In this document: positions 1 through 64,000 of the stretch, in pieces
How positions within the stretch are numbered: position 1 is the first letter of the stretch
Layout: each line of letters starts with the position of its first letter
Origin: Owenia fusiformis
Lineage: Eukaryota; Annelida; Polychaeta; Sabellida; Oweniidae
Assembly: GCA_903813345.2 (NCBI GenBank)
Contig: CAIIXF020000008.1
Span: 6,954,366 to 7,018,365 of the forward strand
Length of the DNA: 64,000 nucleotides
Direction of reading: 5' to 3'
Translations under genes and position numbers: made by a program
Notes under the pieces: generated by a model
The model's input: only the letters and a program-made list of their open reading frames with translations
Databases searched by the model: none
Told to the model about the DNA's origin: nothing

Positions 1-485
1 ATACCACTCCTTTACACCAAACAGGAAATGAAAAAACATGTGGATTTTAGAATTTTTTGAACTAAGATAACAGAGTTCTGCTTTAGAGAGGCTCTATACC
101 ATAGGATAGCACAATCAATACCCCTCTGGAACCTTTTGCATATTGAGTTTCACCACATATTCATCTATCTACTTACCAACGAAAAAGTCCCAAATCCACT
201 GCTTTCAGTGTTTATTTTGCGATTGTAATGACTGATATAATTATTTTCGTGGAAAGTAATTCAATCTGAAGTTTGAATATACCTGGAGAATCCCCCTGTT
301 ATCTGATTGGTCGTTGAATTTGTTTATCATGAACCCGATTGGCTGCCTGGTGCAAGGTATGTATGGGCGCTTGTGTGACTCAATGGGGATTCCCAGGCAT
401 TTCAGGCATTAAAAGAAATCATCCCAACTATCATAATTTAAGCTTTTTGACAACAATTGAAAAATGCACATGAATTTATTTCTAG

Positions 486-3400
486 CAAGTAAAAAGAAAG
501 ATGAAGCGACGGCCAAGGAGGAAGAAATGGCCTTGTTCACCAAGTACTACACTGAGTGGAAAGGACCAGATAAGAAGAAGGGAGAGTCATACAAAGCTAT
601 ACCAAAGTTCTATTTTAAGGTTAATTTCAGGTTTCATTTTAACTGAAGTTACAAATATCCTAGTGTAGAATAATAGATGCATGTAAAATAGTTGTCAGTA
701 CTGAACAGTTTAACCTTTTAAAATACAAAGAAGTAATAACATGTAATTAAAGCTACAATTTTATGTGAATGGCAGAAATTTTTTAACTTCAAAATTTGTC
801 AAGAGAAATTCAATGCCTCTCCAGTAAAATTTTAAAAACCCATGAATTAAAAATCCAAAAATGTACTAAAAATCATCCACATCAAAATACCCATGTATGT
901 ATCAGCTCATGTTGAGTTTGTCTGAGCCTATTCTCACATATTTATAGAACTTTTAATATTTTACTAAGTAAAGTAAGAGACAATAAATTAAGATCTAAAC
1001 AAAGTTTGTTTATATTTCAGCTTCCATCTGAGGAAGAAACATTAGCTCAGAAACTACGTGAAGAGTCCAGGTAAAGAAAAATGAATCATGTGATCAGCTG
1101 CGCTTCATTAGAATTTAGATAAAAGGCAAACCAAATGAAAACAACTCAATTATTTTAACATGGACATCCTGCAAATTATCTCAGGATAACCAATTTTGGT
1201 GAAAAATAACTGAAGAAAAATAAACCCAGATAGTGTATCACTATTTGAATTCAAGATAAAAAGGTCTGGATTATTGATAAATAATCAATTGTAACTCAAT
1301 GATCTTTTAATGTGTGATATTCATAGCATTTGCATATGGTTTTTAGGGCAGTGTTCCTTCAGAGACGAAGTAGAGAACTGCTTGACAATGATGAATTACA
1401 GGTACGTAAAACTATTATTTCTTAATATGATCACAGTTTTACAATTCAATTGACTAAATTGTGATGTAACAAATTCCACCCAATCTGCATTCTTAAAATT
1501 ACAAGAAGCCCTTGCAAAAAGTAAAAGTTTGGAAACAAGACATTCATCATAAATCATCTTCTTATAATTCATTGAGTCCTTGGCTTACATACCTTAATAT
1601 ACTATTTTCAGGGTCTGTGGTTCCTATTGGATAAGCATCACACACCTCCATTAGTTGGAGAAGAACAGATGATTAATTATGAGGACTTCCTAAAGGTGGC
1701 GCAACAAGCTGGCAGCAAGTGCAAGTATGGAATATTTAATTTGATGAATTTGAAAAAATATGCATCTTTCTTGAGTGTTTGTTTCAATAAGAATGCTCGA
1801 CAAAGAAGTAAATCACTTTGTCTGTAATGGAAAGTTGTTTTATTTCACTATTTTAGACCCACATGATATTTGCCATTTTTGAAAATGTTGAAAATATATC
1901 TGAACTGTTTTTCTTTTTCCAAAATTGAATATATTCCCACCGCATATGTACTCTGAAGGTCATTATGATTTGGAAAATGTTAAAAAATATTGAAAATGTT
2001 CCTTTTTCATATGCGAAATATAATTTTTCAGACCATTCTTCACGGCATCTGTATTTGCCAAGCTACTCCAAACCGATCCTTACGGCAGAATCTCCATTAT
2101 GCAATTTTTTAATTATGTTATGAGAAAAGTGTGGCTCCACCAGACTAGGATTGGTCTCTCACTTTATGACGTTGCTGGTCAAGGTTTCCTTAAAGAATCT
2201 GTAAGTAAAACTTTCTTTTTTCATATCTTATTTCAGAAAAATCCAAGAAACAATCATGTATTCATGTACAGTAAAATAATGTTTAAATACAATTCTACAC
2301 CATACTTTTCACCTTGTTACAAAATAACATAACATCATCTTAAAGAATAAGCAAATGGCTTGCAGTCCCTTTATTCATTTTTTACAAAAGATGGTCACAA
2401 GTACACAATATAATATGTTTATGTTCTAATTCGTTACTCTAAACCAAACATAAATGATTATTATCTACAAAAGCTAAAGAAGGCCTCATTGCCCCAGGAC
2501 TGATAAAATGACTACACTTGAGTCCTAGGCTTATAATCCTTTCATCTAGAAATAGGAAAGTTTTTGCTTTGATTAAAAGATGTCACCCTTTTAAATGCAA
2601 TTTCCTTTCAGTTGATTCGCACTTGAAGTGGTTCATTTAGTTGCCACATAAGTTTTTTTCAACAACATCCCATGACAGATATTCCATCTCTTACAACATA
2701 AAGCAATACTTAAGGAATAAAGACCGAGATTTTATGATTTATAGCGCAATAAAGTTACTCTGTTCATTGCTTAAAGACTGAAATTGCATCGCGTTTTTGG
2801 TGATGGTCAGAATAAAATTTGAGGTCATATATTTGCCATAAATCATAAAATCGAGGTCTTTGTTGCAATTCTAATATGATAAACAGATACGAAAAACAAA
2901 TATTTACATTTATAAGAATTTTGGCAGTCATACATACTCCAATATAGACCAGTAAATAAATTGTTCTAGCATACATTGTATTTCCTAATTTTCCATCAGT
3001 ATAGCCATTAATATAGTTATATGGCCATTAACATAGTTTCTATATTGAGCTTACTTACTACTTTTCCCTTTGCTTGGCCTATGAGTATGGCAAAGTAAGA
3101 ATGTTAATGCTTATAGGCAGTTCTTGTGATATGTGATATATGTGCAGTAGTTTTGTATTTCCTAATTAGCTAAGTGCGATATGATATGTTTCCAATTAGT
3201 GAAAAGACATTGACATTTGTGACATCTCATAACACATAATATGCATTGATCCTCCTAGCATTGAAGCAAGTGGGAGCAGCACCCACCTGAGATTTTAATA
3301 ACAGGCTTGCACCCACCTGAAAATTCATTTTCACCCACTTGAAAATGAGAAAAATCATGAAAATGAGCATATACATGTACTTACAAATTTTGGTCTGAAT

Positions 3401-6400
3401 TGTGAAAATGAGAATTTTGCACCCACTTGAGAAAAATCCTGTGGAGAACACTGTAATATAATAAAGTCCAGTAGCCAATCAGGCTGAGCATCTGTGATGT
3501 TTTAAATTCACAATCCTAAATGATGTGACTACTTATACCTCAATATAAAAAATCATAACACCCTCAAAAGCACTAATCAACAGACTTTGCTACAAACCTT
3601 CTTTTCTGTAAATATTTAAGCTAAAAAAGATTCCTTGCTTACAGTAGTTTGATTTAGCAATATGACAAATGAACTTTGTAAGGCAATTTATTCACTCACT
3701 AGATAAGCAGTTTTTCAAACTGTGAAATTTACAGAAAAAAAGATTTGTATATTGTATTGAACTTTCTTGATGGTGCAATGTGTAGGTTATTTTTAGTAAC
3801 ATAGTTAGGAGCCGAATCCCTTTACCAATTTACATCACATAAAATATAAATATTCTTACAAATGATATCATATGATGTATTGGCATTTCCCTTATTGGTA
3901 TCATAATATAATCATATTAATATTTAGCGAATCAGTATAACATGATATTTATGAATATTCACCCAATTCAAATCATACGAGGGGTGATTCAAAAGTAATG
4001 GACAAAATTTTATAGGCATACTAAATTTCACCCAATCAGTCTAATTTTTTCACAGTGAATAGATCAATCAATTCTCTACTTTGTGTCGAATTCTCATTTA
4101 AATGCATTTGAAATTGTTTCAGCTATGCGTAACCATGGTAACAAGGGTAAGCATGGGTGGAATTGGTTTTTTAATGATAATTGAATGTTTTTGTCATTTT
4201 TGCTTGATTTCGTTTTAATGACTCAATTACCACACATGATATGTCTAACAAGCATGGTAATGCAATTGTCAAGCAAGACTCACATGCCCATGTGTTTGCT
4301 GTTGAGTTCTAAATTCAGCAACCAATTGTGTATGACATCACAATGATATTTCTAAGAATGATGAGACACAGTGAGTCAGAAAGTAGATCAGACTCTTAGA
4401 CTCACACACATCCAAGAAATGTCTACTTTACAACAAATCAAAGTTAAGCAAAGGATTGTTATTGAATATTTGGTAGCTACTGGAGAGACAAGGCAGGTAG
4501 TTGTCAAGAAAATAAAAGAGACACGTGGAGAAAAGGCCTTGTCAAGGCAAGCCATTGAGCGATGGTACAAACACTCTAGTGAAGGGGATACGAGAGTCTT
4601 AGATCTAAAGCGATCTTGAAGGCCCAATATCAATTTATTTCGATTACTTTTTGTATAACGCATGAAAAGTAACTTTAAAAATTGAGCAATGTCATTAGTG
4701 TTGTGATAATAACGTCCCTTATACCTATTTATTACAGGTCATGTAGACCATGGGCATGTGAGTCTTGCTTGACAATTGCATTACCATGCTTGTTAGACAT
4801 ATCATGTGTGGTAATTGAGTCATTAAAACGAAATCAAGCAAAAATGACAAAAACATTCAATTATCATTAAAAAACCAATTCCACCCATGCTTACCCTTGT
4901 TACCATGGTTACGCATAGCTGAAACAATTTCAAATGCATTTAAATGAGAATTCGACACAAAGTAGAGAATTGATTGATCTATTCACTGTGAAAAAATTAG
5001 ACTGATTGGGTGAAATTTAGTATGCCTATAAAATTTTGTCCATTACTTTTGAATCACCCCTCGTATATCATGTTTATCCAGTTTGCAAAATATTCACCTG
5101 ATCTACATCAAGAAAATGCTTCAATATATTTATCCAGTTGGAACTGCACCCTTTTTACATGTGAGGATATGCTTAAAAGCTTTCCTATAGTCCTTACTCT
5201 TGATGAGGTATACAAAAACATTGGTGATGGAGTTTAAGACAAGAATATTACTTGTGATATAATTAACCTGTCCACTTATGTACCTCCCAGGGTGTAGGGA
5301 GTAGAGGAACAAACACACAAAGAATGGTGTATAGCATGCAATGAATGATAAAAGAACAAGGCTAATGAGTTTAGCGAATCTTGACATACGTTTTGTCCAC
5401 TGAAGGTAACTATAGTATGTGTTTGGGTGTAGCTCTATCTCTATTGCACTCTCTGCCAAAGAATCAATGCCCTGTTCGATGCTTTCCGCATATTTGTCTG
5501 ATTTCGATTTCATGTATCTCAAATGCTTTTCTCCCCGTTGATCGAAGTTGTTCCGCACAGTTAGAAACCGGGAATCCTGTTGTTGCTGACGGTCCATATA
5601 GCCAAATTGGTTTGAACATCCGGGTCTCGGATCCAAAGGGTTCTCAGTTGGGCAATGCTGTATGATCTTCAGTGTCTTGTTCGAAGGCGATACTTTGTTT
5701 TGTTTGATTCGTATATGAAACACCTTAGGTTCACTTGGAATTAGGCCTTGTCTTGTGAGATGTCTAATATGCTGTGATAGCATGAAGAAAGTTGAACATT
5801 GTAGTGTGATTAGTATAATAAGATGTAAGAACACTACAATGCTGAGACCCATCAGGTGGTATCTGTTGATGAATCCATTACTGACCAAACACCCTACTTG
5901 AACCTCATCGGGATCATCATTGAGAAAGAAAAGAAAACTACACACGTAAAGAATCCATATAATCCAAGTCAGTATAATGAGTAGAAATGCAGTTCTCTTA
6001 CTAAAAGGCTCTTTAACCAGCGCACGTTTGGTCATCAAAAAGCTGTCGATCCACAAGAGGAAAACACCAGTCATTGTGACGCCACCTGAGATAACCACCA
6101 TCACAAGAACAACAAGGCACGGAGTTTTCTGATCTAGCAATTCAAAAACTTCCAAGAAAGCTCGTAGAACTAACAAACCTCCAAACACAATGTCGCTTAC
6201 CGCCAGGTGTCCACAGAAAATATGTGAAATGGATTGTAATTTTTTGTAGCGTACAATAGATATTACAACTAACGAGTTTAATGCAACTATTGTAAATCCA
6301 ATTGCAATTTGAATTAGAATGAATCCAATTTTTCTATCACTAACTTGAGTTTCTGTATCATTATATCTTGAGAAGTTGTTATTTGAATCCATTTTCAATC

Positions 6401-9400
6401 TTTTCTAATGAGTCTGTGATATGGTATGGTTATTATTCCCGCAAGTGTTTCTCTTCCAGGACCTCCTTTTTTACTCTAATTGGTCACTAATATGTCCACC
6501 AATCCTTTATATTTCATCCAAAGTGAACTGTTTACAGTATGTATTCTGTTACACTCTATTTTGGTTTTAATTATTCATGCGCATCTTCCTTCATTATAAC
6601 TCATATTTCACTTGATATTGTAAATACATATATATTTGTACGTCTCTTCTTCTTAAATCATGAGAAATTTTTCGAATTATGTATTAATTATCTCCTCTTT
6701 ATCTGCTGTATCAGAAACATGTTGTAGCTGACTAAAATGTTTAGATATTATATTATATTATTCTAGCTGTCCTCAAAGTTGACAATGCAGCTCTTATATT
6801 AATTAAAGGGATATTCCTGGTCAGACCATTTCTCTCCTGATATGATAGTTAAATAGGCCAAATCCAGTTTGTAAAATATTTGAGGCCTGTTATTATCCAC
6901 ACTTAATAACACAACTTTGGTAGATATCAAAAATATATGTGTTTGGTCAAAAATTTTGCTTTATATAAATACAGGGTGTGCCAAAAAATTGTGCAATTTT
7001 TTTAAAAGGCTAGAAAAGGGTCATAACATTAAGGTATTGACATAAAAATTGATATACAGAAATTTTAGGATAGGCATATTTTACCATTCAAATATTTAAG
7101 CTAATCCTGACTTCAAATTTTTTCAAGAGATCTTTGAATATCAGTGGTAAATTGTTTATGTGTCCAAGATTTACCATTTTTCCAAGAAAATGTGAACTTC
7201 TATGATTTTATGTGATTAACAATAACACATTCATTATGTTCACTGAATCTGCTACAATCTTTAATAATGGTTTAACCAATGGCTAGTACAGTTTTATAAT
7301 AAATATCTAACTATGGTATTATTAAATGCTGACCTATACCGGCGATTACTAGTGTTGTCGCGATGTGCCATAATCGTACATCGATGCATCGGCAATTTTC
7401 AGTAGTAAATATCGATGCACATCGCGATGTACATCGAGAAAAAGTCCGAGAAAAGTGCACTGAAATACCGAACGCTAATGCACTAAAATACCGAACATCC
7501 GGTACATCCGGGAACTTCTAGAAAGGTGAAATGAAAGTAAAGTTATTTTTTTACGGATTAATGGTTCATTTCGAATAGCTAAAACAGTTTTAAAGCGAAA
7601 GAATATCAGAAAACATTGGAAAATGAAATAAGACATGAGAAAGGTAAGCGATTTGCGTCAAAATAAGATAAGAAAGGGTGATTTTTAGCAAATTAATTTT
7701 TTTCAAAAACATCGATGTTTTGTTTCAGACATCGATGCATCGCCAGAATCAGCTTTGGCGATGTATATCGCGATGTATCGATTAATCGCGACAACACTAG
7801 CGATTACTAGAGTGCTGCTAACTCGATAAAAGGCTGGCGCTGGCTAGAATTGTCTATCGTTCTAGCCAGGATAAAGATACCAGTTCTTCAACTCGACAAT
7901 GGGAAGAACTGCTCTACCTTAGTGACTAATATGTCATGATATGACATCTAAAGAGTCAATAAAAGATATATAAATTCTTTATTTAAAAAATGTTCCATGC
8001 ATCCGCCTTTTACCTTCACTATCACACAGACACAAGGGCGTAACTGCAATGGCGCCATCCAGCATTTCTTGTGGTACTTCTTTCCACTTCTCCTGCAGAA
8101 CTTCTTTTAGTTAGTCAAAAGTTTGTGTGGGGATTACCATTAACTGCAAAATACTGCCTCCATGTGTGATAGTCACAGGGGTTGGCATCTGATGTATTGG
8201 GCAGCCATTCATAAGGACTAATAAATCTAGAGGTATCATCCTCCAGGTATTCCAAAGTGACCCTTGCCCGATGACTGGGAGCGATAGTGAAGGTGAAAGG
8301 TGGATGTAAGAACATGTGATTAATAAATAATTAATAGATACAGTATATACATAATACCATTGTGAGTAGATACCGATATAAAACTGTCCTAGATATTGAA
8401 TAAACAGTTATCAGAGATTGTAGCTGATTTAGTGAACATAATGGATGTGTTATTGTTGATCACATAAAATCACATTTTCTTGGAAAAACAGTAAATCTCG
8501 GACACATGAACAATTAACCATTGATATTCAAAGATCTGTCAAAAAAATTACAAGTCAGTATTAGCTTAAATATTTGAATGGTAAAATATGCCTATCCTAA
8601 ACTTTCTGTAAATCGATTTTTATGTCAATACCTTCGTATTATGATACTTTTCTAGCCTTTTCAAAAAGTTACAAATTTTTTTGGCCCGCCCTGTAGACTG
8701 TGCAAATCAAGAGTTTTATTGTCATAACTGACTCCAATATTATGGAAAGTATTTTCATGGTACTATGGTTATTGCAACCATAAAATAGGAGAGAAAAGGT
8801 CTGGCAAGGAATGTCTCTTTAATTAATATAAGAGCTGCTTAACTGTTGTCTGTTGACTCTGTTGCCTAATTCTTACGTGTGTTAAATTACATGTACATAC
8901 TAATGAACACTTTTCTTTCTATTCTTATTCTAATTTTCATTAATGGATCTATTTGTAATTTTTGAAAAAAAAACTTCCTTGGCAGAAGATGGGTACTTAC
9001 TATTATCTATTTCAATTGGTTGGTTCAGTTCAGGCATTCTTGAATTGTTTCCAATAAAGTTCCTATCAAAAAAGAAATAGGGTTAGTAACTGACAATAGC
9101 AATTTTAGAAATCTTGAAGATGTTATCAAAATCTCAGGGCATTTAAAGCACTCGAATGCATAATAAATATGCAATATTTGGATTTATGAAAATATAATAT
9201 AACAGTTTGTCAAGGGGAGTTGATTAATTGCACAATTGCCTTTAGGGAGTATAGTGGATTCATATACGGCAGTTACATTGAATTAATCAAGGGAGCATCA
9301 ACAGGTTTGAATATATTCTTTTACTGTCACCCACCTCTGTGCATTATGACTCAGTCAATACATAGGTTTTATCAAATGGTTTCCTCTGGGTAACTTGACC

Positions 9401-12400
9401 TGAGCCTTAATTTTATTTGTAGATTATGGCCAGTTGTTTTAGCCTTTCGAAAATTAATTGATTCTTTCCTACACTGAGCCATCATGAGAAATCATGGCCT
9501 TCTATTAGCTTCTTTCTAGTTGAAGACAGAAAGATGTAATGAGTACAGGGATGGATCTGGAAACCAACAAGGGGGCCATATTTGAAAACAAGCGCGGAAA
9601 AATTGGGCCCTTAAAACTTAATTGGCCCAAATATTTAACAAAGGCCCATTTTCTTGATAATTTGGCCTTAAATTAAAAAGTAAGGCCCGGTAATGCCTAA
9701 AAGCCAGACTTATTGGGGCCCACCCTTTGGGGGGCTAGTCCCCCTCCCCATATCTACCAGTGGAGTTTCAAAATGACATTAAGCACATTCAGGACAAGCT
9801 TTTCATGCTTGAGGACCAGCAGCACTGATAATCAGAAAATGTGTTTTTTACGCAAACATCATAAAATTAACCAAAAATTCCAACATAGTACTCAGTAAAC
9901 ATAAATCAAATCATTCCTGTAAACACCTACATTACTCAGAGACTTCAACATTCACGTTATTAATCAAGTTAGTTACAAGCGACAAGCAAGTGTCAACAAC
10001 ACATCACGTCATCACAGTTGCCCATATCAGGTTATATGCTAGCTTTAGGTCTCTAATAGAGTTTGATTATTAGACCTCGATATGATGTTGCATTTATTTT
10101 TAATTAAACAAGAGTAGAGAATGCTGTTAAGTTGGGTTCAGCAAAATGCCAATTTAGACAATGTCAGCATGTACAAGTATAATAACTACTATTACGAAAT
10201 TTACTCTGTTCGGTGACATTTGTTTCATAATGAGAATCGTGTTGTACACCAGGTTATACTTTCCTTTCAACAATCTATGGGTTTTTTTAACTTAGAGAAT
10301 TGTTAAATTACATGTACCAATTTTTATCACACTTTGAAAAAGTGCTGTTTTGTCATCGTATGTTAAAGATAAGAGGGGAGCATGTTTTCCCCGGGAAAAT
10401 AACAGGGAATAAAATTGATGTTCAAAAAATCCCGTATTGGATCCCGTATCAGCAAAATCCCGTATCAGATCCCGTATCAGAACTATTCCCGGTAATTTCT
10501 AATTTCTGAAAATGTTATATGATAAATTGTATTATTTTATGTCACAATCATTGGGTGATGATGACACACAAAAATAAAGAATAAAAGTTTTAGAAAATTA
10601 TTATAGAATAAATAGGTTATTGGTGGTCGTGATAGATGATATGAATTTTTTCCTTGAGAAAATATGATATTGGCCAAGGAAAATATCATATTGACCAAGG
10701 GCTATTCCTCGGTCAATATGATAATTTCCTTGGCTAATATCATCCCTTGATCAATATCATATTTACCTTGGCCAATATCATATTTTCCTTCAGAATAAAA
10801 TTCATATTCCATCCCTCCCATTAAATAACCTCTACATATTACTTCACTGCTAGATATATTTTCTAGCAAATGCGCACTTAAGATTATTTCTCCTTGTATC
10901 TTAGGTCCATTGAGACAAACAATATTAGCATGGTTATCACATAGTCATTGCCCTTATGGCCATACATTACATAATAGGTATTATATTCTATCCTCATTAG
11001 CATTAGATATTAACAAAGGAACAATCTCCACAATGTCATAATCTCCACAAGAGTCCCATACTAATTTCCCAGTTTGATTTTCAATCATGAAAACACCATA
11101 CCTTGGAAATCCAAGATGCAAGAGTCCTCTACATAGATGAAACATAAGCTGAGATTAAATATCTCAAATACCTCAAAGTATGTGTTGGCTCTCTTGTATC
11201 AAAAAATCTCTTCTAGTATTTTATGGAATGTTGTGGCTGAAAAGAAATGGAGTGTCACGTCAGGTTAATCAAGATGACACTGCCAATAACAAGCATCATT
11301 ACTCTGAGGTGGCTGTCAATGCTACTATCTTAAACAATATTACAGTGGTACTCTGGGGGTCAGAGTAATGCATATACCATAACAGGGGTTTGACTAGAAT
11401 TTCTCACAACAGGCTAGATAAATGATATGAAAACAACAGGCAAAATTAGATATGAAAATCTATCATGGTCATTATGTAATATTTTGTTCGAAACAGAATT
11501 TGCGGAAAGCAGTTAAGGTTGAGCTACCACTATCAACTAAAATTGTGAAACAGAGTGGTTCTTGCGAGAATACAATTGATGTCAATTATAGTTATGTAAT
11601 ATTTCATGTCACATGATACATCATGGGATCCGGCCATTGTTCAAACTCAAAAATGAAAAAATTGGCAAGTGCTAGTTCCATATTCACCATGACAATTACC
11701 CTGCGTGTAGAGTCTAGTTATAAACTACCCTCTGCCTTGTATAGACTATATTACAGTTTAGCAGCCCCGCCCCAACGACTGATTCCCATGACAGCTCGAG
11801 TCATAAATCATTTCAAACCTACCAGGCTGATCTTTTTCTCAACCAATCAACGAGTGAGAAGGAACACATGCTAAAAGTGTCCACAATAATTATGCGATTA
11901 CGTCAGAAAAATGACCATATATAGAAAGTCGGCCTTATTCAAGCGACAAACTCAGTGAGTTCAGAGATTTATTGAAAACTGAAAGAGTGAAGACGAAGGT
12001 CTCTTTTGAGAAGCATAGTTGAACGAATGCAAATGGTACAGGGGTACATGAAAAAGTAATTACTTAACAATCATATTGAAGCATGGTGCATTGTCATTTG
12101 ACAACTCAATGAGTATGATTGCCGTTTTGAGAATCATGGCTGGCAGTCTTGACAAGATGACAATGCTGTTAGCTAGTTTTGATATCAATTTCCTTGCTAC
12201 TGGCTAAAATTACAAAAATCATATTATTGTCATCTTCTCCAGCGGAGAGTAGGAAATTGAACAATTATCCATTATGACCTCATGATCCAATTATGGACCA
12301 AAACGGGCCACCTGGGGACCAGTGAGAGATCACGTGGTGGCCGATAACGTCACAACCAATTCGAATATTGCTTATTAAGCAGCTATAACAATCGTTAGAG

Positions 12401-15400
12401 TGAAATAATTTTCCCACTACTGATGAGAAAACATGTCCAAATATATTTATCAAAAAATTATATTGATTCTTTTAGGTTAAAAATACCATTTCATATCTGC
12501 TTTAACTTAAAGCTATGTTAAGAAAATTGAAATGGCAATTGTGGCTTGTTGTTGAATTAAACGCTGATGCGCTGTTACCCCAATTCATTCCTAACTCACG
12601 CTGCAGCTTCTGAAAACAATATGCATGAATGGTGCAAGACCGGGTGGATCCGTAAGCGTCTTCTGCTGTTAACTCCTGCCCATTATGGAACCCATAATGA
12701 GACACCATGCATGTATAAAGAGAAGCTTAGGGGTGGTCGAAATGAGATGGTAATTACTAATGGGGCAACCATGCAGCACTGCTTCGCAACCATATCCATC
12801 TGGAGCATCTCTCCGCTACTGTTGCAATCTGCATACTTGCTCGCTTCCGCTTGGTAGATGGCATTCCAAGGGACTTCAGCATCCAAGTCACTGACTTTCC
12901 AGCAAAACCCCTGCATCCTACTTCAATAGGGAAGCTGTGGGCTTTCCAGTCCTTCTGTCTTGCTTCTGTGATAATGTCATCATATTTTGTTTGTTTCAAC
13001 TCATGGGAAACCTCAATTCTATCCTCCCATGGAACAGTCAGCTCGACCAAGATAACACACCTTTTGTCATTTGATCTAATGACAATGTCTGGTCTTAGTG
13101 TCGTAATAGCTATATCTTGTGGAAACACCAACTTCCTGTCCAAATCGACCATGATTTCCCAGTCTGCTGTTGTTTGGAGGATTCCTGGGAGCATGGTAGT
13201 TCTCTGCTGTTGGGGTGCTTTGCTCTGACCTTCTTTACAGAATGATATCCATGGTGTTGTATCTTTAGCTAGTGGGCAAGTTTTGGAAGCAATTATGATG
13301 TCAATTTGCCTGGCTACTTCTCTCAGGACTTGGTCGTGTCTCCAAGTATACCGATGCTCTCCTAGGGCTACACTACAGGAGCTCAGTATATGCCTTAGAG
13401 AAGCTGGTTGGTCTTTACAAAGGGAGCAGGTTGGATCATCCGTCAAGCCCCAGAGTGACAGATTAGTAGGTGTGGGAAGGGTGTTGCTTAGGGATTTAAG
13501 GAAGAAAGCAAGTGATGTTTCAGCTGTCTGCATAAGATCACTCCCTGTCACCTTTCTGCTCTCTACAGATTCCCAACTCAGCCATGCACCCTGACTGCCC
13601 ATTCCAGTTGCTTTAACTAGTCTAGCTTCCTCCTCGGTTTTCCTTATTTCACTCGTTACCATCTTCCTTTTTGCTTTTGGATCTGCCTTAGACCAAGGGA
13701 CCCTGCCGTAACTCCCGAGCCCTTTCCGCCCCTCTGCAACAGTACCTACGATGTCACTCTGTCTCAGTCTGCTTTCAGCATTGCTGATAGCATCCTGAGC
13801 AGACCATTTCCTTCTTTCCGGAGGTTTGACTTCAGATGCCCTGGCTGTTGGATCTTTCGAGTCTCTGAGCAACATTGCTGTTCGCACTTTCGTTACTTTG
13901 AATTCTTCAACTATGGAGGAAGTAGGAAGTGCAGCTGGAGATGAAGTGCTGTAGAGGTTGACAGAGCTGAAAGATTTAGGAACCCCTAACCATTTGCGAA
14001 GGAACTTGCCAGCTATCCTTTCCATGGCCTGCACAGAAGTTATGGAGAAGTCATACATGGTGAATGGCCAATTCAACCTAGGAATAATTCCATACTGGAA
14101 GCACCAGATCTTAAGCTTCCCAGGAAGTGGTGTCCTATCTACTGCTTTCATCCAGGTAGCTAGCTGATGAAGCGTATCTGCTGTGTGGGTCTTGTCATTG
14201 AGACTGTGGTCAAACCATTTTCCAAGGCATTTAATTGGATTCTCACTGATGGTCGGAATCATCTCTCCTTGCATTGTAAACTTGTTGTCTGATATTACGC
14301 CTTTCTTGAGGATGAGGCTTCTGGATTTCTTGGGTTTGAAAGTTAATCTGCCCCATGTAGCCAGTTGTTCAAGTCGAGACAGAATCCATCTCATCCCAAT
14401 TTCCTTGCATGTCATTGCTGTTATGTCGTCCATGAACGCTCTGCAAGGGGGGTGGCGTGTTCCATCAGATGCGAGTGGCCCCCTACATTCTTTTGCTGCA
14501 TCAGTCAGTAGAATGTTCATGGCTGCTACAAAAAGAATCACTGATACTGAGCATCCAGCCATGATGCCTTTCTCTAGTCGCTGCCAGTCAGAAGTGATAT
14601 GTCTTGTGGAAAAGCGCATATATAGTCCGCCAAGATGTAATTTGACAAGTCCTATTACCTCAGGTGGCACATGGTAATGTTCCAGGGCAGTGTAGATAAG
14701 TTGATGAGGCACGCTTGGATAAGCTTTTGCGAGGTCAAGCCATACCACTGAAAGATCCTTCTTCTCCTTCTTGGCCTCCCCAATCAGTTTGGATATAGCT
14801 GCTGTATGTTCGACACACCCAGCAAAGCCTGTTATTCCTCCTTTCTGGACAGAGGTGTCAACATACTTGTTTTCCATGAAAAAGGTTGTAAACCGTCTGG
14901 CAATCACAGCCCAAAATATCTTGCCTTCAACACTAAGTAGGGAGATTTCTCTAAATTGGTCAAGTGAGATGGAGTTCTCCTCCTTTGGGACAAAGCAGCC
15001 CTCTGCTATGAGCCAAGGAGCAGGGAGTTCTTTCTTAATCCAAAGGACTTGCATGAGTCTCCAAAGTCTTGTGGTCAATAGTGGACAGTTCTTATATATC
15101 TTGTAGGTAAGCCCACTTGGACCAGGTGCCGAGCCTGATCTGCCTTTTCTTATAACTTGTTGAACCTCAGACAGCTTGATTGGTGTTGTATCAAACTCAT
15201 GTTCAGGCAATGGAGCAGGTGATAAATTGGGCTTCTAGGCCAATGGCTCATTACGTCTAGGGTCAGTATGGGCAGCTTGCACACTTGTGTTCATTTCTTC
15301 CTTTGTACATTCCAGGTTTCCAGATTTCGGTTTCCCCAATATATCACTTACGAATTGGAATGGACTCTTGAAAAACTTGCTCCTGGTTTTCCTCTTTTCA

Positions 15401-18400
15401 GACCTCTTTTTTCTCAAGTTATCGGCCTTCCTGAGCAGTAACAGCCTGCGTCTAAGAGATTCTCTCAGCCGATGGAGTCCTTCTTTCTCTGAAACGTCAG
15501 CATTTAAGAAAGCTTTCCTCAAACCTCGCAAGTCTTTCCTGATGTTACCTATTTCTTTCTGTCTTCTGCTTGGCCCTTTCTCTTTCGGGATTCCATCCCC
15601 CTTCTCCTCAAGTCCAAACCTGTCCATACATACATCATACACAATAGATGTCATAGCTTCAACTTTCCTCTTAGCGTCCCCCTTCAAAGTATTATTGAGG
15701 ATCTGCTGTAAGTCAGCATCCAAGTCTTTCCATTCAGAACTTGATGCTGCTGGTAGTTTCAGTTTTGGTTTCCTTTCAAAAACTGGTACTTTCACTGCTT
15801 CTTCCTGCTCTCTTGTGTTCACTTCCTCCTCTACGGAGACTACCTGGACACTGTGGTTGTTAACCGGGTCTGGGTTGTCCTGCGTCTGACGAGGGGTATT
15901 CACCTCTCTGCGTTGTGTTGGAGTTGATGAGCACTTCGTTTTACCTTGATGTATTCTTACGCCATGCCAGTTTTTGAAGATTCTTCCGCAACTTTCACAT
16001 GAATCTCGTCGTCCGTTGTCATTGCGTGGGTCCTTGTCCGTTGTGTTCTGCCTATTGGATGAGTCTTCCGCCCCCCCTCTCGGATCATCCTGGGGGTATT
16101 CTCTTGTTTGGTTGTCTGTAGCTGTAAAAGTGGGTGCTTCGGTCATCTGATCAAAGCATGGTTCTTAAGGGTGCTGGCCTTCAGAACCCCCAATGCTGTC
16201 TTTCCAAGCTGTCACAGTTCTATTCTCTGTCGCCATAGGGACTTTCCCCTAGGTCACTGGATAATTCCAGAACTAATGTTGAATTAAACGCTGATGCGCT
16301 GTTACCCCAATTCATTCCTAACTCACGCTGCAGCTTCTGAAAACAATATGCATGAATGGTGCAAGACCGGGTGGATCCGTAAGCGTCTTCTGCTGTTAAC
16401 TCTATACTCTATTGCAAAGCCGCAACATGTGTACATGTATGTAATAATTATATTTTACTTGTGAAATAAATCATGTTTAAATAAAAATAGAATTAAAATG
16501 GCACAATGTTTCTAAAACTAGAATTGAAACAACAAGTATGATTGTACTATCAGTGCTGAAATTATTTAGATAACTTATAGACCTCTATTGTATTTAAATT
16601 AGTATTGTCAAAAATAGTAAATAATATTTTTAGTCAACATTAATAGCCAATTCTTTAAATGAATACATAGCATGGCGTAACAAGATCAAATGTTCAATGC
16701 AAAAATTACTTTTATCTATTTTTCAGATAGATTTTAAATCATATAATTTATTGAGTTTACTTACTGTTTGAGCAGATCCGAGTTGACGGTAAAAAGTCCA
16801 TACATAATGCGCCAAGAATTCTTGTTAATTTTGATTAAATGAAGTTTGTCAGGTCATTCTCAACATTAAAAGTATTGTCATTAACCTAACTAGACTAGAA
16901 GTCAGGCAACTAGAATTTTATTCATTAAGCAGCACCGACTTTTGCCGTAAAAACCTTAATAATTTCACATATATGTAGATGAACAAAGGGCTCAAAAATG
17001 CATGTATGTCTAGATAAATAAAAAGTCACAAAAATGCATGAACATTTATGTTTTCTTATAATATCACAGTCCCAACTCACAAAATAATCAGTTCTCTTTG
17101 CCAAAAATGTATAAAACAACATATATATGTATTATGTTGATTAGTTCTCTATGAATTTCAATGTAGAATTCCTGGATGTAATGATGTGGACAAATATACA
17201 TATTTTTGGATATCTCACAATTTGCCTTGGTTTAAATGAAAGTATGAACCTGGGACCTAGAAAACTATAAAGTAGAGTTGTTTTGTTTTTTATTATTTAT
17301 TTAGTTACATAAAATAGATGTACATGGGGTAATATAGCAAATACAAGAGAGCATACTCAAGTGCTAATCATCATTTTAGCTTATAAGCACTCTAGCCTAG
17401 CGGGGAGCCTAGCTTCCTAGCCTAGAGTCGATTCATTCACTCCCCTATCTTTATGGACTTTACATGTACCCCAAATGTCATTTATGATTACAGGAGCTAG
17501 AAAACTATATACTAGAGTTGATCCCTCCCGTTCCCCATCTTGAATGATGGACTCTATTATGTGTACCCCATATGTTATTTATGATTTCAGGATCTAAAAA
17601 ACTAAATACTAGAGTTGATCCCTCCCCCATCTTGATGGACTTTACATGTACCCCAAATGTCATTTATGATTCTAGGACCTTGAAAACTATATACTAGAGT
17701 TGATCCCGACACTCCCTCAGCTTGATGGACTTGAGAAATCTTTCTACTCCTTCTACGTTTGTACAGCTGTCAGGAAGTTTTTCTTCTTCCTGGACCCACT
17801 AAGGACAGGGAAGGTGAAAATACAAGACATTTTGGCCTGTAGCTTCTTAGATGATTTACTAGAGGTATGAGCCCTTCAGATTTGATGAAACATCCATCTC
17901 ATTAAGTTATTTAATAAAGACTGCTTTGAAGTTTTTTATTCATATTTGTATATTTAGCAACAAAGGACTTCTCCAAATAAAGAAATGGTGTATTGGCCTG
18001 TCCAAAACTACTCCTGCCATCTATATATCCAGTTATATGGACTCAACTGGTTGTTTACTCGATCATTATCTCATCTGACATATAGACATTCTTTGAATAC
18101 ATTACTTTGTAATAGCTGATCAAAGATAGCACATAGAGCATGTTATTTACATAAATATTATACTTTTTTAGTTGCGTGATGAAGACCTGCCTAAAGATGT
18201 TCAGGAAAGTAACTGGTTCTCTGCACCCTCTGCTTTGAGAGTGTACGGCCAGTACCTGAATCTCGACAAAGACCACAATGGTATGCTCAGCAAGGAAGAA
18301 TTAGCCAGGTAGGCATGAAAACTTCAATGAACAGTTAAATCTGTCTGGTAGAACAACCTCCAATATGAAACAGTTTTCAAATGTCCCATAGAGCAATGTG

Positions 18401-21400
18401 ATAGTTATTTTTGTATATTAAGCAAGATCATCTCATTCAAGAACATGTCTACAGGGAACAAATTTTGCCTGTACAAAGTGCATTTAATAGTATTACATGG
18501 GCATTGCTATACCAGGTGCTATACATTCTTTCAGTTATAAAACATTAAAACAATTACCTTGTTATTTTCAAATAGTTATACATAATGGGTTTATAAATAT
18601 AAATATAAATCGCTTTGTCTTTTATTTCATTGCTTTATCAATCCCAGGTAAGAAGTTTTCTAAGGATATGTTTTTATTATCTGATTATCTGTTTGATCAA
18701 ATATCCTAAGCTGTTCCTGTTTAAAATCGTTAAGATATTTCCATAAAATATAAATGAATCGTGAACTTAAAGATGTAATAATATTTTTCTGCTAGCATAA
18801 TATTCAATCAAAATCAGGTGTTTAAAATCAAAGCATCAATCTGCTCTCTAGTGCCTTAGCAGCCTTTAATACAGTTGCATCTTCATAATGGCGCCCTGTG
18901 ATCATGATTCCCACAGGAAGGCCCTCTGGGAAACCACCATTCAGTGAAATAGATGGATGGCCTGTGAGGTTTGCCGCTGTTGTATTTTGTATCATACCAA
19001 ACCCCATCTTGGAGCAGCTCTGAAATGAGTTTATTTCAGATTAAATAGATGAATGAAAATGTGATATTCACTAAACTAGCAATACACATGTATATGTACA
19101 TGTGTATTTGAGGAATATCCCTTTAGGATATTGAAAATAGTAATGGAACATAAATTCCCAATTAATCTAGTGTCTTTACATGAATAATTACAAGGAGCAC
19201 ACGCGTCTCGAACTCGCAACCTCGTGGCTACGGCACCTACTCGCCTAGTTTGAACGTACTGGGGCTGAAGCCCTCTCGGCCAACTCGACAACTCCAAAAA
19301 AAGTTGTTTTGTTAGTCGATTTGAGGCAGCTGATGTTAATGATCGAACACATTATATTTTCCTCTATCCGTCTGTCATTCTGTCTGTCATAATCAGTTTT
19401 ATTGAACTTACCATTTATTTTAAAATCTTTTGTTGGTAGTTTTGGAGCCTTATATGGTAGTGTAGGCATGACAAGTAAGTCATATTTCTCAAATGCTTTG
19501 TTGTACATATCAGTGAAGCTCTTTGCTAAGTCTTGGGCTTTACCAAAGAACCATAGAACCTCTTGTTGTATTCTCCCCAAAGGCATGTGTGCTGCCATGT
19601 AAATGGTAAATCATGTGGCCTACTTTTCACTTTCTTTCTGAAGTGGTCTGTGAGTGAGTTGGGGTAGAATCCTTTACCCATGCTTCCACCTACAAAGTAA
19701 AAATGACAAAAATGAGTCTATATATTCCTAGATTTATTCAGATAAGAATCATAAGGTGAAATTTTAGATTATTTAAATTAAGATCAATTTGTTGTAAATG
19801 TTTACATTCCTTGGATGTATCAGAGCAGTTACTAATTAGATCCTTTGTTTGAGAATTCTGTGATCACAATCAGATCAAATATAGGAGATGATATACCATA
19901 GAACGTCTGTAGGTATCCACCTTCAACACCAACAGCTGTCCATATTGCAGCAGCTGAAATAGAAAAACAAGGAAAGACAACAATTGGTCTTGTTCTTTCA
20001 TATGTTATGGCACATTGAAAATTATTTTCTGATCCGCCCTTACTGTCTTCTCTATATACAATACAGCCTTAGTTCTTTTCATACCACTCGGCAAATCATA
20101 AGAGATATTGATTTATGTCATATTTAGATGTTATTACCATCTTTGTGCATAGGTATGGACACATCTTCTACAGTGGCCCCAGCTTTAAAGAACACCTCAA
20201 TTGTAGCCCTAACAATCTCCTGTACATCGGGTTCACAGTTTTCAAAACCCTCCACAACGAATCCTATCTTTAACCCAGAGATATCTGTGCCCAGCTGAAA
20301 TGATGAATGATTTAAATATTACTGATTAGAATAGATCCCAAAAATATGACGATTGTTTATATTTTATTTGAATCAAATGTTCCATTGTTCCTCATATACA
20401 TATTTCTAAATTCTTTCTGAAGTGCACCATATACAGTAGTTGCTCTCATAATCCTAGAACATGTAACGACAAACTTTAAATCTTACAAGTTTTGAATATT
20501 CTTGAACTGGACGATCAGGTTCTTGTCTTGAATCAAAGCCATCATAACCAGCCAGGACCTCAAGTAACAGAGCACAGTCATCTACAGTCCTGGTCATTGG
20601 GCCAAGGTGGTCTATAGTTGTCAACAAAGAGCAGGAACCACTGTAGGGGACCAACCCAAACGTGGGTTTAAGAGCTACAATACCACACCAGCTGGCTGGG
20701 ATTCTAACAGAACCTCCTTGATCTCCACCTATTGAAAGATCAACTTGACCACTAGCAACCTGTAACACAATGTATATGATATAATATTTACTAGGCCAGT
20801 ACTCAGCAAGAAATTAGTTAAGACACATTTTTTCTGGAAAATGATTCATTCCATTGTGCATGTAGTAAGGAGACCTTTGTGAGCAGGCTAGTAGCCAGGA
20901 TTTGCCAAGGGGGAGTTCAGTTTTCAAAAATTTCCAGGGGGGTTCACATTTGACAATTTTGGCCCAAATATGGCTAAAATTACTTGAGAAGTGCTCAAAA
21001 TGGTGAAAAACTGCATCCCAAACCCTACGAACCCCCCTGACTACGGGCCTGTTAAGGGTTGGGAACTTATCCATATATATGATTGGTAAAGAAGTGGTCA
21101 TTTGAGGATTGATCAAGGAGTGTAATAGGCAAGGGCTATGCAAGGGATATGAGCATTCAGAAGGTATGTATGGAATTGAGCTTTGACCTGAGTTTTGAAT
21201 AAGATTGGCTAAGGATTTAAGTAATTTAAGATAGTAATATGTAGCACAAAAGAATAGTTTAGGTCAATGTCATGAATGCTAAGGAAGGTAAGGTCAGGGC
21301 ATGAGTAGTCAAAGTGCTTGAATCTGATTGTATTCACTATGTCAAAGGATAGGTATCAATATGGTGAACTGAATTCAACAATGTTTTTCTCTTAAGGCGA

Positions 21401-24400
21401 CGCTATATTAAATAAAAAGTACAAAAAATGACTGCCATATTTTTTTGATAAAGACACATGTTTTTAAAATCTGTTTACCTTGTATATGAATTGTGTATCT
21501 TGACTAATGAAACATGTCAAAGTTAACATCACACATAAACGCATTTTTCCAAACTATGAATTGGAGGTGCATGGATCCCCAAAGCTAGCATGAAGAGTGC
21601 GAAGTGAGGCTAATTTTTGAAAGTTTCAAGGAGTAGCCTTGCAACAGTCACACATTTGCAAGAGTCTAAAATTTCCACAAATCATCTTACCTTACCAAGG
21701 AACAACGAAGGAGCACGAAAATGTGTACTTCTTGCATTGTTAGAGTATAATAAAGCTCAAACCATTGTGAATTCTAAATATTTCATGTCCACCATTTTGT
21801 TTCCTGGAACTATTTTTTAGTCCAGAGTTATCTTCATTCATGTTTCCATTGTTTATCATTCATAAAGCCTCTATCATGTATCTATCATGATAATTACACT
21901 GTAATAGATAAAACATACAAGTGATAATCCATGCCACTTGGTGTAGTCACAAAACTTGCATGAGGATTAATCAGGAAGTCTAGAAGTAGTTCCGGCAAAC
22001 AAAATGTGGACATGAAATATTTGGAATTTACAATGGTTTGAGGTTTATTATACTCTAACAATGCAAGAAGTGCACATTTTCATGCTCCTTCGTTGTTCCT
22101 GGGAAAGGTAAGATGATTTGTGGAAATTTTAGACTCTTGCAAATGTGTGACTGTTGCAAGGCTACTCCTTGAAACTTTCAAAAATTAGCCTCACTTCGCA
22201 CTCTTCATGCTAGCTTTGGGGATCCATGCACCTCCAATTCATAGCTTGGAAAAATGCGTTTATGTGTGATGTTAACTTTGACATGTTTCATTAGTCAAGA
22301 TACACAATTCATATACAAGGTAAACAGATTTTAAAAACATGTGTCTTTATCAAAAAAATATGGCAGTCATTTTTTGTACTTTTTATTTAATATAGCGTCG
22401 CCTTAAACCAATTATTGAAAATATTCTGTAAAAATGGTTCTTATGTAATGTTTACTGATTGGCAACAATTTAATGCAAAAATTATTTATATATATTTTAT
22501 TTAGCTGTTTTTGTTAACATTTTTGGTTTTTTATTGCAATTGTTTCTTGTTCCTTTCTACCAATTCTTTAGAATGAAATAAAATGTCTTTCCGAACCTTG
22601 TTGGAACAAAATTACATATACAACATTTTCTTAGACCTCTCATAATTACAGTGATGACCATTCAATTGATGATGTGTAAAATTTTCAGAATGTTTTGATG
22701 ACTGGTTTAAGAGAAACGCATGTTCAAAAAGTTCACCATATCGATACCACTCGTTTCATAAAAAATAACTGTGTGCCACTCACCAAAGCACCAGATCCTG
22801 AGCTGGACCCGCCGGTAGACCTGGTCTCATCAATTGGGTTTGTTATAGGCACTGGACCAGTGGAGCTTGTACCTGACCATGTCAAGTTCTCACATTGAGC
22901 TTTGCCAGTTATTCGCCCACCTTGGAAACATTATATTGTCATATTAGAAGATGTCATCTAGACTGCGGACTATTCTGTAGAAGTGCTCTAGAAATGGATC
23001 TCGCTTTTCATGGAAGGTCACACATTCCAACATATTTCAAACAATTTGTATGATTATAATAGACACTTTCTGGGTAGTTGACTTTATGTAGGGGTGGCAG
23101 AAGGCCCTCAGGCCAATTTATACCCCTACCCCAACAAAACCTTGGGGGTACTTTAATACCACCCAATAAAAATAATACTAATGCATATCAGATATTCATC
23201 GTTTTATAGTGGGTAGGGCATGCCATGGTTAGTCAGTGCCGGAAATTTCCAATCTCTGACTTATATGGTTACCATGGAAACAGTATTTATATCCCACAAT
23301 CTTCTCAATTTGACCCCGTCCCAAATGTGTCCTTAAGTTCTCAAAGTGAAATATTTGCAAATCTGTTTGGATTTTGTGGCTGCAACTTTGTCAAAAGTTG
23401 AATTAATATGTATGTATTCACACTAAAGCACTAAAAACTTGATATAATGATCTCATAAATTAATAATATTTATCAAATGTAGTCACACACAACTGCTTTT
23501 AAGGAAAAGTGGGCGTGGCACTTTTTGGTACTTGTGTAATTGTTGCAGCATTAAATGAAAAATACTTATTACACTAACAACAATTGACATTTAATTAGCA
23601 TCTACTAACATTGTGTAACATTGTAGTATGTTCATTATCATTATTAGATACTTTAAATATTTTATATAAGTGTTATCATGACCCTTCCCTATCATAGGTC
23701 ATTAATGGTCAAATTAACTTTTAAGTCCTAGAGGTCCTTAGTCTTTTTAGCTTGTCAAAGTCGTATTCATTGACTTGAAGCTAGAATATAAATAGTTTCA
23801 TTGATCAAGAGCTATGAGTTAAAATTGATTAATACATTTGTCAGGGTTAGAGCCATTTTATGCAATTGAAAAGTAATGGACCGACACTGATCAGTACCAA
23901 GTGAAGGTAACGGCCGTAACCTTCGCATCTAAGATGGCGGACAGTAATTGTCGATTTTGATATTTTTAATTTTCATTGAATTAAACTACTTTAGAGTTGA
24001 TGTTATGCTTTGACATTTGCACCAAATCAGGCTTAAATGACATTGGAACCATAGATGTAGTAAACATGAATAAACGATATGTGAAATGTTATGCCCTGCC
24101 TTAATACATAACTAAGATTTTCTCGGATAAATGGTGTTTTACAATTGACTAACTGATTCTATTATCAACATCAGGTAATGCATGATCTATCCAATGGATT
24201 AAAGAAAATACTTGATTCCAATATGGCAAAATAAATTATTCCATGTATGAATTGCATAGTGCATCATTTTGCAGATATTACATAATGCATTCATTGACTC
24301 ATGGTCAACAAGGTACGGGTAAAACTCCTTTTAGTATTACACAAAATAATGAAATATAAACAATTTAAACATTTCTGAAATGCTGTACCTTTAGTGATTC

Positions 24401-27400
24401 CTTCGACCTGGAAAGTGGTTTGTTATGTTAAAACTTAAAATAATATCTAAACAAATCTGTTTAGTGTATAAAAACAATAAAAGTTAATATGTTTAATATC
24501 AAATATTATTAGACATATGAATATAACCTAAAATAAGAAATCTTGTTCTCGTATTCCATTTTAAAATTGGTTGAATGATTTTGGCACAGTAGAAATGATG
24601 GTCATGATTAAATATTATATGTAATATGCCCTGATGCTGTAACATCAATGGTCCTTTATAATCAGGTATGACTGAAATACTGGACAAGATCTTATAAGGT
24701 TACAGTTTCCATATAACGTATGTTCCATATTACTACCCCAAATCTCCATTGTGTAAGTTTATGAGTCATTATCCCTCATAGTTTATTATGGCAAATGCCT
24801 ATCCTTGTCTAGAATATGTCATTTTATCAATTTTATAAACAAGTATACAATTACACGCCCCCCCCCCCCTCCCACACCAAAACTCCATTTTCTTTATCAA
24901 ATCTTTCTACCTCTATCTGTTATGATTCTCTGTCAGGCTTCCCCAATTTTCCATACTGTCAAGTAAACATCTAAATAGGATAGTTCTGGCTATTGCTGTT
25001 GTTTTGAAATGTTGACTTTTCTTGGGGAAATATTGTTTCAATTCTGACAGAAGTTTTTAGCCAATATCATTCAATTTATCAATATCCAAATGCAGGGTTT
25101 CAGAAAGTATGCATTTTGTTTGTGCCTGTATTTTCATCATGTGTACTTATTAAGACAGCTATATTTAAATGTAAATACATTAAAACATGATACGTATAAT
25201 CTTTTGACAATTTCTTCAGTAAAGTGGCCATTTTGAGAAATGATATATAGCTTGTACCTTTGTTTGATGCTCAACAAGATGTTCGACTGGATTTGCCTTT
25301 GTCTAATTCATATATATACCAAATACGAGAATCAGAATCTTATTCTACAAAACGGGTGTTCATGGAAGTAGCACTAATTATTGCATCATTGCTATAAATC
25401 GTGTGATTTGATTGGCTAATGCAGATCCATGTGACTAAAAATACCAGCGTATTTCACAGCTCACTGAATTATTTAAAAGACGTATTGTCCAGCGTATTGC
25501 CCGCCTGGGGATTCTGACAACTGCACTTTCAATGATTTTTGCAACATGTATTACCATCGCCCTACGTGCTGCGGGCAATACATATTGCAAAAATCATTGA
25601 AAGATGAACAGGTATTGCCCTCCATAGAATGAAATATTTGCTTAACATTTCTTACTGTTTCGGGCTTAATATCAATTTTGTTATAAACTGAACAAAGCGG
25701 CACCTTTAACATGCAGCTAATTCTCCCATCTAACCAAGAGAGCCTCTTTTAATATATCGAAATTTAAAAATTGCTTCTCTGATTCAATTTGTTCAATCAA
25801 ATCTAAAATGGTAATACCTTTTTACTGCTTCGAACTTCCTTATATTTTATACCATTGGGGTAGGAGGTTTGTCTCTTTCAATTAATGCTTTCACCAGAAA
25901 CATGGATATCACTAATTTTGATTCATATTTAAAATGGTGTGCATGAATAGACATGTGTATTTTATACCAAATAGAGACACTTCCCTGGAGAGTTCTAAAT
26001 CTCTATATGTTAACAGCCTAGTTCCCACATCCCTTGTTGACTTTGCTTCCATATTTCCTGTGAAGCCGTGGAACAGTTCTCATGTTCTTCACAATTTTCC
26101 ATTTTAATGTAACTCAATGAATAAGGCCAATTCATATCACTGGCTTCCCTAGGTTATTTGAATTCCTTGCAATTTTTAAATCAGTAATAAAGAATAATGG
26201 GTTAAATTATCAAATAATGAAAAAGTTGCAAATTATGAGATTTGTTATATAGCTTCGAAATCTTGCTGAAGTGTAGTATAACTATAGGTTAACAGGCTAA
26301 ATTCTCATTGAGATAATTTTAAAGAATCTTAAACATTGACTTATTGTTTCAGTGGTCCTATTAAAGTTCATGTGTACACAATCTGAACAACATCCAGTTT
26401 CAAACACTTCTGATTATCATCAAGTTTCAAACACAATCTGAACATCATCAAATTCAATGCAAATGCAGTTTTACTTTAATCCAACAGAACAAATATGGTA
26501 AATCAATAGACTAAGTGACACATGTCAAGTCAATGGTAAATACTTGTATCTAGCCCAACTAGCACAAGTGCTGCCATCTACCGACTAGTATCAATCCATC
26601 TATCCATATACATAGCACCTAATGAGGTCACGACTTCAAGTAAAGCTTTTTCCCTTGTCTATGGTAAAAAATAAGTTAAACAGAAAAGTTAGTTTGACAC
26701 CATTGGTGATGCCCACCTTGTATGGTATAGGGATAAAAGGAAAGTTCATGATAACACTTACATAAAATATCTTAAGTATCTAATAATGATAATGAACATA
26801 TTACAATGTTACACAATGTTAGTAAATGATAATTAAATGTCAATTATTGTTACTGTAATATGTATTTTTTGCTTAATGCTGCAACAATTACACAAGTTCC
26901 AAAAAGTGCCACGCCCACTTTTCCCTAAAAGTAGTTGTGTGTGACTATATTTGATAGATATTATTGATTTATTGGAGCATTATATCAACTTTTTAGTGCT
27001 TTAGTGTGAATATATACATATTTATACAACTTTTGGCAAAGTTGCAGCCACAAAATCCAAACAAATTTGCAAATATTTCACTTTGAGGGCTAAGGGACAT
27101 ATTTTGGAGGAGGTCAAATTGAGAAGATTTTGAGATATAAATACTGTTTCCATGGTAACCATATAAGTTAGAGATTGGACATTTCTGGCACTGACTAACC
27201 ATGGTATGCTCTGCCTACTATAAAACTATGAATATATGACATGCATTAGTATTCTTTTTATCAGGTGGTATTAAAGTACCCCCAAGGTTTTCTTAGGGTG
27301 GGGGTATGAATTGGCCTGAGGGCCGTCTGCCACCCCTACATGAAGTCCAACTACCCAGAAAGTGCCTAGCATAATCATACAGACTGTTTGAAATATGTTG

Positions 27401-30400
27401 GAATGTGTGACCTTCCATGAAAAATGGAAGTTGCAATTATCAGAGTAGTCCACAGTCTAATCTTGTCTATTTGTCATCTCACACTCAAATCAGTAATTCG
27501 TGATAGAATACTTTGGTTAATGAAAACACAGGATGAATCCTGTGCTAAGGGCTGATGTGAAAAAGTGAGTCCACCCTAATGGGTATTGAACCCATGACCC
27601 CTCACTTTGGCTTTACATCAACTTGGTCCCGTAAAGTAATCAGCATTCAAATATACGTATATGTAATTCAACTACTTCTTTTGATATTTTTGATATGTTA
27701 TATATTGTCTCACCTGCATCAAGGACTCTAGTGACAACACTTGCATCAAATTCAGGCACATATCCCTGGAATATCTTACTGCCATCTGACATTGGCACTC
27801 CAGCGACTGCAATGCTATCCTTAATGGCTATTGTCTTACCATATAGTTTCCCATCTTTCGCTCCTTGAATGTCAGTTCTCCAAGCCCTAAAAACAGTAGT
27901 TCATTTGAAGACTGGAGTATATAGATTTCAATTTTTTCATGTTTTCTTTATTTCATGATAATAAAATTCAATGGATGATGAAACTTGAACTAGAAATGGG
28001 TGTGACAAGTAGAATGTATGATCTATAAGGAATGGACCAGGAAAAGACTGACAATGAATCTAATTAAATAGGTAGAGGGAAATCCATATGGTTGTCTTTA
28101 AGAAATGCACCTTGTTCTTTATTTTTAAAGATGTGTATTAAAAGTGTCAATTGTCATACCAAGCATTGTTTGGATTGTCCTGTTTTGTTGGACGATATCC
28201 AGGTGTTCTAGGGTACTTCACTTCTAGTGTAGGCTCTACTAACTCACTGACTCTTTGGTAGGCCTTCTGGGCACCTTTCGTGTGCTCTTAAATAAAGAGC
28301 AAGAACGTGTGACCAAAGAGTGCATTTCTGCAAGTAGTCATGAGTTATGAATCCATAAGGCTGTTGTCCTTTATGACATCATCATTTCATATGCGTTTTT
28401 CGACTTTGATAAATATATGCTCACTGAAATTAACCTATGGTTAAATAAAATTGACATTACAGTGAAACCTGTTAAGTGGAACACCTCTTTAAGGGGATCA
28501 CCTGGCAAAAGGTAGCAAAGGTGGTCTACTTTAGGTTTATTGTATATTAAAATTTCAAACACACTATATCCTTTATTTTAGTTTCCATTCACCATTCAAC
28601 CTTTCTATCGCACATATATCTGCAGCCTGGGGGTATTGACTGAACTGCATCCTGCTCTAGTAATTTAAAACTGGAATCATAACAGACACTTTGGAAATAA
28701 GTTCAAGAAGCCATCCATTTTAACTGCACTTGCCAATAGGAACATGTTGAACCAGCCCCTCTAATTTCCTTACTCACCCTGATGTTGCAATAAATCTTCA
28801 TCTGCAAGTTGAAAACCAAGATCCTTAGAGATTGTCCTAAGTTGATCCAAAGTGGGCAGCTTGATTGCTGGGCTTACATACAGTTCTTCAGACATGTTGT
28901 TGGGCTTATACTCCTTTGCACAGCTTAGAGAACTGATAAAAAATTGTTCACTTTATGGGAAAATATGTGACCTCATTAATCTTCTCTGAGTGTTTGTTAT
29001 TATACAAAGTTCATCAGATACTGGGAACAACATTGCACCAATTGAGAGATGTCAATTTTTTTTGACACATACTTTACAACTGACAGACATATTTATAAGT
29101 ACATGTTTTACATACCTAGCGAAGCATTTTTAATGTATGGAGTGCAATGGAGCCGTAGGTCGGCTTTATATTCCTGTATAGATGCAAATGTCTGTATGTC
29201 AGGTGCTTAGTATTTATGAGTTTTTTTTTATGAATAACCACACTTTCTTTTAACGGCCCAAATGCAGATAGAAAATACTTTGAATCTTACCGAATGTTTT
29301 AAATGTTTTGTTTCAATATATTATGTTGCTGATAAGATGGTATATACCACTGGATAGTAAAGTTAATGGAGAGTAAACTTTATTGTAGGATCTCAGTGGC
29401 GGATCCAGAAGCTAACAAGGGTTGGCCCAAATTTTGAGGCAGTAAAAATTTTCCACGCTTGCGCGGAAAAAGTTTTGGGCCCCTAAAACCAAAATTCTGA
29501 AAATCTGAGGCCTATTTTTTGAAAATTTGGCCTTGCCAAAAAGGCCCATTTTTGAGGCCCTACAAAATTTCTGGGTCTAAGGATGCTTTGGGGCTCTTAA
29601 AATTTTTTCTGGCACCACAAAAGGCCCCATGCCCACCACCCACCCCCCAGATCCACCACTGCATCTTCAGACTTGATAATTTAAGTAAACTAACCAGTTA
29701 AAGGTAAATAGTATAGTTTGCATGGAATCCATTCAAAATCAAAAAATAGTGGTGATAAGCTTATTTTGAAACATTGTATGTTGCAGATATGGTACTGGGA
29801 CCCTGACTGATGTCTTCCTTGACCGGGTCTTCCAGGAGTGTCTCACATATGATGGTGAAATGGTAAGTGATACTTAAAAAGACCAAATAATACTAAAAAA
29901 GGCTGATTCAGAATTAATTTGCATGCCTTTAAATTTGCCATCCTAATATATATATAATAGGATTTATTTGTGCTGATGCCCTTTTCAAGTCAAACGTACA
30001 TCCAACATACAATTTTCATTAACAGTAAAAATAGCAATAAATGATATAGAGAAATTTTGTAACAGTCCTACATTTTCTAGTGGTGACCTCCATGTAGTGA
30101 GTCCTACCTTGACCAATCTTACAATCCTTCTCAGACTTAAAGGCAGAATCTGATCTATAAGGGGTGACAAAATTACAAGCAACATGTATAATTGACCTAT
30201 CAATCTATTCCTTATAATATCAAATACAATATCTCCCAAAAGATTCACAATTATAAACTGGTGAAGTTATTAATGATTCAAAGTGCAAAAATGAGTGAAA
30301 ATGTTTATTAAATTCTTCCAAATAATATTTGATTTGATTCTTATAGAAAAATAATACATTATTGTAAAAATCGTTGGTTTTCCTGGAATAAAGTATGCAC

Positions 30401-31784
30401 TTTTGTGATTTTTAAAAAATACACATGACAAGGAATGACATGAGCCAAAAATATTCAAAAATTGAAAAAAAAATTTGTTTGGCCTGCTCGCTTTATCTGA
30501 TTCTCTCTTTAATTCTTCATTATTTCAGGAATATATAATCCTATCTTTACTTTGTTGTTCATTATTACAGGACTACAAGACCTACCTTGACTTTGTTCTG
30601 GCTCTTGAGAACAGGAAGGAGCCTCAGTCTCTACAGTATTTATTCAGACTATTGGATGTACAGAACCGTGGATACCTAAATGTCTTTGCCCTTAACTTCT
30701 TCTTTAGGGTAAGAACTCATATAGCATAACTTTTTGTGGACATGGTTGGCAGTGGGCATTCGGTGTCTGCAACAAATGGCAGGTGGTGACATTTTGCATG
30801 TTAATGCCTTGTTTAAATTGATGCTACTATGAAAAAGCACAAAAGGCAAATGTAAAAAATCTACCACTACACAATCCCCTATAAACCATATCAAGTAGAG
30901 CATTTAATTAATATATGAAGCAACAATTACTCCATAATAACCCATAAAATGTAATAAATGACCCAATTTAATAATTTCTAAATAGAATTGAAACCATATT
31001 AAACATTTTGCATTGTAAACATGTACATACTTTATGGTTCTCTTTGTTTAGGCGATACAAGAACAGATGAAGGTACATGGTCAGGAGCCTGTTTCATTTG
31101 AAGATGTGAAAGATGAGATATTTGATATGGTAAAACCTGCTGATCCGCTCAAGATCACACTGCAGGACCTAATAATAAGGTATGTCTTATTGTATAATAT
31201 TTTTCTAAATCAAATTGTATTTTTAGATTATTTAAAACACTTTAAAAATGTTCATGTTACCACCAAAAGTAGTGAAATATTGCTATAGACTCTACTTTTT
31301 TTCTGGACGATGTTTTGTGGTTGATGTTTGGTGGTCGGCATTCAGCATCTGTGGCAGGTGGTGACATTTTGCATATTAATGCCTTGTTATACAAGCTTTC
31401 ATTTGATGTCCAAATCATGTGTCCCAGATATGTAAACAGTATACTATGAATTATCCAAAACCATGATCCAACATGAAAAGAAGCAATGTCTAATACCTTT
31501 CCTTAGTTCTCACACCATTCAAGGTGCATTATCACAATACACAACCATAACGTCAAGGGCAAACACTACAAAATAAATCTCATCATGTTCCAAAGCATGA
31601 AAGTGATGATGTTTAGTTTTCATTGCTCGTTGAGTATTTTTATTTACTAAGATTTTTTTAATCAATTTTCAGTGGCCAGGGTGATACAGTAGTCAGCATC
31701 TTAATAGACCTAAATGGATTCTGGACCTATGAGAACAGGGAAGTTTTGGTAGCAGACACTAGTGATGGTGAAGCTGAAGTCTAG
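486..31784 (+). CDS. PPP2R3C: Protein phosphatase 2A regulatory subunit B'' gamma, multi-exon (5' end probably missing)
   Basis: This is the G5PR-type regulatory subunit that binds PP2A/PP5 phosphatases and carries EF-hand folds. Coding exons read in frame at 486-619, 1021-1070, 1347-1401, 1612-1724, 2032-2200, 17676-17864, 18172-18308, 29787-29862, 30571-30708, 31052-31179 and 31673-31784, each with GT donor and AG acceptor and compatible phases. Recognisable blocks include [50 protein letters not shown] followed by an EF-hand loop ([12 protein letters not shown]), and [12 protein letters not shown] near the C-terminus. The stop is TAG at 31782. An in-frame ATG at 464 could start translation, but TTTATTTCTAG just before 486 looks like an acceptor, so exon 1 is more likely upstream of the window. 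Introns 2201-17675 and 18309-29786 contain antisense genes. No frameshift is seen. Confidence 0.95.
3227..3455. repeat. Dispersed repeat, family copy 1
   Basis: This copy shares most of its length with 33770-33975, including three CACCCACCTGA/CACCCACTTGA boxes and the stretch AATTTTGGTCTGAATTGTGA. The termini are degenerate here. It is likely a small non-autonomous DNA transposon; the better-preserved copy has inverted ends. Confidence 0.7.
3978..5063. mobile_element. Tc1/mariner-type element with 315-bp terminal inverted repeats
   Basis: The ends CGAGGGGTGATTCAAAAG and CTTTTGAATCACCCCTCG are perfect complements, and the inverted arms run 3978-4292 and 4749-5063. TA flanks both ends (3976-3977, 5064-5065), the target duplication of the Tc1/mariner superfamily. 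The 456-bp core holds a fragment of a transposase DNA-binding domain. It is non-autonomous as it stands. It lies in a PPP2R3C intron, about 65 bp from the 3' end of the antisense GPCR gene. Confidence 0.92.
4371..4619 (+). pseudogene. Mariner transposase N-terminal helix-turn-helix remnant
   Basis: A short frame inside the inverted-repeat element reads ...[17 protein letters not shown]... then ...[17 protein letters not shown]. This is the pattern of the mariner N-terminal HTH: a helix with a length-of-life motif, then a recognition helix ending RWYKxFxxG. The DDE catalytic domain is absent, so it cannot transpose by itself. The family assignment rests on motif resemblance plus TA-flanked inverted repeats. 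Confidence 0.6.
5130..6392 (-). CDS. Intronless class A (rhodopsin-like) G-protein-coupled receptor, orphan
   Basis: This 420-residue single-exon protein has seven hydrophobic segments. Class A landmarks are N39 (helix 1), LAVSD with D67 (helix 2), C92 and C168 (expected extracellular disulfide) and W143 (helix 4). Helices 3, 6 and 7 deviate: the DRY position reads DSF (116-118), CWxP reads CYTP (353-356), and NPxxY reads NVFVY (391-395). The third intracellular loop is long, roughly residues 206-335, and rich in polar residues. N-terminal NDT is a possible glycosylation site and there is no signal peptide. The chosen start is the ATG at 6392; a TTG two codons upstream is not credible. The gene lies antisense inside a PPP2R3C intron. 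The ligand is unknown; an invertebrate amine/adenosine-like expansion is possible. Confidence 0.88.
   Translation of the reverse strand: MDSNNNFSRYNDTETQVSDRKIGFILIQIAIGFTIVALNSLVVISIVRYKKLQSISHIFCGHLAVSDIVFGGLLVLRAFLEVFELLDQKTPCLVVLVMVVISGGVTMTGVFLLWIDSFLMTKRALVKEPFSKRTAFLLIILTWIIWILYVCSFLFFLNDDPDEVQVGCLVSNGFINRYHLMGLSIVVFLHLIILITLQCSTFFMLSQHIRHLTRQGLIPSEPKVFHIRIKQNKVSPSNKTLKIIQHCPTENPLDPRPGCSNQFGYMDRQQQQDSRFLTVRNNFDQRGEKHLRYMKSKSDKYAESIEQGIDSLAESAIEIELHPNTYYSYLQWTKRMSRFAKLISLVLLSFIACYTPFFVCLFLYSLHPGRYISGQVNYITSNILVLNSITNVFVYLIKSKDYRKAFKHILTCKKGAVPTG
7350..7799. mobile_element. hAT-type MITE with 8-bp target duplication
   Basis: The termini TAGTGTTGTCGCGAT and ATCGCGACAACACTA are exact inverted repeats. 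The 8 bp GCGATTAC occurs immediately outside both ends (7342-7349 and 7800-7807), the hallmark of hAT transposition. Subterminal zones are dense in ATCGATG/CATCGCG palindromes, which may be transposase binding sites. No coding capacity is seen. It is nested inside the older Tc1/mariner element. Confidence 0.92.
8115..8315 (-). pseudogene. Tc1/mariner transposase fragment (third catalytic Asp region)
   Basis: The minus-strand frame contains [17 protein letters not shown], resembling the W-P-x-S/T-x-D-x-N-P-x-D-Y-x-W block at the last catalytic aspartate of mariner-type DDE transposases. The rest of the enzyme is missing. It lies inside the TA-flanked element 6972-8693. Confidence 0.65.
9545..9765. 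repeat. Dispersed GGATC(T/C)GG repeat, degraded copy
   Basis: It shares an opening GGATCTGGAA..CCAACAAGGG, GCGCGGAAAAA and several GGCCC-containing stretches with the better-defined copy at 29394-29661. The termini are eroded here. Confidence 0.55.
10655..10800. repeat. Compound palindrome built from a TTGGCCAAGG/AATATCATATT motif
   Basis: The motif ATATCATATT followed by (T/G)GACCAAGG or its complement recurs five to six times in alternating orientation. The whole block can fold back on itself. It is probably a small MITE or a locally rearranged palindrome. Confidence 0.7.
12550..12675. repeat. 126-bp direct repeat, left copy
   Basis: It is identical base for base to 16277-16402 and more GC-rich than the surrounding intron. 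It lies at the 3' end of the retrotransposon in element orientation. Confidence 0.95.
12757..16146 (-). CDS. Retrotransposon polyprotein: C2HC finger, reverse transcriptase, CCHC knuckle, PD-(D/E)XK endonuclease; one internal TAG
   Basis: The first segment (303 residues from ATG at 16146) has a zinc finger with C50, C53, H66 and C72, then a long basic, coiled-coil-like region. It ends at TAG (15235-15237), and the same frame continues uninterrupted to TAG at 12757, so the protein is broken by a single stop codon. The second segment shows reverse-transcriptase motifs [13 protein letters not shown] (motif A Asp), GIMAGCSVS (motif B) and FMDD (motif C), followed by a C-x2-C-x8-H-x4-C knuckle starting CSLCK. 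The C-terminal endonuclease has RPDIVI and VELTVPWE, the PD..E motif of R2-type enzymes. Apart from the TAG all catalytic residues look intact. The protein would nick target DNA and prime reverse transcription there. Confidence 0.9.
16277..16402. repeat. 126-bp direct repeat, right copy
   Basis: It is identical to 12550-12675. It lies at the 5' end of the retrotransposon in element orientation, about 130 bp upstream of its ATG. Confidence 0.95.
17246..17702 (+). repeat. Tandem copies of the PPP2R3C exon acceptor and exon start
   Basis: Degenerate 85-97-bp units precede the authentic exon at 17676. Each contains an ATTTATGATT(T/A/C)..AG acceptor, then a copy of the exon start (GAxCT(A/T)(G/A)AAAAC..ATACTAGAGTTGATCCC) and a CTTGATGGACTT block that also belongs to the exon. 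Pseudo-acceptors fall at 17493 and 17590; a partial older copy is at 17246-17280. The first full copy still reads [17 protein letters not shown] before a stop; the second has an early TAA. The authentic exon is the last copy. Confidence 0.9.
18621..18626 (-). promoter_or_regulatory. Possible poly(A) signal of the amidase gene
   Basis: AATAAA on the minus strand, about 200 nt past the amidase stop codon. Confidence 0.4.
18828..28895 (-). CDS. Amidase-signature hydrolase, nested in a PPP2R3C intron; frameshift in exon 8
   Basis: This is a GatA/FAAH-superfamily amidase, which hydrolyses an amide bond with a Lys-cisSer-Ser triad. Exons read at 28778-28895, 28160-28286, 27714-27886, 22784-22920, 20487-20759, 20138-20294, 19897-19953, 19412-19689 and 18828-19019, with matching phases up to exon 8. 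Visible residues are the Lys in KTIAIKDS, the Ser-rich loop [10 protein letters not shown] and the nucleophile Ser in [13 protein letters not shown]. The C-terminal exon has [20 protein letters not shown]. Within exon 8 the frame changes near 19600: RPHDLPFT reads in one frame and [11 protein letters not shown] in another, as if one base were missing. The phase between exon 8 and the last exon also does not match, so a short exon is probably unrecognised. The gene could be real with a sequence error, or a recent pseudogene. The substrate is unknown. Confidence 0.85.
19195..19293 (-). repeat. tRNA-like sequence, probably a SINE head
   Basis: The minus strand has an A-box-like TGGCCGAGAGG (19272-19282) and a B-box-like GTTCGAGAC (19205-19213) at tRNA spacing, with partially complementary GGAG/CTCC ends. 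The anticodon arm does not fold convincingly, so a tRNA-derived SINE or pseudogene is likelier than a working tRNA. It lies in an amidase intron. Confidence 0.55.
20880..21055. repeat. Short inverted-repeat element
   Basis: The ends GCAGGCTAGTAGCCAGG and CTGACTACGGGCCTG are imperfect inverted repeats enclosing complementary GGGGGGTTC/GAACCCCCC-type tracts. It is consistent with a small MITE inside an amidase intron. Confidence 0.5.
21396..22402. mobile_element. Foldback element flanked by TTAA, arms of about 440 bp
   Basis: Outer ends GGCGACGCTATATT and AATATAGCGTCGCC are perfect complements, and the inverted identity continues inward for roughly 440 bp with few mismatches. TTAA occurs at both borders (21392-21395 and 22403-22406), the target duplication of piggyBac-type elements. 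There is no transposase. The element lies in the amidase intron between exons 4 and 5. Confidence 0.88.
22961..27457. mobile_element. Giant foldback element, about 4.5 kb with 720-bp inverted arms
   Basis: The left arm (22961 to about 23690) and right arm (about 26745 to 27457) are inverted copies. The ends GACTGCGGACTA and TAGTCCACAGTC are both bordered by TA. The 3-kb interior is AT-rich with no recognisable protein. The arms include conserved GGTTACCATGGAAACAGTAT and GGGCGTGGCACTTTTTGG blocks. It occupies most of an amidase intron. It may be a non-autonomous transposon or a rearranged inverted duplication. Confidence 0.82.
25526..25603. repeat. Near-perfect 27-bp stem hairpin with 24-nt loop
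   Basis: The arms CTTTCAATGATTTTTGCAA.. and ..TTGCAAAAATCATTGAAAG differ at one position. It lies inside the giant foldback element. It resembles a pre-miRNA in size, but a transposon palindrome is likelier. Confidence 0.7.
28463..28520. repeat. Pogo/Tigger-like terminal fragment
   Basis: CAGTGAAACCTGTTAAGTGG matches the style of Tigger/pogo element ends. No opposing end was found nearby. It is an amidase intron insertion. Confidence 0.4.
29394..29661. mobile_element. Small MITE with CAGTGGCGGATC ends
   Basis: The ends CAGTGGCGGATCCAG and CCAGATCCACCACTG are imperfect inverted repeats enclosing about 240 bp rich in GGCCCA/TGGGCC words. A degraded relative is at 9545-9765. There is no coding capacity. 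It lies in the PPP2R3C intron upstream of the 29787 exon. Confidence 0.72.
30728..30816. repeat. Short dispersed repeat, copy A
   Basis: It shares GGCAGGTGGTGACATTTTGC, TTTTTGTGGAC and AATGCCTTGTT with copies at 31297-31387 and 53040-53110. Confidence 0.6.
31297..31387. repeat. Short dispersed repeat, copy B
   Basis: This is the same family as 30728-30816, in the next PPP2R3C intron. It shares GGCAGGTGGTGACATTTTGC followed by ATTAATGCCTTGTT. Confidence 0.6.
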
Positions 31785-32150
31785 AAAAAATTATCACTGT
31801 AGTTAACAGTGAGTATGTGACAGGTGTGAATGTCTTCTAGACTGAACAGAGCAGATAAGTCTAGGTAGTGGACACCACTTTAAGTGGAGGCAAAAGTCTA
31901 GAACATTTAACAAAAGTTAGAAGTGAAATTAATTACTTGATTTTATGATAGATCTTGAAAGATTCTGGATTAAACGGGACAGATAGATTTTGGTAGCTGA
32001 CACAACTTCATGTATGTGGAAGTAGAAGTCTAGAACATTATGCAAAAGTTGATAATGATTCATGATAGATCCCTATGGATTCTGAACTAAACAGAACAGA
32101 TAGTGGACACCCATAATATAGAGGCTGTCCGAAACATTTACTCTCGTAAG
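31695..32150 (+). repeat. Decayed tandem copies of the PPP2R3C last coding exon
   Basis: The exon segment TAGACCTAAATGGATTCTGG through GAAGTCTAGAA recurs downstream of the stop, each copy diverged. Related blocks start near 31830, 31945 and 32063, with GATTCTG(G/A)A..AACAG..CAGATA..TAGTGGACAC and GAAGTCTAGAACATT landmarks. The period is about 110-120 bp. Unlike the other exon-derived arrays, the copies lie 3' of the authentic sequence, in the presumed 3' UTR. Confidence 0.75.
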
Positions 32151-32272
32151 AGTAAAGAATGATTATATCATAAATATTGATAGACTCCTGACAGCGGGAA
32201 AGTCTCATGGAAAAAGCACAAATGTAATTGATATGGAATCAGATGTCTGGAATATTGAAGACAATGATCAGT

Positions 32273-32541
32273 CATATTAGGTTTAATCTCAACTATATAG
32301 TACTATATTATATATGACATAAAGTACATGTATGTATGATGTTTTGACATCTAACAAGTATTTGTTATATTGGTGTGGCAAGCATGTTATGGACGCTACC
32401 ATATTAGGTTTAATCACAACTGTATTGTACTATATTATATATGACATATAGTATGAATGATGTTTTGACATCTAACAAGTATTTGTTATATTGGTGTGAC
32501 AAGCATGTTATGGACGCTACCATATTAGGTTTAATCACAAC
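32273..32541 (+). repeat. Tandem duplication, unit about 121-127 bp, 2.2 copies
   Basis: CATATTAGGTTTAATC starts at 32273, 32400 and 32521. The units end GGACGCTAC and are nearly identical. It lies immediately downstream of the PPP2R3C terminal array. Confidence 0.9.
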
Positions 32542-33769
32542 AGGATGTAAGGAACTAATTAGCTGGAGATCTAGAAAATCTATATGTCTCAAGTGAAATA
32601 CCCATCCTTTCCAATAGTATTGTTTGGCTTGTTTAAAAGAGAGCTTCATCTACATTGTAATGTGCTATGACCCATAGGATATGAAATGTCTCAATTAGTT
32701 GCAACAATTGACAGTTGTTATACATGAATATCTGGTGTGTATTCCTATCCTGTAGTATCCTAAGCTATGAACATGCTGTTGTTGTAAATATGGAAATTGC
32801 AGAAGAATACAAAAAGGTAACATCAATTGTATCAGTACTTATTTGAATTTAGAAAATTACTAAAAAAATGTAATCATGAACCAACATTTTCAAAAGCACA
32901 ATGTTTGATCAATGAAAAACCCCAAACCCTAAAAATTATATGAAAACCCCGCAGTATGCAGTCAGTTTTATGTTCTTGAAATGCTGTTCCTTCTAATCTA
33001 CATGTACAATTTCTACTTTCTGGTCATTTTGTGCATTATTTTGTTATCGCAACATGCTTTCACAGGACTCTACAAGAGATATTTAAATTGTGTGGGTTTA
33101 TATTCAGTAGAAATTCTGTAGCAATAATTCATTTGATTCTTCATACATTTAACATAATAATAATCATGGCCTACTAGGATGATGGCCTATTATGGCTAGT
33201 CGATAGCTTATACACGGCTTAAGTTCATTTAGATGTTGATGTTCCACTATAGCCCAAAATATCTCATAGAAAATCCTGTTTCATGTATTTTTTATTTCAG
33301 CTTTCTACTGCAAACAACATGTATATAAATAGAGGATGTTCTTTTTATTCCATAGTTAAAGTCATCATCAGAATTGTCGGAAATTAAGTCATTTAATTCG
33401 AATTTTCCAAACGATCCGGCGATGTTGACACTTAGCCTCGTTTTGAGTCTGAAGTAGCAAAAATCCATTAACCATCGCATACGACGTCGTATGTCATGGC
33501 TAAAAAACCGTATGCTATGGTTAAGTGAAAATTTGTCAAAAATATCATTTTACCACTGATTACAAAAATACCGTTTTTATTTTCACATGTTATCCAATGA
33601 ATATCATGCTAACTATGGAATAATATACGGTATTGTATAATAAATGTATAATAAATGTACATAATTATTTCATAATGTAAAATGTTTAGTTTATTTTTTT
33701 TAAATATACATTGTCTTCATGATGATACATGAATTATTTGATTACGCTAAAATTCAATATATATTGTCA
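32542..33769. other. Intergenic, no gene recognised
   Basis: AT-rich spacer between convergent PPP2R3C and GPX. No convincing coding or RNA feature was found. Confidence 0.6.
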
Positions 33770-33975
33770 GTGATCTCCCCAGCATTAAAGCAAGTGGACA
33801 CAGCACCCACCTGAGATTTTGGAAAAAGGCTCGCACCCACCTGAAAATCCATTTGCACCCACTTGATAATGAGGAAAATTATGAAAAAATTGGCATATTT
33901 TGACCAATTTTGGTCTGAATTGTGAAAATGAGAATTTTGCACCCACTTGAGAAAATATCCTGGGAAGATCACTGA
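33770..33975. mobile_element. MITE, better-preserved copy of the 3227-3455 family
   Basis: The ends CAGTGATCTCCCCAG and CTGGGAAGATCACTG are inverted repeats, with ATTGT on both sides as a possible target duplication. The interior has three CACCCACCTGA/CACCCACTTGA boxes. It lies between PPP2R3C and GPX. Confidence 0.75.
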
Positions 33976-34272
33976 TTGTATCCTCTATTGTCATGCCTAT
34001 GATACAGAATCTAGGCTATGTGACACTCTTGACGTCAGTATATCACACCTTGGGAAACAGATATTGCGAGGCACAATATTTTATGTTGATTGTTGAATAA
34101 CTTGTTCTATGTATTGTAATAATGTAAAATTTACAATCCTATATACACTGTACTTGTAATTTTCTAACAATACTTGTGATGATACAAACATAATTCAGTG
34201 GCAAAACAAACCATTATAACTACAAATATGAAGCAAATCTCCACACAAAGCATTTGTAGTCTCAAAATATCC

Positions 34273-34278
34273 TTTAAT
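34273..34278 (-). promoter_or_regulatory. Possible poly(A) signal of GPX
   Basis: ATTAAA on the minus strand about 100 nt beyond the SECIS-like fold. This is a plausible 3' end for the selenoprotein transcript. Confidence 0.45.
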
Positions 34279-34378
34279 GAAGGGACAATTTTTGAATAAT
34301 TACTCTACATTTGAATAACACATAGCAAGCAAAGTGCTGCAAAAAGGGCTGATTATTCTGAGGCACACAAGAGCATTG

Positions 34379-34439
34379 GATTTCATCAAGGAGAAACAAT
34401 ACTAAGCTGTATTTATATTCCTGCTATCATTCTTCAATC
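34379..34439 (-). promoter_or_regulatory. SECIS-like element in the GPX 3' UTR
   Basis: The minus strand has ATGA (34427-34430) and TGAT (34385-34388), which form the non-Watson-Crick quartet. They are joined by a helix AGCAGGAAU/GUUUCUCCU of nine positions with one C-C mismatch. An AAA lies at the start of the apical loop, about 13 nt after ATGA. A short apical stem AAUAC/GUAUU and a basal GAUU/AAUC pairing complete a form-2-like SECIS. It lies about 690 nt past the GPX stop. Its role would be to recruit SBP2 and decode the TGA at 37582 as selenocysteine. It was found by eye; the fold was not computed. Confidence 0.7.
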
Positions 34440-35123
34440 GCTTGATATGCTCAAGAATAAGGATGCTCTTATATTGGTTCAATATACATTATGTTCACTA
34501 AGACATTAAGTCCTACTTGCTGATATATTTACATTTATAGAACTCTTGCTGTGACAATAGTGGTTCATAGATGCTCAGTGCATCACTAGATATTTTACTT
34601 GTTTACTTGATTGTGTTTTTGAATGTTGTTGACATTTGACATACAGTTTTTACACACTTCTAAGAGGTGTTCCCATTCTGAGGTGTTCACATTATATGGC
34701 TCTGCTAGCTTGGTAGTTTAAATATGGCATTCAATATAATGATCCCTCAAAATGTATTATGAGTTTTAGAGAGGTGTTCTCATTTTAGATGTGTTTACAT
34801 TTCAAAGGTGTTCATAATTTAAAGATGGTCATAATTTAAATAAATCCATCCAAAATTACATTGAAATTAAAGGTGAATAAATAAATATAAAACAATAAAT
34901 TATTCCAAAAGAGAATATTTTGTGATGAAAAGAAACCCAGTGATCACGATAAAACTTTGGCACATTGAATCACTGATTTTTAAAAAATAAAGAATGAATT
35001 ATCAAGCAAGAAATAACCATTTGCTCTTGATCCATATAGGCTATGGACCCTACTAGCTAATCTCTAATATCTGAGATTATCATATAGTACAAGCAATATA
35101 CTGATCTCTTGTTTAAACTTTTA

Positions 35124-37731
35124 TCAGCTTTTTCTGCTTGGGTTCTTTAGTAGGCTCTTAATATCATTCGTAATGTTTATTGTCTGTGTGTTTTTACTGT
35201 AACGTTTGTATGGTTGGCCATCAGGGCGAATTAAAAATTTCTCAAAATTCCACGCCACGTCACTTCTTGTTACAGGGTCCCATGTGATCTTCTTTGAGTC
35301 ATTCACAAAGGATATAGGGTCGTCACTTGGAAATGGAAGGCATTGTTTAAGAAACTTGAAGATAGGATGAGCATTTTTGCCATTTACATCTATTTTATCA
35401 AATATGGGAAAGTTTGGCTCAAATCCGTTCCCTGGTCTCACATGTGTTAGAGTATTGAGAATCTCAAGTCCATTTGCATTTTCCTGAAATAAAATATGTT
35501 TGATTATTTCCTGTATATGCGTATTGAATCTTTTATTTTTTCATCAGATACGTTTTTATGTACCCATCCCCTACCATTTCCATAGAAACCATTCTTACAT
35601 GTACAGTGTGGTGAGTGTAATTTACAGAAACATTATACAGTAAAACCTGTTTATGTGAACATTTTTTTTTGCAGAGAATTCATCTGAATGGTTCATCCTT
35701 TTATTGTCAAATTTTGATCTCTTTGTAATTCTTTATCATCTCATTGAAATAATCCTTTTAAAGTGAAGTCCTTGACACATTTGAGTCAGTTAAAGGACAT
35801 AGGTGAATTACTTTAAAGGACAGGATAGAGTCAATTAAGGGTGGTCATTTTGATTTTAATCTAATCTGTTATTTAAATTGATGGGGATGAGAAAAAGATT
35901 AACAGTAAGTTGTGACTTAGCAGATAGTAAGAGGTAATAATAGTTAACCAGATTAATTCCAAAAGCAATCGATGCTCGAATATCCTGTCTAACACAACAA
36001 AAACAAAGCTCATTATTAAGAATTATAATCCACACCTGTTTCAACAGAAGAGGAGATCCAACATCTCAAATTGACCTTTTAATTTTTTTTGGCAGGTAAT
36101 ATAAACATAAACTGCTTAACTCAGATAAGGCAGGCAGTTGCAGGAAATCTGCGGGAAATCTTATATCTGATTGAATGTTCACTAGAGACAGGATAATTCA
36201 TTTGATTTTGCCAAGATTTAGTGTTCACTGTTCACAGAAGTTAGGTGTTCACTGTAGGATTGTACTTTAACATGGGAGTCAATGGGAGAAATAGGTTTTG
36301 CCAAATAAAAACATTCACTGTTGATAGGTGTAATCACTAGAGAGATGTGTTCACTAAATCAGGTTTTACTGCATCATCAAATTTTGGGGAATACAAAGTT
36401 GAATATTTATAAAAAAAGGCTTTGTAAAGAAATTAATTTCTGTGTAATCAAGTAATACATTCTGATCCTTATAAAACCCCCTCTAGGGTCCTAAACTCCA
36501 ACTTTACAATTGTTAAAAGTAACATAAGAGCAAAATACACAATATAGACTATATATTCCCAACTTTCTCTACAAAGTAGTTGAACCCATTGTTATACGGA
36601 ATATTATCCTAAGTGAATCACTCTCACAAGTGTAAATGTAGGTCTAAAAGAACCACTGAATGAATGTACAATAGCCTATATGTTGTCTCAAAGGGCCATA
36701 AATAAGTGGATTATTTGAACTAACAAAAAGTCTTGAATCAATATTTGATTCTATTGACAGATTTCTTTTATGAGTTAGAATCATTCTGTTTATACTCTTA
36801 ATATATGTACCTCAAGTTGTCAAAAAGTTTAAGATAGAACCGTTTTTGGAAGATGTTAACACTTAGCAGTTATTATTTGAGGTAATATTATGTTTTCCAA
36901 ATAATAACACTTATGATTTAGTTATTTCCCATAATTCCATGTCACATTTTATTCACCCAATCTATTTTTTACTTGATGGTGATTTTTGTACACAGTGATT
37001 ACTTTTACTTCAAGCTTGACTGAATGTTTGTTCGTGAATTTTCTTAGAAGGGGGAAGTGTTACCTGCTGTCCAAATTGGTTACAAGGGAATGCCAGAATT
37101 ATGAGGTCCTTCCCAAACTTGAAGTTCAACTCATTCATCTGGTTCATTTCCCTTGTTGTTAAACCTGAAAAATACAGTGTATATATACCGATTACCATAT
37201 TTAGAGACCATGGTTCATATGATTAAATTAAACTAATTTTTCACACTATTATATAGACTTTGATATCATAAGATAAATCATAAAATGGGACTAATGATAT
37301 AACTTTTGAATCTGGTTGTGCATGAATGGTATACAAGCCTCATAATATAATTATATTATTTATTTTACTCTAAATCATATAATAGGGAATTCCTTCCAAT
37401 TCAAATGATGTGGGTACATTTAATGACCAGAAGAAATTTTTTGTATGACAAAGTTTATAAAACAGGTTGATCTCAACAGAAAAAAATGTATAGTGAACGA
37501 CTTCATGCTGTACTTCAAATAGGCAACTCCAATGAAAGTTAAACATCTGAGACTATATTCTACAAAACATTGTTACCTACCTCAGAGAGATGCTACATTC
37601 TCCACCAAGATGACCCTGTCCCTGTATCTGGAGAATGCTATGCAATCTCCATCAAGAGATTGTGCGGAAAAGTCGAAAAATGATTTCAGCTTGACTGGAC
37701 TGATTATGGGGACTTCACCAGGTACCTCCAT
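35124..37731 (-). CDS. GPX: Selenoprotein glutathione peroxidase (GPX1-like)
   Basis: The enzyme reduces hydrogen and lipid peroxides using glutathione. Three exons read at 37581-37731, 37064-37164 and 35124-35483 with consistent phases, giving 203 residues, the normal GPX1-type length. The active-site context is ENVASLU then GLTTREMNQ, where U is an in-frame TGA at 37582-37584 (residue 50), the second-last codon boundary of exon 1. The rest of the catalytic tetrad is present: Q80 in FPCNQFGQ, and W162 and N163 in [10 protein letters not shown]. The ATG at 37731 gives the expected N-terminal length. Conventional gene prediction would stop at the TGA. A SECIS-like fold lies downstream. The gene converges on PPP2R3C and diverges from SGPP. 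Confidence 0.94.
35638..36374. mobile_element. Pogo/Tigger-like MITE
   Basis: CAGTAAAACCTGTTTATGTGA at the left and TCACTAAATCAGGTTTTACTG at the right are imperfect inverted ends about 735 bp apart, in the long GPX intron. The interior has GTTCACT-rich iterations and no protein. Confidence 0.55.
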
Positions 37732-39104
37732 CTTGCTTTATGTGTTGGTCTGCCAACATATAGCCTAGTAGTATAGGGAATTTATTGGATCAATTTCACT
37801 ACCTTTGTTGGGTTTGATAAGGTATTTGGATCATATTTGATGACTTTTGAGAATTGACTTAGTGTACAATGTATTTAGATTCAATGGGTTATTAGAGCAT
37901 AGGATATTAAAAATCAGACCCCTTTCCTGAAAACTATTTTGGAGACATTGAGGCCCCAAATAGCACCTAAGAGGATGAATACATATACCACATGCTTTTT
38001 GAGATGGTTTAACAACATTTAGTCCTAATGTTCTTTTAAAGATGGCAGTAGTGAATGTAGTATCCCTGTAGGAAAAAGCCTTTTCATCACACCTATGCCA
38101 AATGCAAAATAGGCAGCCTATTTTATAATTTAAATCAATATTAACACTCATTTTAGTTATTACCTGTGTAGAAAAAGTTTTCTGGGAATGAGAAATAAAT
38201 ATTGAACAAAATGTCTCTTCTGTAGGTAGTGCATGAGTTTATTACATATGCAGCCCTAAATATGAGGGTAATAGCCCAAGTTTTAGGGTAGTATACTGTG
38301 ATTGCATAATTTGTAGGAATGTATAGTCTGGCTTATTATATGCAAGACTAACAAATATAATTCCTTTGGAAAACATTTCGGAAGGGAATTTGTGATCTGG
38401 ACCCTAACCCCAATATCAAAGGGCATCCCATCAGTTGTCCCCACAAGAAGTGCCTCTAATGATGATTGTCACTCCACCTACAGTTAATAAAAATACCGGT
38501 CAATTATGTTCAGGGCTTCAATATCATGTTCCATTTCTTGTTTACAGGCATAATGATCATGTTCCATTATAGTCTGGATCAAATTAGACGAGGCAAAAAT
38601 TTATTGGTGAGGCAAATTTAGGCTAGAGTCAATAGTCTATAGATGGAGATAATATTGCATTTGGACTACATTTCCAAAACAAAACACTCTCTCTTTGTAA
38701 ATGTATTGATATAAAATATTGGTGAGGCTGTTGAGGCAGTTACCTCCCAGCCTCACCTGTCTCAGTGCTTGGCTAAGTTTGGTGTACGGACTTGAGAGCA
38801 AATATTGAATTTTGGACCATGCCCCATTTTCTTGAGTGGTGTCCTTATAATCAGGGTTATCATAATTTTGGTCACAACCCCCTCAGATCTACTATCTACT
38901 AGAGCTGAACCTGTTCTCTGATCAGCTGTTTTGTTCAAAGTGCACATGCACTTATCCATGGTCAAAGGTTAAAGTGTCACGTGACCTACCATCAGTCACT
39001 TCCGTTTTGTTTGAAGGAAGAAAGTCAAGAAAGATATTTCTACAGTTTATCGCTGTTTTAGTGGCTTTAGATGAACCCGATTGCGTGTTAGAACATTTAA
39101 AAAG
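37732..39104. other. Divergent intergenic spacer between GPX and SGPP
   Basis: The 1.37 kb between the two start codons must hold both promoters. No motif is decisive. The last 100 bp before 39105 read as SGPP 5' leader. Confidence 0.6.
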
Positions 39105-42100
39105 ATGCCGAATCTTCAAAAGACATTCGAGATTCTCAATGATCCACAATTAGTTGTCCGGTTTCAGAGAATATGTGGAGTGAGAGAAGTGGAAGTTTCA
39201 AAAACCAAAAATGGATCAACAAAATCAAAACCTACTCAGGATGGACACACATCTCCATACAATCTAAGATCCAGAAAATCAAACTCTGAAAATGGCAATT
39301 ATGACAAGCATTTACCTGATAGTGATACTGGCTTGACAGATAAATGTTCACAAGAAGAAAGTGACTCTGGATCTCAGTCTGTATCCGACTCAGAATATGA
39401 ACAAAGGGACAAATTATACAAAGTGCAAATTGATCACTGGAGTTTATACTATTTATTCAGCTTTGGTGCAGCATTAGGGAATGAAGTATTCTATAGTACT
39501 TTTTTGCCTTATTGGTTTTGGAATGTTGACAGTTTTGTAATACGCAGAGTTTTGATAATCTGGTGCATTATGATGTATTTTGGACAATGTTTGAAGGATG
39601 TGATACGTTGGCCCCGCCCAGCATCTCCACCTGTGATACGATTGGAGAAGCGCTATGAACTGGAGTATGGGATGCCATCAACTCATGCAATTGTGGGATG
39701 TGCAATGCCTTTCACATGCTTTATGCTTACAATAGACAGATATGAGGTATATAACGTATAATTTTACCTTTTTAAAAGAGCTGGTTGATCTATATTGTGG
39801 TCTAACACTGTAACAAAATTGTGATCTTACACTGTACATAAGATCTTTAGCCCCTTCAACATTCATTCAATCAAAATTCTGTTTTGTTTGATTTTAAAAA
39901 CGGGATCATATAAATCTTAATTGAACATACCCGGGAACATACCTTCATTCCGCAATGTGAAGTCATGTCCTCACTCACTAATTTTGGTGTATGTTTCCTT
40001 ATGTGTTTTTTTTCTAAGTACAGTGTGATAATTCTGGCTTCAGATTTTGCAAAACTTTAAATTAATAATCTGAATGATTTGACCATGTGCAAATTTGTTT
40101 AATCGAATCAGAGGCTGTATTCAAATATTCTGTATTTCATACGTGGGTGGAAAGTATATTGTTAAAATGCCTCATCGTTTGTTTGAATGTGTAAATATCG
40201 TTAAAGGTTTTTCTTGTTTTATTTCAAATTCTAAATGACCTGCTTTTTGACATGGTTTATATCATTGTACATGGTTTGTGACATCAACTCAGTGTCACTC
40301 ACATTAATCAGTTATCTTTTAGCAAATTTGCAATCTCATCTCCAAATGATTCTTCTTGTAAAAGTCTCTTAGCTATACAGACCATATTACTCCCTTCTAT
40401 TAACACACATAAACGGTCAGGTTATAAATGAGATCTTGTCAAAAGATGGTCCCCTTTTGACCACTCAAATCTGTATATCACTGACTCATTGAAGTGTAAC
40501 ATGCTGATGCTACATCAGACCATGTGTGATGTGTCTAGTATACTCAAAGTGTGACCACGTACAAACTTTGCAAACATTTTGATGACATAAAATCATGCAG
40601 TGTTTTTTCTTCAGGGATAATCATTCATTTGGAAACGTATGTTGTGATTTGGCCTATGGGGACTTCAATCTATGCCCATTTGACCACTGTTTAGAGTAAT
40701 CAAAATTATTATCAAGACTAGAGGTCTTCCTTTGAAGAAACTCAGCCTTGGCCCAAGAGTAATTCATTGCATTACTCTTGGATTAGCCCATACAAATACA
40801 TGATCTGCTATGAAAGCAGTGAAGGACCGATCTTGAAGGATTAAGGGAGTCAAAGTTTCATCCTTGGGCTATGTTGTCCTGTGTTTAATCAACTTCAGGG
40901 TTACCTTGACCTTAGCTAAATTCTGCAAACTGACCAAACAAGTCCATATGTATGATACATCATTACACATATAGTTTCTATCTCACCAGGAAAAAACAAG
41001 TACTTTTAAGAACAGCAAGTGGTTCTTAGAAAGAGGTCAGAAAATTAGAAATGGTATTTTTTACTTCCTTATCTTGCAGTATCAACATAGTTTTGCAGTA
41101 ATCAAGCATCAATGCATTGATCCTTATAACCCCCCACCCTCCTATTTGATGCTTAAGGTAGTTCTGCCCGATGAATATTTTTATGTAATTTTCATGATCA
41201 TAATTACCAGTAAATGAAATGGGAACAGGGATTATAGTTTTCAAAGTTGTATGAGAATATGTACATTGTTATAATAGAATACACTATTTAAAATCAAAAT
41301 AAATATTACGTAAGAAATGATTATATTTTATTAAATTGAAATTTTAAAATTTTTATTTTTTCAATTATTTTCTGAAAGTGTGGAACAACCTTATATAATA
41401 TAAGTCTTCCAATATTTCTGTGGGGGAGAATGTGTGAAAGTTCAAAATGCCAAGCTAAATATATCTTGCATTCACTTCAGATATACTTCAGATACATGTA
41501 TACAACGCATGTACAAATATAATCATTTACACTTATAATGATAACACTTGTGAATGTATTTCTGGTTCCATTGGGATTTGATAAAAGAGAAAGAATATTT
41601 TTGGATTTCATAACTTTTTTTAACACTTAATCTTTGGTCTGATAAGAAATTGCAATTATCCAAGGTTTAAAGGAGAAACACACTTGTAAGAAAGTCATTT
41701 ATTTTTTATGATACATATTTTATCACTTGGCAAAATTTTAATTAGAATTGATTGTTGGCATTTCTTTGATTTGTAGACAAATCTATTAAATTTTTTGTCT
41801 AATTAAATCGAAACCAGAATCCGTTATCCCCTTGAAAAAGTCATGTTAGGATATTCCTTATCAAGACTGACTTGTCCTTGAACCATAATCATTTAAACAA
41901 TTTGACATAATAGGCCCTTGAATCTTTGCCTTGAGAGGAGCATTGGCATTTTGCTTTGTTTAATCAGTATGAAATTATCTGATAGAGTTGAAGATACTTT
42001 GTGACTCAAAATTCAAATTTGGGTTCTCTTGTATTGTTATATTCAAAGGTATTGCTGGGCATTCTTCAAGATCAGGTATCACTGTCCTCATTTGAATTGA

Positions 42101-45100
42101 GATATTACGGTTTATCATGATGAATGGGCTGATCTGAGGGTGGCGTGACATAAACACTATTAGGTAACCCATTTGTCCCTGCCAGGTTATGGTGACCCCA
42201 AGGTCATAGAAATCACTTCTAATCTCCTTAAATACCCAGAGTAATAATACTCAGTAATTCTACAAGAAATACTCTAATTTTCAAATAAGTTAAAAGCTCA
42301 TTATGAACAAATTGTACACATATTAATGGTATAAAAGCTAGATTAATCAGTTTTGGGGATAGGGGCATAAATTGTTTTGTAAGGGTGTTTCTGGATTATT
42401 TCTAACTTCAACAATGTTCAAATAAAGATCTATTTATTGACCAGTTCTGATCCTTAGGGTAAAAGATCATTGTAATCCTGTTGGCCTCTTTAAAATGTTT
42501 GAAAGAGTTGTTTTTATTCTGTTTCAGTGAATTGTTCATACTACTTTGTTCCACCAATCAAAACCCCATGAAACATGATTACACTATTGTTGTCACATTG
42601 TGTTACATAATTATTGATGTCTAGCTTGGTAGCTCACCTTAGTCAGATTGATTTTCTAATTTTCGGTATCTACTTTTGGTCATGATGGATATTTTTAAAG
42701 TGGCCACGGTGTCCCATAAACTCTTGTTTGCAATTTCTTTTCGACAAATCTCCAGGTCCTGGTCCAGGTGTTTGATTCATGTTCAAGGGTGTTTTTTGGT
42801 GTAAAATCTAGCATTTATATTACACTAAGGACTTAATAACCATTTTTAACTTTTTCAAAATCTTGTTTACAAAGCAATGTTAATCTTATCTATCTGGGTG
42901 AGATCCTGATATTTTTTATCTGAGCAAATTAAGTTGTACATATCTCATATATTGACTCATTTCAAGGGTGAGATATTGTTCATCTTGTGTCTGCTCTGCA
43001 ATTTAGCAAAACTATAGGACATCGGTCATCTCAAGATATTCTCATACACATCACAATCTTTCCATTTTCCTATTTTTCCTTTTTTACTTTGTCTTAAAAT
43101 TCATGAATAAATTTGGGGAGCCTCCAGACATTCCAAGATATCATAGATCTTAAATTTAAAAAGAAAAAGTATTAGTCCAGCTAACACCCCAGTCACATTT
43201 GTCGCACGGCGGCCGCAAGTCGACCGCAGAACAATTAAATCGGTGAATTTCTGCGGCGAGCGTAGAAAAACTACGCTCGCCTTGCGGCCTCCGTACGGCG
43301 TATGCAGATTTTTACAGGCCGCAGGGAAGGCGTAGAAATTATAACTCGGAGTTATAATATTTGTTCATTTCTGAGGTCCCCGTAGAAATCAACTGGCTCA
43401 ACAAGATTGAATCATTATTTGTCAATGTTTCACGATCACTTTTCTAAATGAAAAAAAACTATTATTTATCAATATAAATTTAAAATTCACCGTGCGGCTG
43501 CCGTGGGAAATGTGACTGCAAAAGTATGAGAGCGCATAAATTCTGCAGCGAGCGTAGAAAAGCTACTGGCCGCAGAAATGATAGACCGCAAGGTCGCCGT
43601 AGGAAATGTGACTGGGGTGTAAAGGTCATTTTAATTCAAAAATAATTGTTGTACTGCACTGGTCACACTGACTGACCCACCAGGTCATCATCAGTAGCTT
43701 CATAAATATACCATGATATCTGATAAAAGTTCCCTAAACCCTGCATACAGGTGTTCTAAACGTGATCAGAAATGTACTTATATGTTTAAACTAATTAATC
43801 TTTTAATGATGGACTTTTATCCTCTTTGTATCTCACTGAACTTGATCATTGATCATTGGATAACATGGCCTGATGTTAAAGTGGCTTCATATATTGAATT
43901 TAGAAAATAAGTCAATTTATTCATTTGCACTCATTAACATCAAGATTTTGAAAATAATTTAACAAACATTATAATGTCTGAAAATCTTGGATGATTGGAT
44001 GGAAATGTGTTATACTTTATTTTCAAAGATTACACTACTGTAATAGCAATATGTTTTAAATGTAAAAAAATTATGTAGGACATTAATAAGGCTAGAAATG
44101 TAAATATTAAAGAAGCGCATGGCAGCCATCTTGAAAAATGACGGCCTTTACTCATTATTTTACGATTTTTTCTGTAACTCAAAAAGTAGTGGAGCGATTT
44201 TGTTCATATTTGGTAACTCGTGAGTTACTTTATGGGGCATATTGTCTTAAAGCCCCTCCTCATTCTGATATGCGTAATGTGATTCCCCTCCCTCTGAAAA
44301 GAACCACTTAAATGTCCGAAAACTGTTTTGGTCCTTGGCAATATATGATAATGTGTGTGTAAATGTACTTAACATCTCACCTGTGACCTGGATAATATCC
44401 AAACAGAACACATGAATACTGATAGATGATATAACCAATTGTTCAACTTAAAATAGATCTAAAGTAAGTAATAGGCCAGTGATAGGGTTATCTTAACATG
44501 AATTGTTATACAAAAATTTCAAATATTTTGTGACGTATCTATTTTTAATTTTGAATTATTTTAAAGTACTTTAGATTGAGTATAAAGTGAACAATGTAAG
44601 AGATCTTACCCTTGCCATTAAATATTATATTTACAAATAAATCCCTGGGAAATTCCCCCAAAATTATCACAGTACTGTCAACCCCCAAAGATTTTCTCGC
44701 GGGACAGATTTTTTAGACCTAGTGCCAAAAATTCGCGGGATTTCGCGGGACATCCACCTAAATTCACGGGATTTCGCGGGACATTTAAGGGATTTGCCGT
44801 GATTGCGCTAATAGGTCAAATTTTGATCAAATTCGCGGGATTTCGCGGGACCATTCGATCGAGGGACGAACATGCTAATTGCGGGACAGTTAACAGGGTT
44901 ACCACCAAATACTTCATAGAGGGACAGATTTTTTAGACAAAGTGCCCTAAATTCGCGGGATTTCGCGGGACATCCACCTAAATTTGCGGGATGTCGCAGG
45001 ACATTCTTGAAAGGGATACGTGATTGGGGCTTAATGTAAAAGTTCTCAAATCAAACTTTTAGATACTGATTTATCAAATATAATGCACTTAACTTAAGTA

Positions 45101-48100
45101 AACGTCAACACAATTCCACACAATACGCATAGAAATATTATTAAACTACAGGGTGGTCAAAAATATGGAAACCCTAATACCATTTTCCTCATATCTTTGT
45201 CATTTTAAAAAAATAACTCCCTGATATTTTACACTTTTGTACATCATTCAATTTGCCTCAAGCCTATTTTATTTCACGACCATCAGATTGAGAGTCACAA
45301 TGTTACAGTACTCTAAAGAATATGCCCAGTGGCCACTATTGGTTTGTGGGGAAACTTGACTCTTCGTCTAAAATGTCCCTACCTGTGGGGATATGGCAGA
45401 GATAGAGTATATGAGAATGACCTCAGGACAATTGCAAACCTCAAAAGTGAGATCATTTGTGTCATTCAGGCCATACCTGCTGAGGAATGCATTCGGCTCG
45501 ACAACTGTGCTGTTTTGCCTACAACGCGATAATGGCCAAATCTGAAGCATGTTATTCTCCCGGGGTTATTCTAAGTGCTGTAAAATTGTGTCTATCAGTC
45601 CGATGGTCATGAAATATGATAGGGCGGTAGAAAATTGAATGATGTACAAATGTGTGAAATATCAGGGAGTAATTTTTTAAAGTGACAAAGATATAAGGAA
45701 AATGCAGGGTTTCCATTTTTTGACCACCCTGTATCAAAAAACCACGCTTTAGTTGTGAGTACCGTAATCTAACACGAAATTCAAAAATTCTGAACAATAC
45801 TTTGCACTTATGGTGTTCGTGACCAGCTATGAAACGTTTACCCCCCCCCCCCATAGTGTAACATATTAAAATGTACCTATTCATATTGGGGTTCGATTAA
45901 TCTAAATCAAATTACAGGGAGTCAGGTTTCTTTTCGAGATATCAGTGTCCATTTATTGGAACTCGCGTTTGCTAACATTTGCTCAGTTCTTAGATGAAGG
46001 CCGTGACACGCGTAGTAAAAAGGCCAACGTTGGAACTATACGTGACATACACGTACATCCCTATTTTCGTAATTAAAATGAAAATTGCACTTTTCCTCTT
46101 TATTTTGATACCAAATAACGGCATACTAGCTACTTGAGAAGCCAACTATGGTGTTATTTGGATCAAAATCACAGTTTAATAAATGGACTATATGCTCTTT
46201 TCAAAAGCAGTCTACGATGATCTGATGCACTGGGAGTTTGGCAGCACTTTTCAAATTAGGTAAACTTTACTCCTCAAAAGCGCAAAAACTTAGCTTCTTA
46301 TATCACAAGATAATCACAATTATTTAGCCTCGGAGATTGTTACAATTTTGAAAATTCGCGGAGGTTAAAGCCGACATTTGCGGGACTTCGCGGGACATTG
46401 CGGGACACGCGAATTAGCCAAATTTTGATCAAATTTGCGGGATAATCCCGCCATTCGCGGGACACTTGACAGCTCTGTTATCATGAGTTTAATAGTTTTG
46501 CTACATGCCCCTGTGACCCCCCCCCCTCACTACACAGACTAATCATGAGTGATTGAGATTGAATGTAAAATAAATCCCAGCTACTAATCAATCTACTGAG
46601 TTGAAGTCTAAACCTTTTCTTTGAGTATAGATGACTTTCTTTTTTTTTCATCTCTTGAAAGATTGCATTTGTTTCTCTAAATAAGTTAAACTTAAAGGTT
46701 TGTATTTTGGTAAAGATTGTTATTTTGGAACAATTCAAACTTTTGTTTAAGTTTGTGGATTGTCTGCTAAATATGCCAAGTCAAACTCTTGAAGGGGTAC
46801 AAGTCCCCTGGCACTCAACCCATCTTATATTTGCTCTACTTAGAAACCCTCAAGATTTTTACATAATATTTATACAGGATATGCTTGTATTTTCAGTATT
46901 CATGGACACTGGGGTTGCTAGGATCAGTGACATGGACACTCTTAGTGTGCCTTAGCAGACTCTACCTTGGCATGCACTCTATTCTCGTGAGTAAAAAGAT
47001 ACACCCAAAACTGTTGAAAGAAACTAAATGTTCTTGTTACACCTCCATTGAAATATAAAGGACCTGTATAAACATGATAAATACTTAATCTCAAATATTT
47101 CAGAGGTCAAACATACCTATTGATACAGTGTCTGTAATAAGAGACTTTATTGAATAGGGGAGGTTGTTGAATACATAGCATTATAGTATGATGACCTTCC
47201 TTTAGATTTGGCTGACCTTTATACATGTACTTCCGATCTATAAGTTGGTTTTAAACAAAGTTCTTAAATCTTAGGTATACTATACCCGCATGTTCAGAAA
47301 TTCTAATGGTTTCTTCATTGAAGTCCCATATTGTTTTCATGTAACACTTTTTCTCAATTGGGAAGCCATTGACATTTCTGAACATATGGAATAACCTAAT
47401 ATTAGGCAGCTTTGTGGGTTATGAACCAGTCAGTTTGTTCATGCAGAAGTAATATGAGGAATCAGATTGAATAATATCATTGATAAATCATTATTGCATT
47501 TATGTTGCACAGCAAATTGATGTTTGATGGTCATACTTTGCTTAACCCTCAGATCTATGGCAACTGTGGGGTGGCTGTAGCTTCCCAAAATCGAGAGAAA
47601 TTTTCAGCATAAAACATAGGAATAAGCAGTATCACGCGGTACTAACTTCGACCGTTAATTTGAATTTTTGACCAACCAGATGTTTGAAAATCAAGGATTA
47701 CGAGTCTCATATTGCATTGTTTTTCTTCAAACTTGTTCCATTCAAAGCAAAACAAAATTGTCTTTCTGTTGGAACATTATTCTGCTATACAGAGTCCTTA
47801 CTTTCAGCGGCATTTGGGTCCCCAGCTGTGAGAAAGGCTTCTCACAACTGGGGACCAAAACGCTGCTAAAACGAGGGACTCTTTACAATAAAACAATGTA
47901 CCAACAGAAAGACAATTTTGTTTTGCTTTGAATGGAACAAGTTTGAAGAAAAACGGTGCAGTATGAGACTCGCAGTCATTGATTTTCAAACACCTGGTAA
48001 GACAAAAATTCAAATTAACGGTCGAAGTTAGTACCGCGTGAGTATGATGTAGATTTTCTATATTGATTTTGTGAAGCTACAGCCACAGTACAGCTTTCAT

Positions 48101-49212
48101 AGAGTAAATGTGACTGAGGCTTTATAGGTTATAACCACTACACTGACCAAAAATACCATCCTTGGTCCAAGGGTATTTCACTTCTTTCCATAAGTATAAA
48201 TGAAGTCCTTTGAAGAAGGATGAAAAATACCCCAAGCACAGAGGTTAGTTCTAAACCAACAAATTGCAGTTTAGCAGTCCCACCCAAATTGCCAATGGCC
48301 ATCACAGCCCAGGTCAAATATCAATTCAAATCTACTCAATGCTGACATTTTTTCAACCAATCAGTGAACAGAAAGAAATCCATTTCATTAATGTTTCAGT
48401 TCTGGTCAATGATGGGTTAATGATGATTTCAGATCAAGACTTTATAAAGAAAGTCATTTTTCTGTCGATGACAAGCTCAAGTTGGCTTAACGAGTTCAGA
48501 TGTTTCTTATAAATTTTAAAAGTGAGGATGAAGCTTTCTTTTAAGAAACTAAGTCAAAGGAATGGAAAGGGTAACTAAACAATTACCACTGACTTATAAT
48601 TTCCTCATGTTAGGTAATATAATATTTTTCTGTTTCTTCCAGGATCTTCTAGCTGGTCTAGGAATTGTAATAGTGTCCTTGCCTGCCTTGTTACCCTGGT
48701 TAGATACCATAGACTACTTTCAAATCTACCACCCCTATGCCCCTCTGGTCATCATTGGACTGGGCTTGTTTGGGGCTATATGTTATCCAGCTATGGACCG
48801 GTGGAGCACTGCGAGGGGTGATACCACATTGATCATATCTGTTGCATCGGGAGCTGCAATTGGTTCCTGGATGAACTACCAGATGGGGTATATCACAGCT
48901 GCCGATACGCCGCCACCTTATTTGGTCATAACTCCTGATGCACGCTGGCTTGGATTGATGATTATGAGGATGTGTATAGGGTCTGTGGTGTTAGTCGCCA
49001 CTAGAGCTATAATGAAAGCTCTTACATTTCACCTTGTTTGTTATGTGTTCAGAGTTAACAAGGTTGATAAGGAGTCACGGCAGAATATCTGGATAGAGCT
49101 AGCCTACAAGTATCTCACATATACCATGGTGTCTTTCAATGTTGTGTTCCTAGCTCCACTCGTGTTCAGGTATCTCGGCATTGAAAGAATTACTGCTTTT
49201 ACGGAACTTTAA
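39105..49212 (+). CDS. SGPP1: Sphingosine-1-phosphate phosphatase, PAP2 superfamily
   Basis: This ER membrane enzyme dephosphorylates sphingosine-1-phosphate, feeding the sphingosine salvage route to ceramide. Three exons (39105-39746, 46897-46986, 48643-49212) join in phase to 433 residues, close to vertebrate SGPP1. All three phosphatase motifs are present: KDVIRWPRP (164-172), PSTH (191-194) and SR-x5-H-x3-D (S234, R235, H241, D245), the last one straddling the exon 2/3 junction. The N-terminal 110 residues are polar and Ser-rich, then multiple membrane segments follow. The start is the ATG at 39105; a TTG upstream is not used. The 7.1-kb first intron is full of transposons. SGPP1 versus SGPP2 cannot be settled without a tree. 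Confidence 0.95.
39747..43183. other. SGPP intron 1, proximal part, no gene recognised
   Basis: AT-rich sequence with only short frames. No motif, RNA or clear repeat could be supported before the MITE at 43184. Confidence 0.6.
43184..43620. mobile_element. GC-rich MITE with ACACCCCAGTCACATTT ends
   Basis: ACACCCCAGTCACATTT and AAATGTGACTGGGGTGT are perfect inverted ends. The interior carries GCGGCCG/CGGCCGC-type blocks and CTGCGG(C/T)GAGCGTAGAAAA in two orientations. It is much more GC-rich than its surroundings. No protein is encoded. Confidence 0.85.
45149..45731. mobile_element. Tc1/mariner-type MITE with transposase C-terminal remnant
   Basis: The ends CAGGGTGGTCAAAAA and TTTTTGACCACCCTG are inverted repeats, with inverted identity continuing for about 130 bp and TA at both borders. 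The core holds a fragment of a transposase C-terminus. It is nested in the CGCGGGA-rich element. Confidence 0.9.
45329..45532 (+). pseudogene. Mariner transposase C-terminal remnant
   Basis: The frame contains YLWGYGRDRVYENDLRTIA and LKSEIICVIQAIPAEE, resembling the FLWGYLKxxVYxxxPxTIxxLKxxI tail of mariner-type transposases. The catalytic aspartates are not included. Confidence 0.7.
47633..48040. mobile_element. Nearly full-length palindromic MITE
   Basis: CACGCGGTACTAACTTCGAC and GTCGAAGTTAGTACCGCGTG are perfect inverted ends, and the inversion runs almost to the centre (CCCAGCTGTGAGAAG / CTTCTCACAACTGGG). AGTAT flanks both sides as a possible 5-bp target duplication. It lies in SGPP intron 2. 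Confidence 0.88.
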
Positions 49213-49300
49213 GATCCTATAAAATCTGGATGGTCTTCGATAGAAAGATATTTTATTGCAGTGGCCTTATGTATAATAAATACATGTAAATATAAGTATT
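49213..49300 (+). promoter_or_regulatory. SGPP 3' UTR with poly(A) signal
   Basis: AATAAA at 49275-49280, 63 nt past the stop codon, is a likely polyadenylation signal. Confidence 0.6.
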
Positions 49301-50075
49301 ATACTGTAGAAATACTAGGGGTCTAATGGGGTGAAAATTTTCGGTTCGGTTTGTGACTCCCTGAAATAATAGATAAAGCTATGGTATGTTTGGTGGCAAT
49401 TTTGAATTTCTTGTTATAAAGTGCAATAATCCATTGGTTTAATCATTTGGTTATTCATAATGTAATTTTTTCAACTTCTTTATTTTGCATCAAATCCCCC
49501 AAACAAGAGTTGACATAAAAAATAATGAGTGTTACCAGTGTATCTCAATTGAAATGAGATGTCATGGTTTATCGTGATGGTGTAAGCAATATTTGACTAA
49601 AATAATAATGAGTGTTACCAGTATATCTCAATTGAAATGAGATTTCATGGTTTTTCTTTAAATGATAAGCTTTTTATGAATGAACTGATACTGCCTTGTT
49701 CCTGTTTTATATTAATAATTTTACTGGGTGATCTTTCAGTAAGTATAACCTGTACTTGGTAAAATGTTTTAATTTTTTTATTATAATCATAATAATAATC
49801 AATATTTGTATCAAGAAAATGTAACTTTTAAAACACCAAATATACAGTTCAGTTGTTGGTTTTCAAAAATTCTATTTATACTATATTTGTTAATTGTTTT
49901 TGTATATTTTTCAATAACTTTTGTATTTATGTTCTATTTTCATTAAACCCAAAACTTATAATTGAGTTTATTCTATGAACATTTCTGGTCAATCAGCATA
50001 TGTTATTAGTTAACATTTACATTATAACCATAACTTCTATTCTGATATCATGTAACTTTAGAATAATAAGCTCAG
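49301..50075. other. Intergenic, no gene recognised
   Basis: AT-rich spacer. Two neighbouring stretches near 49525-49650 repeat ATAATGAGTGTTACCAGT followed by ATCTCAATTGAAATGAGAT, a local duplication. Confidence 0.55.
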
Positions 50076-50440
50076 ATACAGGCCTCCTAGGCTTCCATCA
50101 ACAAACATCATTTCTGACCTCGCGAACTACGTTCCTTGCACTCGAACCACGTTTCTCACATCACAAATGTGAAATCTTAAGTCGGGCACCACCATTTCCT
50201 CGCTCCCGAACATATTTCTCCACTCGTGAATGGAGATCCGTGCTGGGGAACCACAATGTGCAAGTGGTTTGTAAGCACGGATCTCTGTGCACGAGTGGAG
50301 AAATATGTTCGGGAGCGAGGAAATGGTGGTGCGTGACTAATGATTTCACGTTCGTGATGTGAGAATCGTGGTTCGAGAGCAAGGGATGTAGCTCGCGAGA
50401 TCAGAACTGATGTTCTCGTTGGTGGAAGTCTAGGACGCCT
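50076..50440. mobile_element. Palindromic GC-rich MITE
   Basis: Long inverted arms include TTTCCTCGCTCCCGAACATA and its complement TATGTTCGGGAGCGAGGAAA, with ends GGCCTCCTAGGCTTCC and GGAAGTCTAGGACGCC. A fragment of the same family is at 56810-56880. The apparent frames on both strands are a by-product of the palindrome. Confidence 0.85.
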
Positions 50441-53039
50441 GAGATAACCATAGATGGGATTCGATAAAAAAAGATTTTGAGATGTTTCTAGTTTAACCTG
50501 CACATATAATTTAATATAGTTTAATGTGCATTTAATATTATCATCGTCACTTGCAACTGACAAAATTACTTTCCAATATCAGCATTACAAATTTCTTTGA
50601 ATTTTTGAATGCTAATGTGAAAAAATCAAATTTTTTATGAAGGAAAAATGAGTTATACGTATAGTTGGCACATCTGCTATGTTGCTTAAATACCGATTTA
50701 TTGATTACAGGGTTGGCTTATTATGTTTTATTTACTTTTTATTCTTTTAAATTTTATGTATGTATACACTTCATAATTGATTGATACTATTTTCAGTCTA
50801 CATGACATTTATCCTTAAATATTTGGTTGATTTTATTATACATGTAGATAACTTTTTTATCAAACATAAATATTTAACACATATGATTTTATAATTCATT
50901 TAACTATTTAAAATTGCAAATGATGTAAGTTTGATACCGGGTTGTTTCATATATATGCATCCCCTCTAAACTCACCCTATCATTTTATATATCATTTTGT
51001 TCGTCATATAGAGTTACCTAAGATTGCAAAGTTTCGGAACCCATGAGTGTCCATGAACAGTGTATCGAAGTATGTGGGTACGGGTCATCAAGGCAGGAAT
51101 TTATGCTCGTTTTGAGGGTAATTTAGTTTCTGTATGGCAAATTTCTAGCGAATGGCATCATGGCAGAGTTCAGTCCACATGTCTGTGACAGTTATGCACA
51201 GAGATACATAGACAGGATCCATGCAGTGGCTTATGGGTGGGCCAGGGACCATGCAACCACCTTTATTACAAAAAATGGGTTGCAAACAAAGTGAACAGAT
51301 CACCAAACAAGGTCAAAAAATGCTTACAAACGACCCTGTACCCGCATACTTTGATACATTACACACATCTTTTTTCAGGGACACCCCTTGATTCTGAAAC
51401 TGTGCCACTTTTCATGAGGAACAAAATGATATATAACATGAAAAGATGGCAATGCAACATGTATGAGTTTACATATACAACACCTTGTATTATACTATTT
51501 CTACTATATTATACTATTTAACACCATTAATAATGCATACATATTTTTCATTATTTTTCCCACATATTTTTCCCTTTATGTTTGAAAATGCCAAAGACAT
51601 GAAAAACTGGTTGTTTGTATTAAGTGTGCAATCTTACATGTACTAAATCGCTCAAGCTCCACAGTTCATTCATTTGAAACATTATATACATTAAAATGTA
51701 CATTCTATTTGCAATTGGTGGTAGTTACTAGTACAGGAAGAAGGATAAACTATTTTCTCTAAAGGTATTTACTATTAACACTCCTCTCCAAAAATTTGGC
51801 AGCGCAGACTGTTTAGGACAGCAAGTCTGTCATAGTGGTAAGCCAAATATATGGGGGGAGTGTACCATACATAACAATGTTTAGAAGTCTTCCAACAAGT
51901 CTTTGGAACTTCCCGTTCACCAACTTTAACCTTAAAGTCCCCGATAAATCGGGCTACGTATACCGCCGTGTTTACATTAGGGGATTAGAAGAGTTTATTT
52001 TTTATTTAGGTATGCAAGCTACGTATATCAATATTAGGCCTTCATTCATGTACTCGTGTGCATGTAATCAGCATGCCCTTCAATATTATGTAAACCAGGC
52101 TATTCAAGTACTGTATAATGTACACTATTTATGTGTGTACTACATACAATACAATTCCCTTGGAAACAAAACACAAATACTTTTTATATGTTCAAAATGA
52201 GCCATTTGATTGATGCAAACACTAAATAGCTTCATAAATGACATCTACAAAGTATATCTAATAGTAATTTTCAATTTCAATGGTGAAACTTCCCTGGTTA
52301 CGATTATATGGGAAATCATCACGAGACGAATATCGTTCGCTTCCTGGCTTACCTCTGAATCATGTACCTGGTAATCTCTTTATATAGTTTAGCGAGAGCG
52401 GTGCGCCTGCGCAGTTTTAAACTTTGGCGCACACTTTAAGGGTGAGGTGTATGGTCACAGCGTTGATACAAGACTAACAATTGGGCACCAAATAAACCAA
52501 CAAACTATTTCTTTCTGGTGGAGGATATACATTTATTTATGTATGTTGACCTTATATTGTACAACTTCGTACATAAGTAAACTGTATATTTTGTTTACAC
52601 ATACATATATATGTTAGAGTTGAAACAGCAATGAAATTTAGCTGTATTTTAAATGTACAATGCAAAACTTGTCGGAGGACATTTTATACTGGTATATTTA
52701 TACATTTTTATCCTCATATGTCATATATCTTATGCCAATAAAGATTTACACTTGAAATAAAGATTGCACCAGAACCAACAAAGCTTGTTTGTTTTTCACC
52801 CCCCCCCCCACTCCCATTACAGATGGTCTTAAAGGATTGACTGTGTCTTGGGTTGTGTTCCAATGGAACAATCTTAAATAGGCAATTTGAATACATGGAT
52901 TCAAAGTTACTTACAATCTGATGAGTTATTGTCAACGATAAACATTTGAACTGGTTGCCAATTAAATTAATTATGAGGTACCCCAGGGCTCCATTCTGGA
53001 ACTGATCCTTTTTATGTCACCACATATTATTATAGTCTC
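50441..53039. other. Intergenic, no gene recognised
   Basis: AT-rich sequence between SGPP and ZRANB3. Frames of up to about 120 codons (for example 51835-52200) show no motif or codon signal that I would trust. Confidence 0.55.
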
Positions 53040-53110
53040 CAACTTTTTGTGGACGGTGTTCAGCATCTGTAACAAATGGCAGGTTGTGACATTTTGCTAG
53101 TGCCTTGTCT
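53040..53110. repeat. Short dispersed repeat, copy C
   Basis: It shares TTTTTGTGGACGGTGTTCAGC and AAATGGCAGGT(T/G)GTGACATTTTGC-type sequence with 30728-30816 and 31297-31387. Confidence 0.55.
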
Positions 53111-53897
53111 TTATTTCAATAATTATTTTGTTGGCCATGCAGAGTATCTATACTGATGATTCATTTGTTTTTGAAGTATTTAAAGGCTGATAGAACTTCA
53201 GACTGACATACATATAAAAAAATTGAGTTAGCTGAATGAACTATTTATAATATCCAAGTACAGTTGTACAACACATCAAGAAGCTTCGTTTTTAACAATA
53301 CATTGTTAGATCATAAAACACTGCTGGTAGAATACTGTCTTGCAAGTTTGAATCCTTGCACGCAGTGACCTCTATATTATATCTCATTATTATATTATAT
53401 CTAACTTCATTAGGTATTTTTTGAGTAGTTTTCTGTGCTAGTAGATGCGTACATCAGAGCATGTGCATGTATATACTTCCATCCATCTCTACTCCCATGT
53501 AATCTCATAGAAGGTGAAAAGATGGCAGTCATTTTGAAAATGATCACTAAATGTGAAAATTCAAAGGCTCATTATTTGTTTGATATCAATACTGTTTTAC
53601 ATGGAGCCAAATGTACAATCAAATGTCAGATTTGACCTTTTCATGGATCTCCCTACTGTTGTTATACAATAACATAATAATAATTTTTCCACAAATATAT
53701 TTCAATATGTATTTTTTTAAAGCATGCAACACCAACTAATTTTTGGACCAGAAGATCTGCATCAATAAATTTGATCAACCTTTTCCATGGCAACCAACAC
53801 ACAGTTAGAAGGCTGTTAGCTAGCCCTACTCATTGCCATAGACAATGTTTTGGTGCATTTCATTGTAAAACTGACTCCCGACAATACTTCATCATCC

Positions 53898-54186
53898 AAC
53901 TGGTACGTGCTCTATTTTGTAATGGAGGCAACTGGTACATGCTCTATCTTGTAATTGAGGCAACTGGTACATGCTCTATTTTGTAATTGAGGCAACTGGT
54001 ACATGCTCTATTTTTAATGAAGGCAACTGGTACATGCTTTATTTTGTAATGAAGGCAACTGGTACATGCTCTATTTTGTAATAAAGGCAACTGGTACATG
54101 CTCTATTTTGTAATTGAGGCAACTGGTACATGCTCTATTTTGTAATGGAGGCAACTGGTACATGCTCTATTTTGTAATGGAGGCAA
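53898..54186 (+). repeat. 32-bp minisatellite, about nine copies
   Basis: The unit GGCAACTGGTACATGCTCTA plus TTTTGTAAT(T/G)GA repeats with single-base variants; one copy has a short deletion. It lies between the convergent 3' ends of SGPP and ZRANB3, less than 200 bp from the ZRANB3 stop. Confidence 0.93.
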
Positions 54187-54329
54187 ACACTTTTAAAATT
54201 GGAACCCTGGAAAAGAAGTCTAATGACTATTATTATATTGCTGTTGGCCCAATTTTTGCCTTACTTAAGTTATTAAATTTGCCTCTACTATTTTAAGACC
54301 AAATTACTACAGCTCTGCATGAACTCTGT

Positions 54330-54335
54330 TTTATT
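54330..54335 (-). promoter_or_regulatory. ZRANB3 poly(A) signal
   Basis: AATAAA on the minus strand about 20 nt after the TAA stop. This would be an unusually short 3' UTR. Confidence 0.5.
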
Positions 54336-54355
54336 CTGCACACTACAATCCAAAG

Positions 54356-57300
54356 TTAACTTTGATTTGAAAATGATTTGAAAAATGTTGTAATATGTTT
54401 AGTGTTTCTAGCAGCCTTTGTTTTAGATCTATTCTTCAATTGTTCTGAGGTGACACGCTTGTGGCAGACTGTACAGAGAGTGCGTAGATTGGTCAAATCA
54501 GCCCAGCCTCCTCCCTCCATCACTGGCACTATATGGTCAACCTGGTAGAACTGCAAAAGAGAGATTATGACTGATAATAAAGACCCAAATAAATAGGCTT
54601 AACAGAGCCTTGTTTGGTCAACTCTATGGGGATATGGGCATCTGGCATAATTATTGAGATCTGTTTATTTTTTATCATAATGAAGCCAATCTTTTAATGA
54701 CTACTGGCAAAATGATAATTTGAAGAGGGTAAGAGGGGCAAATCATCACTTGTCACTCTCAATAATTTGAGGGCTTAATGGATCTTGTATTAGGATGCTA
54801 TTAATAGACATACAAATGACTGAAAATAGCATTTTTGCTGCTTTTGCAAACATTTAACAATTGTCACTTGACATACATGGTACTGACACTGAAATATCCT
54901 GTATGACTTTAGGATACAACTCAGGCTTAAGAATGTATCACTCTGCATAACTTGGATCATTCCTCACAAGACTTTTCTAATCCTTTCTTACCTTGCCTTT
55001 TATCTGTGGTCTTTTGATCATTGCCTGCTTCTCACTAACACTCAGTACTTTATATATGCTTGAGTCTATTGTGGTAGCCCGCTCCTTCAGACTGGCACTG
55101 TCGCTACAACAGGCATGGTGACAATTATGTCAACGAGAATATTACTATATTTGGTTTTGGTTGCCATAGACTTTTTGCAAAATTATTATCTCATTTAGAG
55201 TATTTATGCAGTATCTATTTTGGGGAGGGTAACTACACAGGGGCATTATCACATAAGAAAATTGAAAAAAGTACATTTCAAAGTGTGTAGAGAATGGTCC
55301 TCTCATTAGCATTACATCGAAGAATTCAAATCTGATTTGTTCCAATGTTTATCTGTATCTGTAAAACACCCACCTTAGTGTAAGTCTGAGATGTTCACAG
55401 TCAAACTTGCACATCTGACAGACCCCTCTCTCTGCCTGGAACACTTCCTTCACAGCATACTCTCTGCTAGTCTTCATCTACAAACACAGAAATACAGGTT
55501 CTTTGGTAATTTTTACAATAAGCATGTGGTTTTGTTCATGATTCACTCAGTCCTTTCATAAACAGGTCACAAAAAAAACAGGCTATTGGTTTTGCTGAAT
55601 CATATTGATTTCATCTTAAAAAGGTTATTCAATTAGAATTTTCAAATTGTATATATTGCACTTGCAGTTATTGATGGTTGGTTGGTAGGTTTAAAACTCT
55701 AAAGATGCCATTAGTTAAAATTTTTCATATCATTTTTAACAGATGTTCTCTTTGCTAGGGATTATCTACAGAAGGAGTGTAATCATGACAGGTACATAGA
55801 AAGTAACATAAAGCAGTGATCACATAGAGGTGTTCATCAAGAGAAGTATTCAAATAAGAAGTGTTCACCTAGCAGTGTTACCAGTACTTACAAATGAGGC
55901 CTCAGCACAATCCCTGGAGCAGAATCTAAGGTCCCAGGCATTCTTACTGTTCTGTAGTGTGCTTTTCTTCAATAGTGGGTTGTTCACTGGCTTGTTACAT
56001 TCCATACAAATTGGAATAGCATCAGTGGTCAGGGCCTAAAAGAAAATTTTGTTATATTCCATACATATAGGAATAGCATCAGTGGTTAGGGCCTAAAAGA
56101 AAGTGTTTGTTATATTTCATCAAATAGGAATAGCATCAGTGGTCAGGGCCTAAAAGAAAGTGTTTGTTATATTCCATACATATAGGAATAGCATCAGTTG
56201 TCAGGGCCTAAAAGAAAGTGTTTGTTATAATTCATTCATATAGGAATAACATCAGTGGTTAAGTGTTTGTTATATTCCATACATACAGGAATAGCATCAG
56301 TGGTCAGGGCCTAAAAGAAAGTGTGTGTTACATTTCATACATACAGGAATAGCATCAGTGGTCAGGGCCTAAAAGAAAGTGTTTGTTAATATCCCATACA
56401 TATAGGAATAGCATCAGTGGTCAGGGCCTAAAAGAAATTGTTTGTTACATTCCATACAAATTGGAATAGCATCAGTAGTCAGGGCCCAAAAGAAAGTATT
56501 TGTTACATTCCATACAAATTGGAATAGCATCAGTGGTCAGGGCCTAAAAGAAAGTGTTTGTTAATATCCCATACATATAGGAATAGCATCAGTGGTCAGG
56601 GCCTAAAAGAAATTGTTTGTTATATTCCATACATATAGGAATAGCAACAGTGGTTAGGGCCTAAAAGAAAGTATTTGTTATAATCCATACATATAGGAAT
56701 AGCATCAGTGGTCAGGGCCTAAAAGAAAGTGTTTGTTACATTTCATACATACAGGAATAGCATCAGGTTTTTAAAAGAAATTCCCAGGTTAAGGGTCTGG
56801 AAGGATTACAGGACTCCTAGACTTCCCCTAACACGATCATCATTTCCGACCTTGCAAACCACTGTTCTCATATACATGGAGTTAACCTTAATCTCACATC
56901 AATTAATAAATTGGATGAACTTTTGTGCTGAACCTACCTGTAAGTAACCCTTAGTAAGTCCATCTGCAGGTCTAGGTAGGTCACTGGAGGTGTTAGATAT
57001 CCCATCAGCACTGGAGTTCCTCAGATCATTTATAATAGTCCTGGGAGTAAGACACTTAGCTTCGTTTCCACTGGCAGATACACTAGGAGTAGTACTGGTT
57101 TCCTTTCCAGTTTGATTGTGTTCTGGTTGTTTGGTTTTGATTGTGGAGAATGTATTCTCAGGGCTTTGCCTATTGCTTGCAGTAAAGCTCTGCCGTGGAG
57201 GATCACTGTCAGGGTTACTCAAGGTGCAATTCTTGGTCTTCTTTTGTTTTGATTTTGATGGAGGTTTAGCAATAATACGAACTGAACCATTTTGTTCTTC

Positions 57301-58514
57301 TGCTGTTTTCCAAGCTGTAACTGCAACATTGGCCTGGAATGGAGTAAGAGAAAAAATGATGATTGGTGAAATGTTAAACATATTTTACCTTTATTACTCA
57401 TTTCAAAAACTTGATCAGATGTTGATAGATGATTCCCTATATTTATTGGATTCAGCATTAAAAATGTGTGAAGAGTTTGATTCCACCTGATCTGAGTTTT
57501 ATTTTAATTGTACCATATGACAGGGACAAGAAGTGGTTGTTACAGACAAAAGTTCACCATGTAGCATGAGGATTACAGGTGATATGTATAACAATTTAAG
57601 AAAAAATAATTTTGGTCACCTTGGTCCTATATCGTTGAAAGGTTGACTTAGCCTTCTGTTTTATTTCTTCAGTGAAGAGGCAAGGGTTGGTGAACAATTC
57701 TCCACTTTTTATAATCCTCCTTTGATACACTTTGGACAGACTGAAATGTCATATGTAAAAATTAGGTCAAATCTGGGTGCAAATAGTATAAAACAAATAA
57801 ACTGAAGATGTACATATTCCAAATCTAGCACAATTTCACTATTTTCTCAATACAAGTCAGTCATTTAAGTTGATTGAACATAAAACATGTACACATATTT
57901 ATTTATTGAACCAGATTTAAACAGATAAAAAGCATTAATATTTAATGTGTTGGATTCATTTGGCGCTTGTTTTATTAAAAAGTGCCAAACTAACCAAGTC
58001 ACACTAATATTTATAACAACATGACATTTCGATGATATAGGTTTCTTCTACAGGAGTTTCGATATCATCTTCATGAGGTCATTTCAAAAAAAAAATTTTC
58101 AATTCAATATCAATTCCACACTCACAGGATAAAAATGGCTATGAATTCTCAGACATTCATCATTTGAATTTTCAAACACGTCATGAATATGATATTAATT
58201 CTTCATTACTTCATATGATGTGATGATATGATACTTCAGTGATGCTTTGACTTGCAAAACATAAGTAACAAATACATGGATATGATTGGCTGATAATGCT
58301 ACAAGGCTGCTCATGTGTTTATGTATTTATATTTGATTTGAAATAAAGTCTATGAATAAAAATGCTTTGTTCAAGTCTTGTACCTATTCCAGAGGCGGGC
58401 AAACCTCTGCACTATCATGAGATTCCTTGGATGGAGTAGTACATCAGGAAGTCCATCCAGGTTACCAGATTCAACATCTAACACAGTGAAGTTACTCTCT
58501 AAAGATGTTCCTTC
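54356..58514 (-). CDS. ZRANB3: ZRANB3, C-terminal part with HNH endonuclease
   Basis: ZRANB3 is an annealing helicase and structure-specific nuclease that remodels stalled replication forks. Seven in-phase exons (58384-58514, 57620-57740, 56938-57333, 55892-56035, 55374-55477, 54992-55103, 54356-54550) encode 400 residues of the C-terminal half. They include the substrate-recognition region (SNFTVLDVES..LPDVLLHP, RRIIKSGELFTNP), KGYLQALTTDAIP with a Cys-rich cluster (CMECNKP..FCSRDCAE), GVCQMC, and the HNH nuclease VDHIVPVMEGGG..LTNLRTLCTVCHK. The 396-bp exon encodes a long Ser/Thr/Lys-rich linker. The helicase core, PIP box and NZF finger are not found in the window. Two exons (58514 and 56035 starts) are preceded by tandem copies of their own acceptors. 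Confidence 0.93.
56036..56768 (-). repeat. 58-bp tandem array copied from a ZRANB3 acceptor and exon start, about 13 copies
   Basis: On the minus strand each unit reads CACTTTCTTTTAG then GCCCTGACCACTGATGCTAT and onward to TGTATGGAAT(A/G)TAACAAA. That is a pyrimidine tract, an AG acceptor and about 44 nt of the exon that starts at 56035. Copies near 56450 and 56510 share the exon's ACAAATTGG variant, while most carry ACATATAGG. The authentic exon is the 3'-most unit. The 58-nt period is not a multiple of three. Confidence 0.93.
56810..56880. repeat. Fragment of the 50076-50440 MITE family
   Basis: GGACTCCTAGACTTCC followed by ATCATTTCCGACCTTGC matches the left arm of the palindromic element at 50 kb. 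It lies just outside the 58-bp array. Confidence 0.6.
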
Positions 58515-59880
58515 CTTAAAGCAAAAGAGGGGTTTTGTGAATTAATTCATAATTGCAAAAGTCAAACTGTGTATTGAACACAGGGAAGTTACTTTTTAGA
58601 GATGTTCCTTCCTTAAAGCAAAAGAGGGATTTTGTGAATTAATTCATAATTGCATAAGTCAAACTATTCATCTAACACAGGGAAGTTACTCTCTAAAGAT
58701 GTTTCTTCCTTAAAGCAAAAGAGGGATTTTGTGAGTTAATTCATAATTGCATAAGTCAAACTATTCATCTAACACAGGGAAGTTACTCTTTAGAGATGTT
58801 CCTTCCTTAAAGCAAAAGAGGGATTTTGTGAATTAATTCATAATTGCATAAGTCAAACTATTCATCTAACACAGGGAAGTTACTCTCTAAAGATGTTTCT
58901 TCCTTAAAGCAAAAGAGGGATTTTGTGAGTTAATTCATAATTGCATAAGTCAAACTATTCATCTAACACAGGGAAGTTACTCTCTAAAGATGTTCCTTCC
59001 TTAAAGCAAAAAATGGATTTTCTGAATTAATTCATAATTGCATAAGTCAAACTATTCATCTAACACAGGGAAGTTACTCTCTAAAGATGTTTCTTCCTTA
59101 AAGCAAAAGAGGGATTTTGTGAATTAATTCATAATTGAATAAGTCAAACTATTCATCTAACACAGGGAAGTTACTCTCTAAAGATGTTTCTTCCTTAAAG
59201 CAAAAGAGGGATTTTGTGAATTAATTCATAATTGCATAAGTCAAACTATTCATCTAACACAGGGAAGTTACTCTTTAGAGATGTTCCTTCCTTAAAGCAA
59301 AAGAGGGATTTTGTGAATTAATTCATAATTACATAAGTCAAATTATTCATCTAACACAGGGAAGTTACTCTCTAAAGATGTTTCTTCCTTAAAGCAAAAG
59401 AGGGTTTTGTGAATTAATTCATAATTGCATAAGTCAAACTGTTCATCTAACACAGGGAAGTTACTCTCTAAAGATGTTTCTTCCTTAAAGCAAAAGAGGG
59501 ATTTTGTGAATTAATTCATAATTGAATAAGTCAAACTATTCATCTAACACAGGGAAGTTACTCTCTAAAGATGTTTCTTCCTTAAAGCAAAAGAGGGATT
59601 TTGTGAATTAATTCATAATTGCATAAGTCAAACTATTCATCTAACACAGGGAAGTTACTCTTTAGAGATGTTCCTTCCTTAAAGCAAAAGAGGGATTTTG
59701 TGAATTAATTCATAATTACATAAGTCAAACTATTCATCTAACACAGGGAAGTTACTCTCTAAAGATGTTTCTTCCTTAAAGCAAAAGAGGGTTTTGTGAA
59801 TTAATTCATAATTGCATAAGTCAAACTGTTCATCTAACACAGGGAAGTTACTCTTTAGAGATGTTCCTTCCTAAATAACA
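58480..59880 (-). repeat. 97-bp tandem array copied from a ZRANB3 acceptor and exon start, about 14 copies plus the exon
   Basis: On the minus strand each unit contains CTCTTTTGCTTTAAG followed by GAAG(G/A)AACATCTTTAGAGAG and TAACTTCCCTGTGTTAGATG. That is the acceptor and first 40 nt of the exon starting at 58514, then about 45 nt of intron sequence. Variant patterns show a four-unit block (about 59070-59450) duplicated as 59460-59840, marked by GAATAAGTC, TTACATAAGTC and a shortened GAGGGTTTTG. The authentic exon is again the 3'-most unit. Confidence 0.95.
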
Positions 59881-62800
59881 AAAGATGGATTTTCTGAATT
59901 AATTTATATTCAAAGATGACTGTATTCACGCCTTCTATAAACTGTGAACAAAGTCAATGTTTCACCCAGGGCATATTCGAGATCAATGCCCTGGCTCTGT
60001 ACTAAGTGTTTCGTTCAGTGCAAAAGCTCAACAGGAAGTTGAAATAAAAAAAGTGGAAATGAACATCGAAATTGATGATTTTGCAATATTTTGGTGAGTT
60101 TTAATGTTCGAATCGTAATATACACCTCAGAGCAGGGCTACTATTTTGAATACACCCCTTAGGGCTAGGCACAAAAACTTTCGAAAACGTTTGTGCCAAG
60201 CCCTGAAAATAGTAGCCCTGCTCTTCGGACTATATTTCTTAAATATATAATTGTTTAAGTCAGAATGTTCATCTCAATTGTGCGGAGTTATCTTTTGATC
60301 AGTAAAAATTAGAATTTCTTTTCTCACATAGCTTTCAAATGCATACAACAAAAAACTAATACAATATAGTATAAAACAAATATATACATTTATAACAGTA
60401 AAGTTAAAGACAAGACTGAACTGAAAAACTGAATAAAAAAGGTAATTACTAAAACAAGAAATTCCATCAGAAACAAGTCAAATAACAAGTCAATAAACAA
60501 GTCTCAATAAATTAAAAATATTCTCTGAAGTAAAGAATTTGACTTGTTTCTGATATATTAACCAGAGAGATGAACTTACATAGAAGAAATTCCATATTTC
60601 ATCTCCAGTAAATCACACAGTAGAGTCTTAGAGCAAATGCCACTTTGTTTTGCACTAACTTCTAATTTATTGTATCTGATCAAGGAAATGGGAAAAACAT
60701 TGGGATTTATGTTTGATTTATGGCTAAGAAATGGCCTATTTGTCTTCATACTGATGATTGGATCTAGAACATTGCAGATTGATTCTTAAAGGTTAGAGCC
60801 ACTCATCCTATTTTACATTGTGTGCCTGATCACGGCTACACCAAGATTAAGCACATCTTATGGAACATCTTTTTTTACTTAACTACCAGCCATGATTTTT
60901 CAAATAGCTACCATAGTAGATGAATTTATAATGTACATATGTATCATGTTTGTTGATGGAATTTACATTGGATTTTGAAAATTACTTTCAAGCAGAACTT
61001 TTATATATGCCCCAAACTTTGTTCAGTGGGATAATTAATTTACATTCACACATAGCTAGGCTAATTGAGTCTGATTCTAACCAATCAGAAGGCGCTATTT
61101 CACATAACTGTATTCCATTATATAACCAATAACCAGCTCAAATTCACTAGTTAAACGGTTGTCATGGTGATAACTAGACTCCTCAGATTGAAAACAGGAG
61201 GTTGCAAACTTGAAAATATGTCCTTTTCGTGATTTTGTATCTTTTAGATGATTTTGTAGAAAATATTTTGCAATGTGGGAAAAGAATTTAAGCCCAAGAT
61301 TCAATGCATTGTGTAATGACCATTCTTTCCAGATGTTGTTTCCTAAAATTAACACTCGATGCTCCGCATCTCGTTCAAATTTTGGAAAGCAACACCTTCA
61401 AGGAATGGTCATTTCACATAGCACTGAGTTCATGGCTTAAATCCTTAAATAACCAGATTGTACTTAACTCTATATCAGTAACAGAGGGGTTAATGAACTT
61501 GCTATGTAAATATCATACTTTTTAAACTGTCATTTGAAAATCAATTTAAAACCTGATTCACCGAAGGGGAAACCAATTCCAAACTTGTGTTTGGCTGCAA
61601 TTCTCATTGGTTAATATGTAACGGCACTTAGTTGGTTTGCGTAGAAATAGTAGGTGTCTGTTATCAATTTGTCGTCATAATTCTCTCTTAAAACGTAACC
61701 ACTGTAGTATTACAGATTTGCAGTTCATTCCACTTAAAACCCTTGCAGACTCTAGACGTACATGACGTACAATTGTCTGTTTCCTCAGATAATCTTTTAC
61801 AGTTTCATTTAATAAGATTGATGAGCAAAATTACACTTCACATTTCACATAAGGGCAATACTGTAAACCATGCTTATTCTGATAACTGAGAACAAAAATC
61901 AAATGAAAAAATATTGGGATGATGCAAATGATATCAATTGTGATTCAAGATGTGAAAAACTGCTTTAAAATGTGTGATTTACAGAAAAATGAATTCAATA
62001 TCTCAAATCATGTAATCACGAAGAAAAATGAGTGATTTTTCTTAATGGACAATTTTATGTTCAAGTATGATGAGCTGATATTTCTTGTAATCCCTGATGA
62101 AAAGAGTTATTACTCTTAATGAAGAATTAAATAAATGACCACATGATATAGAGTGCAAACCAATATTGAACTTCAGAGCCATGATCTTGAAACTGACATC
62201 ATAAAACCTTATACTCCATCAAGAAGTAATGATCTGCACTGAACAGTACACTCAATGTAGTTTTGGGATTTCGGAAAGTGCTTCTATGTTATTTTACATT
62301 ATAGAAATGTTTCATCTTTTGGCAAGGGCCAAACACATCATGTGATCAATACCTCAATCTAAACCATTGAGTCTAATCATACTCACGAACATGTAAATAT
62401 TTTGACACGAAATGGTATTTATTTTCAATGATTATGATAGGAAAGAGACAAATCATTTTTTGATTGATCAAACGAAACAATTAGGAGCTATAATTCTTAT
62501 AGGGCTGTAACATAATAGTCCATGTGTCACCCCTATACATACTATAGTGAACCTATGAATTGTTAAAAACACGATGTTTTATGGTTAATTTATAATAACA
62601 AGGGTTTTCTGAAATGATTTAACTGGGTTGGACAAAAAGTTAGTTTGGGGAAAAAAGTATATCGGCTAATTAGGGAGGGGTGCATTGGCTTAACATGGAG
62701 TTGACTATTGACTTAGCGTCGGGATACCACCATGTACCTGGTATGTTACCATGGTGATAGATACAAAAATTTTCCCCAACGTTAATTTTTTGGCAACCCT

Positions 62801-64000
62801 GCTAAATCACTCCAATAAACCCTAATGATAGTATTTGCACAGAAAAACATCATGTTTTTAAATATTCATACGTTATGAAAATGACAAATGGACTATAAGA
62901 GTAAATTGGGGAGAGAATAAAACTAGAAAGTAAGAGATAAATAGTGCCATGGGTACTGGGCTCATATGGTGAAAATGCATTCTAGACATTATTGTTAACC
63001 TAATAACACTTAGCTAAGTTAGCTGCCTGTATAATTAGAAAATCAATGCAATACTTGATATTTCTACAATAAAAATTATGGCTATTTTGAATAGACTAGA
63101 TGCGAGTAGAAATAATCTTGATTTACGTCATTAAATATTCAAAATTCAGTCAAAGTGATGTCATATTTGAAATCTACATGTAAAAGTACATCTAAAAATA
63201 TGGTTTCGAAAGTTGTTTATCAACTTTGAAAATTTAATTTTTTTGAAAATGTGACTTCTTGTTCGGGTTGATTCCCCATAGACCCCACGTTACAAAATCA
63301 CAAAAAGTGAAATATCTTTTCTTGTGTTGGACAGATAACATTTTCTTTTACTGGACATATTTTAATTTGCATAACTATTAGATACATAAGGGTTCTATGA
63401 AAATTGAACCACTAAAACAGATGTAATTTAAGTTAAAGGGAACTTTCTTCTATACCCACCATGCTATCTGACCCGAACGAGCCACCTGGTGGTGAAACTG
63501 GTAACTACCTACTCGCATCTGCGTTATTACTGAGACTTATTTTGTCAAACATTGTAGACATTATTGTTTACTTATGAAATAAGGTAGTTGAACAATTTCA
63601 GGCTAGTTGACTAAATACTATACTCTAAGCTGCCGAAACTTGTATACAATTATTGATAACCTATAAATTAAGGTACCTTTACAATGTCAAGCAAATTGAT
63701 GAAATACTTCTGACTTTTCCGGAATAAAAATGGCCACAATTTTGGAATAACAAGATGAGCTTTTGAGACGCTTTATTGGATAATTGAAGACTTTCTAGAC
63801 ACATTTTAAAAGTGAAACCATTTCAATTGTCATGGAGGATTTCAAATGTGTTGACAGACAAACGAACTGACAGATAGACAAATGGGCGATGGCTGATTGC
63901 ATGTCTCACCCATGTGAGCTAAAAATGTGTTTTGAAGATGTTATCCGACTCTTGGCATCAGACAAAGAGTAATTTCAAATTGATTGACTGAACTGTAACC
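59881..64000. other. ZRANB3 intron or upstream region; small inverted repeats only
   Basis: No exon could be supported. It includes a stem TTTGTGCC(T/A)AGCCCT..AGTAGCCCTGCTC near 60125-60225 and inverted halves around 61288-61450 (TTTAAGCC..AATGACCATTC). A small MITE-like pair at 62624-62801 (GGGTTGGACAAAAAGTTA / TTAATTTTTTGGCAACCC) is also present. The rest is AT-rich without recognisable content. Confidence 0.55.
62624..62801. mobile_element. Small Tc1-like MITE
   Basis: Imperfect inverted ends GGGTTGGACAAAAAGTTA and TTAATTTTTTGGCAACCC, with further pairing GGGGAAAA/TTTTCCCC, enclose about 180 bp. The exact termini are uncertain. Confidence 0.55.

Follow-up and report, generated by a model that had tools for sequence, protein, structure and literature searches.

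Probable mirage-type tandem arrays at splice acceptors and donors in the annelid Owenia fusiformis

The window, i.e., the whole stretch of 64,000 nucleotides of O. fusiformis DNA that was analyzed, carries exons of a PP2A B''-family gene at 17676 and 30571, which we take to be PPP2R3C, and of ZRANB3 (Table 1). The PPP2R3C-like pieces match PP2A B'' subunits with an E value of 2.2e-23; the ZRANB3 pieces match PDB entry 5mkw, which is named ZRANB3, with an E value of 5.5e-17. When the window was searched with TRF, nine tandem arrays with a period of at least 25 were found, four of which span a splice acceptor. The other five, at 10426, 26376, 32273, 44946, and 53897, coincide with no recognised splice site in gene models that are partial. 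Between the PPP2R3C-like exons, a long minus-strand ORF (12757-15234) appears reverse-transcriptase-like by eye, and near-identical short translations at both ends of this region (12502-12726 and 16220-16408) suggest repeated flanks.

Table 1. Acceptor-spanning arrays and the exons they adjoin in the window (positions are those of the window).
Feature	Position	Strand	Basis and remarks
Outlying degenerate copy of the 17676 exon start	17246..17280	+	AG lost; ~422 nt upstream of the native acceptor
Acceptor-spanning array	17440..17707	+	TRF, 3.0 copies, spacing 85-97 bp; native unit is the last
PPP2R3C-like coding exon	17676..17864	+	Similarity to PP2A B'' subunits
Acceptor-spanning array, PPP2R3C-like exon	30516..30597	+	TRF, 42 bp x 2.0
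PPP2R3C-like coding exon	30571..30708	+	Similarity to PP2A B'' subunits
ZRANB3 coding exon	55892..56035	-	Native last unit of the 58-bp array covers exon nt 1-44
Acceptor-spanning array, ZRANB3	55992..56766	-	TRF, 58 bp x 13.6; unit of 14 nt intron + 44 nt exon
ZRANB3 coding exon	58384..58514	-	Native last unit of the 97-bp array covers exon nt 1-40
Acceptor-spanning array, ZRANB3	58475..59908	-	TRF, 97 bp x 14.8; unit of 57 nt intron + 40 nt exon

A preliminary description of the window had listed three acceptor-spanning arrays, at 17676, 56035, and 58514, and TRF recovered all of them with the polarity claimed. Each includes the acceptor together with some 30-50 nt from the start of the coding exon. 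The list was nevertheless incomplete, since a fourth array, at 30571, had been overlooked. It is the weakest of the four (score 29, compared with a null maximum of 26 in 2,846 comparisons), and this score is below the threshold of 44 applied in the genome sample described below. At 17676, TRF and alignment place the extra copies at distances of 85 and 182 nt upstream of the native site; the outlying degenerate copy, irrespective of its lost AG, is identical to the native sequence at 29 of 34 aligned positions. The extra copies in the window lie on the intron side, as had been stated, and the units differ between arrays, in agreement with the claim that they arose in independent events.

The genome sampled was a 498-Mb assembly, of which 477 Mb are in 12 chromosome-size contigs. 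Three matches to Eryth_link_C, an annelid family, score over the cut-off of that family; together with the number of large contigs, compared with 19 chromosomes in the B. lanceolatum assembly (PMC11907188), they make a lancelet origin unlikely. A search for COX1, intended for reading the mitochondrial code, gave no match, and a GFP search was empty in this genome and in the controls alike, so that it carries no weight. Exons were located by matches to four Pfam profiles, namely those of myosin head (92 matches), TCP1 (60), dynein AAA_6 (88), and kinesin (144). From these 384 matches, 303 were selected manually and under no fixed written criterion. Among the discarded matches are clustered repeat hits, genes with a single exon, one short contig, and matches that lie at the edge of a profile or contain many stops, as well as most of the repeated kinesin hits that are members of a single array (L051). 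Of the 303, 302 exons were placed in 160 stretches (239,439 bases), with splice sites set by the profile match and by iterated weight matrices, without transcripts, which resulted in 289 acceptors and 279 donors, i.e., 568 junctions. The median length is 310 nt for introns (n = 137) and 167 nt for exons whose two splice sites were both placed. Each junction was represented by a 55-nt query, which was aligned to the 400 nt flanking it on each side; a copy was counted when it scored at least 44 and matched at least 8 nt on both sides of the junction, a rule that places the acceptor of L065, where the array reaches only 4 nt into the exon, outside the count of junction copies. Two groups of profile matches elsewhere in the genome are also repetitive: twelve consecutive matches to the same myosin-head stretch (profile ~18-84; G000:C9:37986009-37994334), perhaps alternative exons of one gene, and three to the same dynein AAA_6 stretch (profile ~56-164; G000:C9:7082562, 7083728, and 7087077).

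Copies spanning the junction were present upstream at 17/289 acceptors and downstream at 9/279 donors. The two rates do not differ significantly (Fisher p = 0.16). At the same threshold, the cross-locus null yielded 1/5742 for acceptors (upstream) and 0/5528 for donors (downstream), and none at a score of 50. The absence of donor arrays noted in the preliminary description holds among the recognised sites of the window and fails in the sampled genome. Arrays documented with their sequence are L113, L130, L057, and L048 at donors and L112, L056, and L116 at acceptors. L113 (G000:C8:26515606) and L130 (G000:C6:40706160) are kinesin donor arrays, apparently at the same exon (MND.SSRSH motif), with units of 67 and 57 bp, respectively; because the units differ at one homologous site, these are probably independent events. 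In L112, the first 47 nt of the upstream copy are identical to the native exon and then ~8/45 sites differ, which suggests patchy conversion.

Copies on the opposite side of the junction were almost confined to special cases. At scores of at least 44 they were found at 2/289 acceptors (L005 and L051) and at 0/279 donors; in both cases, we take the exon to be a surplus profile hit on an upstream copy within an array, and such hits remain among the 289 acceptors. At scores of at least 34, the acceptor of L066, for which the splice model is weak, has its better copy downstream (41 vs 33 upstream). Exon middles have nearby copies upstream in 6/291 and downstream in 3/291 cases, for which arrays reaching far into the exon could account. 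The array with the most copies among the junction-spanning arrays of the sampled loci is L051 (G000:C2:23266345-23269188), in which a kinesin exon edge is present in ~18 copies with a period of 159 bp and 97% match, and in which the protein profile matches successive copies. The copies lie on the intron side because no more than one of them can run on into the remainder of the exon. The native copy is thus last at acceptors and first at donors, and therefore no directional mechanism is needed. That the true exon is the last unit of the array remains a correct description of acceptors, but it is not a directional signal, as the polarity follows from geometry and is mirrored at donors. The proposal that copies are tolerated only upstream of an acceptor fails as well, given that 9/279 donors have copies downstream.

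The arrays are probably minisatellites of the mirage type, that is, ordinary tandem duplications that happen to straddle splice junctions, that are tolerated when the extra copies are intronic, and whose native site would be chosen by position. Such an array would begin with a tandem duplication that has one breakpoint in the exon and its second in the adjoining intron, which places the junction within the unit. Unequal exchange or slippage would then multiply and homogenize the copies. Only those duplications would survive in which one unit still runs on into the remaining exon, leaving the copies upstream of acceptors and downstream of donors. Finally, the native site would be used as the one nearest to the other splice site of the exon (exon definition), and not as the stronger one. 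The plain alternative offered in the preliminary description, random birth of minisatellites with selection keeping one functional copy, fits most of these data.

Uniform birth does not, however, explain the number of arrays at junctions. In the 160 loci, TRF reported 52 arrays with a period of at least 25, of which 14 were at acceptors, 8 at donors, and 29 in introns, one covered a whole exon, and none (0/52) lay wholly inside an exon; the array covering a whole exon is L051, where the exon is itself an extra hit in the 18-copy array. Under uniform tolerated placement, 9.25 of 51 arrays were expected at junctions, and 22 were found (p = 1.1e-5). For periods of at least 50, 20/29 spanned a junction, compared with 7.57 expected (p = 8e-7). 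There was no excess at periods of 25-49 (2/22 vs 1.68 expected). In this placement test, L051 was counted as a junction array and L066 was dropped because of its weak splice model, and L045 was scored as intronic despite reaching ~9 nt into the exon. A first version of the null had given 7.53 expected for 23/52 (period at least 25) and 6.14 expected for 20/29 (period at least 50). Some of the arrays scored as intronic may be at unannotated exons.

Such an excess would be expected if both types of junction were hotspots of tandem duplication through a DNA mark of exon edges, be it a step in base composition, a nucleosome edge, or transcription-linked breaks, with survival as described above. 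This extension is tentative, and we incline somewhat against it. In its favor, the array density of random DNA (40 stretches of 1.5 kb with 15 arrays in 60 kb, 9 of them with a period of at least 50) predicts ~7 junction arrays with a period of at least 50 at 568 junctions, compared with the 20 seen, and the units of junction arrays are a little more alike (median match 95 vs 90, p = 0.027). On the other hand, the excess is absent at the shorter periods, and near-exon introns contain fewer arrays per kb than random DNA (29 in ~185 kb, 9 with a period of at least 50), so that the choice of background matters. The coverage of single bases by duplications also shows no peak at the junction relative to the intron interior, irrespective of the junction type: 18/289 at the acceptor and 22/286, 19/278, and 7/185 at 70, 100, and 130 nt into the intron; 9/279 at the donor and 9/275, 9/266, and 7/197 at the same distances. 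Because arrays extend far into introns, this coverage is uninformative about a preference for junctions, and event counts were used instead. Finally, the sample consists of hand-picked matches from four gene families. Minisatellites are abundant in this genome; within the random stretches (L161-L200), 47 and 52 of 360 55-nt samples (13-14%) are repeated no more than 250 nt away on one side. Thus, the junction excess is supported in this sample and is not confined to acceptors, and a bias linked to junctions of either kind is possible.

Among mirage-type arrays, the question arises as to how good the splice signals of the copies are. The AG was intact in 80/83 acceptor copies (28 of the 83 from the window), compared with 0.897 expected from the identity at other sites, and the GT was intact in 24/26 donor copies, compared with 0.904. 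By weight-matrix score, 34 of 82 acceptor copies were stronger than the native site, 16 equal, and 32 weaker; for the 26 donor copies, the corresponding numbers were 6, 16, and 4. Copies within one array are not independent, which applies to all of these copy counts. The splice signals of the copies are as good as the native ones. The predicted outcome of using the 78 intact copies of the sample was a stop for 59 of them, a frameshift for 8, and an open frame for 11. As the outcome is mostly a stop or a frameshift, correct site choice should matter. The sizes of introns and exons given above make exon definition plausible, and the native site is presumably chosen by its position relative to the other splice site of the exon and not by its strength. 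A window free of AG at the native acceptor was considered as a survival condition and rejected: its median length was 36 nt for 21 array acceptors (one of which, 30571, was indexed two bases off), compared with 37 nt, the fifth decile, for 259 others (p = 0.79). It is very unlikely that selection maintains the copies as alternative splice sites for a longer form of the exon. Nearly all of them have an intact dinucleotide and scores that match the native ones, and 11/78 would give an open in-frame extension; the intactness of the dinucleotides is, however, close to what the overall identity of the copies predicts, and use of the remaining 67/78 would lead to a stop or a frameshift.

With regard to the origin of the unit, the position of the junction within it is compatible with a uniform distribution (KS p = 0.34, n = 25, excluding L051 and L066; the four window cases are included with manually entered values, and a single value was set to the ceiling of 1). 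This argues against copying anchored on the lariat or the AG, and a unit placed at a fixed distance from the AG or the branch region was not observed. These findings would fit replication slippage, or a duplication mediated by microhomology, with subsequent unequal exchange. Re-duplication of acceptor regions by a mechanism specific to them, such as copying linked to the lariat or branch point, or R-loops, which the preliminary description had considered, is thus highly improbable. The window, with four arrays at acceptors and none at recognised donors, and the sample, with 17 vs 9, lean toward acceptors. This difference is not significant, as stated above, and the mirror-image arrays at donors lead to the rejection of an acceptor-only mechanism. 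That the arrays are artefacts of assembly, whether through the collapse or expansion of repeats or through the tandem joining of haplotypes, is scarcely credible: tandem arrays are classic sites of misassembly, and a single assembly was used here, but the 26 junction arrays are spread over ten chromosome-size contigs and all four gene families, the match within TRF junction arrays ranges from 77 to 100% with many copies diverged, and the arrays end inside exons in the stretches inspected.

Mirage-type duplication leaves room for a stronger claim. Junctions of both kinds might be genuine hotspots for the birth or retention of long-unit duplications, at ~2-3x the level of uniform placement and with an array at ~1 in 20 exon edges, and the spliceosome might pick the native site among up to ~15 near-identical copies by position alone. 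At present, this combination seems to us possible and somewhat more doubtful than not. If hotspot and position-only choice were both true, the arrays would be natural experiments on exon definition. For gene annotation they are a complication, as exemplified by the single kinesin exon edge, whose ~18 copies are repeatedly matched by the protein profile.

The phenomenon is already known from amphioxus, where tandem repeats that cross exon/intron boundaries, whether 5' or 3', have been described as "mirages" (PMC3087553), and where RT-PCR was reported to suggest that regular splicing is undisturbed by them (PMC3087553, PMC3902484). Amphioxus genes with mirages are Adh3, troponin C, the globins BflGb6 and BflGb9, and PGBD5. 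By the features examined, the arrays of the window and of the genome belong with mirages: the unit spans the exon/intron boundary, many copies keep the AG or GT, and arrays are present at both 5' and 3' boundaries in the genome sample, the window having them at recognised acceptors only. Further features listed for mirages are haplotype length polymorphism and somatic instability; the present data are from one assembly. Should mirage-type arrays prove frequent outside lancelets, they would provide many natural tests of the choice between near-identical sites that differ mainly in position, as well as raw material for new splice sites and introns. Other systems share single aspects. Intron gain in potato RdRp (PMC4974935) has tandem genomic duplication as the event in common, but a new intron is reported there, whereas the duplicated junctions described here adjoin existing introns. 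Human variable internal tandem repeats at exon-intron boundaries (PMC2812944) are likewise minisatellites at gene boundaries; reportedly, these repeats change splicing and give rise to new introns within recent segmental duplicates, whereas the exons considered here are those of conserved genes. For an earthworm metallothionein, intronic minisatellites and duplications of exon 4 that are absent from the transcript have been reported (PMC12783039). Among open-licence papers, judged by title or the start of the abstract, none was found on junction-spanning arrays in annelids or on their genome-wide rate. What is added here to the mirages of amphioxus is a rate in another genome, measured on 568 junctions, together with donor arrays, copies with splice signals of native strength, and an excess of long-period arrays at junctions.
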